In this document: piece after piece, positions 1-40,412 of the stretch
Layout of the letters: every line of letters begins with the position of its first letter
Numbering within the stretch: position 1 is the first letter of the stretch
Origin: a virus
DNA: 40,412 bases
Direction: 5' to 3' (one strand)
Virus record (IMG/VR): IMGVR_UViG_2209111019_000001
Coordinates: 1 to 40,412 of that record
Translations under genes and position numbers: made by a program
Notes under the pieces: generated by a model
Databases searched by the model: none
Told to the model about the DNA's origin: nothing
Seen by the model: only the letters and a program-made list of their open reading frames with translations

Positions 1-124
1 ATCCCTGATGCCCACAGAACGGAAGATTGCACTACCCCCACCCATAAACGGACATACCAGGACAGGAATGGCTACGCAGCGTCACACACGCACCGGTATG
101 GTCACGGGGCGTGCCGCTTGCTGC
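1..124. other. Left end of window, no gene seen
   Basis: No ORF with a credible start lies here. The stretch follows the 3' end of the left-most HNH gene in the minus reading direction. HNH genes often sit beside cos ends in actinophages, and the small terminase gene lies at the other end of the window, so this is probably the terminal non-coding stretch next to cos. This is inference from layout only; no cos sequence was recognised. Confidence 0.4.
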
Positions 125-463
125 TTACACCCTGTCTCGCTTCGCGCTGTTACAGCTCTTGCACAGCACACGTAGGTTGTCCGGGTGGCTGGCTCCGCCC
201 TTACTCAGCGGGATGACGTGATCAAGCGTCAGCTCTCGCGCTGTGTGGCTTGGTCGCTGCCAGCCAGGGCATACATAGCCGTACTCAGCAACCCACTTGC
301 CTATCAGCTCAGCGCGCAGCCTGCGCCAGGCAGCACCGTAGCCACGTGCTGTGCTACTGCCACGCTGCCGGCCACGCTCACGCTCTGCCTCACGCTGGTG
401 GACGTCACAGCGAGATGGGTTAGCTGTAAGGCGACTGCAAATCAAGCAGGGCCGTTTTCTCAC
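125..463 (-). CDS. HNH endonuclease (genome-end type)
   Basis: Predicted HNH nuclease of about 112 residues. A Cys pair near the N-terminus (CLIC) with a following C..H forms a likely zinc site. The HNH core is [10 protein letters not shown], then [11 protein letters not shown], then a basic tail. In HK97-type phages an HNH protein coded near the terminase genes or the genome end takes part in cos cleavage and packaging with terminase; the position at the window end fits that role. An ATG exists upstream at 487, but the GTG at 463 has a strong AAAGGAG site just before it, so I prefer 463. The role in packaging is inferred. Confidence 0.8.
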
Positions 464-539
464 TGGCTCCGCTCCTTTGCTGTGCATAGAACGTACTGCG
501 GCCCGGCTACGCCACTAGGGCATAACCGGGCACGTAGTG

Positions 540-806
540 CTAGAACGGCGGAGTTTGGTATCCCATATCGCGCCGTGTCTTCGCCTTGTGGCAGACAGCG
601 CGGCAGAGTATTTGGACGTTATCCGCGACGTCGCGGCCACCCTTGTACAGCGGGCGGATATGGTCGATATCAACGGCGCTAGGCAGCAGCGAAGCCCCGC
701 AGCCGGCGCACGTGGCCCAGCCGCTAGCGCGAATCTGCTTGCGCAAGGCGTCAGCCGCATTATCGCCTTCGGCTATGGCTCGCGTCCGGCGGTATGGTGA
801 AATCAC
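540..806 (-). CDS. HNH endonuclease, second copy
   Basis: Small HNH-type nuclease. A CAGC pair, the core DIDHIRPLYKGG, then DNVQILCRAVCHKAKT form a compact zinc-finger HNH fold; the second metal-site Cys pair is spaced CRAVC rather than the usual CxxC. The open frame reaches 848, but that start lies inside the T-arm of the Trp tRNA. The GTG at 806 with GAGG upstream is a better start and clears the tRNA. It may be a homing-type or packaging-associated nuclease. Two HNH genes at one genome end, separated by only about 75 bp, may be an old duplication, although the sequences have diverged. Confidence 0.7.
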   Translation of the reverse strand: MISPYRRTRAIAEGDNAADALRKQIRASGWATCAGCGASLLPSAVDIDHIRPLYKGGRDVADNVQILCRAVCHKAKTRRDMGYQTPPF

Positions 807-824
807 GCCACGCCTCGCTTTCGG

Positions 825-896
825 CACACCCTGATGGAATCGAACCACCTACGCGCGGGTTTGGAATCCGCCGCTCTTCCAGTGAGCTAAGGGCAT
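825..896 (-). tRNA. tRNA-Trp (CCA anticodon)
   Basis: Cloverleaf read on the minus strand: 7-bp acceptor stem (ATGCCCT with AGGGTGT, including wobble pairs), D stem GCTC/GAGC, anticodon loop TTCCAAA giving CCA, and T arm GGTGG-TTCGATT-CCATC. The anticodon stem has one A-C mismatch at its top. The full 3' CCA is not encoded. It is last in the tRNA array before the HNH genes. Confidence 0.85.
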
Positions 897-966
897 AGGC
901 TCCGCCGTCAACGCAGCGGAGAGCTGGCTTGGTGCAAACTTGGGCACCGAGGGAGCTACCCTCACG

Positions 967-1039
967 CTGGCCGGGCAAGGATCGAACTTGCGACTAACGG
1001 ATTAACAATCCGCTGCTCTGCCCTCTGAGCTACCGGCCA
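967..1039 (-). tRNA. tRNA-Asn (GTT anticodon)
   Basis: Perfect 7-bp acceptor TGGCCGG/CCGGCCA, D stem GCTC/GAGC, anticodon loop TTGTTAA giving GTT, and T arm GCAAG-TTCGATC-CTTGC with G as discriminator base. CCA is not encoded. All stems are well paired, so this should be functional. Confidence 0.92.
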
Positions 1040-1092
1040 TTGGCCCTGCGCCTCCGTCTCCGACTTTCGTCGTTTCCGCGCGCCAGCGCCCG

Positions 1093-1167
1093 TCTGCCCG
1101 GATGGATTCGAACCATCGACATACGCCGTATCAGGGCGCCGCTCTAACCATGCTGAGCTACGGGCAA
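1093..1167 (-). tRNA. tRNA-Ile (GAT anticodon)
   Basis: Acceptor TTGCCCG/CGGGCAG with one G-T pair, D stem GCTC/GAGC, anticodon stem GCGCC/GGCGT around loop CTGATAC (GAT), and T arm GATGG-TTCGAAT-CCATC. Discriminator A. CCA is not encoded. Confidence 0.9.
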
Positions 1168-1240
1168 ATTGAATCCGGTCAGATCTGATGGCCGGTAATC
1201 ATCTGCGGGTAGTTTCGCGCGGAGGTACTACCAACCTCCG

Positions 1241-1306
1241 GAGCCGCACCCGGAATCGAACCGGGGCCCCTGTGTGCACCATTGGGCAGCGAACCTGCCT
1301 GCGGCC
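1241..1306 (-). tRNA. degenerate tRNA-like element
   Basis: The acceptor (GGCCGCA with TGCGGCT) and a canonical T arm (CCCGG-TTCGATT-CCGGG) are clear, but the span is only about 66 nt. The D arm is a tight GCAG/CTGC hairpin. The anticodon arm pairs poorly; the best 7-nt loop is GTGCACA, which would read GCA (Cys), with only three of five stem pairs. It could be a decaying tRNA, a tRNA-like structure, or a tRNA with an unusual fold. Confidence 0.45.
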
Positions 1307-1423
1307 AAGTTTTAGGGCTACTCGCTTCCCGCTGCAACCAAGAACCACCCTGGCCAGTACGGGCCGGTTTCACCCAAGGTGCGCGACATCCCGGCTGGTT
1401 AGGCCAGAAGACGTACACCTACG
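1307..1423. other. 117-bp spacer inside the tRNA array
   Basis: No tRNA fold and no ORF with a ribosome binding site is visible between the Asp tRNA and the degenerate tRNA. It may hold a processing site or the remnant of a lost tRNA. Confidence 0.4.
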
Positions 1424-1499
1424 CGCTCCCTACCGGATTTGAACCGGTGTCCTCCCGCATGACAAGCGGGCGCTCTGGGCCAGACTGAGCCAAGAGAGC
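1424..1499 (-). tRNA. tRNA-Asp (GTC anticodon)
   Basis: Acceptor GCTCTCT/AGGGAGC, D stem GCTC/GAGC, perfect anticodon stem CCCGC/GCGGG around loop TTGTCAT (GTC), and T arm ACCGG-TTCAAAT-CCGGT, discriminator G. CCA is not encoded. It is first in the array in the reading direction, about 170 nt below a copy of the CTGAATAGG motif. Confidence 0.92.
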
Positions 1500-1669
1500 A
1501 AGGGGCTTCGCCACCAGACCCCAATGGCCCAAGATGGCGAAGCCAGCCGCGCGACTCAGAACCACGGGAGAGATCGTGGGAGTCTAGCGCGGATTCTTAG
1601 AGGGTAGACGCTCTGTCCACCGGACGTCATTGCGTATTGCGTGTGCGGCCTTCTTTCCCTCACATACTA

Positions 1670-1689
1670 TTGCGTCCAAGCCTATTCAG
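1670..1689 (-). promoter_or_regulatory. CTGAATAGG motif, copy A (before tRNA array)
   Basis: Minus-strand reading CTGAATAGGCTTGGACGCAA differs from the best copies at two adjacent positions (CT for TC). It lies between copy 1 of the 102-bp dyad element and the tRNA array, in the orientation shared by all other copies. It is a candidate phage-specific promoter for the tRNA and HNH genes. Confidence 0.55.
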
Positions 1690-1714
1690 CGCGAGGGGCC
1701 GGCGGATGGCCCGT

Positions 1715-1816
1715 GATGACGAATGACGTGTTGGACACCCGATCCGGGTTACTCCTACAGAACTTATTTTGTATAGGTGGATCGGAAGTACTGTCTAAAA
1801 CGTCATACGTCATCAC
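1715..1816 (-). repeat. 102-bp dyad promoter element, copy 1
   Basis: AT-rich element, identical to 20939-21040 except at 1722. Its ends are inverted repeats: GATGACGAATGACG here (one mismatch) and CGTCATACGTCATC. Looser symmetry continues inward (GACA and GGATC/GATCC blocks). The minus strand holds TAGACA (1792-1797), a 16-bp spacer and TATACA (1770-1775), a good sigma70-type promoter firing toward the tRNA array. The paired arms flanking the promoter suggest operator sites for a regulator. It lies between the integrase 3' end and motif copy A. Confidence 0.65.
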
Positions 1817-1850
1817 TGTAGTGACTACTGGTAGTCAACTGGTGACTCTA
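1816..1850. other. attP: candidate attP dyad at integrase 3' end
   Basis: A perfect 7+7 dyad with a 2-nt centre, TGACTAC-TG-GTAGTCA, spans 1822-1837, with partial outer symmetry (CACT/AGTG blocks) reaching the integrase stop codon. Serine-integrase attP sites are imperfect dyads of about 40-50 bp around a central dinucleotide and usually abut the int gene, so position and shape fit. No attB match can be tested here. The neighbouring 102-bp element is an alternative site. Confidence 0.35.
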
Positions 1851-3509
1851 TGCGTCGCCGCTATCCGCCCGCTGATCCAATCCCGCGAATTCGACGCGCA
1901 CCCGTTTGGAAACGTCCAAAATCCTCGGGCGCCCCGGAAGGCTCGCCGACTTGGAAACTGTGATGCGGCTCACAAAGAGCGAGACGAACTCCCGGCGCGC
2001 TTCGGTGTCTGCGCTGTGCCACCAAGAGCCAGGGCCGATCGGATCCAAGTCCGGATCTTCCGGGAACCACTGCTGAATAGGCAGCCGGACAATTTCCGCC
2101 TCCGTCAGCACCGCTAGCCGCGCCTCCACTGCGCGAAGTTGCCCCGCGTACGACAACACGCGCTCAGACCAGTGCCGCCGGCCAATAGGGTTGGCGTACT
2201 CCGGCGCTTCCTCGCGGCCGTATAGCTCCGTCAGAGCGTCCGTAAGGTGGCGCTGGTCGGATTCTGCCGCCTCGCGCTCTCCGGCCCGTACAGGGCTTTC
2301 TACGCGCCTTCCGTAGCGCAGTGTGGCCTCCGCCAGGACGGTAAGGGCTTCCTCGTCGCCTTCCGCTGCGGAGATCAGCGCGAAGATCCGGCGAGCCACG
2401 TAGTCGTCTACAGCGGGCAGGCTGATGGTGTTACCGCCGGTATGCGTTCGGCCCGTGTGGTCCAGCTTCGCGCGCGGGCAGCGGTAGCTTCGCACTCCGG
2501 TCGATACAGGCGCGAAACGGCTCATTGGGTAGCCGCATTCGCAAAACAGCAACTTCGCCCCGCTGAACAGGCTTTCGCCCGGAACGGCTGTGCGGCCCCG
2601 TGTGCGCCCTTTGAGCCAGTCCTGTACGCCGTGCCACTCCTCCGGCGACAACGGCGCCTCGAAGTCCAGCAAAAGCGGCGCCCCCGTGGCCGGATCCCGG
2701 TTGTACGTGAAGCCCAGCGGATGCCTCACGCGCTCCCCGCTGTCTGTGATCAGGATCGGCTCAGCGTCATAGCCTGCGATCCGCGGATCTTCGAGGTACC
2801 GGCGAACCGTGGTGGCGTCCCACATCCGGTGCTCATTTTGCCGCCCGGGAATCCCGCGGATGGTCAGCTCTGACGCCAGATCTGTGAGCGTGGCTCCGGG
2901 TGAGTACAGCGCGGCCAGTGCAGCAGCGCGCAGAACCTTGGCTTCCTCCGGTTCCGGCGTGAGGAGTTGCACCGCGATGTTCCCGCGCATCTCCTTGCGG
3001 GTGGTCAGTCCGTACGGAGAGCGTCCGCCCACGTACCCGCCGGCTTCCCGCGCCTTACGCTTCGCGCCGGCCACTGCTGCTGACTTGTTCGATGATTCCC
3101 GGTTGTTGCCCTCCATGCGGACAATGACCGTGATCAGCGAGACGAAATCGTTCGGCTGGAACACGCCTTCGGTCACGCTGACGATCGTGATCCCGTACGA
3201 CCAGAGTTGCAGGATCGTCGGAAGCGCGTCCTGCGGGGTCAGCCGGGTGAATCTACTCAGGTAGTGGACGATGATGTGATCGAACTTGCGCGCGGCAGCG
3301 TCCTTCAACAATCTGTTGAAGCCTTCACGCACTGCGGACGGATCCCACCCGCTACGCCCGATGTCCTCATAGGCTGTGCCGTACAGGGCAAGCTCTCGCC
3401 GTTCGGCTTCCTCCGCTGTCTGGTCGCGCTGATCTTGCGGACTCGCCTCGCTGCCGTCCGCCTTGCCGCTGCTCTGCCGGATGTACCGTCCGGCTACGCC
3501 GAGTGCCAT
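1848..3509 (-). CDS. int: phiC31-type large serine integrase
   Basis: Site-specific recombinase of 553 residues that would join phage attP to host attB and form the lysogen. The N-terminal resolvase domain begins GRYIRQSS; Ser13 in the YxRQS motif is the expected nucleophile, as in phiC31. The recombinase domain carries GGYVGGRSPYG and WDATTVRRYLEDPRIAGYDAE, close to the matching phiC31 segments. A zinc domain follows (FCECGYPM plus a later YRCP), then a coiled-coil stretch, then QQWFPEDPDLDPIGPGSWW, also shared with phiC31. It is somewhat shorter than phiC31 integrase (about 605 residues). The start has no strong ribosome site (GGCAGC). The RDF-like gene at 17.0-17.7 kb would be its partner for excision. 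Confidence 0.95.
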   Translation of the reverse strand: MALGVAGRYIRQSSGKADGSEASPQDQRDQTAEEAERRELALYGTAYEDIGRSGWDPSAVREGFNRLLKDAAARKFDHIIVHYLSRFTRLTPQDALPTILQLWSYGITIVSVTEGVFQPNDFVSLITVIVRMEGNNRESSNKSAAVAGAKRKAREAGGYVGGRSPYGLTTRKEMRGNIAVQLLTPEPEEAKVLRAAALAALYSPGATLTDLASELTIRGIPGRQNEHRMWDATTVRRYLEDPRIAGYDAEPILITDSGERVRHPLGFTYNRDPATGAPLLLDFEAPLSPEEWHGVQDWLKGRTRGRTAVPGESLFSGAKLLFCECGYPMSRFAPVSTGVRSYRCPRAKLDHTGRTHTGGNTISLPAVDDYVARRIFALISAAEGDEEALTVLAEATLRYGRRVESPVRAGEREAAESDQRHLTDALTELYGREEAPEYANPIGRRHWSERVLSYAGQLRAVEARLAVLTEAEIVRLPIQQWFPEDPDLDPIGPGSWWHSADTEARREFVSLFVSRITVSKSASLPGRPRILDVSKRVRVEFAGLDQRADSGDA

Positions 3510-3578
3510 GCTGCCAGGCTATCAGTAATGTGGCGTCATGAAGGTGACGCCGGGTTTAGGATACTGGCCTTGACCAGC

Positions 3579-3618
3579 GCAAAGCCCCTTGCGGATGGTG
3601 GCTTGCAAGGGGCTTTGC
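3579..3618. terminator. strong bidirectional hairpin
   Basis: Perfect 14-bp arms (GCAAAGCCCCTTGC and its complement) around a 12-nt loop, with AAAG/CTTT at the stem base. It lies 15 bp beyond the stop of the 93-residue gene and upstream of int, so it would isolate integrase from upstream early transcription. Confidence 0.8.
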
Positions 3619-3632
3619 GTTCCTTGGTGGGT

Positions 3633-3914
3633 CTATAGCTCCGTGGTGTCCGCCAGCTCAAGCCGGGCAACCTCCGCGCGTCTGGCTGCCTGCTCTCGCT
3701 GCTCCGGGTAGTGCTCCGCCAGAACGGTGGCCCAGGCCCGCGTCAGGCTGGCCCCAGTGGCGCACGGAGCCCCGACGGCACATCGCTCGCACATGAAGGC
3801 GTGTGCCCGGAGCATGCCCAGCGAGGGATCCTCGGTCCGTACAGTCTCGGCCGCTGATCCCTCGCTGGGGATAAGCGACATTCTCAGCGCGTTGGCGCTG
3901 TCCGCTTCGGTCAT
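3633..3914 (-). CDS. small Cys-rich hypothetical protein
   Basis: Protein of 93 residues with a Cys cluster CERCAVGAPC in the middle, which could bind one metal ion with a further ligand elsewhere, and a charged helical C-terminus. I do not recognise a family with a known function. The ATG at 3914 has no clear Shine-Dalgarno site; an alternative ATG lies at residue 12. A perfect 14-bp palindrome sits 10 bp upstream of the start, so the gene may be controlled separately from the operon above it. It ends just before a strong terminator. Confidence 0.6.
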   Translation of the reverse strand: MTEADSANALRMSLIPSEGSAAETVRTEDPSLGMLRAHAFMCERCAVGAPCATGASLTRAWATVLAEHYPEQREQAARRAEVARLELADTTEL

Positions 3915-3924
3915 GTTCGATTAT

Positions 3925-3938
3925 CCGATCTAGATCGG
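3925..3938. promoter_or_regulatory. 14-bp palindrome before small gene
   Basis: CCGATCTAGATCGG is a perfect palindrome ending 10 bp before the ATG at 3914. A short CTGAC/GTCAG dyad lies just upstream. A dimeric regulator could bind here; no other copy was seen in the window. Confidence 0.4.
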
Positions 3939-3987
3939 TCCCTGACCCTGTGTCAGCGGCCGATTCCAGAGTACGCCTTTGGCGCCG

Positions 3988-4194
3988 TTACGCAATGGGT
4001 TGTTCGTCCGTTACGTCGTACGTGAACTGGCCGACGCTAACGCGCTGGCTACCGCCCACAACGCACGTAATGGCCGTGTCAGCCGCTTGCGCAGTGGCCG
4101 GCGTACCAAACCGCTGGTGGTACTCCCGATCGTCTGACAGCGCGGCCAGCACCTCACCGCGCGTTCCGCTGTAGGTGGTTCCGTCTCGCCTCAC
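3988..4194 (-). CDS. hypothetical protein, 68 aa
   Basis: Small soluble protein with no recognised domain. The GTG start overlaps the TGA stop of the preceding gene (GTGA), with GAGG about 10 nt upstream, which indicates translational coupling. Composition is mildly acidic in the centre with a YHQRFG segment. It is last in a two-gene unit. Confidence 0.6.
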   Translation of the reverse strand: MRRDGTTYSGTRGEVLAALSDDREYHQRFGTPATAQAADTAITCVVGGSQRVSVGQFTYDVTDEQPIA

Positions 4195-4568
4195 CTTGCC
4201 GGCACCTCAATTCCGCGGCTCCGTGCCGCCGTTACTTGCTCATCCCAGACGCACCATGGTGCGCCGTGCGGTTCCAGGATGCCCACCGCGGAGCGCACCC
4301 AGGTGTCTCTGCCGAGTATTCCTCCGGTGATCATTCCGTAAGCGGACACCGCAAAACGATCATGTTTGGCCTTGATCAATGTCGCGGCAATGATCTTTCC
4401 CCAAACGCGCAGTGCCACAGTCAGCTCTGCGCACGAATAAACGAACTCATGTCCTACCGGATCCCCATCCGGCAGAGCTGCCCAAGTCCACCCGTCCCCT
4501 GTGACAAGTGCGATAGGCACGAATACGACCAGTCTAACCGTGTGTGACACGGCGTCAAAAACTGGCAT
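4191..4568 (-). CDS. hypothetical protein, about 125 aa
   Basis: The open frame begins at 4622, but the ATG at 4568 is preceded by GGGGGTTGC, the only good ribosome site, so I place the start there. The sequence has a hydrophobic stretch near the N-terminus (VRLVVFVPIALV) that may be a membrane segment or a buried strand, a Trp-rich middle, and ends RSRGIEVPAR. A similar GIEV ending occurs in the small protein at 15936-16121. No family is recognised. Its stop overlaps the next gene. Confidence 0.55.
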   Translation of the reverse strand: MPVFDAVSHTVRLVVFVPIALVTGDGWTWAALPDGDPVGHEFVYSCAELTVALRVWGKIIAATLIKAKHDRFAVSAYGMITGGILGRDTWVRSAVGILEPHGAPWCVWDEQVTAARSRGIEVPAR

Positions 4569-4704
4569 GCAACCCCCGGTTGTGAAGGTTCTGTGTGCTT
4601 CCCCTGGCCGGAAATGTTGCACCCCCGACCGCGGAAAGTCCAGTTCCGGCCAAAACTACTTCGGGTAATAGTTAGTTGCCCTAAAGAACTGATTTTTGGG
4701 CATG
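4569..4704. promoter_or_regulatory. leader region with 9-bp inverted repeat
   Basis: Non-coding stretch before the 125-residue gene. TGGCCGGAA (4605-4613) and TTCCGGCCA (4644-4652) form an inverted repeat 30 bp apart. The segment next to the terminator is AT-rich (TAACTATTAC on the minus strand) and could supply a -10 box. The repeat may be an operator; this is inferred from symmetry only. Confidence 0.35.
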
Positions 4705-4734
4705 AAAAAGCCCCCGGAGTTACCCGGGGGTAGC
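4705..4734 (-). terminator. rho-independent terminator
   Basis: On the minus strand GCTACCCCCGG, a short loop and CCGGGGGC are followed by TTTTT. It lies 5 bp beyond the stop of the gene at 4739-5173 and has the classic stem plus U-tract form. Confidence 0.85.
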
Positions 4735-4738
4735 TTTC

Positions 4739-5173
4739 TCAGTTAGCGGCGTCCCACACTGCCCGTCCTACGCTGCCCGGCTTGCTGCTGGCGGAAGCGT
4801 GCCGCGTGGCGCCGAATGTCTCGCCGTTTCGCTCCGCCCAGTAGCTCAAGTACGCCTCCGGGATCCATGAAGCGGCACCCTCCGTCTTGGGCCTGGCCGG
4901 CGTGACGTCGCTGATGACATAACGCTTACCCCCGGCAGTGACGATCCGGCGCCCCTCGCTGTCCGTCTCCGGCGTCGCCTTCGGCTCTTCGACCAGAACC
5001 AGCGTGACCGATCGGCCATCCTTGTATTCGATCGCGTGGCGGGTGCTGCCGGACGACATGCTACGAACCGCGCTCTTGCCCTCCATCATCGCCGTGTTTA
5101 CTTCCGCCATAGCGACCTTGACAGCCACGTGGGTGGTGGTGCCGTTCTCAGTCCGCTGGTAGACCTTGCTCAT
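4739..5173 (-). CDS. hypothetical protein, 144 aa
   Basis: The ATG at 5173 (MSKVYQRTENG) has GGAGGCGGACACC upstream, so the extra N-terminal residues of the open frame are discarded. The protein has a repeated beta-like pattern (RSVTLVLVEE, GGKRYVISDV) and a C-terminal segment WIPEAYLSYWAERNGETFG. No known family is recognised. It stands alone, with a sigma70-like promoter and a copy of the 16-bp palindrome upstream and a terminator downstream, so it is an independently regulated single gene. Repressor control in the lysogen is likely if the palindrome is the immunity operator. Confidence 0.65.
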   Translation of the reverse strand: MSKVYQRTENGTTTHVAVKVAMAEVNTAMMEGKSAVRSMSSGSTRHAIEYKDGRSVTLVLVEEPKATPETDSEGRRIVTAGGKRYVISDVTPARPKTEGAASWIPEAYLSYWAERNGETFGATRHASASSKPGSVGRAVWDAAN

Positions 5174-5197
5174 GGTGTCCGCCTCCGTTGTTTTGCT

Positions 5198-5234
5198 GTT
5201 GAGACAACTATGGCATGCGGAAGCGCCGGCGTGC
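5198..5234 (-). promoter_or_regulatory. sigma70-like promoter for the 144-aa gene
   Basis: On the minus strand TTGCAC is followed after about 18 bp by CATAGT, between the palindrome at 5245-5260 and the ATG at 5173. The palindrome lies just upstream of the -35 box, where a bound repressor could block polymerase. Confidence 0.45.
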
Positions 5235-5244
5235 AAGGTTTGAG

Positions 5245-5260
5245 CGGAGAAATTTCTCCG
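5245..5260. promoter_or_regulatory. 16-bp palindrome operator, copy 1
   Basis: Perfect CGGAGAAATTTCTCCG, flanked by TTTGAG on one side and GTTGAAC on the other. It lies just upstream of a promoter. Seven identical cores exist in the window; they resemble the conserved inverted repeats bound by the phiC31 repressor in number and placement. Confidence 0.7.
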
Positions 5261-5267
5261 GTTGAAC

Positions 5268-5426
5268 TCAGCGAGTCGTGTGCAGCATGGTCCGGCCGCT
5301 GTGTGCCGCTGGGCTGGTCACGTGGGCAGCGCCGTAGGGCATCGTGTACTGCGGTACCGGCGCAGCATGCGGCAGGAAGGCGACGAACGCCATCAGTATC
5401 AGAAATGTAGTCGTTAGTGCACGCAC
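5268..5426 (-). CDS. small membrane or secreted peptide, 52 aa
   Basis: GTG start at 5426 with a strong GGAGGGG site; the longer open frame to 5477 lacks one. The N-terminus has one Arg and then a hydrophobic run (LTTTFLILMAFVAFL), ending near PHAAP, which looks like a signal peptide or a single membrane span. The remainder is short and His/Ser-rich. The function is unknown; such peptides in phage early regions sometimes act at the host membrane. Confidence 0.55.
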   Translation of the reverse strand: MRALTTTFLILMAFVAFLPHAAPVPQYTMPYGAAHVTSPAAHSGRTMLHTTR

Positions 5427-5497
5427 AGTAATCCCCTCCTGCTCCGCATAATAGCAAACCCCCTCACCCGTAGGCAAGGGGGCCGCTATGGCGCTGC

Positions 5498-5845
5498 TCA
5501 GACCGTGAAACCCTCCCGCGCCATGAAGAGGCGGTAGCTCCGTTCGGCGATGGTACGGCCGTCATCGCGCTTCCTGATGAACTCAGCGGGAGACATGCTC
5601 CACACGCGCCGGAAGTGGTCCGGCCAGTTGCAGCGGGCAATCTCGAAGCGGAGCCGGTAGGACTTGGCCGCACGGGTGATCTCCGCGGCCTTGATCCCCA
5701 GTCGGCGAGCACCGCAGGAAGAGCCAGCGCGAAGCTCCGAACCATCCTCCATGATCAGGTGGTAAGTGGACTTGAGCTCCGTGCGGCCGCACACCTCGCA
5801 CACGGTGCTTTCGTCGCTGATCCCCGCAAGCTTCCAGCCGGCCAT
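5498..5845 (-). CDS. zinc-ribbon hypothetical protein
   Basis: Protein of 115 residues with an N-terminal zinc-binding pattern: CEVCG (about residues 16-20), a beta hairpin, then GSSCGARRLG supplying a further Cys. This arrangement is common in uncharacterised actinophage proteins. The remainder is helical and basic (RFEIARCNWPDHFRRVW). ATG at 5845 has GGGGAG 4 nt upstream. It may bind nucleic acid, but no enzyme motif is seen. Confidence 0.7.
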   Translation of the reverse strand: MAGWKLAGISDESTVCEVCGRTELKSTYHLIMEDGSELRAGSSCGARRLGIKAAEITRAAKSYRLRFEIARCNWPDHFRRVWSMSPAEFIRKRDDGRTIAERSYRLFMAREGFTV

Positions 5846-6068
5846 GTTCTCCCCTTAGTCCGTTCCGCCTTCGAGAGAAGTTAAGCACCTGCGGCGCAGG
5901 CTGTGCAAGCCCCGCAGCGTCCGCCTTCCAGTCGCGCAGCCACTTGCGCTCTTCGCGCCGTCTTGCCGTTCGCCGTGCCTGCCTCCGCTGCCTGCCGGGT
6001 GGCTGCCCGCAGCATGCACAGTCGCGTCCGCCGGGGCCATCAGGGCAATCCTTGCCAAGCATCCGCAT
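5583..6068 (-). CDS. basic Cys-containing protein with long overlap
   Basis: The ATG at 6068 directly follows the stop of the previous gene with GGAGACTAG as ribosome site, and the first 60 residues look real: CPDGPGGRDCACCG, then a strongly basic helix with RRQARRTARRREERKWLRDW. The frame stays open for 161 residues, covering about 260 bp of the zinc-ribbon gene in another frame. A phage gene of this type would normally end near 5850, so the C-terminal half may be a read-through artefact of a lost stop, or a true overlap. It may bind nucleic acid. Confidence 0.5.
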   Translation of the reverse strand: MRMLGKDCPDGPGGRDCACCGQPPGRQRRQARRTARRREERKWLRDWKADAAGLAQPAPQVLNFSRRRNGLRGEHGRLEACGDQRRKHRVRGVRPHGAQVHLPPDHGGWFGASRWLFLRCSPTGDQGRGDHPCGQVLPAPLRDCPLQLAGPLPARVEHVSR

Positions 6069-6455
6069 CTAGTCTCCGATCTCCCGAAGATCCACCAGCG
6101 TTGCGCGGGCGGGGTTGAAAAGCGTCTGCCCGTACAGGTCGCCGACACGCGCGTCGTCGTCCGGCACGTCATAGACGTAGATCAGGTAGCCGGCCGCCCG
6201 CAGCATGCCGTGCCACTGCCCCGAGAACCAGCCGTACAGCGCAGCCAGCGAGTCGAATCCGCAACGCTCGTAATCGTGCATCGAAAACAGCGCGTCGTCA
6301 TCAAACGGCGTCGGGTGCCGCTCATCACCATGCGCCCAGGACATCGCGGATAGCGCATCCTGGTCGATTTCCGGAAGTTCTTCCCGCTGTGAATACGGGC
6401 CGGTGGGGAATCCGTTTTCGCTGATCTTGTCGTGTGCTACTCGCCAAACTCGCAC
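6069..6455 (-). CDS. hypothetical protein, 128 aa
   Basis: GTG start at 6455 with GGAGGAGAGACC upstream. The acidic middle is followed by a conserved-looking segment, HDYERCGFDSLAALYGWFSG, and then VYDVPDDDARVG and QTLFNPARA. This pattern recurs in many actinophage early proteins of unknown function. No catalytic motif is visible. The stop codon is followed directly by the start of the next gene, so the two are coupled. A degenerate tRNA-like fold lies about 40 bp upstream. Confidence 0.65.
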   Translation of the reverse strand: MRVWRVAHDKISENGFPTGPYSQREELPEIDQDALSAMSWAHGDERHPTPFDDDALFSMHDYERCGFDSLAALYGWFSGQWHGMLRAAGYLIYVYDVPDDDARVGDLYGQTLFNPARATLVDLREIGD

Positions 6456-6495
6456 GGTCTCTCCTCCGCTGGCGCGTTTCGCTTGCCTTGCTGAG

Positions 6496-6570
6496 TGGGC
6501 ACTGATGGATTCGAACCATCTCGATCGGGGCCCGCCCGACCTTTACCATGTGCGCGCGTCCGCGCTGCCC
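6496..6570 (-). tRNA. tRNA-like remnant
   Basis: A canonical T arm (GATGG-TTCGAAT-CCATC) is followed by AGTGCCC, which pairs at five of seven positions with GGGCAGC 75 nt upstream. A 5-bp stem (GTCGG/CCGAT) encloses GCGGGCC, giving GGG (Pro) if used, but residue 33 is C and no D stem forms. It is probably a decayed tRNA, isolated from the main array. Confidence 0.35.
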
Positions 6571-6610
6571 GTGTGGCCCGTTCGCGCTGTGCGCTGGTGG
6601 GCTAGACCAT

Positions 6611-6628
6611 GCGGAGAAATTTCTCCGC
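6611..6628. promoter_or_regulatory. 16-bp palindrome operator, copy 2
   Basis: Perfect core CGGAGAAATTTCTCCG (6612-6627) extended by one pair to GCGG...CCGC. It lies about 35 bp beyond the stop of the gene ending at 6662. The flank in minus reading is TTTGAG. Confidence 0.7.
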
Positions 6629-6661
6629 TCAAACTACGCGGGGAACCAGACTCGCATGCGC

Positions 6662-6865
6662 TTAGACATTCGCGGTCACCTCCCTTCCGCCGAAGTGTGC
6701 CGCATCCTTGACGAAACACGCGGTCTTGAGCTGTGCCGCGTCGTCTCCGCGCTTGGTAACGGTGGAGATCACCTCGCGCTGTGCGTTGTAGGTGGTGAAC
6801 TCCGTGGCGCCGTTGGCGAGGGTTGCGGTGTGGACGCGCGTTCCGTCCCGAAACTTGTAAATCAC
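6662..6865 (-). CDS. hypothetical protein, 67 aa
   Basis: GTG at 6865 overlaps the TGA of the preceding gene (GTGA) with GGAGGCGACCAA upstream. The protein is mostly beta (IYKFRDGTRVHTATL, TEFTTYNAQREV), with a Cys and a short helical tail. Unknown family. Translationally coupled second gene of a pair. Confidence 0.6.
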   Translation of the reverse strand: MIYKFRDGTRVHTATLANGATEFTTYNAQREVISTVTKRGDDAAQLKTACFVKDAAHFGGREVTANV

Positions 6866-7230
6866 TTGGTCGCCTCCGGCGTTGCGATGGCCGCAGCCTC
6901 GACCCACGTAGCTCCGCTGTCCTGCCGGTACTGAACCGCCCGAGCCCAGCTCTGCGCGTCGTCGCTGCCGACCCCCAGGTCGCTCAGGAGGGAGCCGGCT
7001 GCCTTGCCTTCGTGCAGCGCCAGCGTCTCCAGCGGCGTGCCCAGCGCGTGAAGCGCCTTGCCGATCAGGCAGCCGGCGGACACCGGGTTACCGCTCGTGT
7101 CGGTGTGGACGTAGTAGCACATGGTGCCGCTGTGCTGGTGGTCGGGGACCGTGCTGCGGTAGACCGTGTTCGGCGCCTCCGCCGCGACCTTGCGAACCGC
7201 TGCGTAGAACTGTTCGTCCGTGATGCTCAT
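6862..7230 (-). CDS. hypothetical protein, 122 aa
   Basis: ATG at 7230 with AAGGAGAGAGCGCTC upstream. It contains CYYVHTDTSGNPVSAGCLIGKALHALG, a segment seen often in small actinobacterial and actinophage proteins of unknown role; no catalytic set can be assigned. It lies directly downstream of motif copy B, so it may be transcribed from a phage-specific promoter located at the end of the sigma factor gene. Confidence 0.65.
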   Translation of the reverse strand: MSITDEQFYAAVRKVAAEAPNTVYRSTVPDHQHSGTMCYYVHTDTSGNPVSAGCLIGKALHALGTPLETLALHEGKAAGSLLSDLGVGSDDAQSWARAVQYRQDSGATWVEAAAIATPEATK

Positions 7231-7258
7231 GAGCGCTCTCTCCTTCGCTTGTGTCAGA

Positions 7259-7280
7259 CCTTGCGTTCAGACCTATTCAG
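7259..7280 (-). promoter_or_regulatory. CTGAATAGG motif, copy B
   Basis: Minus reading CTGAATAGGTCTGAACGCAA then GG; one mismatch from copies C and D. The stop codon of the sigma factor gene (TAG) is inside the motif. It lies 29 bp before the ATG at 7230. Confidence 0.65.
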
Positions 7281-8088
7281 CGGTGAGACCTTCCGGCGTG
7301 CCAGTGGCTCCCGCCAGATACAGCGCGCGGAACCGAACCTTCGCGTTTCGGCGCTGGCCGTAGATCTGCTGTGTGGTCACCCCGAGGTAGCTCGCCATTT
7401 CAGCGTCGGCGCCGTCGCCGAAATACGGGGTCGGGCCGGCAATGCCGTAGGTGCCGGAGAGGATCGCCCGCGCCTTCGTGCCCATCTTCCCTAGCGTGGC
7501 GTGTACGGCATCCTTGATCGCTCGCTGGCGCGCGCTCTCGCGATCCTTCGGCGTTTCCAGATCGGCCGGCAGCGTGGCGGCGAGGGTGGCACCAAGCGTC
7601 TCCCCGCTGCGCGAGCCGGGCATGTCCATCGACAGCGAGCCGGACCAAGACAGCCGCGCCGCGTGAGCCATCTCCGCGGACATCTTGCGGGCACCCATGG
7701 CGCTGCTGGCCGCGTGGCGCTCCGCTGCGATGGGGTCACCTCCGACAGCCACTAGCGCCGACTCGAAGTCCCGTGCCACTGCCACGCTGACACCCTGCCG
7801 CGTCTCGCTGACCCGGCTCGCCTCTATGGCGCTCCAAATCCTCTGGCTCATGTACGTGAAGAACTCAGCGACGCTGACCCCCTTGAACAGCGCCAGCGAC
7901 TCCCAGACGGCAATCCGGCCGATCTGCTCGAACTCCTCGATCAGCGATGCGGAGTTGCCGCCGGCGCCGGTCGCTGCCTTGCGCGCTAGGTTGGCCACGC
8001 GGTGCTCCATCTCGCGAAGCACGGCCGTCACTGCTTCCAGTTCGTTGGCCTGCGCGTCGCTGATCTGCTGCATGGTGAGGCTGATCAT
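7273..8088 (-). CDS. phage-encoded sigma-70 family factor
   Basis: 271 residues with the layout of a sigma factor. Residues about 49-90 match region 2 (LIEEFEQIGRIAVWESL, then FFTYMSQRIWSAIEAS), the core-binding and -10 recognition part. Residues about 148-175 resemble the region 3.2 linker (SLSMDMPGSRSGETLGATL). Residues about 190-257 look like region 4 with a helix-turn-helix (MASYLGVTTQQIYGQRR, NAKVRFRAL). It would redirect host RNA polymerase to phage promoters. ATG at 8088 has GGGAG upstream. The gene is bracketed by two copies of the CTGAATAGG motif, one about 33 bp before the start and one on its stop codon. It lies just below the DNA polymerase gene. Confidence 0.75.
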   Translation of the reverse strand: MISLTMQQISDAQANELEAVTAVLREMEHRVANLARKAATGAGGNSASLIEEFEQIGRIAVWESLALFKGVSVAEFFTYMSQRIWSAIEASRVSETRQGVSVAVARDFESALVAVGGDPIAAERHAASSAMGARKMSAEMAHAARLSWSGSLSMDMPGSRSGETLGATLAATLPADLETPKDRESARQRAIKDAVHATLGKMGTKARAILSGTYGIAGPTPYFGDGADAEMASYLGVTTQQIYGQRRNAKVRFRALYLAGATGTPEGLTAE

Positions 8089-8120
8089 GGTTGGTCGCTC
8101 CCGCCGCTAGTGGTGCTGGA

Positions 8121-8142
8121 CCTTGCGTCCAGACCTATTCAG
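8121..8142 (-). promoter_or_regulatory. CTGAATAGG motif, copy C (before sigma gene)
   Basis: Minus reading CTGAATAGGTCTGGACGCAA then GG, identical to copy D. CTGGAC and GTCCAG just inside and after it form a 6-bp hairpin. If the sigma factor reads this motif, the gene would be self-activating. Confidence 0.65.
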
Positions 8143-8398
8143 GGCAAGGGGCGACCAAGCAGAACCAGCCGTTCACCCTTGCCGGGTGGTGGCCGGATGG
8201 CTTGATCGAGGCCGTCCGGTGTTGCTCGAAAATGACCGTAGGCACGTGAAGAACTTGTGTCCACCGGTTGTGTGGGATGTGTGACCGTGTGGACGCCGTG
8301 AAGGTTGTGCAGTTTCTAAGGTTGTGACCCCGTGTACGCCTTAGGTATGACGGGTGGGGTGCCGCGCGGGGCTGCCGTTACCCTTCGGATGCAAGGAA
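8143..8398. other. 256-bp non-coding region with short direct repeats
   Basis: No ORF with a ribosome site. GGTTGTG occurs three times (8266-8272, 8303-8309, 8320-8326) and TGTGACC twice (8280, 8323), the latter followed by similar GTGT..ACGCC blocks. Clustered short direct repeats between the replication and sigma genes could be a replication origin or a regulator array. Nothing more specific is visible. Confidence 0.4.
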
Positions 8399-8465
8399 CG
8401 GCACCTTCCGTTCAAGCGGAGAAATTTCTCCGGTTAAGAATCGGTAACGTGAACGGAAGGTGCCG
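8399..8465 (-). terminator. long hairpin after DNA polymerase gene
   Basis: Perfect 15-bp arms (CGGCACCTTCCGTTC at 8399-8413 and its complement at 8451-8465) enclose a 37-bp loop that itself holds palindrome copy 3. It starts 6 bp beyond the polymerase stop codon. A terminator role is likely, though there is no good U-tract. Confidence 0.6.
8417..8432. promoter_or_regulatory. 16-bp palindrome operator, copy 3
   Basis: Perfect CGGAGAAATTTCTCCG inside the loop of the polymerase terminator, flanked by TTCAAG and GTTAAG. Confidence 0.7.
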
Positions 8466-8471
8466 CCGTCG

Positions 8472-10430
8472 CTACGCTGCGCGTGCGTACATGGCTTGAG
8501 CCGCTTCGGGATGCGCCGAAAAGTACGGGTCGTTGGCGATCAGCGAGGAAACGTCCGGCTTGCCCGCTGCGTTCAGCATGTACAGCGAGCCCCATGAGCG
8601 ACCGCCGATGTCACCATCCGCAGTGATCGGGACGCCTTCAAGATCCATGGTCATGCAGGAGACGAACTCGCGGCTGATCTCTTCGGCGTCGGCGACCGGC
8701 GCGAAGGCAAGCACCTCGTCATGGATCGGCAGACGCATATAGGGCAAAAGGCCCCGCTCTTCCATCTCCAACATTGCCTGCCCCAGAACGTCACGGGCCG
8801 CGCTCTGGCACTGATAGTTAACGACCGCGTACATACGGTCACGGTCCAGCGGGAGATGCCGGCCAGTCGCAGACACAGTCACCAGACCGTGCCCCCGCGC
8901 CTCCCGCTGCCACTTGCGCGAGCTTCGCCCAATCTCCGGGTACACGCGGTTGTAGATCTCACGTGCTCGCCGGACGTCTTCGACAGGCGCACCCGTCTGC
9001 GAAGCAATGTGCTCGGCTCCGCCTCCGTACACGGTGCCCAGGCCGATTGCCTTCGCGATCTTCCGCTCATACGGGCCCCAGTTGTCGCCAAAGACCAGCG
9101 AAGCCGTGTAGCCGTGCAGATCTTCGCCGCGGATCAGTGCCTCACGCATCCGCTTGACGCCCGCCAGCGCAGCGAGCACGCGCATTTCAACGGCCTGAAA
9201 GTCGGTGCTGAGCACCACGTGTCCGGGCGGAGCCATCAGGCAGCGACGGATCATCCAATCGCCGGACGGAAGCGTCTGCACAGCCGGCTTGGTGATGGAC
9301 ATACGGCCTGTCCGCGCTTCGAGCGTCTGTATATTCGCATGGATTTTGCCGCTGGCGTCCCGTTCGTTCAGGAACGTGTCGATATAGGCGGAGCGCCACT
9401 TACCCGCCCGCTGAGCGCGGAGCACGGCCATTGCCAGCGGATTAGGGGTGCGCGATCCGATCGGCTCCCATTTCTTGGTCACGTCGGCAAGGCCGCGCAG
9501 CACGTCACCATCGACGCTCAGAGACTTGCCGCTGTCTGTGAGCTTGGTCAGCGTCTCCCCCATGCCCCGCAATCCGGCGAGAATCTGCGCGTTTGAGTTG
9601 ACGCTGTCGACACCGAACGTCGCGGCAATCTCGCGATACTTCTCCCCTTCGGCGTCAAGGGTGTCGTACTGCTGCGCCGTGTATTCCTCGTCAACGTCCA
9701 TTCCGGCTCGCGTCATCAGCGCGCAGAGACGAGAAATCTCATGTTCGTAGCGAACCAGCGCCTTGCGCACCCCTCGCCGCTCAAGCTCAGCGAGATGGGC
9801 CACGCGGACACGGGATCCCAGGATGACGTCAAGCATCGCGTATTCCACGTAGATCGGGTGGTCCCACGGGACGTAATGCCAGCCCAGTCCGGATTTCTTG
9901 GTGTAGCCCAGAGACTTGAATACCGCTGTAAGCCCTTCGGACGTGTCAGGCGCAGCCGGATCCACGTAATGCGCGGCATGTGGCTTGAGCTGTGCGCCCA
10001 TTCCGCCGGCCATGACGCTGCGCGGATCGATCAGCTTCGCGGTAATCATGGTGTCAAGCGTCTTCGGGCAGAACTCTTCCAGCGGGATGCCCAGGTGTTC
10101 GTCAACGACAAGCCCGTCGAATCCGATGACGTTGTGCCCGCAGAGACTTGGCAGCAGACGGAGCGCCCAAGCTACGCACTCAGCGAAGGCGGGGCCAAGT
10201 TCTACGGGGACTACCCAAGCTTCCGTCTCGCTGCCGAATTGCGCCAGGCGCAGATAGCCGGGCCCGTGGCTGTAAAGCTTGAGCCCCTTTGACTCGGAGT
10301 CGAAACAGACAGGCTCACCGCGCTCCGCTGCCTTTAGAATCCATTGACGGAAGCCCCGCAGATCCTCCGGCCGTTCGCAGAGCCAGCCAACCCACGGAAC
10401 CCCGCCCAAGCTGCCGCTGTATTCCTTCAC
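8472..10430 (-). CDS. family A DNA polymerase with 3'-5' exonuclease
   Basis: Replicative polymerase of 652 residues. The N-terminal proofreading domain shows Exo I (FDSESKG, Asp44/Glu46), Exo II (GHNVIGFDG) and Exo III (YAMLDVI). The polymerase domain carries motif A (STDFQAVEMRVLAALAG), motif B (RKIAKAIGLGTVYG) and motif C (IHDEV). There is no 5'-3' exonuclease domain, as in phiC31 and T7-like enzymes. GTG start at 10430 with AAAGGAGAGCAC. It is coded downstream of the methyltransferase and primase-helicase genes and acts with the latter at the fork. It is followed by a long hairpin containing an operator-like palindrome. Confidence 0.95.
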   Translation of the reverse strand: MKEYSGSLGGVPWVGWLCERPEDLRGFRQWILKAAERGEPVCFDSESKGLKLYSHGPGYLRLAQFGSETEAWVVPVELGPAFAECVAWALRLLPSLCGHNVIGFDGLVVDEHLGIPLEEFCPKTLDTMITAKLIDPRSVMAGGMGAQLKPHAAHYVDPAAPDTSEGLTAVFKSLGYTKKSGLGWHYVPWDHPIYVEYAMLDVILGSRVRVAHLAELERRGVRKALVRYEHEISRLCALMTRAGMDVDEEYTAQQYDTLDAEGEKYREIAATFGVDSVNSNAQILAGLRGMGETLTKLTDSGKSLSVDGDVLRGLADVTKKWEPIGSRTPNPLAMAVLRAQRAGKWRSAYIDTFLNERDASGKIHANIQTLEARTGRMSITKPAVQTLPSGDWMIRRCLMAPPGHVVLSTDFQAVEMRVLAALAGVKRMREALIRGEDLHGYTASLVFGDNWGPYERKIAKAIGLGTVYGGGAEHIASQTGAPVEDVRRAREIYNRVYPEIGRSSRKWQREARGHGLVTVSATGRHLPLDRDRMYAVVNYQCQSAARDVLGQAMLEMEERGLLPYMRLPIHDEVLAFAPVADAEEISREFVSCMTMDLEGVPITADGDIGGRSWGSLYMLNAAGKPDVSSLIANDPYFSAHPEAAQAMYARAA

Positions 10431-10452
10431 GTGCTCTCCTTTGCGCAGCGAA

Positions 10453-10489
10453 AAGGGGCGCCCCCAGCGGTATGCCGGAAACGCCCCTT
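10453..10489 (-). terminator. hairpin after methyltransferase gene
   Basis: Arms AAGGGGCG/CGCCCCTT, 8 bp, in minus reading GGGGCG...CGCCCC followed by TTTTC. It lies 15 bp beyond the stop of the methyltransferase gene and before the polymerase ribosome site. Confidence 0.65.
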
Positions 10490-10503
10490 CGAGTGTCGGG
10501 TGT

Positions 10504-11139
10504 TCAGTTGCGCTGTGCGATAAACCTTTCGCCGACCCACTGCGTATACGCCGGCGGGATCATCTCGACCAGTTCCTCATGTACGTCTGTCCAGTCGATA
10601 CCCATTGCTTTCTGCATTTCCGGAACGGTGCCCTTGCCGCCACCCTTGCCGTACGCGGCTATGTACGGGCCATCCTGGTAAACACCGTGCCGCCAGCCTC
10701 GAACCTTGCCACGGTGCCGGAGGTGCTTGGGCTTTGATGTCTTCCAGCCCCCAAGCTCAATCTTCCGGTGCCGCAGCACACCAAGCCCGAACATTTCGCC
10801 GCAGAGAACGACGTCCGGTCGCGCGTAGGTGGTTTCTATGGCGTACGGCTTCCCGCTGCGCTCCAACAGCTCGCGCGTTTGCGGGTACAGGTTCGGGTAC
10901 GTGTCCTGTAGGTGCTTGTTGGTGCCCTTGGTGATGGCTGCGCCGTGCTGGCAGGGTGACGACGCGTGGACAAAGTCGGCGCTGCGCAGCAAATCGCCAG
11001 CGTCTAGCGCGTCCATCTTGACGAACGGAAACGGATAGTTCGGCTGATCTACGATATCGACGCCGATAACCTCGAACCCTGCCCGCTGGTAGCCAGTTGC
11101 CGCGCCACCAGCGTTGCAGAACAAGTCAATTACAAGCAC
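10504..11139 (-). CDS. C5-cytosine DNA methyltransferase
   Basis: 211 residues with the m5C methyltransferase signature. SAM-binding motif I is DLFCNAGGAATGY (residues 5-17), motif IV SSPCQ has the catalytic Cys63, motif VI is IETTYAR with Glu102, and FGLGVLRHRKIE matches motif VIII. The protein is short, with little room for a target recognition domain, as is common for phage orphan enzymes. No restriction endonuclease is nearby, so a role in shielding phage DNA from host restriction is likely. GTG start with AAGGTGG upstream. It lies between the primase-helicase and polymerase genes. Confidence 0.88.
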   Translation of the reverse strand: MLVIDLFCNAGGAATGYQRAGFEVIGVDIVDQPNYPFPFVKMDALDAGDLLRSADFVHASSPCQHGAAITKGTNKHLQDTYPNLYPQTRELLERSGKPYAIETTYARPDVVLCGEMFGLGVLRHRKIELGGWKTSKPKHLRHRGKVRGWRHGVYQDGPYIAAYGKGGGKGTVPEMQKAMGIDWTDVHEELVEMIPPAYTQWVGERFIAQRN

Positions 11140-11168
11140 TGGGCCACCTTAGTCTAGATAGCAGCGTG

Positions 11169-11384
11169 TTAGGCGCTTCCGCCCCCTGCTTCGGCAAATC
11201 GCTGCGGTGAGATTTCGCCGTAAGAGGCAGTGCCGTCAGCGTGAATGGTCAGTTCGAAAATCCGCGGGGTGTCGCACCACGAATGCGCTTCTGCGTAGGC
11301 GAGCACGCGTTGAATGTTCTTTATGGTGCCGTGCGCCTTCCACTCTTCGCGCCGCCACTTTGCGTAAGTGAGAAACCTGTCCAC
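11169..11384 (-). CDS. hypothetical protein, 71 aa
   Basis: GTG at 11384 starts just beyond the primase stop, with AAAGGA about 11 nt upstream. A helical, basic N-terminus (MDRFLTYAKWRREEWKAHG) leads to a segment, FELTIHADGTASYGEIS, with beta character. No domain is recognised. Its position right after the primase suggests co-expression in replication. Confidence 0.55.
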   Translation of the reverse strand: MDRFLTYAKWRREEWKAHGTIKNIQRVLAYAEAHSWCDTPRIFELTIHADGTASYGEISPQRFAEAGGGSA

Positions 11385-11387
11385 CGG

Positions 11388-13910
11388 TCAGCCGTCCTTT
11401 CGGAAGATTTTCGGATTGGCGTTACCCGTGCCAGCGTCAGCCAGGGCGACACCGACCAGCGCAATGCCCTTACTCGTCTTTTTCCGCTGCGCGCCTCGCT
11501 CCGCCATCGCGCTGTAAAACGTGTTGCGCTTCCAGATTTCCCGCGGCTGCAATCCTTCGGCCTCGCACCAATCGCGGTAAGCCGTGTACGCCTCATCACC
11601 CGGAGTTTGCGCGTCAGCGGCCGGCACCATGATCCCCGGGTAGAACCCCGCAAGCGCGTCAGAGGTTTCCCGGTATTCGCGCGTCGCGTTGGTGATTACC
11701 TCCGGGTCGCGGAGCCCCGACGCGTACCACTCGACAGCGCCACGGACAGCCCAAGCGGCAATCCCTTCGGCTTCCGCCAACAGCTTTGCGTCAAGCGTGT
11801 AGTCCCGTTCGGCTGGCGCGAACCAGCGGGTGAAGGGGATCAGCTTCACGCGGCGCCACAAGCCTTCATCCTGCCCGCGAAACTTCGGCTGATGGTTGGT
11901 CGCGAGCATGATCAGGAACGTAGGCCGGAAAGTGAAAAACTCTTGCCGCAGGAACCGCGCTTGCATCTCGTCCTTGCCGGTCGCGCGCTTGAGCACGCTT
12001 TCCGACATGGGTTTACCCGCCTCGCCTTCGCTGGCCATTACCAAGCGAGCCCCGCGGAGCGCTGCCAGATCGTTGGGGATCCCGCCGTTTGCCTTCTCCT
12101 CGAACGTCGCAAAGCCGGTGGTGCGTGTCACACCGCGAAAGACGTTTGTCAGTGTGTCCGTGGCTACGCTCTTGCCGTTCGCGCCCTTGCCCCACAGCAC
12201 AGCGAAGCACTGTTCATCTGTCTGGCCCGTGATGCCGTAGCCGCACAGCCGGCGGAAGTAGTCGCACAACTCCGGATGCTGCGGGAAGATCTCTTCGAGG
12301 AAGGCAGTCCAGCGAGGCGCCTCCGCATCAGCGACGTAATCCAGATCAAGGGCATACGTGATCATGTCTGCCTTGTCGTGGTCGCGAAGCTCTCCGGTGC
12401 GCAGATTCACGGTGCCGTTCCGGAAACTCAGCAGATGCGGGCGCGCGTCAAAGTCTGCGACGTCCACGTGGACACTGGGCACGGCGCGAAGCTCCCGCAT
12501 CAGCGAGTCGATATTGCGCGTCAGCGTGAAACCCTTTGCCGCCCGTGCGAGTCGCTTTCGCGCATCGTCGTCGCCGACTTCGCTCGCTGCTACGGCCAGC
12601 GCTGCCCCCATGTAGTGAACGGCCTGGCGCACACGCGTCTCGCTGCGCTCCCAAATACGGCCGTTCCACACATAGAAACCCAAGCCGGCCGCGTACTTGA
12701 TCCGGCCCCCCGTGAAGGTGACCAGCGCGTGCGCGTTGAGAACGTCGCTGCTGCCGTAGCGGGTGGCTAGCCTCTCCACCAACGCGACTGCCCGCGCTGC
12801 TTCATCTCCGCCCGGGATGAGCGCCCCCGTGTCTCCGTCGGCGCTGTCGCTGGCCGGATTTGCAACGGCGGGTGATGCACCACCATTCGTCCCGTCCGCG
12901 CTGCTTCCTCGAATGCCTTCGCGAACGCTGCCGCTTTCTCCCTCTCGTATCGGCTCTGCCGCTTTGACTGCCGAATGTAGCGCGCTTGCGAAGCCCGAAG
13001 GGTCACCCTCGCGCCACGCTGAAAGGTCGCTCGCTGCTCCGCCGACTGCCAGCGCGTGAACGGCAATACCGTACGGGCGCAATCCATCAGCAAGTGTGGT
13101 GTTGAATCGCTGCCCGGCGGCGTCCGAGTCCCCAGCGACGACAACCAACCGGTTGCGAAGCCCACGTGCCAGCTCCTCATGTAGTTCGGGTGACGTCGCC
13201 AGCGCGGCGCCACGGATCATGACTACGTCATAGCCAACGGAAAGCGCTGTGAGCCCATCTCCGGGCCCCTCCGTCACGATGACGACCGAATACCCGCCGG
13301 CACCCTGAAACGTCCCGTACGGCGCCCAGCGCTGCCCCTGCGGGTTAGTCAGCCCAACCCATCGCATTGCACAGCGGCCGGTAATGTCGCGCCCTTGCAA
13401 TCCACGGGCCACGCCATCGAATCCCAGGAACGGAACCGTGATGCGCGGGTAGCGCGTGAACGCAGCGGATCGGTGCTTGAACTGGCAGAGGTTCGCGGGA
13501 TCGTCGTCAAATCCGATGCCGAATTCCGCGGCGTCCAGCGACGTGAGACCGAAGCGGCGAAACAGGTACTCATCCGCTGCCTTGCTCTGCGGTAGCGCTG
13601 CTGACGTCGCCGCAACGTAGGCGGTAAGGTCCGCGATCGTCTCGCCGCTGATCAGCTCCGGACGCGCCTTCGGAACCACGGTCGCGTCAGCCTCCGCATT
13701 GAACAGGTCCGACCACGACAACCCTGCCGCCTTGCGGACATCATCCGTACTACAGCCGGCGCGACAAGTGAGCCGAACCTTTCCATCATCGCCGCACCAA
13801 ACCCGCAGAGACGGACGGGAATCCTGATGCGCCCCGCAGAGCGCCAGATATCCCCCGTCCGTCTCTTCCGAGACTTCGGCGAAGCGTTCGAGAATTGCCG
13901 TGAACTTCAC
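11388..13910 (-). CDS. primase-helicase (D5/P4 type)
   Basis: 840-residue fusion that would synthesise primers and unwind DNA. An N-terminal CHCC zinc site is formed by CGAH (about 25-28) and CRAGC (about 49-53). A Toprim domain carries VVIVTEGPGDGLTAL and VVVAGDSDAAGQRF, giving the catalytic Glu and DxD-like acidic residues. After a linker the C-terminal superfamily 3 helicase has Walker A WGKGANGKS, a Walker B-like LVMASEGE, sensor I FLIMLATNHQPKF and the arginine region GLWRRVKLIPF. The architecture matches the phiC31 primase-helicase and P4 alpha-type proteins. GTG start with AAAGGAACGTGT. Confidence 0.93.
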   Translation of the reverse strand: MKFTAILERFAEVSEETDGGYLALCGAHQDSRPSLRVWCGDDGKVRLTCRAGCSTDDVRKAAGLSWSDLFNAEADATVVPKARPELISGETIADLTAYVAATSAALPQSKAADEYLFRRFGLTSLDAAEFGIGFDDDPANLCQFKHRSAAFTRYPRITVPFLGFDGVARGLQGRDITGRCAMRWVGLTNPQGQRWAPYGTFQGAGGYSVVIVTEGPGDGLTALSVGYDVVMIRGAALATSPELHEELARGLRNRLVVVAGDSDAAGQRFNTTLADGLRPYGIAVHALAVGGAASDLSAWREGDPSGFASALHSAVKAAEPIREGESGSVREGIRGSSADGTNGGASPAVANPASDSADGDTGALIPGGDEAARAVALVERLATRYGSSDVLNAHALVTFTGGRIKYAAGLGFYVWNGRIWERSETRVRQAVHYMGAALAVAASEVGDDDARKRLARAAKGFTLTRNIDSLMRELRAVPSVHVDVADFDARPHLLSFRNGTVNLRTGELRDHDKADMITYALDLDYVADAEAPRWTAFLEEIFPQHPELCDYFRRLCGYGITGQTDEQCFAVLWGKGANGKSVATDTLTNVFRGVTRTTGFATFEEKANGGIPNDLAALRGARLVMASEGEAGKPMSESVLKRATGKDEMQARFLRQEFFTFRPTFLIMLATNHQPKFRGQDEGLWRRVKLIPFTRWFAPAERDYTLDAKLLAEAEGIAAWAVRGAVEWYASGLRDPEVITNATREYRETSDALAGFYPGIMVPAADAQTPGDEAYTAYRDWCEAEGLQPREIWKRNTFYSAMAERGAQRKKTSKGIALVGVALADAGTGNANPKIFRKDG

Positions 13911-13944
13911 ACACGTTCCTTTCTGGCTTCGCCGCGCGGCTGCG

Positions 13945-14394
13945 CTAGTCCTTTAGCGCCCAATCAGCGAGTGAGAGGGCGCCTTTTCGCAGATTGCAGT
14001 CCTGGCACGCGGGCACGATGTTTGATTCGACGTCAGCGCCTCCGAGTTTCAGCGGGGTCACGTGATCGAGGTGACGTGCGCGTGCGTCGCAGTAGGCACA
14101 CAGCCAGCGCCAGCGCGCGAGAATGGCGGTACGTGAATACGGCACGTGGGCTACGCCGGCAGCCTCCGCGCGCTTGCGATGCGTCAGCGTGTGGCGCTTA
14201 TCGGCCGGCATCTTTCGGTAATAGTCCTGCGCGTGGCGCTTGGCCAGCTTGGCCCGGCAAGTGGCGCACGTGGAGCTGACTCGCTTGGCCTTGCCGGCAA
14301 GGAAAGACTCCGCGGGGAAGGTCTTTCCGCACTTCTGGCAGGCTTTCAGGCTCCGCTGCTCGCCTTCGGCGTAGGCGTCTCGTATCGGTCGCAC
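13945..14394 (-). CDS. HNH endonuclease with extra zinc finger
   Basis: Two zinc modules: CQKCGKTF with CATC, and the HNH core CAYCDARARHLDHVTPLKLGG with ACQDCNLRKG. The start is uncertain. The open frame runs to 14481, but the gene overlaps the lipoprotein gene; GTG at 14394 is one option, and a start near 14349 at the lipoprotein stop is another. The frame reads through the stop region of the upstream gene, so coupling is likely. It may be a homing nuclease beside the replication genes. Confidence 0.75.
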   Translation of the reverse strand: MRPIRDAYAEGEQRSLKACQKCGKTFPAESFLAGKAKRVSSTCATCRAKLAKRHAQDYYRKMPADKRHTLTHRKRAEAAGVAHVPYSRTAILARWRWLCAYCDARARHLDHVTPLKLGGADVESNIVPACQDCNLRKGALSLADWALKD

Positions 14395-14564
14395 ACCGTG
14401 GTGAAAACCGGGTGCATGGAAACGGCGCCCTTGGGCCCGATCACGGTTACCCACTGCGTTTCCATGTGGGAACTGACGCACCTCGGTCCGTCATCAATGT
14501 TGCATGCGCTGAGCGCGAGCATTCCGGCGGCTACTGCTGCGCACGCTGCAATGGTCTTTCTCAT
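14346..14564 (-). CDS. small phage lipoprotein
   Basis: 72 residues starting with a classic lipoprotein signal: MRKT, a hydrophobic stretch, then LALSAC with the lipidated Cys at residue 21. The mature part is about 50 residues with two further Cys that could form a disulphide. It would be anchored on the outer face of the cell membrane. ATG overlaps the previous stop (ATGA), which fixes the start. Phage lipoproteins in non-lysis regions often exclude superinfecting phages; that function is inferred here, not seen. Confidence 0.7.
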   Translation of the reverse strand: MRKTIAACAAVAAGMLALSACNIDDGPRCVSSHMETQWVTVIGPKGAVSMHPVFTTVCDRYETPTPKASSGA

Positions 14565-14812
14565 GGCTTCGCCCTTTCTCCCTGGTACGCCGCTGCGTCG
14601 CCGGGCCTGTTGTCCTGTAGCCACCTGTATGTGCGCAGCGAGAGCGAAGTCCATCCTGCCTTCGCCTGCGTGCGCGTGATCCCGCCAGCCGGACAGCGCG
14701 AGCCAAACGGCGGGGGCGTCTTGTGCTGGTACATCTGGGGGTCGTCACCGCGCCGAAACAGCCCCGTGTATCCCCCACAGCGCGGGCAAGTACCTCCGCG
14801 CGAAGCGCTCAC
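14561..14812 (-). CDS. small zinc-finger protein, 83 aa
   Basis: N-terminal CPRCGGYTGLFRRGDDP supplies one Cys pair and CPAGG a further Cys. The C-terminus, RTQAKAGWTSLSLRTYRWLQD, is helical and could be a helix-turn-helix-like DNA contact. GTG overlaps the preceding TGA, with GGGG upstream, and its own stop overlaps the lipoprotein ATG. Unknown function. Confidence 0.6.
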   Translation of the reverse strand: MSASRGGTCPRCGGYTGLFRRGDDPQMYQHKTPPPFGSRCPAGGITRTQAKAGWTSLSLRTYRWLQDNRPGDAAAYQGERAKP

Positions 14813-14997
14813 CTGAATCCCCTATCTGCCCAACGTTGAAGGCGGGGCAAGTCGTCTAGTGCTTCCGGCTGTGTGTCATAGGTGGCTAGGCTCACGTGCC
14901 CGCTGCCGTTCGGCCGCCACACGACCCAATGCGCGCCCAGCGAACTCTTACGCACATACCAGCGGCGAGCCAGCATCGGACTTCGGCGAAGCCTCAC
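14809..14997 (-). CDS. hypothetical protein, 62 aa
   Basis: GTG at 14997 overlaps the previous stop (GTGA), in keeping with the coupled style of this operon, though an ATG at residue 8 is possible. The core RWYVRKSSLGAHWVVWRPNG is beta-rich and resembles short actinobacterial proteins of unknown function. No catalytic residues are evident. Confidence 0.55.
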   Translation of the reverse strand: MRLRRSPMLARRWYVRKSSLGAHWVVWRPNGSGHVSLATYDTQPEALDDLPRLQRWADRGFR

Positions 14998-15533
14998 AGC
15001 GGGAGCGCCCCCTTGCTTCGCAGAAGCTTCCAAAGGTCGCCCGGTGTCACGTCGCCAGCCAGCCGGCCATCCGTGAACAGGTGGCTACCGCCCAGGAAGT
15101 GCGCGTAGTCGACCAGTTGCGAACAGATCATGTGGCCGGAGTCGGCAACGTAATCCCGGACGAACCGCGGACGGATGTGCGCAGCGGCAAGGCCGATCGA
15201 GAGATAGTCCGCGTAGCTATACGGCGTCCCGACCAGGCTCCGCGCAACGCTCGAAATCTTGATTCGCTGTGCGGCAGTCAGCGGAATGGCTTCGCTTGAC
15301 CAGATCACCGGCTCATTGGCGTCAGCGAGAGCAACCATTTCTGCCCCGCCCGGCATGGCTTGCACCACGTAGCCGGCGCCCACGTAGATCATCGCGTGCT
15401 GTACCGGGGCGCCGTCGCCTATCAGTGCTTGGCCGGCCGCTATCGCCTTGCCAGTCACCCCGCTGATGCGCGTTAGGGCGATATCGCCAGGAAGGGCATT
15501 CGCCTTCGCCAGTTGTGCGCGGTAGCTGATCAC
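14994..15533 (-). CDS. NlpC/P60-like (YiiX-type) hydrolase
   Basis: 179 residues with a permuted papain-like pattern: GDIALTRISG near the N-terminus, then HAMIYVGAGYVVQAMPGG with the candidate catalytic His, TPYSYADY, and MICSQLVDYAHFLGG with the candidate catalytic Cys. Families of this fold cut peptide or lipid amide bonds, often in peptidoglycan. There is no signal peptide, and the gene lies in the early region far from the lysis genes, so a cytoplasmic or early host-directed role is possible. GTG start with AAGGGGGATGC. Confidence 0.7.
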   Translation of the reverse strand: MISYRAQLAKANALPGDIALTRISGVTGKAIAAGQALIGDGAPVQHAMIYVGAGYVVQAMPGGAEMVALADANEPVIWSSEAIPLTAAQRIKISSVARSLVGTPYSYADYLSIGLAAAHIRPRFVRDYVADSGHMICSQLVDYAHFLGGSHLFTDGRLAGDVTPGDLWKLLRSKGALPL

Positions 15534-15546
15534 GCATCCCCCTTCA

Positions 15547-15939
15547 TTAGTGCGGGTAGTGGGGCATTAGTTCTGCGGCGGTAAGGTCAAGTCCGGGGAC
15601 ACCGGGCGCTGTCTCGTTACGAACAAGCACGCCGGGGCCGCCTAGCTCAAAAATCCAATCCATACAGCTTCCGCAGGGTGTGAACTTAGAACGCTCCGCA
15701 GCAATCACGATGGCGACAAGTCGCGCAGCACCCCCCGCCACTAGAGATGAGATCGCGTTAACCTCCGCGTGCACATCATGGGCGCGATAGCGGTGCTCTA
15801 TGTTGCACCCGACATAGGTGTTTCCGTCATCAGCCAGCGCCGCGCACCCGACAGCAGTCGGACCGTACAGTCTGGCCTTGCTGCGCGCGCCCCATGCAGC
15901 CTCACCAAGCCGCCCCATGTTCATGTCGTTAGACTTCAC
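15547..15939 (-). CDS. cytidine deaminase
   Basis: About 130 residues with the cytidine deaminase signature: GCAALADDGNTYVGCNIEH, then HAEVNAI (zinc His and catalytic Glu), and TPCGSCMDWIFE (two zinc Cys). It would convert (deoxy)cytidine to (deoxy)uridine for the nucleotide pool. GTG at 15939 overlaps the preceding stop (GTGA), so I prefer it over the upstream ATG at 15975. With the dNMP kinase gene it suggests the phage adjusts host nucleotide metabolism. Confidence 0.88.
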   Translation of the reverse strand: MKSNDMNMGRLGEAAWGARSKARLYGPTAVGCAALADDGNTYVGCNIEHRYRAHDVHAEVNAISSLVAGGAARLVAIVIAAERSKFTPCGSCMDWIFELGGPGVLVRNETAPGVPGLDLTAAELMPHYPH

Positions 15940-16121
15940 AGTCGTCGTACCTCGATTCCGCGCGTGATCGCGCATCCGATTGCGTCTACATAGCGCGGCC
16001 AGTCGCGACGCTGCGAAGCATCAGCGGCCAGCCAGAGAGTTTCACCCTGGCCCATCGCACGGATATCGCCCATTGCGGGTGCGCTGTCGCGCGAGATGAC
16101 TCGATCGCGCTTCGCGTCCAC
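15936..16121 (-). CDS. hypothetical protein, 61 aa
   Basis: GTG at 16121 has a strong GGAGGGGGAGAG site. The sequence contains ETLWLAADASQRRDWPRYVDAIG and ends RGIEVRRL. A similar GIEV ending occurs in the protein at 4191-4568. Unknown function. Palindrome copy 4 lies about 20 bp upstream of the start, so the deaminase operon may be repressor-controlled. Confidence 0.55.
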   Translation of the reverse strand: MDAKRDRVISRDSAPAMGDIRAMGQGETLWLAADASQRRDWPRYVDAIGCAITRGIEVRRL

Positions 16122-16143
16122 GTGCTCTCCCCCTCCGTTTGAG

Positions 16144-16159
16144 CGGAGAAATTTCTCCG
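16144..16159. promoter_or_regulatory. 16-bp palindrome operator, copy 4
   Basis: Perfect core between the terminator at 16175-16210 and the GTG at 16121. Flanks are TTTGAG and CACGTG. It stands directly before the operon encoding the deaminase and hydrolase. Confidence 0.7.
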
Positions 16160-16174
16160 CACGTGTGGAATAAG

Positions 16175-16210
16175 AAGGGGAGGCTCCGCCAGTTAGCGAA
16201 GCCCCCCTTT
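16175..16210 (-). terminator. imperfect hairpin terminator
   Basis: On the minus strand AAGGGGGGCTTCGC and GCGGAGCCTCCCCTT pair with one or two mismatches. It begins 3 bp beyond the stop at 16213 and ends in CTTCTTATT. Confidence 0.7.
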
Positions 16211-16212
16211 CA

Positions 16213-16482
16213 CTACGCCACCCCAGATCGGATCAGCCGCACATGTTCCGTGTAAATCCACTGCGCCCGGAGGCTGCGCCGTGCCGTAAACCCGGATTCC
16301 GACCCCGTAGGGCGGACTTTGAGCAACGGCACAACGCGCCTACCCTCGCGCCGTGTGGTGACTTCCAAAATGATGGCGTCCGTGACGCGGGTGCGGTTGC
16401 CCTGGCGCGTGGCGTAGTTGATCAGATCACCGGGCCGCAGTTCTTCGCCGGCATAGTCCGTAACTACGCCACGCTTGCCCAC
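16213..16482 (-). CDS. hypothetical protein, 89 aa
   Basis: Basic, beta-rich protein: EELRPGDLINYATRQGNRTRVTDAIILEV suggests a small SH3-like or KOW-like barrel. The GTG at 16482 lacks a strong ribosome site, and it lies 5 bp beyond the preceding stop, so it may be translated by coupling. Function unknown. It is last before a terminator in the operon that includes the RDF gene. Confidence 0.6.
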   Translation of the reverse strand: MGKRGVVTDYAGEELRPGDLINYATRQGNRTRVTDAIILEVTTRREGRRVVPLLKVRPTGSESGFTARRSLRAQWIYTEHVRLIRSGVA

Positions 16483-16487
16483 GGGGC

Positions 16488-16781
16488 TTACGCCAGATCG
16501 TCAGCGGCCACGGCCAGAAGCTCACGCTCCCAGTCAGCCAGGGGCTCATCCGCCGCAGGCTCCGGCTCCGGCTCCGGCTCCGCCTCGCTGTCCCACGTGG
16601 CGTAGACGAATTCGCCGTTCTTCGCCGAAGTGTCGACGGGAGAAACCAGGATGTCAGCGGGAGTGCCGCCGAACCTGTCCGCGAACACCTTGCGAGCCTT
16701 CGCGCGGCCGGTGGTGACGATCAGGGCCGACTCAACATCGCCGGCCGTCGCACCCTTGTTGTGCACGTTGTACATGGCCAT
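16488..16781 (-). CDS. hypothetical protein with acidic Glu-Pro repeat
   Basis: 97 residues; ATG at 16781 with AAGGAAACCCCC. The N-terminal part, including ALIVTTGRAKARKVFADRFGG, is mixed helix and strand. It is followed by a Glu-Pro repeat (EAEPEPEPEP) and an acidic helix. An acidic flexible tail may mimic DNA or bind a basic partner; that is speculation. No family recognised. Confidence 0.6.
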   Translation of the reverse strand: MAMYNVHNKGATAGDVESALIVTTGRAKARKVFADRFGGTPADILVSPVDTSAKNGEFVYATWDSEAEPEPEPEPAADEPLADWERELLAVAADDLA

Positions 16782-16810
16782 GGGGGTTTCCTTCTCTCTC
16801 CTGTTTTCCG

Positions 16811-16999
16811 TTAGGAAAACTCGGGATCGCCGATTTCCTCGGCAACGTTCTGGAAGCGGACTCGCCGCTGTCGTACGACGTGGGGCCGCTCTTCCGGGGT
16901 GAATTCCCAGAGCGGCCGCAACACGTCAGCATCGGGCAGTACAGCGATGTACACAGCGGGATCACGGAGCACGCTGCCCGGAACATACGTCGTGCCCAC
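16811..16999 (-). CDS. hypothetical protein, 62 aa
   Basis: GTG at 16999 with GGAGTAACCAA upstream. The short sequence reads like a beta protein (TYVPGSVLRDPAVYIAVLPDAD) followed by an acidic tail. It follows the RDF-like gene by 4 bp, so it is co-translated. No motif for function. Confidence 0.55.
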   Translation of the reverse strand: MGTTYVPGSVLRDPAVYIAVLPDADVLRPLWEFTPEERPHVVRQRRVRFQNVAEEIGDPEFS

Positions 17000-17003
17000 T
17001 TGG

Positions 17004-17738
17004 TTACTCCGCTACTGCGTCGTTGTACGACCGGATGCGCTTGAGCTCCGGGTAGTTGTACTGAACCAGCGTGCCGGCCAGCTTCCCCTTCTTGATCGTG
17101 AATTCCACGGGAACGATGGTCAGTTCGGCCAGGGCTTCGCCGCCGATGTCCGACAGATCTTCCTCGAACTGGTGGAAGATCTCCGCGGTGTTCCATGAGG
17201 CGGTCTGGATCTTGAACTCACCAAGCTCGGGGTCATCGGCGAGCCGGAACGTGAAGGTGATGGAAGGCTTGGGCCCGTCCTCATCCTTCGCAGCCTGCTT
17301 GCGCTCCGCGAAGCTCGCAGGGCAGCCGCACAGCGTGCCGATCTTGTCGTCGTCCGACGGGTGGGAGAGGAAAAACTCTCCGTCGCAGTGGTGCTTGAGC
17401 TTGCCGTTGACCCACTGCTTGCCGTCCATGTAGATGGACTTCGGGCCGGCGAGGATGATCGGCACGCTCTTGCGGTCCGTGAAAACGTCGATGTGCTGCT
17501 CTGACGCGCTCTCCTCGTTGTCCACAATGGACCCGTTGAAGAGCTGAGCAACAGCAGCGGCCACAGCGGGGTCACCGGTCGCCACGCGCCACTCCTGCAA
17601 GGACTCAGGAATCATGCGCTTGGACTTCTCATCGAACACCTGACGGCCGGCGGAGAACTTGCCCACCGTGTCGTCCGAGTACTCGGAGCGCCGGTCCTTC
17701 TTCGCGTCGGGGTCAGTCTCAAAAATCTTGAAAGCCAC
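17004..17738 (-). CDS. recombination directionality factor (phiC31 gp3-like)
   Basis: A 244-residue protein matching what I remember of phiC31 gp3 in length and pattern: FETDPDAK, SEYSDDTVGKF, PESLQEWRVATGDP near the N-terminus, a CGCP motif in the middle, then FRLADDPELGEFK and a C-terminal half with VEFTIKKGKL. In phiC31 this factor binds integrase and switches it to attL x attR excision. GTG at 17738 with GGAGAGAAC is chosen; an ATG at 17768 adds ten residues with no better site. It lies about 13.5 kb from int, as an early gene, downstream of motif copy D and a strong hairpin, so excision would follow lytic induction. Confidence 0.75.
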   Translation of the reverse strand: MAFKIFETDPDAKKDRRSEYSDDTVGKFSAGRQVFDEKSKRMIPESLQEWRVATGDPAVAAAVAQLFNGSIVDNEESASEQHIDVFTDRKSVPIILAGPKSIYMDGKQWVNGKLKHHCDGEFFLSHPSDDDKIGTLCGCPASFAERKQAAKDEDGPKPSITFTFRLADDPELGEFKIQTASWNTAEIFHQFEEDLSDIGGEALAELTIVPVEFTIKKGKLAGTLVQYNYPELKRIRSYNDAVAE

Positions 17739-17774
17739 GTTGTTCTCTCCGCTTCGCGTCGCAGACATGGGAAA

Positions 17775-17809
17775 GGGGCCGAACGGGTTACCTCGCGCCG
17801 TTCGGCCCC
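17775..17809. terminator. strong hairpin before RDF gene
   Basis: Perfect 12-bp arms (GGGGCCGAACGG and complement) with an 11-nt loop; the minus reading ends CCCCTTTCCC. It stands between motif copy D and the RDF start, so it either ends the upstream operon or attenuates RDF transcription. Confidence 0.75.
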
Positions 17810-17831
17810 TCTGTGTTTCGCTGTCAGTAGT

Positions 17832-17853
17832 CCTTGCGTCCAGACCTATTCAG
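17832..17853 (-). promoter_or_regulatory. CTGAATAGG motif, copy D (before RDF gene)
   Basis: Minus reading CTGAATAGGTCTGGACGCAA then GG, identical to copy C over 22 bp. The TGA stop of a 26-residue gene is inside the motif. About 94 bp before the RDF start. Confidence 0.65.
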
Positions 17854-17930
17854 TGCGGCTGCGGACACTGACCCCGCATGCAGCCGTGCGTGTAGCAGTA
17901 ATCCGGGCTTCGCTCATCCGTCTCACTCAT
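17850..17930 (-). CDS. 26-aa zinc-site micro-protein
   Basis: ATG at 17930 overlaps the previous stop (ATGA) and has AAGGCGAAGCC upstream. The product has CYTHGCMRGQC, a compact set of three Cys and one His that could hold a zinc ion. Its TGA stop lies in motif copy D. It is short, but the coupled start and motif support it. Confidence 0.5.
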   Translation of the reverse strand: MSETDERSPDYCYTHGCMRGQCPQPH

Positions 17931-18151
17931 GGCTTCGCCTTCCACGTGCACTCAGGCAGCGGGACGGCTGTGTATTCCAGCTCTTCCACGCTGATTGACT
18001 TTGTGCGACCGGCCCATCCGCGGCGACCCTTGTACCCCGCAACGCTGCGCCGCATGGTGGTTTCGCCCTGAACTAGATGTGTCTCTGTGCTGCTCCCGCC
18101 GTACCGGGGCACGCTCTCTACCGTGATGCGGAACATGCGGGCATCGCTCAT
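17927..18151 (-). CDS. hypothetical protein, 74 aa
   Basis: ATG at 18151 overlaps the ligase stop (ATGA), with GGAGGTGGCTACGCC upstream. Basic protein with a beta start (RMFRITVESVPRYGG), an Arg/Lys-rich middle (MRRSVAGYKGRRGW) and an acidic strand near the end. It may bind nucleic acid. Coupling to the RNA ligase gene suggests the two are needed together. Confidence 0.55.
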   Translation of the reverse strand: MSDARMFRITVESVPRYGGSSTETHLVQGETTMRRSVAGYKGRRGWAGRTKSISVEELEYTAVPLPECTWKAKP

Positions 18152-19008
18152 GGCGTAGCCACCTCCCACTTTCCGGCGTCGTTGGCGTCAAGCGTTGCCT
18201 TGAAAACCTTGCGCGAGGCGTGATGGAACACGCACACGCCTTCGGGGTTGGTGAAGCCCGGGGCTGCCACGGAGCCGTACGCGGCCAGCGAGCGAAGGCA
18301 TTCGTCCACCTTCGCCGTATCGAACGGACCCCGGTAGAGAACGGGCACAGCGTCAACGGGCACGCCGCCAACGCACTGGGCTATGCCGGCACCCTTGTCG
18401 GTGTTGAACAGCGAGAAACGCCGATCACCGTTCGCGTAGCCGTATCGGCGCTGAATGCCGCTGCCCCACCATTCGCCGTAGTGGATGCCGGGGCCAAGCA
18501 GGCTCGCAAGCTCGCTCGCGTTGTCCCACACCCAACGGGCAAAGCCGTAGTTGTCGGCATGCGGCGTAACGATGCGCTTACGCGACTGAGCGAACACAGC
18601 GAGCCGCGTACCGTCCGCAGCGAACGCAACCGGCACGGGATCATTGATTACCGCGCCAGCGGGAATCGGCCGGATCGCGATAGCCGCATTGGTGCCGTCG
18701 ATTTTCTCCGTGACTGTGATGTCTCGGAACAGGCGCGGCGTCTTGGGCCACTCCTCGAAGCTGTGTAGCGGCGTCTGCGGGGCTGGCGCAAGTGCGGCGG
18801 CAGTATCCCGCCAGGACGTGTCCGCAGTCTCTACAGCGCCCGTCCAGCCGTCCCGCTGGCCCCATGGGGAGCCAGTCTCGCGGTTGACAGCGGCAGTGGC
18901 CGGCCCCCGGTGATAGTACGGACCGACCACATGTGAGACGGAGCCATCAGCGTTGCGGATCACAGCGCGAAAGACTGCGTCCGTCTCATACCCCATTGCG
19001 CGCGACAC
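18148..19008 (-). CDS. RNA ligase (Rnl2-like) with N-terminal extension
   Basis: 286 residues. The nucleotidyltransferase core begins near residue 90: motif I TEKIDGTNAAI holds the Lys that would be adenylylated, AQSRKR lies in the next conserved block, HYGEWWG fits motif III, NPEGVCVFH motif IV and RKVFKATLD motif V. Such enzymes seal RNA nicks and are used by phages such as T4 to repair tRNAs cut by host defences. The first 90 residues form a separate unrecognised domain with GPYYHRGPATAAVNRETG. GTG at 19008 with GGAGGTGCCTGCCA. The phage also encodes several tRNAs. No kinase-phosphatase partner was seen. Confidence 0.8.
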   Translation of the reverse strand: MSRAMGYETDAVFRAVIRNADGSVSHVVGPYYHRGPATAAVNRETGSPWGQRDGWTGAVETADTSWRDTAAALAPAPQTPLHSFEEWPKTPRLFRDITVTEKIDGTNAAIAIRPIPAGAVINDPVPVAFAADGTRLAVFAQSRKRIVTPHADNYGFARWVWDNASELASLLGPGIHYGEWWGSGIQRRYGYANGDRRFSLFNTDKGAGIAQCVGGVPVDAVPVLYRGPFDTAKVDECLRSLAAYGSVAAPGFTNPEGVCVFHHASRKVFKATLDANDAGKWEVATP

Positions 19009-19207
19009 TGGCAGGCACCTCCGTCAGCGGGCCGAAGCCTTCGGCGACCACAGCGACCCAGCTAGGTCGCAGCAGAAACACAGACGCCGGGATTCCGTCC
19101 GGGACGGATGTTGGGTCGTCGCGAACCAGCGTCCAGAGATCTCCGTCAGCATCGCGATAGACGACACCTTCGCGGTAGGTGACCCCATCGTGCGTGGCAG
19201 TCATCAT
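18986..19207 (-). CDS. hypothetical protein, 73 aa (GPLTEV family)
   Basis: ATG overlaps the preceding stop (ATGA), with GGAGGTAGCTGACGC. It has a DADGDLWTLV strand pair and ends EGFGPLTEVPAS. The preceding gene product has DRDGRVWRPTG and GHGPLTEV, so the two share a repeated beta module, probably by duplication. Function unknown. Confidence 0.65.
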   Translation of the reverse strand: MMTATHDGVTYREGVVYRDADGDLWTLVRDDPTSVPDGIPASVFLLRPSWVAVVAEGFGPLTEVPASVARNGV

Positions 19208-19728
19208 GCGTCAGCTACCTCCGTCAGCGGTCCGTGGCCACCGGCCAGAATCATGTCCCGGGTGGACCGGTTGTTGGGGTTGCCGAGATAGGTGTAATAC
19301 GGCTCGCCAGCGTCGTTGCTGCGTCCCGTAGGGCGCCACACCCTCCCGTCTCGATCGCGCAGTGTCGGGGGCTTCGCCGTCTCGTCGCTGACGCGCTCCC
19401 ACTGCTTCGTCTCGCTGGTGTTTGCGTACGCGTCTTCGACCTTGCCGCGGATGAAGTACGCCAGGAACACCCTGCCGTCCGGATAGATGGCCATCACGGT
19501 ATAGACGATCCTGTCTGGGGTTCCGCCGCGCATTGCGATGCGGTCGCCGACCTTGAACGGCCATGGCTCCACGTAGGCGCTCACAGCGGACGGTGGCGCG
19601 TGATACGCGTCCAGCTTCCCGGACCGGTAGTAGACGCGCCCGTCAAGCTCAGCGAGGAAGTAGCGCGGCCGGCCGTCAGCGTTGATGCCCGCAACCTCGA
19701 TCCGGTCACCCGTCTTGAACTCAGGCAT
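19204..19728 (-). CDS. hypothetical beta-rich protein, 174 aa
   Basis: ATG at 19728 with GGAGGTGAAGCCGA. It has two similar units: KTGDRIEVAGINADGRPRYF with GRVYYRSG, and KVGDRIAMRGG with YPDGRVFLAYF. A C-terminal module, RDGRVWRPTG...GHGPLTEV, is shared with the next gene. This suggests tandem small barrels. No enzymatic motif. Its start overlaps the previous gene by 8 bp. Confidence 0.65.
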   Translation of the reverse strand: MPEFKTGDRIEVAGINADGRPRYFLAELDGRVYYRSGKLDAYHAPPSAVSAYVEPWPFKVGDRIAMRGGTPDRIVYTVMAIYPDGRVFLAYFIRGKVEDAYANTSETKQWERVSDETAKPPTLRDRDGRVWRPTGRSNDAGEPYYTYLGNPNNRSTRDMILAGGHGPLTEVADA

Positions 19729-19888
19729 TCGGCTTCACCTCCGCGGGAGTAGTGGTCGAGTAACGCAGGATCGCGCCGCGCACGTGAACTTCGCCGGTGA
19801 AGCCCTTGCGGAATCGCGGGAGCTGGTCGGCCGGCCCGTTGTGCACATGCCGCGTGGCTGCCGCCGTAAGGCCCTTGGGAAGGAACAT
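19721..19888 (-). CDS. hypothetical protein, 55 aa
   Basis: ATG at 19888 (MFLPKGLTAAATRHVHNG) overlaps the TGA of the membrane peptide gene by one base (TGATG), with AGGCAGG upstream. The longer open frame to 19978 is rejected because it would cover that gene. Basic and His-containing; no family recognised. Confidence 0.55.
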   Translation of the reverse strand: MFLPKGLTAAATRHVHNGPADQLPRFRKGFTGEVHVRGAILRYSTTTPAEVKPNA

Positions 19889-20028
19889 CACTTGCCTGCC
19901 TCTCGGAACATTGCGAGTACCTGTCGAAGTTCGGCGACGCTGCCGCCAAACAGGATGTAGAACAGCAGCCATGCCCACCCGACAACGTCAGCGGCGAGCA
20001 CCACAAGAATCCAGATCTGCCAGCTCAC
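19888..20028 (-). CDS. 46-aa membrane peptide
   Basis: The GTG at 20028 follows the nuclease stop directly (TGA GTG), with AGGGG upstream. The product starts VSWQIWILVVLAADVVGWAW, has a hydrophobic stretch of about 26 residues and ends with a charged amphipathic tail (VAELRQVLAMFREAGK). One membrane span with a cytoplasmic tail is likely. Coupling on both sides supports it being real. Confidence 0.6.
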   Translation of the reverse strand: MSWQIWILVVLAADVVGWAWLLFYILFGGSVAELRQVLAMFREAGK

Positions 20029-20871
20029 TCACTTGCCCCTTCGCTGTGTTCCGGTGATGACCTTGCGTGCGCTGCCGGCAACGGGCTTGCCCAGTGCTTC
20101 GCGCATTTCTTCGCGCTCCCAGCGGTAGATCCGCAGCAGCGCCAGGAAGACGTCAAACGTCGCGTCGTCGACAACAGCGGGAATGAGTGACCACTGTTCC
20201 GGCGTGATGTGCAGCACGAATCCGCGGTCGATTTTCGGCATCGGACTTCGCGTGCCGTCAGCGTGGCGAATGTAGTCCGCCCGGCTGTACGCGGTGAGCT
20301 GTAGCGACACCTCCGCGTGCGGATCCTTTGACGTCTTCCAGTCGTCCATGGTGAGAACTGGCGTCGAGGTGCTTCGCCGCATCGGATCCGGCTCGCCATT
20401 CTCATCAAGCCAGATGCGCAGGATTGCGTCAAAACTGCCCGCGTAGCCGTGCGTGTCGGACCATGCGACGTCTTCGGCGTGAACTAGCTCCGGGTTACAC
20501 ACGCGCATGAAGTCGGCGAACTGCCGGCGGTACTTGACCATGTCCGCTGTGATCCGCTTGACTTCCTCGCCGCGAATCATCCGCTCGAACATGTCGTGTG
20601 CGTCGCTGCCGATCTTGCTACGTGCGTCGGTATAGCGAGGCGCCGCGCCAGCCAGATACCTGATCGCGCCCTCGCGATCGTTCTCCGCCATCCGCTGAAT
20701 GAACTCCAGCGAGTCGACAGCGAGGGAGGCAGCTTCCCGGGCGTACCAATACCGGAGAAACGCCTTGTCCTTCATGTCAATCACGGTTGTTACGCCGGGG
20801 CGCCTGTCCGTCGGATTTTCGCTGTCGAAGTACTGACGGCGTCCCCCCGTTTCCTCCGTGTGTACTGCCAT
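20029..20871 (-). CDS. RecB/Cas4-like PD-(D/E)XK nuclease
   Basis: 280 residues. The nuclease motif set is present in order: helix with KIGSDAHDMFE, then GYAGSFDAIL (metal Asp), TMDDWKTSK (D-x-K core) and SLQLTAYSRA (QxxxY). This is the pattern of RecB and Cas4-type exonucleases, used by phages in recombination or in degrading host DNA. ATG at 20871 with GGAGCACCTACGG. It lies first in an operon, directly below motif copy F and copy 2 of the 102-bp element. No single-strand annealing protein was recognised nearby. Confidence 0.82.
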   Translation of the reverse strand: MAVHTEETGGRRQYFDSENPTDRRPGVTTVIDMKDKAFLRYWYAREAASLAVDSLEFIQRMAENDREGAIRYLAGAAPRYTDARSKIGSDAHDMFERMIRGEEVKRITADMVKYRRQFADFMRVCNPELVHAEDVAWSDTHGYAGSFDAILRIWLDENGEPDPMRRSTSTPVLTMDDWKTSKDPHAEVSLQLTAYSRADYIRHADGTRSPMPKIDRGFVLHITPEQWSLIPAVVDDATFDVFLALLRIYRWEREEMREALGKPVAGSARKVITGTQRRGK

Positions 20872-20897
20872 CCGTAGGTGCTCCTGTCTCTCACCTA

Positions 20898-20920
20898 CCT
20901 ATGCGCGCAGAGCTATGCAG
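20898..20920 (-). promoter_or_regulatory. CTGAATAGG motif, degenerate copy F
   Basis: Minus reading CTGCATAGCTCTGCGCGCAT then AGG keeps most positions of the consensus (CTG, ATAG, TCTG, CGCA, AGG) at the same spacing. It lies between the 102-bp element and the nuclease gene, the same order as copy A. Confidence 0.4.
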
Positions 20921-20938
20921 CGGGCCGGAGCCGGAGCC

Positions 20939-21040
20939 GATGACGTATGACGTGTTGGACACCCGATCCGGGTTACTCCTACAGAACTTATTTTGTATAG
21001 GTGGATCGGAAGTACTGTCTAAAACGTCATACGTCATCAC
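20939..21040 (-). repeat. 102-bp dyad promoter element, copy 2
   Basis: Matches 1715-1816 at all but one of 102 positions; here the terminal arms are perfect 14-bp inverted repeats, GATGACGTATGACG (20939-20952) and CGTCATACGTCATC (21025-21038). TAGACA (21016-21021) and TATACA (20994-20999), 16 bp apart on the minus strand, form a promoter toward the nuclease operon. It lies just beyond the terminator of the 412-residue gene. Confidence 0.65.
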
Positions 21041-21066
21041 CCCTCGCCGCTGCCCGGGCACACAAA

Positions 21067-21105
21067 AGCGCCCCCACACGGACATTGCATCCGAATGGGG
21101 GCGCT
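21067..21105 (-). terminator. rho-independent terminator
   Basis: Perfect 10-bp arms AGCGCCCCCA/TGGGGGCGCT, 19-nt loop, then TTTTGTG in minus reading. It ends the 412-residue gene. Confidence 0.85.
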
Positions 21106-21124
21106 ACGCTACGCAGCTACACGG

Positions 21125-22363
21125 TTACAGCTTGGCAGCGTCCGCGATCAGCGTGGTAGCCAGATCGGTGAGCCGCTGCTTCGCGTCGGCCCGCTCCTTG
21201 CCGCTCAGCTTGTCGGCCCCGCTGACTGCCAGGCCGATCAGGCTTTGCGCGCTGTCTACACGCTTGGTCACGCGCTCCGCGATTACCTTGGTGCTGTCGC
21301 CCGGTGCGTCCGCCTCGCTGCCGGCACCTTCGGCTACCTTCGCTGCTTCCAGCGCCTTTTCCCGCGCCCGCTCCGCCTTGATCTCCCTTTCCGACTTGCG
21401 AGGCAGCGACAGACCCCGCCCCTCGTACGCCGCGTACACGGCTTCCGACAGCGAGCCTTCCTCCGGCAGTTCCAGCATGGGGAAGTGCTCCGCCACGATT
21501 TCGTGGTCGCTGTTGTCCAGCGCGCGAAGCCAGTCCACCAGAATCGTTGAAAGCTGGTAGTTGACCCCCTTGCGGACGCTGTCCAGCGCGGACCGCTTGT
21601 CGACGTCGTCCACCGGAACATCTGCCATCGACTGAGCGTTGATTTCCGCAATGATGTCCCGATAGCCCTTGGACGTGGCAGTCAGGTCCGGGAGGCCAGC
21701 GCGGTTGCGGGCAGCGAGACGCAGCTTGAAATAGATTTCCGCCACTGCCCGCGCGCTGCTGCCCGTCGCCAACATCTGAGTTGCGGAGTCGCGCATCTTG
21801 GCTACGCTCTCGCTGATCAGCGATTGCGCGTCCGGGATCGAGTCGATATCCGACGTTTCGCCGGTCGCCACGTCCGTTGACGGCAGCGGAATGCGGTTCG
21901 CGGCGTTCAGCGCACGGCGCAGGCTCGCCTTTTTCGCCGCTGCTCCGCGACCCTTGATCTTGGTGCTGATCAGCTCCTCGGTCTCAGTGGCCAGCGCGGC
22001 AGCGGAGTCAGCGTTGCCTTCCTTCCGCAGCGTCACTACGCGCTCCGTGTTGGCGCTGATCTGCACCTCAACGTCGTCACCGTCTGTGAGTACGGCGTCA
22101 CTCTTGGGCATGGCGTCCCTTTCGATGGTGGGACTTCCCATGGTGTCAGACTGGGCACCCGCCGTCAACTTGGCTTCCATGTCATCGCTGACTCTCACGC
22201 AACTGGCGCAGCGGGGAAGGTCGGCGCCCTTGATCCCGTGTGTAGCAACCTTGCCGCACAGCGTCTTCGGTTCGCCGTCGCGAACCAATTCGTGAGAGAT
22301 TGCTCCCTCGCCGATCGCGCCGAACATGTCATGCGGTCCGAACGCTGCAAGTACCTGAGTCAT
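21125..22363 (-). CDS. 412-aa protein, candidate immunity repressor
   Basis: Unrecognised protein with a short N-terminal metal-site pattern (KTLCGK, then LPRCASCVR), an acidic linker, and a long mainly helical body. The segment AKMRDSATQMLATGSSARAVAEIYFKLRLAARNRAGLPDLTATSKGYRDI, about residues 195-245, could hold a helix-turn-helix. The C-terminus is Lys/Glu-rich and helical. ATG at 22363 with GGAGAGAGGCGGGGCC. It is a monocistronic unit with its own terminator, a perfect -35 TTGACA and a 16-bp palindrome just upstream, as expected of a self-regulated repressor. No sequence match confirms this; it could also be a structural or replication accessory protein. Confidence 0.5.
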   Translation of the reverse strand: MTQVLAAFGPHDMFGAIGEGAISHELVRDGEPKTLCGKVATHGIKGADLPRCASCVRVSDDMEAKLTAGAQSDTMGSPTIERDAMPKSDAVLTDGDDVEVQISANTERVVTLRKEGNADSAAALATETEELISTKIKGRGAAAKKASLRRALNAANRIPLPSTDVATGETSDIDSIPDAQSLISESVAKMRDSATQMLATGSSARAVAEIYFKLRLAARNRAGLPDLTATSKGYRDIIAEINAQSMADVPVDDVDKRSALDSVRKGVNYQLSTILVDWLRALDNSDHEIVAEHFPMLELPEEGSLSEAVYAAYEGRGLSLPRKSEREIKAERAREKALEAAKVAEGAGSEADAPGDSTKVIAERVTKRVDSAQSLIGLAVSGADKLSGKERADAKQRLTDLATTLIADAAKL

Positions 22364-22399
22364 GGCCCCGCCTCTCTCCGTCGATGGGACCAGCGTGCA

Positions 22400-22427
22400 G
22401 CCGGCCCCGCTTCGCTGTCAATACAAC
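22400..22427 (-). promoter_or_regulatory. promoter for the 412-aa gene
   Basis: On the minus strand a perfect TTGACA lies within 10 bp of palindrome copy 5; the -10 box is weak. A repressor on the palindrome would contact or occlude this promoter. Confidence 0.4.
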
Positions 22428-22443
22428 CGGAGAAATTTCTCCG
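22428..22443. promoter_or_regulatory. 16-bp palindrome operator, copy 5
   Basis: Perfect core, 5 bp beyond the dNMP kinase stop and 65 bp before the start of the 412-residue gene. Flanked by GTCAAG and GTTGTA. Confidence 0.7.
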
Positions 22444-22448
22444 CTTGA

Positions 22449-23009
22449 CTACGCGCCCTGCGCCAGCGCGTCAACCGCTTCGCGCAACTCAGCGAGGGAG
22501 CCGGCGTTGTTCAGGGTCACGTCACACGGGTAGTCGTCTAGCTCCGTCTCGCTGGCATGGGTCGCGGTGCTCCCGCTGTTGGGTGAAGCCTCCGGGCGGA
22601 TGATGCGAACCAGCTTGAAACCGCGCTTCCGCAGGGTCCGCGCTTCGTTCAGATACCGCACGTCCGTAACAACGACCGGATCCGGCGTCGCCCTGTACTT
22701 GCGCAGCAACTCGAAGAGCCAGAACGAGGGGTCAAGGTCGCGCACCCCCTGTCCGAAGTGTTGCAGCACGCGCCGAACCTCCGGATACTCGTCCTTCGCG
22801 CTGTCCCACCCGTCAGCGGCGACGATCTCAGACAGCCGGTAGTACCCGAACACGCTGTCGTGGTACACGATGGGGTCCAGCTTGAGCGCAGCCTCTTTCA
22901 GCGGATCAGCGAAGGCGAGCCGCACATAATCGTGCGTTTCGCAGAGCCGTGCGGCAGCAGTGTCCTTCCCGCTGCGCATCTTGCCGATAAGTGCGATGTC
23001 ACGCGGCAT
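22449..23009 (-). CDS. deoxynucleoside monophosphate kinase
   Basis: 186 residues. P-loop GKMRSGKDT (residues 9-17), LAFADPLKE, and VVTDVRYLNEARTLRKRG, followed by a segment HASETELDDYPCD typical of phage dNMP kinases. It would phosphorylate dNMPs to supply dNTP synthesis. ATG at 23009 with GGGGG seven nt upstream. That ribosome site is the 3' arm of a perfect hairpin, so translation may be blocked when the hairpin forms. Motif copy E lies just upstream. Confidence 0.9.
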   Translation of the reverse strand: MPRDIALIGKMRSGKDTAAARLCETHDYVRLAFADPLKEAALKLDPIVYHDSVFGYYRLSEIVAADGWDSAKDEYPEVRRVLQHFGQGVRDLDPSFWLFELLRKYRATPDPVVVTDVRYLNEARTLRKRGFKLVRIIRPEASPNSGSTATHASETELDDYPCDVTLNNAGSLAELREAVDALAQGA

Positions 23010-23016
23010 GAAAATG

Positions 23017-23056
23017 CCCCCTAGTCGCCATGATTGGTGTCATGACTACTAGGGGG
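23017..23056 (-). terminator. hairpin that includes the dNMP kinase ribosome site
   Basis: Perfect 9-bp arms CCCCCTAGT/ACTAGGGGG with an inner CATGA/TCATG stem. In minus reading the 3' arm GGGGG is the ribosome site of the kinase gene, followed by CATTTTC. It may end the late operon or control kinase translation. Confidence 0.6.
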
Positions 23057-23069
23057 CAGACCTATTCAG
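23057..23069 (-). promoter_or_regulatory. CTGAATAGG motif, copy E (short)
   Basis: Only the 5' 13 bp CTGAATAGGTCTG are kept; the rest is replaced by the hairpin arm. Lies between palindrome copy 6 and the dNMP kinase gene. Confidence 0.5.
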
Positions 23070-23090
23070 CGCTACGCGGCGCGGTACGTG

Positions 23091-23106
23091 CGGAGAAATT
23101 TCTCCG
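23091..23106. promoter_or_regulatory. 16-bp palindrome operator, copy 6
   Basis: Perfect core, 6 bp beyond the holin stop codon and upstream of motif copy E. Flanks TTTGAG and CACGTAC in minus reading. Confidence 0.7.
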
Positions 23107-23112
23107 CTCAAA

Positions 23113-23352
23113 CTATGCCTTCGGCGCCTCGCCAGTCGCAGACTCAACAGCGGCAACGACGTCAGCCGGCGCGTGCTTAGCGAACCAGCCAGCGGCGAAG
23201 GTGGCAACGCCAGTCAGCGCAGCCTCCGCCAGCCGCAGGACATCGCCGGGCACGTTGCCATGGAAGACGTGAGCCGCGACAGTGGAGACGACCAGGGTAG
23301 CCGCAGCGGAGCCAGCGGAAGCAGCAGAAACCTTCGGAGAAACAGCAGACAC
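23113..23352 (-). CDS. holin-like membrane protein
   Basis: 79 residues. Two likely membrane helices, around SAGSAAATLVVSTVAAHVF and EAALTGVATFAAGWFA, separated by a short turn, with an N-terminal Ser/Lys stretch and an acidic C-terminus. The size, topology and position after the endolysin gene fit a holin that forms lesions for lysin release. GTG at 23352 with AAAGGGG. The last gene of the late region, followed by an operator-type palindrome. Confidence 0.7.
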   Translation of the reverse strand: MSAVSPKVSAASAGSAAATLVVSTVAAHVFHGNVPGDVLRLAEAALTGVATFAAGWFAKHAPADVVAAVESATGEAPKA

Positions 23353-23365
23353 AGAGTGCCCCTTT

Positions 23366-23593
23366 CTAGTGAATGAGAAATGCGGCGACAGTGGAAGCTA
23401 CCGCGCAAATGGTGGTGACCGGAATGCCGTACTTCCAGCGCTCTATGCTGCGAAGCCGGGATTCGTGGTCGTCCAGCGTGTCAGCCGTACTCTCGCGAGT
23501 CTGCGTCAGCGACTGGACGTCCGCGCGCATCCCGACAATTTCGTCGTACATGTCGCGGAATGTGATGGTGACGCCTTCCTCCTGCTCAGCCAT
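23366..23593 (-). CDS. coiled-coil lysis protein with C-terminal anchor
   Basis: 75 residues. An acidic N-terminus leads to a heptad-like coiled coil (EIVGMRADVQSLTQTRESTADTLDDHESRL), then one hydrophobic segment at the C-terminus (GIPVTTICAVASTVAAFLI). This resembles small phage lysis or holin-partner proteins of the XhlA type. ATG overlaps the endolysin stop (TAATG). It may act with the two-helix holin next door. Confidence 0.68.
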   Translation of the reverse strand: MAEQEEGVTITFRDMYDEIVGMRADVQSLTQTRESTADTLDDHESRLRSIERWKYGIPVTTICAVASTVAAFLIH

Positions 23594-24501
23594 TAGGCAC
23601 CCGCCGTAAAGCCACGCTGCTTCGCCAGATGCGCCAGGCTACGCGGCCCGGGGACTCCGTCAGCGGCAGTGCCCTTGTAGCCCTGCGCGCGCTGCTCAGC
23701 CTCATAGCCTCGCGCGGTTGCCACGTCAAAGATGCCCGGGACAAAGTCGCCACTGCGGAGCCGGCCGTTTGCCACAAGCGCAAGCTGCACGGCGTAGGTC
23801 TGCGGGAAGTTCTGCGGGTACTTGCGCTCATCCGCCTCGCTGTGCGTTGCAGCCCAAGCGACGACGCGCAAAGACACGTGCTTCGCGGCGACCAGGGCCG
23901 GAGGCTTCGGCTTAGACGGAGTCACCGGGGGCTTAGGCTTTGCCGCCGTAGGCTGCGCCCAAGCGCGAAGTGCGGCAGCGGAGGCAAAGTTAGCTACGTC
24001 GTGGTCAAGCCCACCCGCCTCGCTGTACTGGTGGAAAGTCCAAGCGTGATTGACGCGCGGGTGGCCGGCGCTAGCCCCAGGATCGGCAATCCACAGCCCA
24101 TCCGCCGGCCCGCCGCTGTTGCTGTCGCGATCAGCCCAGAAACTCCGGTTGCAGTACAGCACAACCTTGTGGCCCGGTGCCTTCGCCTTGACGCGGCTCA
24201 CGAACGCGTCCCGCTGTGCCTGGCTGACCCCGCTGTCTTCCCAATCGCACGCGATCAGGTCACCGGGCGCAAGGCGCGCATGCGCGAGGAAGTAGTCAGC
24301 CTGCGCCGCGCCATCGCCGGGCCGCTGGAAGTGATAGTGGCCAACGACCAGACCAGCGGAGCGACCGTGCGCAACCTGGGCTGCATAGCGCGGGTTTACG
24401 TAATTGGTCGACTCAGTCGCCTTGACGAACACGAACGAAAGGCTGGCTGTGCTGTAGGTGTCAGACTGGTAGCTGGCTACGTCTATGCCGGAAACGGTCA
24501 T
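23593..24501 (-). CDS. GH25 endolysin
   Basis: 302 residues. The GH25 lysozyme domain occupies about residues 1-185: SGIDVASYQ (catalytic Asp), FVFVKATEST, GHYHFQRPG, LIACDWED (catalytic acids), VLYCNRSFW and WTFHQYSEAGGLDHDVANF. A Pro/Lys linker follows, then a C-terminal module of about 95 residues with VANGRLRSGDFVPGIFDVATARGYEA and DGVPGPRSL, a peptidoglycan-binding-like repeat. There is no signal peptide, so export relies on the holin. ATG with AAGGGG. Confidence 0.9.
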   Translation of the reverse strand: MTVSGIDVASYQSDTYSTASLSFVFVKATESTNYVNPRYAAQVAHGRSAGLVVGHYHFQRPGDGAAQADYFLAHARLAPGDLIACDWEDSGVSQAQRDAFVSRVKAKAPGHKVVLYCNRSFWADRDSNSGGPADGLWIADPGASAGHPRVNHAWTFHQYSEAGGLDHDVANFASAAALRAWAQPTAAKPKPPVTPSKPKPPALVAAKHVSLRVVAWAATHSEADERKYPQNFPQTYAVQLALVANGRLRSGDFVPGIFDVATARGYEAEQRAQGYKGTAADGVPGPRSLAHLAKQRGFTAGA

Positions 24502-24786
24502 TTAAGCCCCTTGGGTTTCGGCCGGAACAGTCCAGCCGGTACTGGTGGTCATGGTCTGGACGGCAGCCGGCTGCGAAAGTACCGGAACCGGTTCAACCCG
24601 GCACCCACACGCGGGCAGCTTCGCCGGGTCAGGCGCCGTGCAGTCCGGAGCGTGAATCCGCGCGGCAAGGTCAGCGCTGATCGCGTGTTCAAGGCAGGCA
24701 AACACGGCGTCAACGTCATCGGGGTTGGTGGCGCTCCTTCGCTGCCACTGAACGGCGGCTGCCGCACCGCAGAGAACACACTTCAT
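24502..24786 (-). CDS. small zinc-site protein, 94 aa
   Basis: Begins MKCVLCGAAAAVQWQRR, with further Cys and His (ACLEH, IHAPDC, ACGC), a pattern of six Cys and two His for one or two zinc sites. Such proteins occur between tail and lysis genes in many actinophages; their role is unknown. ATG at 24786 with AAGGGGCAGAT, 9 bp from the previous gene. Confidence 0.65.
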   Translation of the reverse strand: MKCVLCGAAAAVQWQRRSATNPDDVDAVFACLEHAISADLAARIHAPDCTAPDPAKLPACGCRVEPVPVLSQPAAVQTMTTSTGWTVPAETQGA

Positions 24787-24795
24787 ATCTGCCCC

Positions 24796-25329
24796 TTACT
24801 GGGAAACCCAAATGACGATCAGCGAGGATGCAAATCCGCTGGAAGAATAGGTATTGAGCGCCGCGCCGGAATCCTGAACCCCGACCACGGCCACATAGTC
24901 AGTAGTGCCATTCATGGTCACCAGGGTTGACGTTTGCGTGGCAGCGGTGACGTTCTGAGTCTGCATTGCCTGCGTACCGCCGGCCGTAGCCGCAATGCCG
25001 TTTTTGTAGATGAACGCGCGCCGGTACCCGGTGATATTGGAGTTGAACGCCACGGTTCCGATAACCAGATACGTGCCCGGAACCGTGGGTGTGTAGCGGT
25101 AATTATTGGTGGTATTGCTGTGCCCGCTGTCCGAGTCAATCACTTCGGTATCGATTGCGATATTGGCGGGAGTTGAGTCGGTAAGGGACTGCACTGTCGT
25201 TTGGTACCCGTAGAAAACCGGCACCCCCAGCGTGAAGTTCCCCAAATCACGAACCTGCGCGTTCCACCATGCGGCGGTCTCATACTGCCCGGGAACGGCG
25301 GTTCCCATTGTCGGAATTACGCGAGTCAT
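24796..25329 (-). CDS. C1q/TNF-like tail tip protein
   Basis: 177 residues. The N-terminal segment GQYETAAWWNAQVRDLGNFTLG is typical of the start of actinophage tail fibre proteins. The remainder resembles the C1q/TNF jelly-roll: alternating beta strands with SGHSNTTNNYRYTPTVPG, YLVIGTVAFNSN, YRRAFIYKNG and a Thr/Asn-rich end. Trimers of this fold bind cell-surface ligands, so it is a candidate receptor-binding protein. ATG with AAGGGGCGGCG. Confidence 0.7.
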   Translation of the reverse strand: MTRVIPTMGTAVPGQYETAAWWNAQVRDLGNFTLGVPVFYGYQTTVQSLTDSTPANIAIDTEVIDSDSGHSNTTNNYRYTPTVPGTYLVIGTVAFNSNITGYRRAFIYKNGIAATAGGTQAMQTQNVTAATQTSTLVTMNGTTDYVAVVGVQDSGAALNTYSSSGFASSLIVIWVSQ

Positions 25330-25338
25330 CGCCGCCCC

Positions 25339-28146
25339 TTAGTAAACGTACGCGTGTGAATCAAACTGACAGACCCCATCCCATTTGGCGGGGTCGGTTA
25401 CTCCACTGGGCAGTGCCTCGCAGATCACAGCGCCGGCAGGATGCGCCTTTGTGGTGCTTGACGTCATGACCAGCACTGCGAATGTCCAGCCTGGCGCCGT
25501 AGCTGCCATGTGATCGATGGTCAGCGTTTCGGCGTTTGCCGTCCCTGGCTCAATCACCACATTTGTTCCGGGTGAGATCTGCGCGGTAATGGAATTCTGG
25601 TTATCCCCGTGGGGCGCTACCGCAATTCCAGAGGTTCCGATCGGGTACGCCTGTGACGTCGTCGTGTGCCAAGCGCCCAGCGAGCCGTACGGCGTTGCGT
25701 CAATCGGCGAGCACTGCAACGTGACGCGAGCCTCGCCGCTGTCCGGATCGAGATTCCACGCGACGGATTCGACAAACGCGTCAACCGTGATGGCTGGCCG
25801 GCCGAACGGGCGCCGAATCACGCGAATTCGCATGCCCAGCTCAAGCGACAGACACACGGGCCAGAGCGCCGGATTCGCCGAAGGGTTGAGAACCAGCGAA
25901 TCAATGCGCGTGAGCGGATTCTTGTACCGCGAAAGCAGATAATTCGCGGCGTCTTGGCATTCCAGCGAACTGGTCGCATTGATCGTCCGCTGAATGCTGC
26001 GCGGGAAGTAGGCAGTCTGTGACGCCGCATCCTCCGCGCTGAAAATCTGCGACGTCGCCGCTTGTGTGACTTCCACCAGGTTGCCTAGGTGGGTCGGATC
26101 GTAGTCCAGCGCGATATCCTCATACGGGAATTCATGTTCGCCGAAGGTGTACACGGGCGTTCCGGCGTTGTACCGGGCACTGCGCGCCTTGAACGTGACA
26201 GTTCCATCAGCGGAGACAAAGTGCTGGCCGCTTTCGGTGTCGACAACCTCTTGCAGCGCGCTGAGCGCATCCTGTCCGTCACTGACCAGGGGGCCCATGC
26301 TTTGCGTCTGTCCGGTGTCCAGCGCGCGCGGACCGAGATAGCCGGCGTACCCCAGGATGCGCGAATACCGAATATCCGTGGCGTCACCCGCAAAAGCATT
26401 GCGCCACGCGGAATACAGCGTATTCAGATCGCCGTTCGACAGCGCGGACGGGAACTCAGCGGCGTAGGCAAGATCTCCCTTGTAATTCCAGGAGGATCCG
26501 ACGGGGTCAATCCACGCGCCCAGGCTGTCACTGCCAAGCTGGCTGTTGGGAATCAGATACGCGGGGACGGTAACGGTTCCGCCGTTGTTCCCGTCCAGAC
26601 CGATACTCAGTCCCGACGTTGCCGCCGTCCACTTCATGTAGATGAAATGCCAGTTGCCGTCACAGACCGCACCACCGGGCGGATTGTAAGTTACGTACGA
26701 AATAGTAGGATCGGGGCCAGACATCATGATGTACGGCTTTTGATCAGTCCCGATGACGAACCCAAACCCCGTGCCCGCTGACTTGGTGCTCGCTCCCGCG
26801 CCCCAGATAGTCGCGAAGGCGCCAGCCCCGCTAGGTACCGGCCCGGTGTAGCGAAACGCAATAACGCGCGTGAAGTCGGAATTCCAGTTGCCGGCCGGAC
26901 CGCGGATCCCGGATGCGACCAGCGGGATATACGTCGCCTTGTCGTAATTCAGGGTTCCGGGGCTCGCGTTGCTGAACGTCGCCACCGTGCCGTCACCAGC
27001 GAACACGCCGTTTACGGTGTCCGTCGCTGTGATCTGGTTACCGAATGTCAGGCTGCCGGCACCTTGCTTCGCGACAGCGGTAGGCGGAGGCGAGTAATTG
27101 CCGGTCGCGTCCGTGACGTTCTGCGAAAACTGGGGGTCGTCCAGCTTGAACAGGAAGCGCGGCGAGCGTGCCGAGATTTCCTCCGTCAGCGGATCGCGCA
27201 AGGTGCGCTGAGACAGCAGCGCGAAGGCGTCAACGGCAGTGGGCTGGACAAGGCTGTACGTGCCGCCTTGCGTCCAGCTCTGGGGCCAGCGCTCTACGTA
27301 CCCGCTGTAGAGCGGATACCAAGCTCCGGGATCCCCGTACGCGGTTGCCGCCCCCTCCTGATACTGCCACGCGTTGCTCTGAATCGTCAGCGCAGCAGTA
27401 GCAGCGGAGGTGAGGCCGATGCCTATTGCAAGCTGTGCAGCGTTGGCCGGCGCCGTTGCCGTGACCGTGATGGTTGACCACGTGGTGCCCACGGAGGATC
27501 CGACCAGCGCAACGGAGGTGCCGTGCGTGACGGATACGACCGTGCCGTCAGCGCCGTGAAAGGACAAAAACGGGTACACGGCCTGAGTGGTCGAATTCGT
27601 GGTGTTCCGCACGCGCGCCGTGAAACTGTAGGTCTTTCCCGCTGTCACGGCAGCCTGATACGTGAACATCACGGAGGAGTCAGCCGCTTCCCCGTTGGTC
27701 ACCGGGACTGACCATACGGAAGTGCCCGCGAAGGCGCTCCCGCTGGCCACTACACTGAGCCCCGCACCGAACATTGCCGGTCCGGTCGGTCCCTGATCAG
27801 CCAAGCCAGCGGCGAGCCCAGCGCAAGAGGCGATAGCCGGCGTAAAGAGGTTCGCCGTTGGTGGCCACTGGGCGCGCACCTTGCATGGCTGATACGGCCA
27901 GATGTGACCGTAATACGGGCCGCTGACGTTGGTGGGGTCTAGCGACCCATCGTTGTTTTGGAGAATCGAAGACATGGTGCCGCTCTGCACCTGGTCAAGC
28001 TCGTACTGCCGGCCGCGCTGAGTGCCCATTGATCCGGTGGTGCGCCCCGTGACATTCACATATTTGTCAAGGGGCACATCACCACCGTTGGAAGCCCAGC
28101 TAGCGCCCCACCCGTATTCGATATTCGGGAAGTTTGCATTAGTCAC
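25339..28146 (-). CDS. large minor tail protein
   Basis: 935 residues. The N-terminal part (IEYGWGASW, TGRTTGSMGTQRGRQYELDQ) and later blocks match the large central tip protein typical of actinophages. A middle region with SDFTRVIAFRYTG, GNWHFIYMKW and LSIGLDGNNGG reads like a LamG/concanavalin-type carbohydrate-binding fold. The C-terminal part is beta-rich (LSLELGMRIRVIRRPFG, AFVESVAWNLDPD). It probably forms the tail tip hub and contributes to host recognition. ATG at 28146 follows a GGGGGCCC region; next gene 9 bp on. Confidence 0.8.
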   Translation of the reverse strand: MTNANFPNIEYGWGASWASNGGDVPLDKYVNVTGRTTGSMGTQRGRQYELDQVQSGTMSSILQNNDGSLDPTNVSGPYYGHIWPYQPCKVRAQWPPTANLFTPAIASCAGLAAGLADQGPTGPAMFGAGLSVVASGSAFAGTSVWSVPVTNGEAADSSVMFTYQAAVTAGKTYSFTARVRNTTNSTTQAVYPFLSFHGADGTVVSVTHGTSVALVGSSVGTTWSTITVTATAPANAAQLAIGIGLTSAATAALTIQSNAWQYQEGAATAYGDPGAWYPLYSGYVERWPQSWTQGGTYSLVQPTAVDAFALLSQRTLRDPLTEEISARSPRFLFKLDDPQFSQNVTDATGNYSPPPTAVAKQGAGSLTFGNQITATDTVNGVFAGDGTVATFSNASPGTLNYDKATYIPLVASGIRGPAGNWNSDFTRVIAFRYTGPVPSGAGAFATIWGAGASTKSAGTGFGFVIGTDQKPYIMMSGPDPTISYVTYNPPGGAVCDGNWHFIYMKWTAATSGLSIGLDGNNGGTVTVPAYLIPNSQLGSDSLGAWIDPVGSSWNYKGDLAYAAEFPSALSNGDLNTLYSAWRNAFAGDATDIRYSRILGYAGYLGPRALDTGQTQSMGPLVSDGQDALSALQEVVDTESGQHFVSADGTVTFKARSARYNAGTPVYTFGEHEFPYEDIALDYDPTHLGNLVEVTQAATSQIFSAEDAASQTAYFPRSIQRTINATSSLECQDAANYLLSRYKNPLTRIDSLVLNPSANPALWPVCLSLELGMRIRVIRRPFGRPAITVDAFVESVAWNLDPDSGEARVTLQCSPIDATPYGSLGAWHTTTSQAYPIGTSGIAVAPHGDNQNSITAQISPGTNVVIEPGTANAETLTIDHMAATAPGWTFAVLVMTSSTTKAHPAGAVICEALPSGVTDPAKWDGVCQFDSHAYVY

Positions 28147-28158
28147 CGCTGGGCCCCC

Positions 28159-30744
28159 TTAGCGCTTGTACGGCTTGTACGTGGTGGAATTCCGCGCACC
28201 ATCGCGCGGCATCACCTTTTTGATCGTCTGAACCAGATCGTTTTCAGCGAGCACGGACCCGTGATTGACCACAGACACATTGGTCTGATGGATCACGGTT
28301 ACGCCTCCGCCAGAGGTGCCCACGGACAACTCACCCTGCGGGCCCCCCATTCCGCCGGCAACAAGCTCCGCGGACATCCGGCGCATAGCCCGGTGCGCAA
28401 GGTGCGCGTTGTCCGTGATGCCCTTTGCGATACCCTCCGACAGCGGCGAGCCGAGACGCTTTGCGGCAACCTTGGAGGGAGAATTGATATCGAGGAAACT
28501 ACTCGCGTCCTTTAGCGCGCCGTCCGCGGCATCCTTTAGCGCACCGCCGATAGAGCTAGCGTTGCGCACAATGCCCTTGACGATTCCTTCGACAATCGAA
28601 CTGCCGATACTCAGGAATTTAGAACCGATGTTCTTTACGTCGTTCCACGCTTGCGTTAGCTGGTCGGAAATCGCCTTTTGGATCTTCGACAGAATGCCCT
28701 TTAGCGTGTTGTACGCCGAATTGATCGGCCCCGTCATCGCGTTGCGGATGCTGTTGAACCAGCCCGCTGCCGTACTGTGGATTTCAGCCCACTTCGCGCT
28801 GAGCCAGTGATACGCCGTGTTCCAAATGCTGGCCAGGAACTTGTACGTATCGCGAGCCGGATTCACCACTGCGTCACGGATGATGGCCCAAGCGATTCGG
28901 GCAGCGGGGAGAATTACCGTGTTCCAGACAGCGACAAAGAATCCTGCGATAGCGCCCCATACCGACTTCGCGAAATTGAACACCGCTGTATGCGTGTGAT
29001 TCCAGAGAGCGACCAGCGCAGCGAGGAATGGGAACATGATCACGAACAGCAGCGGCCACCACTTGCGGAAGAATCCCGTGATGCCGTTCCAGATGGTTTG
29101 CGTGACGGACCACACCCGGCGCCACGCGGACATCACCGGGTCGACAACGGTGTGATACGCGCCGGCGAAGAAATTCGCAATTGCGTGCCACGCCGCCAAC
29201 ACGGGCGCAACAATGTAGTTGTCCCACACGCTTACCGTCTCGCTGGCCAGCCAGTGCCAAGCAGCGGCCAGGCCGTTAACCGTCGCGTGCCACGCTCCGG
29301 CGAGCCATGCGGCAACCTGCTTCCAGTGCATCACCAGCATGACCAGCGCGGCGACAAGCAGCACGATGCCGACAACGATCCATGTCAGCGGATCGGCGTA
29401 AAGCGACGCGTTGAAGTCCCAAGACGCGATCTTCGCCACGGTAAGGCCAATCGCTACCGCTGTCAGCGCAATGCCGAACGCCAGCAGCGCGGAATGGTTC
29501 TTATTCATGAACATTGCCAGCTTGGCAATCACGTCCATAAATTTCATTGCGGCCGGCAGCAGCGCAAGGCCGATCGAGATGCCCAGCCCCTGCATACTGC
29601 CCTTGGCTTCGGCCATCCGCTGATTGAACGTCTTCTGAACGTCCGACCAGCCTTCAACGTCCTTGCCGCCGTCCTTGACGTGCTGGCCGATCGTCTTCAC
29701 GTTGGCCTTGAACGTTTCGAGGTGCGGCCCGGTGAGCTGTAGCGCGCCCATCATTGACTTAGTGCCGCCGACCATGGTTGCCAGCGCGCCAATGTAGCTT
29801 TGCTGAGTTTCCGGCAGATTCGCCAGCACCTTTTGGAAGGCAGTTGCGTTCCCGCTGACGCTCTTTAGCTTGTCAATCAGGACCGTTCCCGCGGGCCCCA
29901 TGTGCTTTTGGATCGCGTCCGTAAGCATCATCAGTGTGGCCGCTAGGCCCTTCTTACCGAGACTCAGCGCAACTTGGGTCGAGTCAAGGCCAAGATCACG
30001 CATTTCGCCGGCTGCCTTCGCCGACGGATTGGAGAGCTGGCCGATTGTCTGGCGGAGGTATGTTGCGGCGACCTTGGCACTTGTTCCCTGGCTGGTCATG
30101 GTCGCCATAGCACCAAGCACCTCATTCAGCCCCACGTGCGCAGCGGCAGCGACAGGCAGAATGCTGGACATGGAGCCGGCCAAAGCCTCCATGTTCGTTT
30201 TGCCAGACGCCTCCGTGGCGACCAGCGCGTTCATAACGTGCGTGACATCGCCAGCGCCGAGCTTGTACGCGTTCAGCGCAGTGGTGACAGCGTCCGTGAC
30301 GGAAGCCATATCGGCCGCGCCGACCTTTGCGCCTTCCGCGCTGACCTTTAGCACCTTTAGCGCGTCAGCGCCGTGATATCCCGCGGATTCCACCATGTAC
30401 AGGCCGGACGTCAACTCTTGCGTGCTCTGGCCAACCTCGCCAGCCATTGACAGGATTCCGCTGCTGACGGATGCCATGTTTTTCTGCAACTCGCCGGCAC
30501 CCGTGCGGACACGCGTCATCTGCGTCTGGAAGTCCGCAGCCATGTGCACCGTTTTGACAGCGGCGACCGACGCGGCAATGCCGATTCCGAGGAGCGCAGC
30601 CTTCGAAACCGTAGACAGGCGCGACATTTGGCCGGCGCCTTCGGATTCCGTGGTGGCTAGGTCGCGGCGGACAGCGGCAGTGGTGGCGTGAAGCCCGGTA
30701 GACTTACCGAGGAATTCAATGAAAACCGGGGGCAGAGCACCCAT
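28159..30744 (-). CDS. tape measure protein
   Basis: 861 residues, the second longest virion gene. The N-terminal quarter carries the phage tape-measure core (MAADFQTQMTRVRTGAGE, LYMVESAGYHGADALKVLKVSAEGAKVG). Then come long helices and several hydrophobic segments around residues 400-620, with Trp/Ala-rich repeats (AAWLAGAWHATVNGLAAAWH). Its length sets the tail length, and membrane segments may help DNA entry. ATG with AAGGGGTAGATC. It follows the tail chaperone genes with one small gene between. Confidence 0.9.
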   Translation of the reverse strand: MGALPPVFIEFLGKSTGLHATTAAVRRDLATTESEGAGQMSRLSTVSKAALLGIGIAASVAAVKTVHMAADFQTQMTRVRTGAGELQKNMASVSSGILSMAGEVGQSTQELTSGLYMVESAGYHGADALKVLKVSAEGAKVGAADMASVTDAVTTALNAYKLGAGDVTHVMNALVATEASGKTNMEALAGSMSSILPVAAAAHVGLNEVLGAMATMTSQGTSAKVAATYLRQTIGQLSNPSAKAAGEMRDLGLDSTQVALSLGKKGLAATLMMLTDAIQKHMGPAGTVLIDKLKSVSGNATAFQKVLANLPETQQSYIGALATMVGGTKSMMGALQLTGPHLETFKANVKTIGQHVKDGGKDVEGWSDVQKTFNQRMAEAKGSMQGLGISIGLALLPAAMKFMDVIAKLAMFMNKNHSALLAFGIALTAVAIGLTVAKIASWDFNASLYADPLTWIVVGIVLLVAALVMLVMHWKQVAAWLAGAWHATVNGLAAAWHWLASETVSVWDNYIVAPVLAAWHAIANFFAGAYHTVVDPVMSAWRRVWSVTQTIWNGITGFFRKWWPLLFVIMFPFLAALVALWNHTHTAVFNFAKSVWGAIAGFFVAVWNTVILPAARIAWAIIRDAVVNPARDTYKFLASIWNTAYHWLSAKWAEIHSTAAGWFNSIRNAMTGPINSAYNTLKGILSKIQKAISDQLTQAWNDVKNIGSKFLSIGSSIVEGIVKGIVRNASSIGGALKDAADGALKDASSFLDINSPSKVAAKRLGSPLSEGIAKGITDNAHLAHRAMRRMSAELVAGGMGGPQGELSVGTSGGGVTVIHQTNVSVVNHGSVLAENDLVQTIKKVMPRDGARNSTTYKPYKR

Positions 30745-30747
30745 GAT

Positions 30748-31233
30748 CTACCCCTTAATAGCTTTCGCCCATGCGGCGTTCCAGATGGCCGGCATCTTGG
30801 CTTCGGCCTTTTTGATGCCTTTGGCGAAGTACGGGAATTTGGCTTCCGTCTTCGCTTTGTACCAGTTCACTTGCGGATTGGCCTTCGCCCCGCCAACAAA
30901 CACAACGGCGCTCGCGGCATGCCCCGGAAGTATGCGCGGCTTCCTGGATTTCTTGACAGAGTCTCGAAGTACGCCGTCCAACTTCCCGGGCCCGCCACTT
31001 CGCTTCACTCTGTGCGGTGAGAGACCGAGATTCACAGCGGGGCCACCCGGACCATTGCCGCGACGATCCCAACGGGGGCGGGAACCCATCTGCCCGCGGA
31101 CCCTAGTGCGCGCGTTGGCCGTAACCTTTTTCAGCGCCGCAAGGGTCGCCGCATCTACTCGCTTATCCAGCGCGGCAAGCGCGGTCTCTACTTCCTTGAC
31201 CCCGTGTACGCTCCCGCGGATGACGTCAGCCAT
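30748..31233 (-). CDS. HK97 gp10-like tail component
   Basis: 161 residues from the ATG at 31233, which overlaps the end of the second chaperone frame. It begins with helices (VHGVKEVETALAALDKRV, ATLAALKKVTANARTRV), then a Gly/Pro-rich stretch and a C-terminal part ending with KFPYFAKGIKKAEAKMPAIW. The pattern fits gp10-like head-tail or tail completion proteins, which usually lie upstream of the major tail protein; here it lies after the chaperones. The assignment is tentative. Confidence 0.5.
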   Translation of the reverse strand: MADVIRGSVHGVKEVETALAALDKRVDAATLAALKKVTANARTRVRGQMGSRPRWDRRGNGPGGPAVNLGLSPHRVKRSGGPGKLDGVLRDSVKKSRKPRILPGHAASAVVFVGGAKANPQVNWYKAKTEAKFPYFAKGIKKAEAKMPAIWNAAWAKAIKG

Positions 31234-31477
31234 TTTTGGACGCCTCGCGTTCCTTGTTGGCGCGCGCACGGGCTACCGCGTCATCTACAGCCAGCAGCCA
31301 GTCAAGCTCAATCGCCGACTCGCCTTCCAGCTCGGACGGACGACAGCGCAGCAGCGTGCACAGTCGCCACGTCCGGTATTCTTCGAGCGGCACTTTGGCC
31401 GGATCGGGGTTTTTTAGCTTCCCCTCTATCGCCAGGCTCAGACGGTAGAGGGATCGATAGGGGACGCCGGATCGGGA
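31226..31477 (-). CDS. tail assembly chaperone, -1 frame extension
   Basis: An open frame with no start codon of its own, overlapping the end of the first chaperone gene by about 40 bp in the -1 frame. After the overlap it encodes KNPDPAKVPLEEYRTWRLCTL, then RPSELEG and LDWLLAVDDAVARARANKE, a pattern seen in second tail chaperones of actinophages. Expression would need -1 frameshifting before the TGA at 31438-31440, giving a fused protein as in lambda gpG-gpT. No canonical slippery heptamer lies in the overlap window; the CCCC run near 31463 is the only candidate. Confidence 0.6.
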   Translation of the reverse strand, partial: SRSGVPYRSLYRLSLAIEGKLKNPDPAKVPLEEYRTWRLCTLLRCRPSELEGESAIELDWLLAVDDAVARARANKEREASKNG

Positions 31478-31878
31478 TCAGGCTCAAATCCGGGCATCAG
31501 CTCAGCCATGAACGGCGCGCAAATCTCGCGAAGTGCGTCAAGGTCGCGGCCCGGGATGTCCTGGCATGCGTCAGCGGAGACTGGGACGTCATACGACCAG
31601 CCAGCCACCAGCGCGGCGACAAGCAGATCGTTAAACAGTTCCAGATCATCGAATGCGGAACCCATGCCGGCAGCGATGGTGCTCTGCTCATCCGGCGTCA
31701 GATCGGGGGCACCGTCAGCCTGCTTGAGCGCCTTCGCAGCCTCAACCGCGTCGGCGAATTCCTTGTTTGCGGCAAGCCGAGACTGCACCTTACGGATCGG
31801 CCTGCGGGCCCGCTCAGTCACGTCGGCGACGTTACGGATTTCCGCGGTCGCGCCGCTGGGAAGAGTGTGGCGAATCAT
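31438..31878 (-). CDS. tail assembly chaperone, upstream frame
   Basis: 146 residues, gpG-like by position and composition: helical, acidic, with DLELFNDLLVAALVAGWSYD and a Pro/Asp-rich end (FEPDPDPASP). It would coat the tape measure during tail assembly. ATG overlaps the major tail protein stop (TGATG). The C-terminal Asp/Pro stretch is where the -1 frame opens. Confidence 0.75.
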   Translation of the reverse strand: MIRHTLPSGATAEIRNVADVTERARRPIRKVQSRLAANKEFADAVEAAKALKQADGAPDLTPDEQSTIAAGMGSAFDDLELFNDLLVAALVAGWSYDVPVSADACQDIPGRDLDALREICAPFMAELMPGFEPDPDPASPIDPSTV

Positions 31879-32843
31879 CAGGCGTAGGTTCCCGTCGCTA
31901 TAGCATTCTGGAAAGTGGCCTTAATCGGCGAATAGCCAGCGGAAGCGCCGACGTCGGTCGCATTCGCAAAAGCCTTGAACGTGATCGCAAGTTCAACGTA
32001 GTCCTTGCCGCGCCCAATCTCCGCGGCGGAATACTTGACCTTGGACATATCGAACTTGACTTGGGTCGCGGAGGCTCCGGCGCCAGCGGAGTAATTCACG
32101 CTGAGCGTGCCCACCGTGTTGTTCAGGTACTTGGTAAGCTGCGCGTCGTTTTCCATGACAACCGTCAGCTTGCCTTCAACCGACACGGGGCCGACCCAAA
32201 TGAAAGCGGGTGCCTGCGTATTGTCAACGGCGTTGACTACCGTCGCCGGCCGCTTCATGTCGATTTCGCCATCAGTCACAACCACAGTGGTCGCGCCGTC
32301 GATTGACACAACACCCGTCCAAGACGCGATGGGCGGAAGCGCGGTGAACGACGGAGCCGGCTTGGTCGCGGTGACGCTGCCGAACGTGGTTGCCTTCGCG
32401 TCGTACGTCAGCATTCCGTCAGACGTGAACTTGACGGAAACTTCATTGAACTTAGCGCCCGGGTACGCTCGCGCGGCAACGGAGTAGTAGTCAGTGAGCG
32501 TGTAGGACTTGGTCTGTCCGTCCCCGCTGTTCAGCGTCGAGACTACGTGCGTGAACGGGGCCGACGCGCCAGTCGTGACCACGTCGCCCAGGAGTCCGGC
32601 AACCGTCCACGGGAAGGTGTCGGCGAACACGTCGCCGCTCCATTCGAAGGTGCCGGAAATGGGCCCCGCGACTTCGTCGTATTCGTCAACCATGGCACCC
32701 CGCAGACCAGTGTCCGCGAGCATGGTGAGCGAGTCCTTGCCGGTCGGAGCCTGCGCCGGAATGAACGCAGTGGGCACGACCGGAGTACCAGCGGTGGTCT
32801 CCTTGGCAATACCCATAAAACTAAGCTGTGAAGAGTGAGGCAT
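31878..32843 (-). CDS. major tail protein
   Basis: 321 residues. Beta-rich sequence with FMGIAKETTAGTPVVPTAFIP at the N-terminus, a common start of actinophage major tail proteins, and ends with LAITFKAFANATDVGASAGYSPIKATF. Hexamers of it would form the tail tube. A C-terminal region with WVGPVSVEGKLTVVM may be an added Ig-like surface part. ATG overlaps the previous stop (TAATG), with GGAAGGCGCGTA. Confidence 0.82.
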   Translation of the reverse strand: MPHSSQLSFMGIAKETTAGTPVVPTAFIPAQAPTGKDSLTMLADTGLRGAMVDEYDEVAGPISGTFEWSGDVFADTFPWTVAGLLGDVVTTGASAPFTHVVSTLNSGDGQTKSYTLTDYYSVAARAYPGAKFNEVSVKFTSDGMLTYDAKATTFGSVTATKPAPSFTALPPIASWTGVVSIDGATTVVVTDGEIDMKRPATVVNAVDNTQAPAFIWVGPVSVEGKLTVVMENDAQLTKYLNNTVGTLSVNYSAGAGASATQVKFDMSKVKYSAAEIGRGKDYVELAITFKAFANATDVGASAGYSPIKATFQNAIATGTYA

Positions 32844-33016
32844 TACGCGCCTTCCGTAGCCGGCGCGGCATCAGCCTTCGCCTTAGTGGTGGGAGTCGGA
32901 ATCCAGCGCCCGTCTCCGGGATTCTCCGGAAGCTCAGCGGTGATTCCGGGCGAGGCAGTGAGCCCCAGCGTCGGGTAATACCGGGTGTCGTCGCCGGTAT
33001 AGGTGAAAGACTTCAT
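32843..33016 (-). CDS. 57-aa protein between tail terminator and tail tube
   Basis: ATG at 33016 overlaps the previous TAA (TAATG), with AGAGGTTGTA, and its own TAA overlaps the tail tube ATG. The product starts MKSFTYTGDDTRYYPTLGL, has a Pro-rich centre and ends with a Lys/Ala-rich tail. Double coupling and typical gene position support it; similar short genes occur before the major tail gene in related phages. Function unknown. Confidence 0.65.
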   Translation of the reverse strand: MKSFTYTGDDTRYYPTLGLTASPGITAELPENPGDGRWIPTPTTKAKADAAPATEGA

Positions 33017-33486
33017 TACAACCTCTGGTAAGCCTCGATTTGCAGCGAGAGCGTTCCCAGCCTCGCCGAATGGTCGTCGCTGACGTCACCCTTGTATGTG
33101 GACGCTGCGGGCCGGCCGATCAGCACATTCGCGCCCAGCGTTGGGTCAGCGCGCACGATATTGATCACTTGGCCGGCCAACAGGTGCGCACGGTCGGACA
33201 CGGCCTTAGCGCTGTCCCCGCCGCGGAAGATCTCAATATCGACGGTCACGCGGTAGCGCTCTTCCAGCCAGCCAGCGCCCCCGGAGCCAACAAGCGAATT
33301 CGTGTTGTACTCCGTCGACACCTCGCCGATAACGACAATGTCTTCCGGCTGATCGGTGCCCGGTGCGTCGTAGGCGACGAGTAGCCGCGCGGTCTTGTCC
33401 AGCGGATCCGGCGCAAGCCCCGCCGCGCACTGGTCGAAAAGCCATTCCCGGACAGCGGGTGCAGTAGAGACAGGAATATCAGTCAT
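33016..33486 (-). CDS. tail terminator-like protein
   Basis: 156 residues from the ATG at 33486 (TAATG overlap, AGGGGTGGCGTA upstream). Contains VREWLFDQCAAGL, WLEERYRVTVDIEIFRGG, and a C-terminal SARLGTLSLQIEAYQ, in the style of the small alpha/beta tail terminator or joining proteins found before the major tail gene. The assignment rests on order and general pattern. Confidence 0.6.
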   Translation of the reverse strand: MTDIPVSTAPAVREWLFDQCAAGLAPDPLDKTARLLVAYDAPGTDQPEDIVVIGEVSTEYNTNSLVGSGGAGWLEERYRVTVDIEIFRGGDSAKAVSDRAHLLAGQVINIVRADPTLGANVLIGRPAASTYKGDVSDDHSARLGTLSLQIEAYQRL

Positions 33487-34358
33487 TACGCCACCCCTGG
33501 CGGACGCTTGTACGGTGCCCACAGCTCAATCACGCGGTTAGGCAGCGCGTAGCCCGTGTGAACCATGTTTTCGCCGCCGTCGATTCCTGCGCCGCTGAAA
33601 CTTGGCCGGCCAGGCTGTTGCGTCATCTGCCACAAGTGGCGAATTAGCTCAAGCGCGCCCAGGCGGACCGTGTAGGGGACCGGCCGGCTTCCCGCTGTGT
33701 AGACAACCTTCACGTTGCGGTAGCCAGCGGCGAAGATCGCAGCCTCGCCACCCATCGCGCGACGGGTGATTGTTCCGGTACTCAGGTCGACCGTGAAAGC
33801 GAATGCGTTCATCGCGCTGCCAAGCTGTTGCTCAGTCAGCGGGAAGGCGCTCAGTCCGTAGTATTCGGTGACGCTCTGGACGGTAGCCAGCGGCAGCCAG
33901 TCCGGCGAAATCGTGGACACTCCGCCGTCAAAAAACTGTGTGTGTTGCTCCGGCAGGAACGGGCCGCATACGTCGCGTGCCAAGTCGCCGGCCGCGTAGA
34001 TGTAGCCCATCAGTTCGTCGTCTGCGCGCAGATCGTTTTCAGGGATATTTAGGTGAGCCTTGACGGAAGGCAGATCAACGATGGACTCAATCCCAGCGGG
34101 CCGGACCGTAAACTGCCCTTCGAACGCGAAGTCAGGCGCCGTCCAGCGGTACAGCCACACGCCGGCGGTCGACACAGACGGCACAACGGCCGTGTATGCC
34201 CCGCTGCCAGCCTCCGAGACGACCGGCGAGGTAATCCCCCCGGCAGGGTCCGTTACGGTCACAGCGACCGAGCTGGACCCCACCACGGGGGCACCATCGT
34301 TGTCCGTCACTAGGACGGTAAGCCCAACGTCTTGACCCAACAGGTAAATCAGGGTCAT
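33486..34358 (-). CDS. head-tail connector with N-terminal Ig-like domain
   Basis: 290 residues. The first 90 form an Ig-like beta domain (VGLTVLVTDNDGAPVVGSSS, SGAYTAVVP). The remainder, from LPSVKAHLNIPEND, has the helical gp6-like connector pattern, with DELMGYIYAAGDLARDVCG and RLGALELIRHLWQMTQQPG. It would sit under the portal and join head to tail. ATG with AAGGAGACGACGTC. The Ig-like fusion may decorate the neck. Confidence 0.72.
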   Translation of the reverse strand: MTLIYLLGQDVGLTVLVTDNDGAPVVGSSSVAVTVTDPAGGITSPVVSEAGSGAYTAVVPSVSTAGVWLYRWTAPDFAFEGQFTVRPAGIESIVDLPSVKAHLNIPENDLRADDELMGYIYAAGDLARDVCGPFLPEQHTQFFDGGVSTISPDWLPLATVQSVTEYYGLSAFPLTEQQLGSAMNAFAFTVDLSTGTITRRAMGGEAAIFAAGYRNVKVVYTAGSRPVPYTVRLGALELIRHLWQMTQQPGRPSFSGAGIDGGENMVHTGYALPNRVIELWAPYKRPPGVA

Positions 34359-34370
34359 GACGTCGTCTCC

Positions 34371-34595
34371 TTACGCCTTAGCGGCGGCAGTCTTGGGCAG
34401 TGCAGCCTCCGCCGCAGCGATGGTTTCGGACTTGAGCGCCGCGTGTTCGTCGCCAGGCTCAAACGCGCGAAGCTCCGGCAGCCAAACCGCCAGTTCCTTG
34501 GTGAGCGCCGTCTTAGCCTCACGCTCCCCGCGCTGAATCGCTCCGGCCAGCCCATCGACAAGCCCGCGAACGTAATTCAGTGGATTTGCATTCAT
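34371..34595 (-). CDS. hypothetical protein, 74 aa
   Basis: ATG at 34595 with AGGAAGGGACGCAC. Helical: YVRGLVDGLAGAIQRGE, TALTKELAVWLPELRAF, and an Ala/Lys-rich end. It lies between capsid and connector genes where small head accessory genes are common. No family recognised. Confidence 0.6.
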   Translation of the reverse strand: MNANPLNYVRGLVDGLAGAIQRGEREAKTALTKELAVWLPELRAFEPGDEHAALKSETIAAAEAALPKTAAAKA

Positions 34596-34620
34596 GTGCG
34601 TCCCTTCCTCTCAGCGGAAA

Positions 34621-34651
34621 GGCGCCCCACCAGCACATCAGATGGGGCGCC
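34621..34651 (-). terminator. hairpin after capsid gene
   Basis: Perfect 9-bp arms GGCGCCCCA/TGGGGCGCC with a 13-nt loop, then TTTCC in minus reading. It may partly stop late transcription so that head genes exceed tail genes. Confidence 0.65.
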
Positions 34652-34660
34652 AATCAGTGA

Positions 34661-35992
34661 TTAGAAACCGGCAGGCGCGACCAGGCCAGTGCCGTCAATG
34701 ACGGAAATGGACTTCGGATAGCGGGCCGGCTGGAAGGTGGCGTAGTTGTACAGACGGACAAAGACCGAAAGCTGGTTCGCGTAGGTCTGCGGGAAGGCTT
34801 CCGCCTTAACGTTGCCCTCATACAGCCGCAGATCAGCGAAGCGCGCCACGATGATTCGGTCCTGATTGGTGCCGGCGCCGACGTTGGTCGGGATCAGCGC
34901 GTCCACGTAGACAGGCAGACCGAGCATGGTGCCCACGTAGCCTTCGGAGGCAAGGGGACCCTGCGCGGCAAGGGAGTTCATCGGAGCCTGCGCGTTCGGC
35001 ACAACAAGCGGCCGACCAGCGGAATCAGACTGAGCCAGAAGCCAGTTCCACCGGCGCGGGTGCATGACGATCGCGTCCGGAGGCAGGAACCGGTTCCCGT
35101 GAACCTGGGAAATACCCGCAGCAACCGAAGAATAGACAGTCTTGGCGTCGGGGGTGCCCGTGGTGCAAGCGACCGCGTTAGTGCCGCTCAGCGTGAACAG
35201 ACCAGTGATGTGGCCGGCAACGCCCGAACCGCTCAGAACCTCGGTGTTCAGGTTCACCGCGTACGCCGCAGCCAGATCCGCCAGCACCATGTCATCGACA
35301 TTCAGCGGCGACTGCTCAATAAGCTGGAGCGAAAGAGTCTGCCCACCAGCCAGGGTGATAACCGGGCTAGAAATCGAGGCAGACGTCATGTCAGTCTGCT
35401 GAACGCCAGTGTTCTGCGCGGTCTGCTGCGCAGTGGCGGTACCGGTGGCGACCTTCGGCACGCTCAGCGAGTCAGTACCGGCCGGAAGCGGCTGAGTCGG
35501 GCAGCGATCGGCGGTAATGCGCCCCGGGCGAGCCAGCTTGACATACTCGTCAACAAGCCACTTGGGCGGGACCAGCTCGCCGATCTGTCCGTCGGTCGTG
35601 GTGAGCGCGCGCTGTTCCTTGTCGTTGCGCTCAAGTCGTGCCTGCGCCTCGCGGTCGCCAGTCTTGCGCGCGTTCCAAAGGTCGCGGAAGTAGCTGTGTC
35701 CGTCCGGGCCGCTGCGGTAGGTCGCAGGCTCGCTGGTGACACCCTCACCGGGCTTCGGCGCGTAGCGCTTGGCCATATCCGCCGCAGCGTCGTCCGCCTT
35801 CTGCATGGCGTCCAGCTCGGTCAGTCGCTCAGACAGCGCCCGGACGTTGCCTTCGGCGGTGTTGAACTCGGTCTGCTCAGTCTCGCTGAGCTTGCGGTTT
35901 TCGTTCTTCGCCAGATCGGCGAGACGCTGCACAGTCGCGGAGGCGGTAGCGCGCTCAGCAAGGGCAGCGGAGATCATGTCGCGGTACGACAC
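34661..35992 (-). CDS. major capsid protein, HK97 fold
   Basis: 443 residues from GTG at 35992 (AGGAG upstream). The first about 100 are a coiled-coil scaffold-like delta domain (ERATASATVQRLADLAKNENRKL), expected to be cut off by the prohead protease. The mature part has LVPPKWLVDEYVKLARPGRI, SLQLIEQSPLNVDDMVLADLA, VMHPRRWNWLLAQ and GLPVYVDALIPTN, all typical of HK97-fold capsids. The open frame reaches far upstream but has no ribosome site there. Confidence 0.92.
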   Translation of the reverse strand: MSYRDMISAALAERATASATVQRLADLAKNENRKLSETEQTEFNTAEGNVRALSERLTELDAMQKADDAAADMAKRYAPKPGEGVTSEPATYRSGPDGHSYFRDLWNARKTGDREAQARLERNDKEQRALTTTDGQIGELVPPKWLVDEYVKLARPGRITADRCPTQPLPAGTDSLSVPKVATGTATAQQTAQNTGVQQTDMTSASISSPVITLAGGQTLSLQLIEQSPLNVDDMVLADLAAAYAVNLNTEVLSGSGVAGHITGLFTLSGTNAVACTTGTPDAKTVYSSVAAGISQVHGNRFLPPDAIVMHPRRWNWLLAQSDSAGRPLVVPNAQAPMNSLAAQGPLASEGYVGTMLGLPVYVDALIPTNVGAGTNQDRIIVARFADLRLYEGNVKAEAFPQTYANQLSVFVRLYNYATFQPARYPKSISVIDGTGLVAPAGF

Positions 35993-36140
35993 AGGGAACA
36001 CTCCTGGGATTGAGATGGATTGCGTCTCCCACCACGTGTCAGGTGGTGGCCCAGGTGGTGCCCCATGTCGCTGCGGGGTCCGGCGTAGGCTCCGGCGTGA
36101 TGCCAGGGTGGGTATGTGCGGAGAAATTTCTCCGCTTGAA
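35993..36140. promoter_or_regulatory. 148-bp gap with palindrome copy 7 and hairpin
   Basis: No gene. The palindrome copy lies at the protease end. A CCACCAC/GTGGTGG hairpin lies closer to the capsid start and may separate capsid translation from upstream genes. An extra promoter for the capsid gene is possible but not visible as a clear consensus. Confidence 0.45.
36119..36134. promoter_or_regulatory. 16-bp palindrome operator, copy 7
   Basis: Perfect core, 6 bp after the protease stop, within the late operon. The only copy in the structural genes; phiC31-like phages are also reported to have a repressor site among late genes. Confidence 0.7.
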
Positions 36141-36854
36141 CTAGAGCTGTGCGGCGCGGGTGCGCACGTCCAGCGAGGCAAGATAGTCGGCGACGTCATC
36201 GCCTTCGACAGCCGGCGCAAGCAGCGCGAGCATACGGGCGACGTCAGCCGGGTCAGCGTTGGCGCGCCACTCAGCGAGGGCGTCAGCGTCAAGGCTGCGC
36301 AGCGAGGTGAGCCCACCCGTCGCGGGGTTCGCGCCGTAGTTGACCAGCGATACGTCACCCTTGTTTAGGTTCACCTCGCTGATGCGAAGCTCCATGTAGT
36401 CGGGTGACCACTCCTGGCGCATGATGCGGAAGCCGAACGACATTTCGTCAAGGTCGCCGCGCTCCATCGCGCTCCGGATGTCCTGAATCGTCGGCGCCTT
36501 CGGATCGAACCGCGCTTCAACGTGAAGCCCCGTCTCATCCTCGCGCAGATCCATGGTTCCGGACTTGGTCCGCGCTAGCGTCATGCCGGCGTGGTTCAGC
36601 TTGAAAGGCACGTCTGCGCCTTCGGCGAGCGTCTTAGCGAACGCTCCGCGGCTGATCACCTCGCTGTAATCGCCGAACATATCGGCCATTTCGTAAGGTG
36701 TCTCGGTCACGCTGGCGTATCCGGTAAACGTAAGCGTGCTACCGCCCGTGCCGTCCGGAGTTTCCCGCATTTCGATACGGTGGCCGGTAGACAGCGAGCG
36801 AGTAACAACGCCCGACGCTGCGCGGGTAGCGCCTCGCATTGAAAGATCTGGCAT
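36141..36854 (-). CDS. prohead protease, HK97 family
   Basis: 237 residues. TGYASVTETPYEMADMFGDY, VISRGAFAKTL, then FKLNHAGMTLARTKSG, with the His of the catalytic pair, and DEMSFGFRIMRQEW, holding the Ser, match the U35 prohead proteases. It would cleave the capsid delta domain. ATG overlaps or abuts the portal stop (TAAATG), with AGGTGCTGTAA. Confidence 0.9.
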   Translation of the reverse strand: MPDLSMRGATRAASGVVTRSLSTGHRIEMRETPDGTGGSTLTFTGYASVTETPYEMADMFGDYSEVISRGAFAKTLAEGADVPFKLNHAGMTLARTKSGTMDLREDETGLHVEARFDPKAPTIQDIRSAMERGDLDEMSFGFRIMRQEWSPDYMELRISEVNLNKGDVSLVNYGANPATGGLTSLRSLDADALAEWRANADPADVARMLALLAPAVEGDDVADYLASLDVRTRAAQL

Positions 36855-38093
36855 TTACAGCACCTGCCCAAGAGCGTCGGAAGACATAGAGGTTTTCGCC
36901 CCGTTATCCTTGCCGGGCGATGCAGTGGAATTCAGACCAGCGGCGATATCGTCTCCGCCGTCAACCGGGCCGTAGTTCTCAAGCGCCCGGATTTCGTTCT
37001 GCGTAAGGATGCCGGAGGCGCGCGCGGAGCCGTACATTGCGAAGCGGCCGGCAGCGTCAGTGCGAAGGATCGCGTTACGATCGAAACACGCGGACTGCGG
37101 GCGCGGCAGCATTGCCGACCAGACGTCTTCGAATCGGCCTAGCCAGTCTTCCAGCGTGAAGCCGAGGAATCCGAGCGTCTGCTGTTCGATGCCTGTACCC
37201 CATGACGTAGTCTTGTCCGTCTGCCCCAGCATGTGCGGAGGTACGCCGAACAACATCGCCATATCAAGGTTTTGGGCAGCGCGAGTGCCGAGAAACTGTG
37301 CGTCTTCCGGCGAGACGGTAACCGGCGTCCACTTGGCCCCGCCGCTGAGAATGCCGATACTGTGCGCATTCTTCATCCCGCTGTGTGAAGCCTCGAAGGC
37401 TTCTTTCATGCCGCGCGCGGTTTCCTTGTCCATGTTGCCTTCGACGGAGATAACACCCGTCATGTGGGCACCCTGGCCAAAGAATTTCGCGCCGAAGTCC
37501 TCCGCAGCGAGCCCCAGACCGATACTGTGCCGCGCGTAGGAAATCACGCTAAGCCCGGTCGGGTGCTCCGGGAAGCTAAGGCCGATCAGGTGCACGATGT
37601 TGTCCGCGCTGATCGGCTTTCGGTCCAGCTCGTATGTGCGCTCTCCGCTGTCGTCAAAATCGCACTTGACCCTGTCCGGGTGAAGTACGCGGAGCCTAGT
37701 GGGGCGCTGTGCGCTGTCCTTGGCCAGAATCAGCATGTATGCGTTGCCGCGAAGCAGCAGCGACACCATGAGCTGAACGAACCCCTCGCGCCGTGTAGGC
37801 AGACGGGAGGTTGCGGCCCCGCCGAACGGGTCCGTAACGATGGCCGGCGCCGTGTCCATGGTGCGTTTGATCTGCCCATCCTGGCGAACTGCGTTGAACG
37901 GCAGATTGCTCACAGCGTTGGACAAAAGGCGCACACAGGCCATAACGGATAGCAGGCTCATTGCGCTGGATTCGTCCACCGGAACGCCAGCGGAGGTCAG
38001 CGGAGCGAGCGAGCTATTCGCGGGAATCGTCCACGGGTCGCCCCCGCCAGACGGAGAATAAAAGCGCTTCTCAACGCGCGAAAAAACACCCAT
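36855..38093 (-). CDS. portal protein
   Basis: 412 residues. LLSVMACVRLLSNAVSNLPF, VRQDGQI, ANMLILAKDS-like NAYMLILAKDSAQ, and LGLAAEDFGAKFFGQGAHMTGVI are characteristic HK97 portal blocks, as is FGVPPHMLGQTDKTTSWGTGIEQQ. Twelve copies would form the DNA entry ring. ATG overlaps the stop of the membrane peptide gene (TAATG). Confidence 0.92.
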   Translation of the reverse strand: MGVFSRVEKRFYSPSGGGDPWTIPANSSLAPLTSAGVPVDESSAMSLLSVMACVRLLSNAVSNLPFNAVRQDGQIKRTMDTAPAIVTDPFGGAATSRLPTRREGFVQLMVSLLLRGNAYMLILAKDSAQRPTRLRVLHPDRVKCDFDDSGERTYELDRKPISADNIVHLIGLSFPEHPTGLSVISYARHSIGLGLAAEDFGAKFFGQGAHMTGVISVEGNMDKETARGMKEAFEASHSGMKNAHSIGILSGGAKWTPVTVSPEDAQFLGTRAAQNLDMAMLFGVPPHMLGQTDKTTSWGTGIEQQTLGFLGFTLEDWLGRFEDVWSAMLPRPQSACFDRNAILRTDAAGRFAMYGSARASGILTQNEIRALENYGPVDGGDDIAAGLNSTASPGKDNGAKTSMSSDALGQVL

Positions 38094-38257
38094 TACTCGT
38101 CAACCGCCCATCCGGCAGCAAGCAGCGCGACACCAAGCGCGGCGTATCCGGCGACAGCGCACCACGTAAAGGCTGCACCCACCAGACTGCCCGCGCCGGC
38201 AACCGCCAGCGTGTTAGCCACCGCGGAGCGCGTCAGCTTTGATACTAGATTCTTCAT
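38093..38257 (-). CDS. 54-aa two-helix membrane protein
   Basis: Missed by length but clear: ATG at 38257 with AAGGGGCCCAA, stop overlapping the portal ATG. The product starts MKNLVSKLTRSAVANTLA, has two hydrophobic segments (VAGAGSLVGAAFTW and YAALGVALLAAGW) and ends AVDE. Placed between terminase and portal. It may be an additional holin-like, injection or superinfection factor; the sequence does not tell. Confidence 0.6.
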   Translation of the reverse strand: MKNLVSKLTRSAVANTLAVAGAGSLVGAAFTWCAVAGYAALGVALLAAGWAVDE

Positions 38258-38266
38258 TTGGGCCCC

Positions 38267-39784
38267 TTAAAGGTCAGCCCAGTTGAAGAACATGGGGACC
38301 GGCTCCGGTTCAGGCTCCGCGTGAGCGCGTTCAAGCGCCATAACAGCGGACACAGCAAGGTCAATCTTCCGCGGCGAGCCCTTAGCGTCCTTGGACAGCC
38401 GCGAACCGCGGGAATCCGTCTTGATTACGCAGTTATCCATGTGGCGCGACAGCCGGGCGTCTCCGCTGTGCGTAAGCGTTTTGTTCATTACGGATTCGTA
38501 GAAACGCTGCGTCGCCGGCACCATGCGCGAAGGCGATTGCGGGAACTCCACAACGGGCAGCCCCTCGTCTTCGAGAATCTGATACGTGCGCGCCCAGCGG
38601 AACGGGTCACAGACGATTTCTCGCACTTGCCAGCGCCGGCATGCTTCGCGGATCTTGTCCTCTACGTCAAAGATGGGCACTGCCCACTCTTGCCCACCGT
38701 TCTGCGGACGCTCCCAGGCGGCGACCACGTCAACGTGCGGCGCTTCGCTGTCGGTCGGAATCGTCACGACGACCAGCGCGGTTGAGTCGTTGTTGAAACT
38801 GCCGTCAAAGCCCAGGACTACGTCAGCGCCGTCCGGTATTTCGCGCTCAGCGTCCGCACACGCATCCCATGCGCCACCAGGAAGCCACGTCTGCGCCGTG
38901 CTCACCCACTGGTTAAGGCGCTTGGTGCGAAACTCCGCCTCCGGCGTCCGAAGCACAGCGGAGTGAAAGTCATCCGCCGAGACGATATCGCCGAATCCGG
39001 GATTAGCGCCAGCCCAGACAGCGGGGTCACGATGGTCGGCACCTTCCGGCGCGCCCCACCACTCGAAGTAAAAGGAGGGGTCGTCAATCTCGCCGCTGAC
39101 TATGCGCTGGCCGTATTGGTACATGCTGTAGCACAGCGAATCTTGCCCGCTGCTGTCGCTCTTCACGCCGGCCGTAGTAATGCCGACAATCAGCGGCTCA
39201 AGACGCGCGCCAGTGGCAAGGGCCATGACATCCCACAATTCACGACTTGGCTGCGCGTGGACCTCATCAAACAGAACGAGGTGCGGATTAAGCCCCTCTT
39301 TGGTGAACGCCTCCGCGGACAGCACGCGGTACACGCTGCCGGTAGTCGGAAACTCGATCGCGTCTCGGTACGTCTTGAACAGCGCGCCGAACTGCGGCTC
39401 AAGTTCAAGCATTTTCTTAGCCGTGCCGAAGACTATTCGCGCCTGCTCTTTATCGGCAGCGCAGGAGAACACCTCGCCACCGCTGGGGCCGAAGGCAAGC
39501 CCGTAGAGAGCTACGCCGGCACCAAGCGCCGATTTCCCGTTCTTTCGAGGTACGCCGATTAGCGCTTGCCGATGGCGCAGCCGGTGCTCCGCATTCGCCT
39601 TGCGAGCGAATAGCCGTCCCATCATCGCGGACTGCCAGGGGCGCATGATCATCGGTTCGCCGGCTGCGCCACCAACGGAATCCTTGGTCACCCGCAGAAA
39701 CTTGGTGAACTCAGCGAATTCCGCGGAGTCGCCCAGCGCGATGTCAGCGGCAGGAACAGGCGTCAGATAGAGCGGCGCGCTCAC
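38267..39784 (-). CDS. terminase large subunit
   Basis: 505 residues. ATPase domain: GVPRKNGKSALGAG (Walker A variant with GKS), LVLFDEVHAQPSRE (Walker B with DE) and GITTAG coupling motif. Nuclease domain: VVLGFDGSFNNDST (metal Asp), VVAAWERPQ, and a later VSAVMALERA. It would pump DNA and cut at cos. GTG at 39784 overlaps the TGA of a 30-residue gene. Confidence 0.95.
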   Translation of the reverse strand: MSAPLYLTPVPAADIALGDSAEFAEFTKFLRVTKDSVGGAAGEPMIMRPWQSAMMGRLFARKANAEHRLRHRQALIGVPRKNGKSALGAGVALYGLAFGPSGGEVFSCAADKEQARIVFGTAKKMLELEPQFGALFKTYRDAIEFPTTGSVYRVLSAEAFTKEGLNPHLVLFDEVHAQPSRELWDVMALATGARLEPLIVGITTAGVKSDSSGQDSLCYSMYQYGQRIVSGEIDDPSFYFEWWGAPEGADHRDPAVWAGANPGFGDIVSADDFHSAVLRTPEAEFRTKRLNQWVSTAQTWLPGGAWDACADAEREIPDGADVVLGFDGSFNNDSTALVVVTIPTDSEAPHVDVVAAWERPQNGGQEWAVPIFDVEDKIREACRRWQVREIVCDPFRWARTYQILEDEGLPVVEFPQSPSRMVPATQRFYESVMNKTLTHSGDARLSRHMDNCVIKTDSRGSRLSKDAKGSPRKIDLAVSAVMALERAHAEPEPEPVPMFFNWADL

Positions 39785-39873
39785 GCGTACCAGCCCAAAT
39801 GCTTAAAGAGCAAAGTCAGCGCGAAGATAACAGCGGTGCTGATAAGCCAGAAAAGAATGTCCCAGCGGCTCAC
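39781..39873 (-). CDS. 30-aa membrane peptide
   Basis: GTG at 39873 overlaps the small terminase stop (GTGA), with CGGGGATTCGCT; its stop overlaps the large terminase start. Sequence: polar start (SRWD), one hydrophobic helix (ILFWLISTAVIFALTLLF), short basic end. Coupling on both sides supports it. It may simply couple terminase translation or act at the membrane. Confidence 0.55.
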   Translation of the reverse strand: MSRWDILFWLISTAVIFALTLLFKHLGWYA

Positions 39874-40343
39874 AGCGAATCCCCGTTCTTCCTGGCTAGC
39901 ATTTCCTCGAAAGCGTTCCGTGCCTTGACTTCGGCAACACCCATTCGCGTGCGGTCGGTCGGTGTTAGGCCCAGGGCGCCGAAAAGTTTCGCAATTTCAG
40001 TCTCAAGCGTGCTCAGCATGCCGACCAGCGGATTGGCGTACGCGTACATTTTGTCCGTGTACAGCACGGGGTCAGAGTCAGCGAGTAGCGATTTCCATTC
40101 CTCGCGCCGTTCGTACTTCTCGCAAAGGAGAACCAGGGTGGGCTTGTCGGAATCAGCGAGCCACACGGCGCCGCGAATTATGTGATTCCACAGCTCAGCG
40201 CCAACGCCGTTTAGGTGGGCGGGTGCCTCCGCGCTGACTGGCGTAACACCGGCCACGTCAGCAACATTCGGCAAATCGCGCTTGCCCGGATTCCCGAGCT
40301 TTCGTTTCCGCTCAGCGGGTACAGGCGGCCGACCAGCAACCAT
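39870..40343 (-). CDS. terminase small subunit
   Basis: 157 residues. The N-terminal segment, GRPPVPAERKRKLGNPGKRDLP, is typical of phage small terminases of the P27 type, followed by APAHLNGVGAELWNHII and a helical body ending with LGLTPTDRTRMGVAEVK. It would recognise the cos/pac site and recruit the large subunit. ATG at 40343 with GGGGG about 11 nt upstream. It lies next to the presumed genome end. Confidence 0.88.
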   Translation of the reverse strand: MVAGRPPVPAERKRKLGNPGKRDLPNVADVAGVTPVSAEAPAHLNGVGAELWNHIIRGAVWLADSDKPTLVLLCEKYERREEWKSLLADSDPVLYTDKMYAYANPLVGMLSTLETEIAKLFGALGLTPTDRTRMGVAEVKARNAFEEMLARKNGDSL

Positions 40344-40412
40344 GCGCGGTGACCCCCTGTAACTACGTCTTGACCCCCCGGGGTCCTAATTTCGCGGCGA
40401 TATTTCCCCCCA
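40344..40412. other. right end, candidate cos-proximal region
   Basis: No gene. TGACCCCC occurs twice, at 40350-40357 and 40371-40378, 21 bp apart (two helical turns), and a GACCCC/GGGGTC dyad spans 40372-40385. These may be terminase binding sites next to cos; the actual cut cannot be seen. Confidence 0.4.

Follow-up and report, generated by a model that had tools for sequence, protein, structure and literature searches.

A one-strand repeat in a distant phiC31-like phage, very probably a promoter element read by the phage sigma factor

Genes, sigma factor and element copies in the window

The window analysed here, by which we mean the whole stretch of DNA, is a linear IMG/VR record of 40,412 bases with 62.7% G+C. 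Its minus strand carries the gene order of phiC31, namely dNMP kinase, exonuclease, RNA ligase, RDF (Gp3-like), primase, DNA polymerase I, sigma, serine integrase and tRNAs. At the nucleotide level the window resembles named phages only over about 220 bp of RDF (in Streptomyces phages Heather and phiBT1), and the phage is therefore best regarded as a distant member of the phiC31 group. The genes that matter most for the analysis are:

22449-23009, minus strand: dNMP kinase gene
20029-20871, minus strand: exonuclease gene
17004-17768, minus strand: RDF gene, Gp3-like
7273..8088, minus strand: gene for a sigma-70-family factor of 271 aa, homologue of phiC31 gp12 (tblastn to phiC31, BT1 and TG1 gp12; PHROG sigma, E=2e-42)
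6862-7230, minus strand: gene next after sigma

tRNA T-arm-like sequences, GGTTCGAATCCATC and GGTTCGATTCCGGG, occur on the same strand at 6499-6560 and 1240-1300; they were not called by ARAGORN and are possibly degenerate or unusual tRNAs.

The preliminary description had taken the 271-aa protein for a sigma-70 family factor, and this assignment is upheld by several independent comparisons. Apart from the PHROG match and the homology to gp12, which is already annotated as a sigma factor in RefSeq, a PDB search with a profile of 45 relatives aligned residues of about 11-96 (region 2) to FliA, SigB and RpoS, and profile positions 191-262 (region 4) to RpoD/SigA (E=1e-8). Pfam Sigma70_r2 was matched by 41 of these 45 relatives; the window protein on its own did not match it. 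The AF2 model (pLDDT 90) has helices at residues 73-96 (region 2.3-2.4), 102-149 (sigma-3-like) and 180-262 (sigma-4), and its best Foldseek matches to solved structures were sigma factors (probability 1.0, TM about 0.4, a value that reflects the independent movement of several sigma domains). Judged by region 2, region 4 and the modelled fold, the protein is a member of the sigma-70 family. Its identity to the homologues of 15 annotated phages is 29-43%, and the gene lies downstream of DNA polymerase I in all annotated phages compared. Single-protein searches of viral and genome contigs found no relatives; a query with the alignment found 84, of which 80 were kept.

The repeated element is present in six copies, given here with the transcription starts predicted below:

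8123..8142, minus strand: copy upstream of the sigma gene; CTGAATAGGTCTGGACGCAA exact; predicted start 8114, leader 26 nt
17834..17853, minus strand: copy upstream of the RDF gene; CTGAATAGGTCTGGACGCAA exact; predicted start 17825
7261..7280, minus strand: copy overlapping the 3' end of sigma, upstream of gene 6862-7230; CTGAATAGGTCTGGACGCAA with 1 mismatch; predicted start 7252
1670..1689, minus strand: copy between the integrase and the tRNA array; CTGAATAGGTCTGGACGCAA with 2 mismatches; predicted start 1661
23050..23069, minus strand: partial copy upstream of dNMP kinase; first 13 bp exact (23057-23069); predicted start 23041
20901..20920, minus strand: degenerate copy upstream of exonuclease; predicted start 20892

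All six copies claimed earlier on the minus strand were thereby recovered (four near-identical, one 13-bp partial and one degenerate), most of them 2 positions away from the coordinates first given. Their positions also bear out the statements that each copy lies upstream of a gene or unit and that the sigma gene is bracketed by two of them (8123-8142 and 7261-7280): a start codon follows 20-70 nt downstream of every copy, that at the tRNA array excepted, and all are on one strand. Stop codons had been noted within copies. The TAG of sigma (7273-7275) indeed lies inside copy 7261-7280, but those in the other copies are uninformative because the motif itself contains TGA and TAG.

CTGAATAGGTCTGGACGCAA had no match in 100 dinucleotide shuffles. 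The weaker copies were scored with a weight matrix built from the four strong ones, which gave 19.0 for the partial copy (23057-23069) and 14.5 for the degenerate copy (20901-20920). Top scores in 20 Markov control sequences averaged 11.7 and reached a maximum of 16.6, so that the partial copy is significant and the degenerate copy is not on score alone. Further backing for both comes from their position (phiC31, too, has repeats before dNMP kinase and exonuclease) and from a pyrimidine-purine step whose offset is common to all six copies. No copy was found before primase or polymerase in the window, though relatives have them there, and the exact window motif had no match in IMG/VR.

A 102-bp block occurs twice (1715-1816 and 20939-21040), 99% identical and 19 kb apart, each time just upstream of a promoter copy (tRNA junction; exonuclease). 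It has inverted arms GATGACGTATGAC / GTCATACGTCATC at its ends and an TATACAAAAT-like sequence within. Blocks of their own sequence are found at the same two places in phiC31, BT1, TG1, Shawty, Lilbooboo and Rowa.

Predicted start, element dialects and covariation with sigma

The pyrimidine-purine (Y-R) step lies exactly 9 nt after the 18-nt core CTGAATAGGTCTGGACGC in six of six window copies; at the neighbouring offsets it is seen in none. Given a background of 0.27, six of six in a fixed register has a probability of about 4 in 10,000. At the corresponding offset the step was present at 64% of sites in the phiC31 clade (101 sites), 71% in RemusLoopin, 79% in Heather and 67% in Rowa, compared to a background of 27%. 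None of 62 phiC31-clade sites has a G at the base 20 nt after the CCGACTCCCTT start, and all have a purine at the next base. As judged by this sequence signature, the step is probably the transcription start, which would place the element at about -28 to -11 and give leaders of 21-57 nt to the start codons of the window protein genes. No conserved -35 box was found at the element, although the sigma factor has a region 4. The register of the window motif against other dialects depends on the Y-R spacing, and this motif is among the most divergent.

The predicted start of the dNMP kinase promoter falls inside a second feature, picked out by eye and unscored:

23016..23057, minus strand: terminator-like hairpin GCCCCCTAGT..ACTAGGGGGC, then TTTT, fused to the partial promoter copy

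The merging of this promoter with a terminator-like hairpin and T run (23016-23069 in the window) is also seen in TG1 (L017, 16791). Going by the sequence, read-through RNA would terminate here and RNA begun inside the hairpin would not.

The window element has no match in phiC31. The repeat of that Lomovskayavirus, GGTTGCCGACTCCCTTAC, sits before genes 46, 52, 1, 2, 3, 9a, 11, 12, 13 and 25 and a tRNA gene, and we take these repeats to be its mapped, lytic-only early promoters. Six phiC31 sites, at g52 (dNMP kinase), g1, g3 (RDF), g12, g13 and the tRNA, match the six window sites. The suggested equivalence to the phiC31 early promoters thus holds for the genes served, the single strand and the six corresponding sites, whereas the phiC31 consensus itself is absent; the window promoters may be called early by analogy with phiC31 only. 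Both phages have homologous sigma genes in the same place and one-strand repeats before the same genes, but the elements (GGTTGCCGACTCCCTT in phiC31, CTGAATAGGTCTGGACGC in the window) are almost completely different, the window has fewer copies, and its sigma factor has 271 aa versus 396 aa in phiC31.

Most other phiC31-like phages examined have a repeat of their own, on one strand, some 50 nt ahead of the sigma start codon as well as before other equivalent genes. These dialects include:

GTCACCGACTCCCTT: phiC31 clade
GGCATTCGACTCACT: Rowa
GGAATCCCCTCCGCTC: RemusLoopin, Heather and Sebastisaurus
TTAACCCACTCACTC: Shaeky/Sycamore type
GTCACGGCCCCCAGTG: Attoomi

Further dialects beyond these five types were found in other phages. 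For the window and four other phages a whole-genome k-mer search was uninformative, being dominated by codon repeats, and the region upstream of sigma was used as an anchor instead; with the search so anchored, no clear repeat was found in some IMG/VR loci. RemusLoopin, Sebastisaurus, Heather and Rowa have tandem elements, 19-21 bp apart, upstream of their tRNA/late junction (L007:40657/40676, L008:40942/40961, L009:40528/40547 and L012:41135/41156). With only six copies in the window, one might ask whether the repeats are due to chance, or are mobile repeats or replication or packaging sites. We find this hardly credible, given the empty shuffles, the single strand, the location upstream of genes, and the recurrence before the same genes, with a different sequence, in dozens of phages. 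When the viral contigs were all scanned for the phiC31-clade core and those above 35 kb judged, the 11 near-full-length contigs with at least two core copies all encoded the sigma; the motif without a sigma gene, named beforehand as a refuting case, was not encountered.

Coevolution of motif and protein was analysed in the 69 phages for which sigma, polymerase and primase were available. Motif distance correlated with sigma distance at 0.72, compared to 0.48 for polymerase and 0.40 for primase; the partial correlations were 0.62 (p=0.001), 0.13 and -0.11, respectively. Across variants of the test the partial Spearman coefficient ranged from 0.62 to 0.71 for sigma (permutation p=0.001), from 0.07 to 0.19 for polymerase and from -0.14 to 0.00 for primase. 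Because the sigma promoter adjoins the sigma gene, the test was repeated with the primase promoter, which lies beside primase and 4.6-8 kb from sigma, and the values were 0.59 for sigma (p=0.001), -0.01 for primase and -0.03 for polymerase (n=58). This promoter was found by its likeness to the sigma promoter of the same phage (at most 4/16 mismatches), a selection that may inflate within-phage likeness, but not the preference for sigma over primase. Neither omission of the Attoomi group, whose register was set by hand, nor dereplication (to 42 or 14 phages) overturned the result. No positive partial correlation was seen for RDF, ThyX or the gene following sigma (-0.10 to -0.14), sigma keeping 0.64-0.77 beside them. 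A partner protein working with sigma could nevertheless contribute to the signal.

Within sigma the signal peaks at residues 81-111 and 121-143, corresponding to the last sigma-2 helix and the sigma-3-like helices. Twenty-one sigma columns exceed the 99th percentile of polymerase columns, 13 of them being 81, 85, 89, 92, 93, 96, 97, 109, 113 and 130-133. Such peaks in region 2.4 and the sigma-3-like domain are what one would expect if the factor read an element at -28 to -11 directly.

Alternatively, the repeats might bind another phage regulator, a repressor or activator acting on nearby host-type promoters. phiC31-like phages do carry a second repeat family, a palindromic repressor operator, and the window has seven intergenic copies of a CGGAGAAATTTCTCCG-type palindrome (starts of GAGAAATTTCTC at 5247, 6614, 8419, 16146, 22430, 23093 and 36121), one of them, between polymerase and sigma, inside the loop of a 15-bp inverted repeat. 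They probably correspond to the conserved inverted repeats that serve phiC31 as repressor operators, and in that phage CCTACTCACGTGAGTAGG-type sites occur about 15 times. The element, in contrast, is asymmetric and oriented, has a start signature at a fixed offset and tracks sigma but no other tested protein (the repressor, outside most loci, was left out), and we consider binding by another regulator improbable.

Since element and factor change together across about 70 related viruses, the element very probably forms the core of promoters at which host RNA polymerase initiates with the 271-aa gp12 homologue as its sigma factor. The proposal that the motif is a promoter read by the phage's own sigma factor is strongly supported by the single strand, the spacing to genes, the N9-Y-R signature, the sigma fold and a coevolution that goes beyond neighbours and linkage. 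Counting against it are the small number of window copies (only six, one of them degenerate), the lack of any before primase or polymerase, the divergence of the window motif and the missing -35 box. In the mechanism that we infer for the holoenzyme, region 2.4 and the sigma-3-like domain would read the element, and transcription would begin at a purine preceded by a pyrimidine, 9 nt downstream of CTGAATAGGTCTGGACGC. The sigma gene would stand under its own promoter, creating positive feedback, and the same sigma-dependent promoter would drive the next gene, RDF, exonuclease, dNMP kinase and the tRNA/late junction, presumably with the timing suggested by phiC31.

The inverted repeat at the sigma promoter

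The copy before the sigma gene is enclosed by an inverted repeat:

8091..8158, minus strand: inverted repeat with the sigma promoter between its arms; 5' arm at 8148-8158; 3' arm at 8091-8102, over the Shine-Dalgarno sequence

Folding of read-through RNA over this repeat gives -40.8 kcal/mol (z -4.5), whereas RNA that begins close to the predicted start remains open. In most relatives the 5' arm likewise lies just upstream of the element and the 3' arm over the Shine-Dalgarno region, the arm sequences differing (CCCTAGGTC, CTCCTTCGG, CCGTTCCGGG, CCTTCCGG, CCTCCGG and CTCCGCG; TGGTCGC in the window). Stems of at least 7 bp were formed by 57% of own arm pairings, compared to 10% when arms came from different phages. 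The mean unpaired probability of the Shine-Dalgarno region at 74 loci was 0.26 in read-through RNA versus 0.58 in RNA starting 27 nt before the gene; the window values were 0.20 versus 0.58 for the local start. The polymerase promoter folds similarly; this is far less so for primase and holds in part for other promoters. As pairing is seen at a subset only, the idea of a hairpin at each promoter was rejected.

We infer from the sequence that the inverted repeat silences translation of read-through sigma RNA. In such RNA the ribosome-binding site would be hidden in the hairpin, whereas RNA begun at the sigma promoter would lack the pairing with the 5' arm and leave the site free. The hairpin would thereby keep run-through transcripts from triggering the self-amplifying sigma loop. 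An arrangement of this type is found in T4 genes e, soc and 49, where the promoter lies in DNA encoding the 5' strand of the ribosome-binding-site helix and only RNA begun at that promoter is translated well (PMC3014915). The window resembles gene e in that the site is predicted to be paired in read-through and free in local-promoter RNA, with covarying arms. It differs from the T4 type in that the inferred hairpin guards the sigma gene itself (in some phages other genes too), and does so in an actinophage.

The symmetry of the arms around the promoter would also suit a DNA-level operator for an autoregulator. We regard such an operator as doubtful, as the arms vary among phages with matching changes, the 3' arm usually lies over the Shine-Dalgarno region, the z-scores of the RNA folds are low and RNA begun at the promoter leaves the site open. 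The 3' half of the element pairs, in several phages, with the ribosome-binding site that follows it, which raises the question of whether the repeats themselves act in RNA, as processing, antitermination or ribosome-binding elements. This is highly improbable, because the element is present at all promoters and the pairing at a subset only, and because the main transcript, with its predicted start downstream, would not contain the element.

A scan for the sigma-70 consensus before the sigma gene found nothing. A looser Streptomyces-type matrix gave candidates clustered about 160-240 nt upstream of sigma, only slightly above shuffles, including one weak but suggestive site:

8235..8263, minus strand: candidate host-type promoter TGGACA-N17-TACGGT upstream of sigma

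CRP/GlxR-like sites (TGTGA-N6-TCACA, 9 or 10 of 10) occur upstream of the sigma promoter in 28% of loci versus 0.5% of random stretches, about 75-103 nt before the sigma start codon (L027, L038, L057, L068, Shaeky L010, Rowa L012, TG1 L017 and others). Such a site is absent upstream of the window sigma promoter. Where present, it may be a host nutritional input into the phage sigma gene.

Relation to known systems and significance

Phage sigma factors with private promoters, such as those of SPO1 and T4, are an established kind. Closest in outline are gp36 of phiEco32 and gp47 of phage 7-11, sigma-70-family factors that direct the host core enzyme to phage-specific promoters, with transcription beginning 6-9 bp from the element; these relatives differ in sigma and promoter at similar genome positions, and the 7-11 sigma gene is preceded by a hairpin, a CUUCGG-type stem-loop that was not described as covering a ribosome-binding site (PMC8948821). 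They share with the window phage their own sigma factor and, going by prediction in the latter, a private promoter set and (in 7-11) a hairpin before the sigma gene, but they are unrelated phages with short AT-rich elements serving middle and late genes. They also make up two cases, whereas the phiC31-like phages offer a graded series of dialects. In the open-access literature we found no record assigning the phiC31-type promoter family to gp12, nor one of a dialect series with a residue map or of the sigma-promoter hairpin.

Taken jointly, the observations favour, by a modest margin over even chances, a series of matched sigma-promoter dialects in phiC31-like phages. Each promoter would be about 18 bp long, without a -35 box and read mainly by region 2.4 and the sigma-3-like domain. 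Orthogonal pairs would diverge as all the promoters of one genome changed in concert, and sigma would be self-gated by a promoter within a hairpin, giving a sharp lytic switch.

For phiC31, the model Streptomyces phage on which many genetic tools are based, the analysis names a likely and directly testable activator of its phage-specific promoters. The dialects would provide high-GC hosts with dozens of sigma-promoter pairs, ready-made and probably insulated from one another, and would also serve as a data set for learning how sigma residues set promoter sequence. Finally, the hairpin points to a way in which a phage may keep read-through from setting off its self-amplifying sigma factor.
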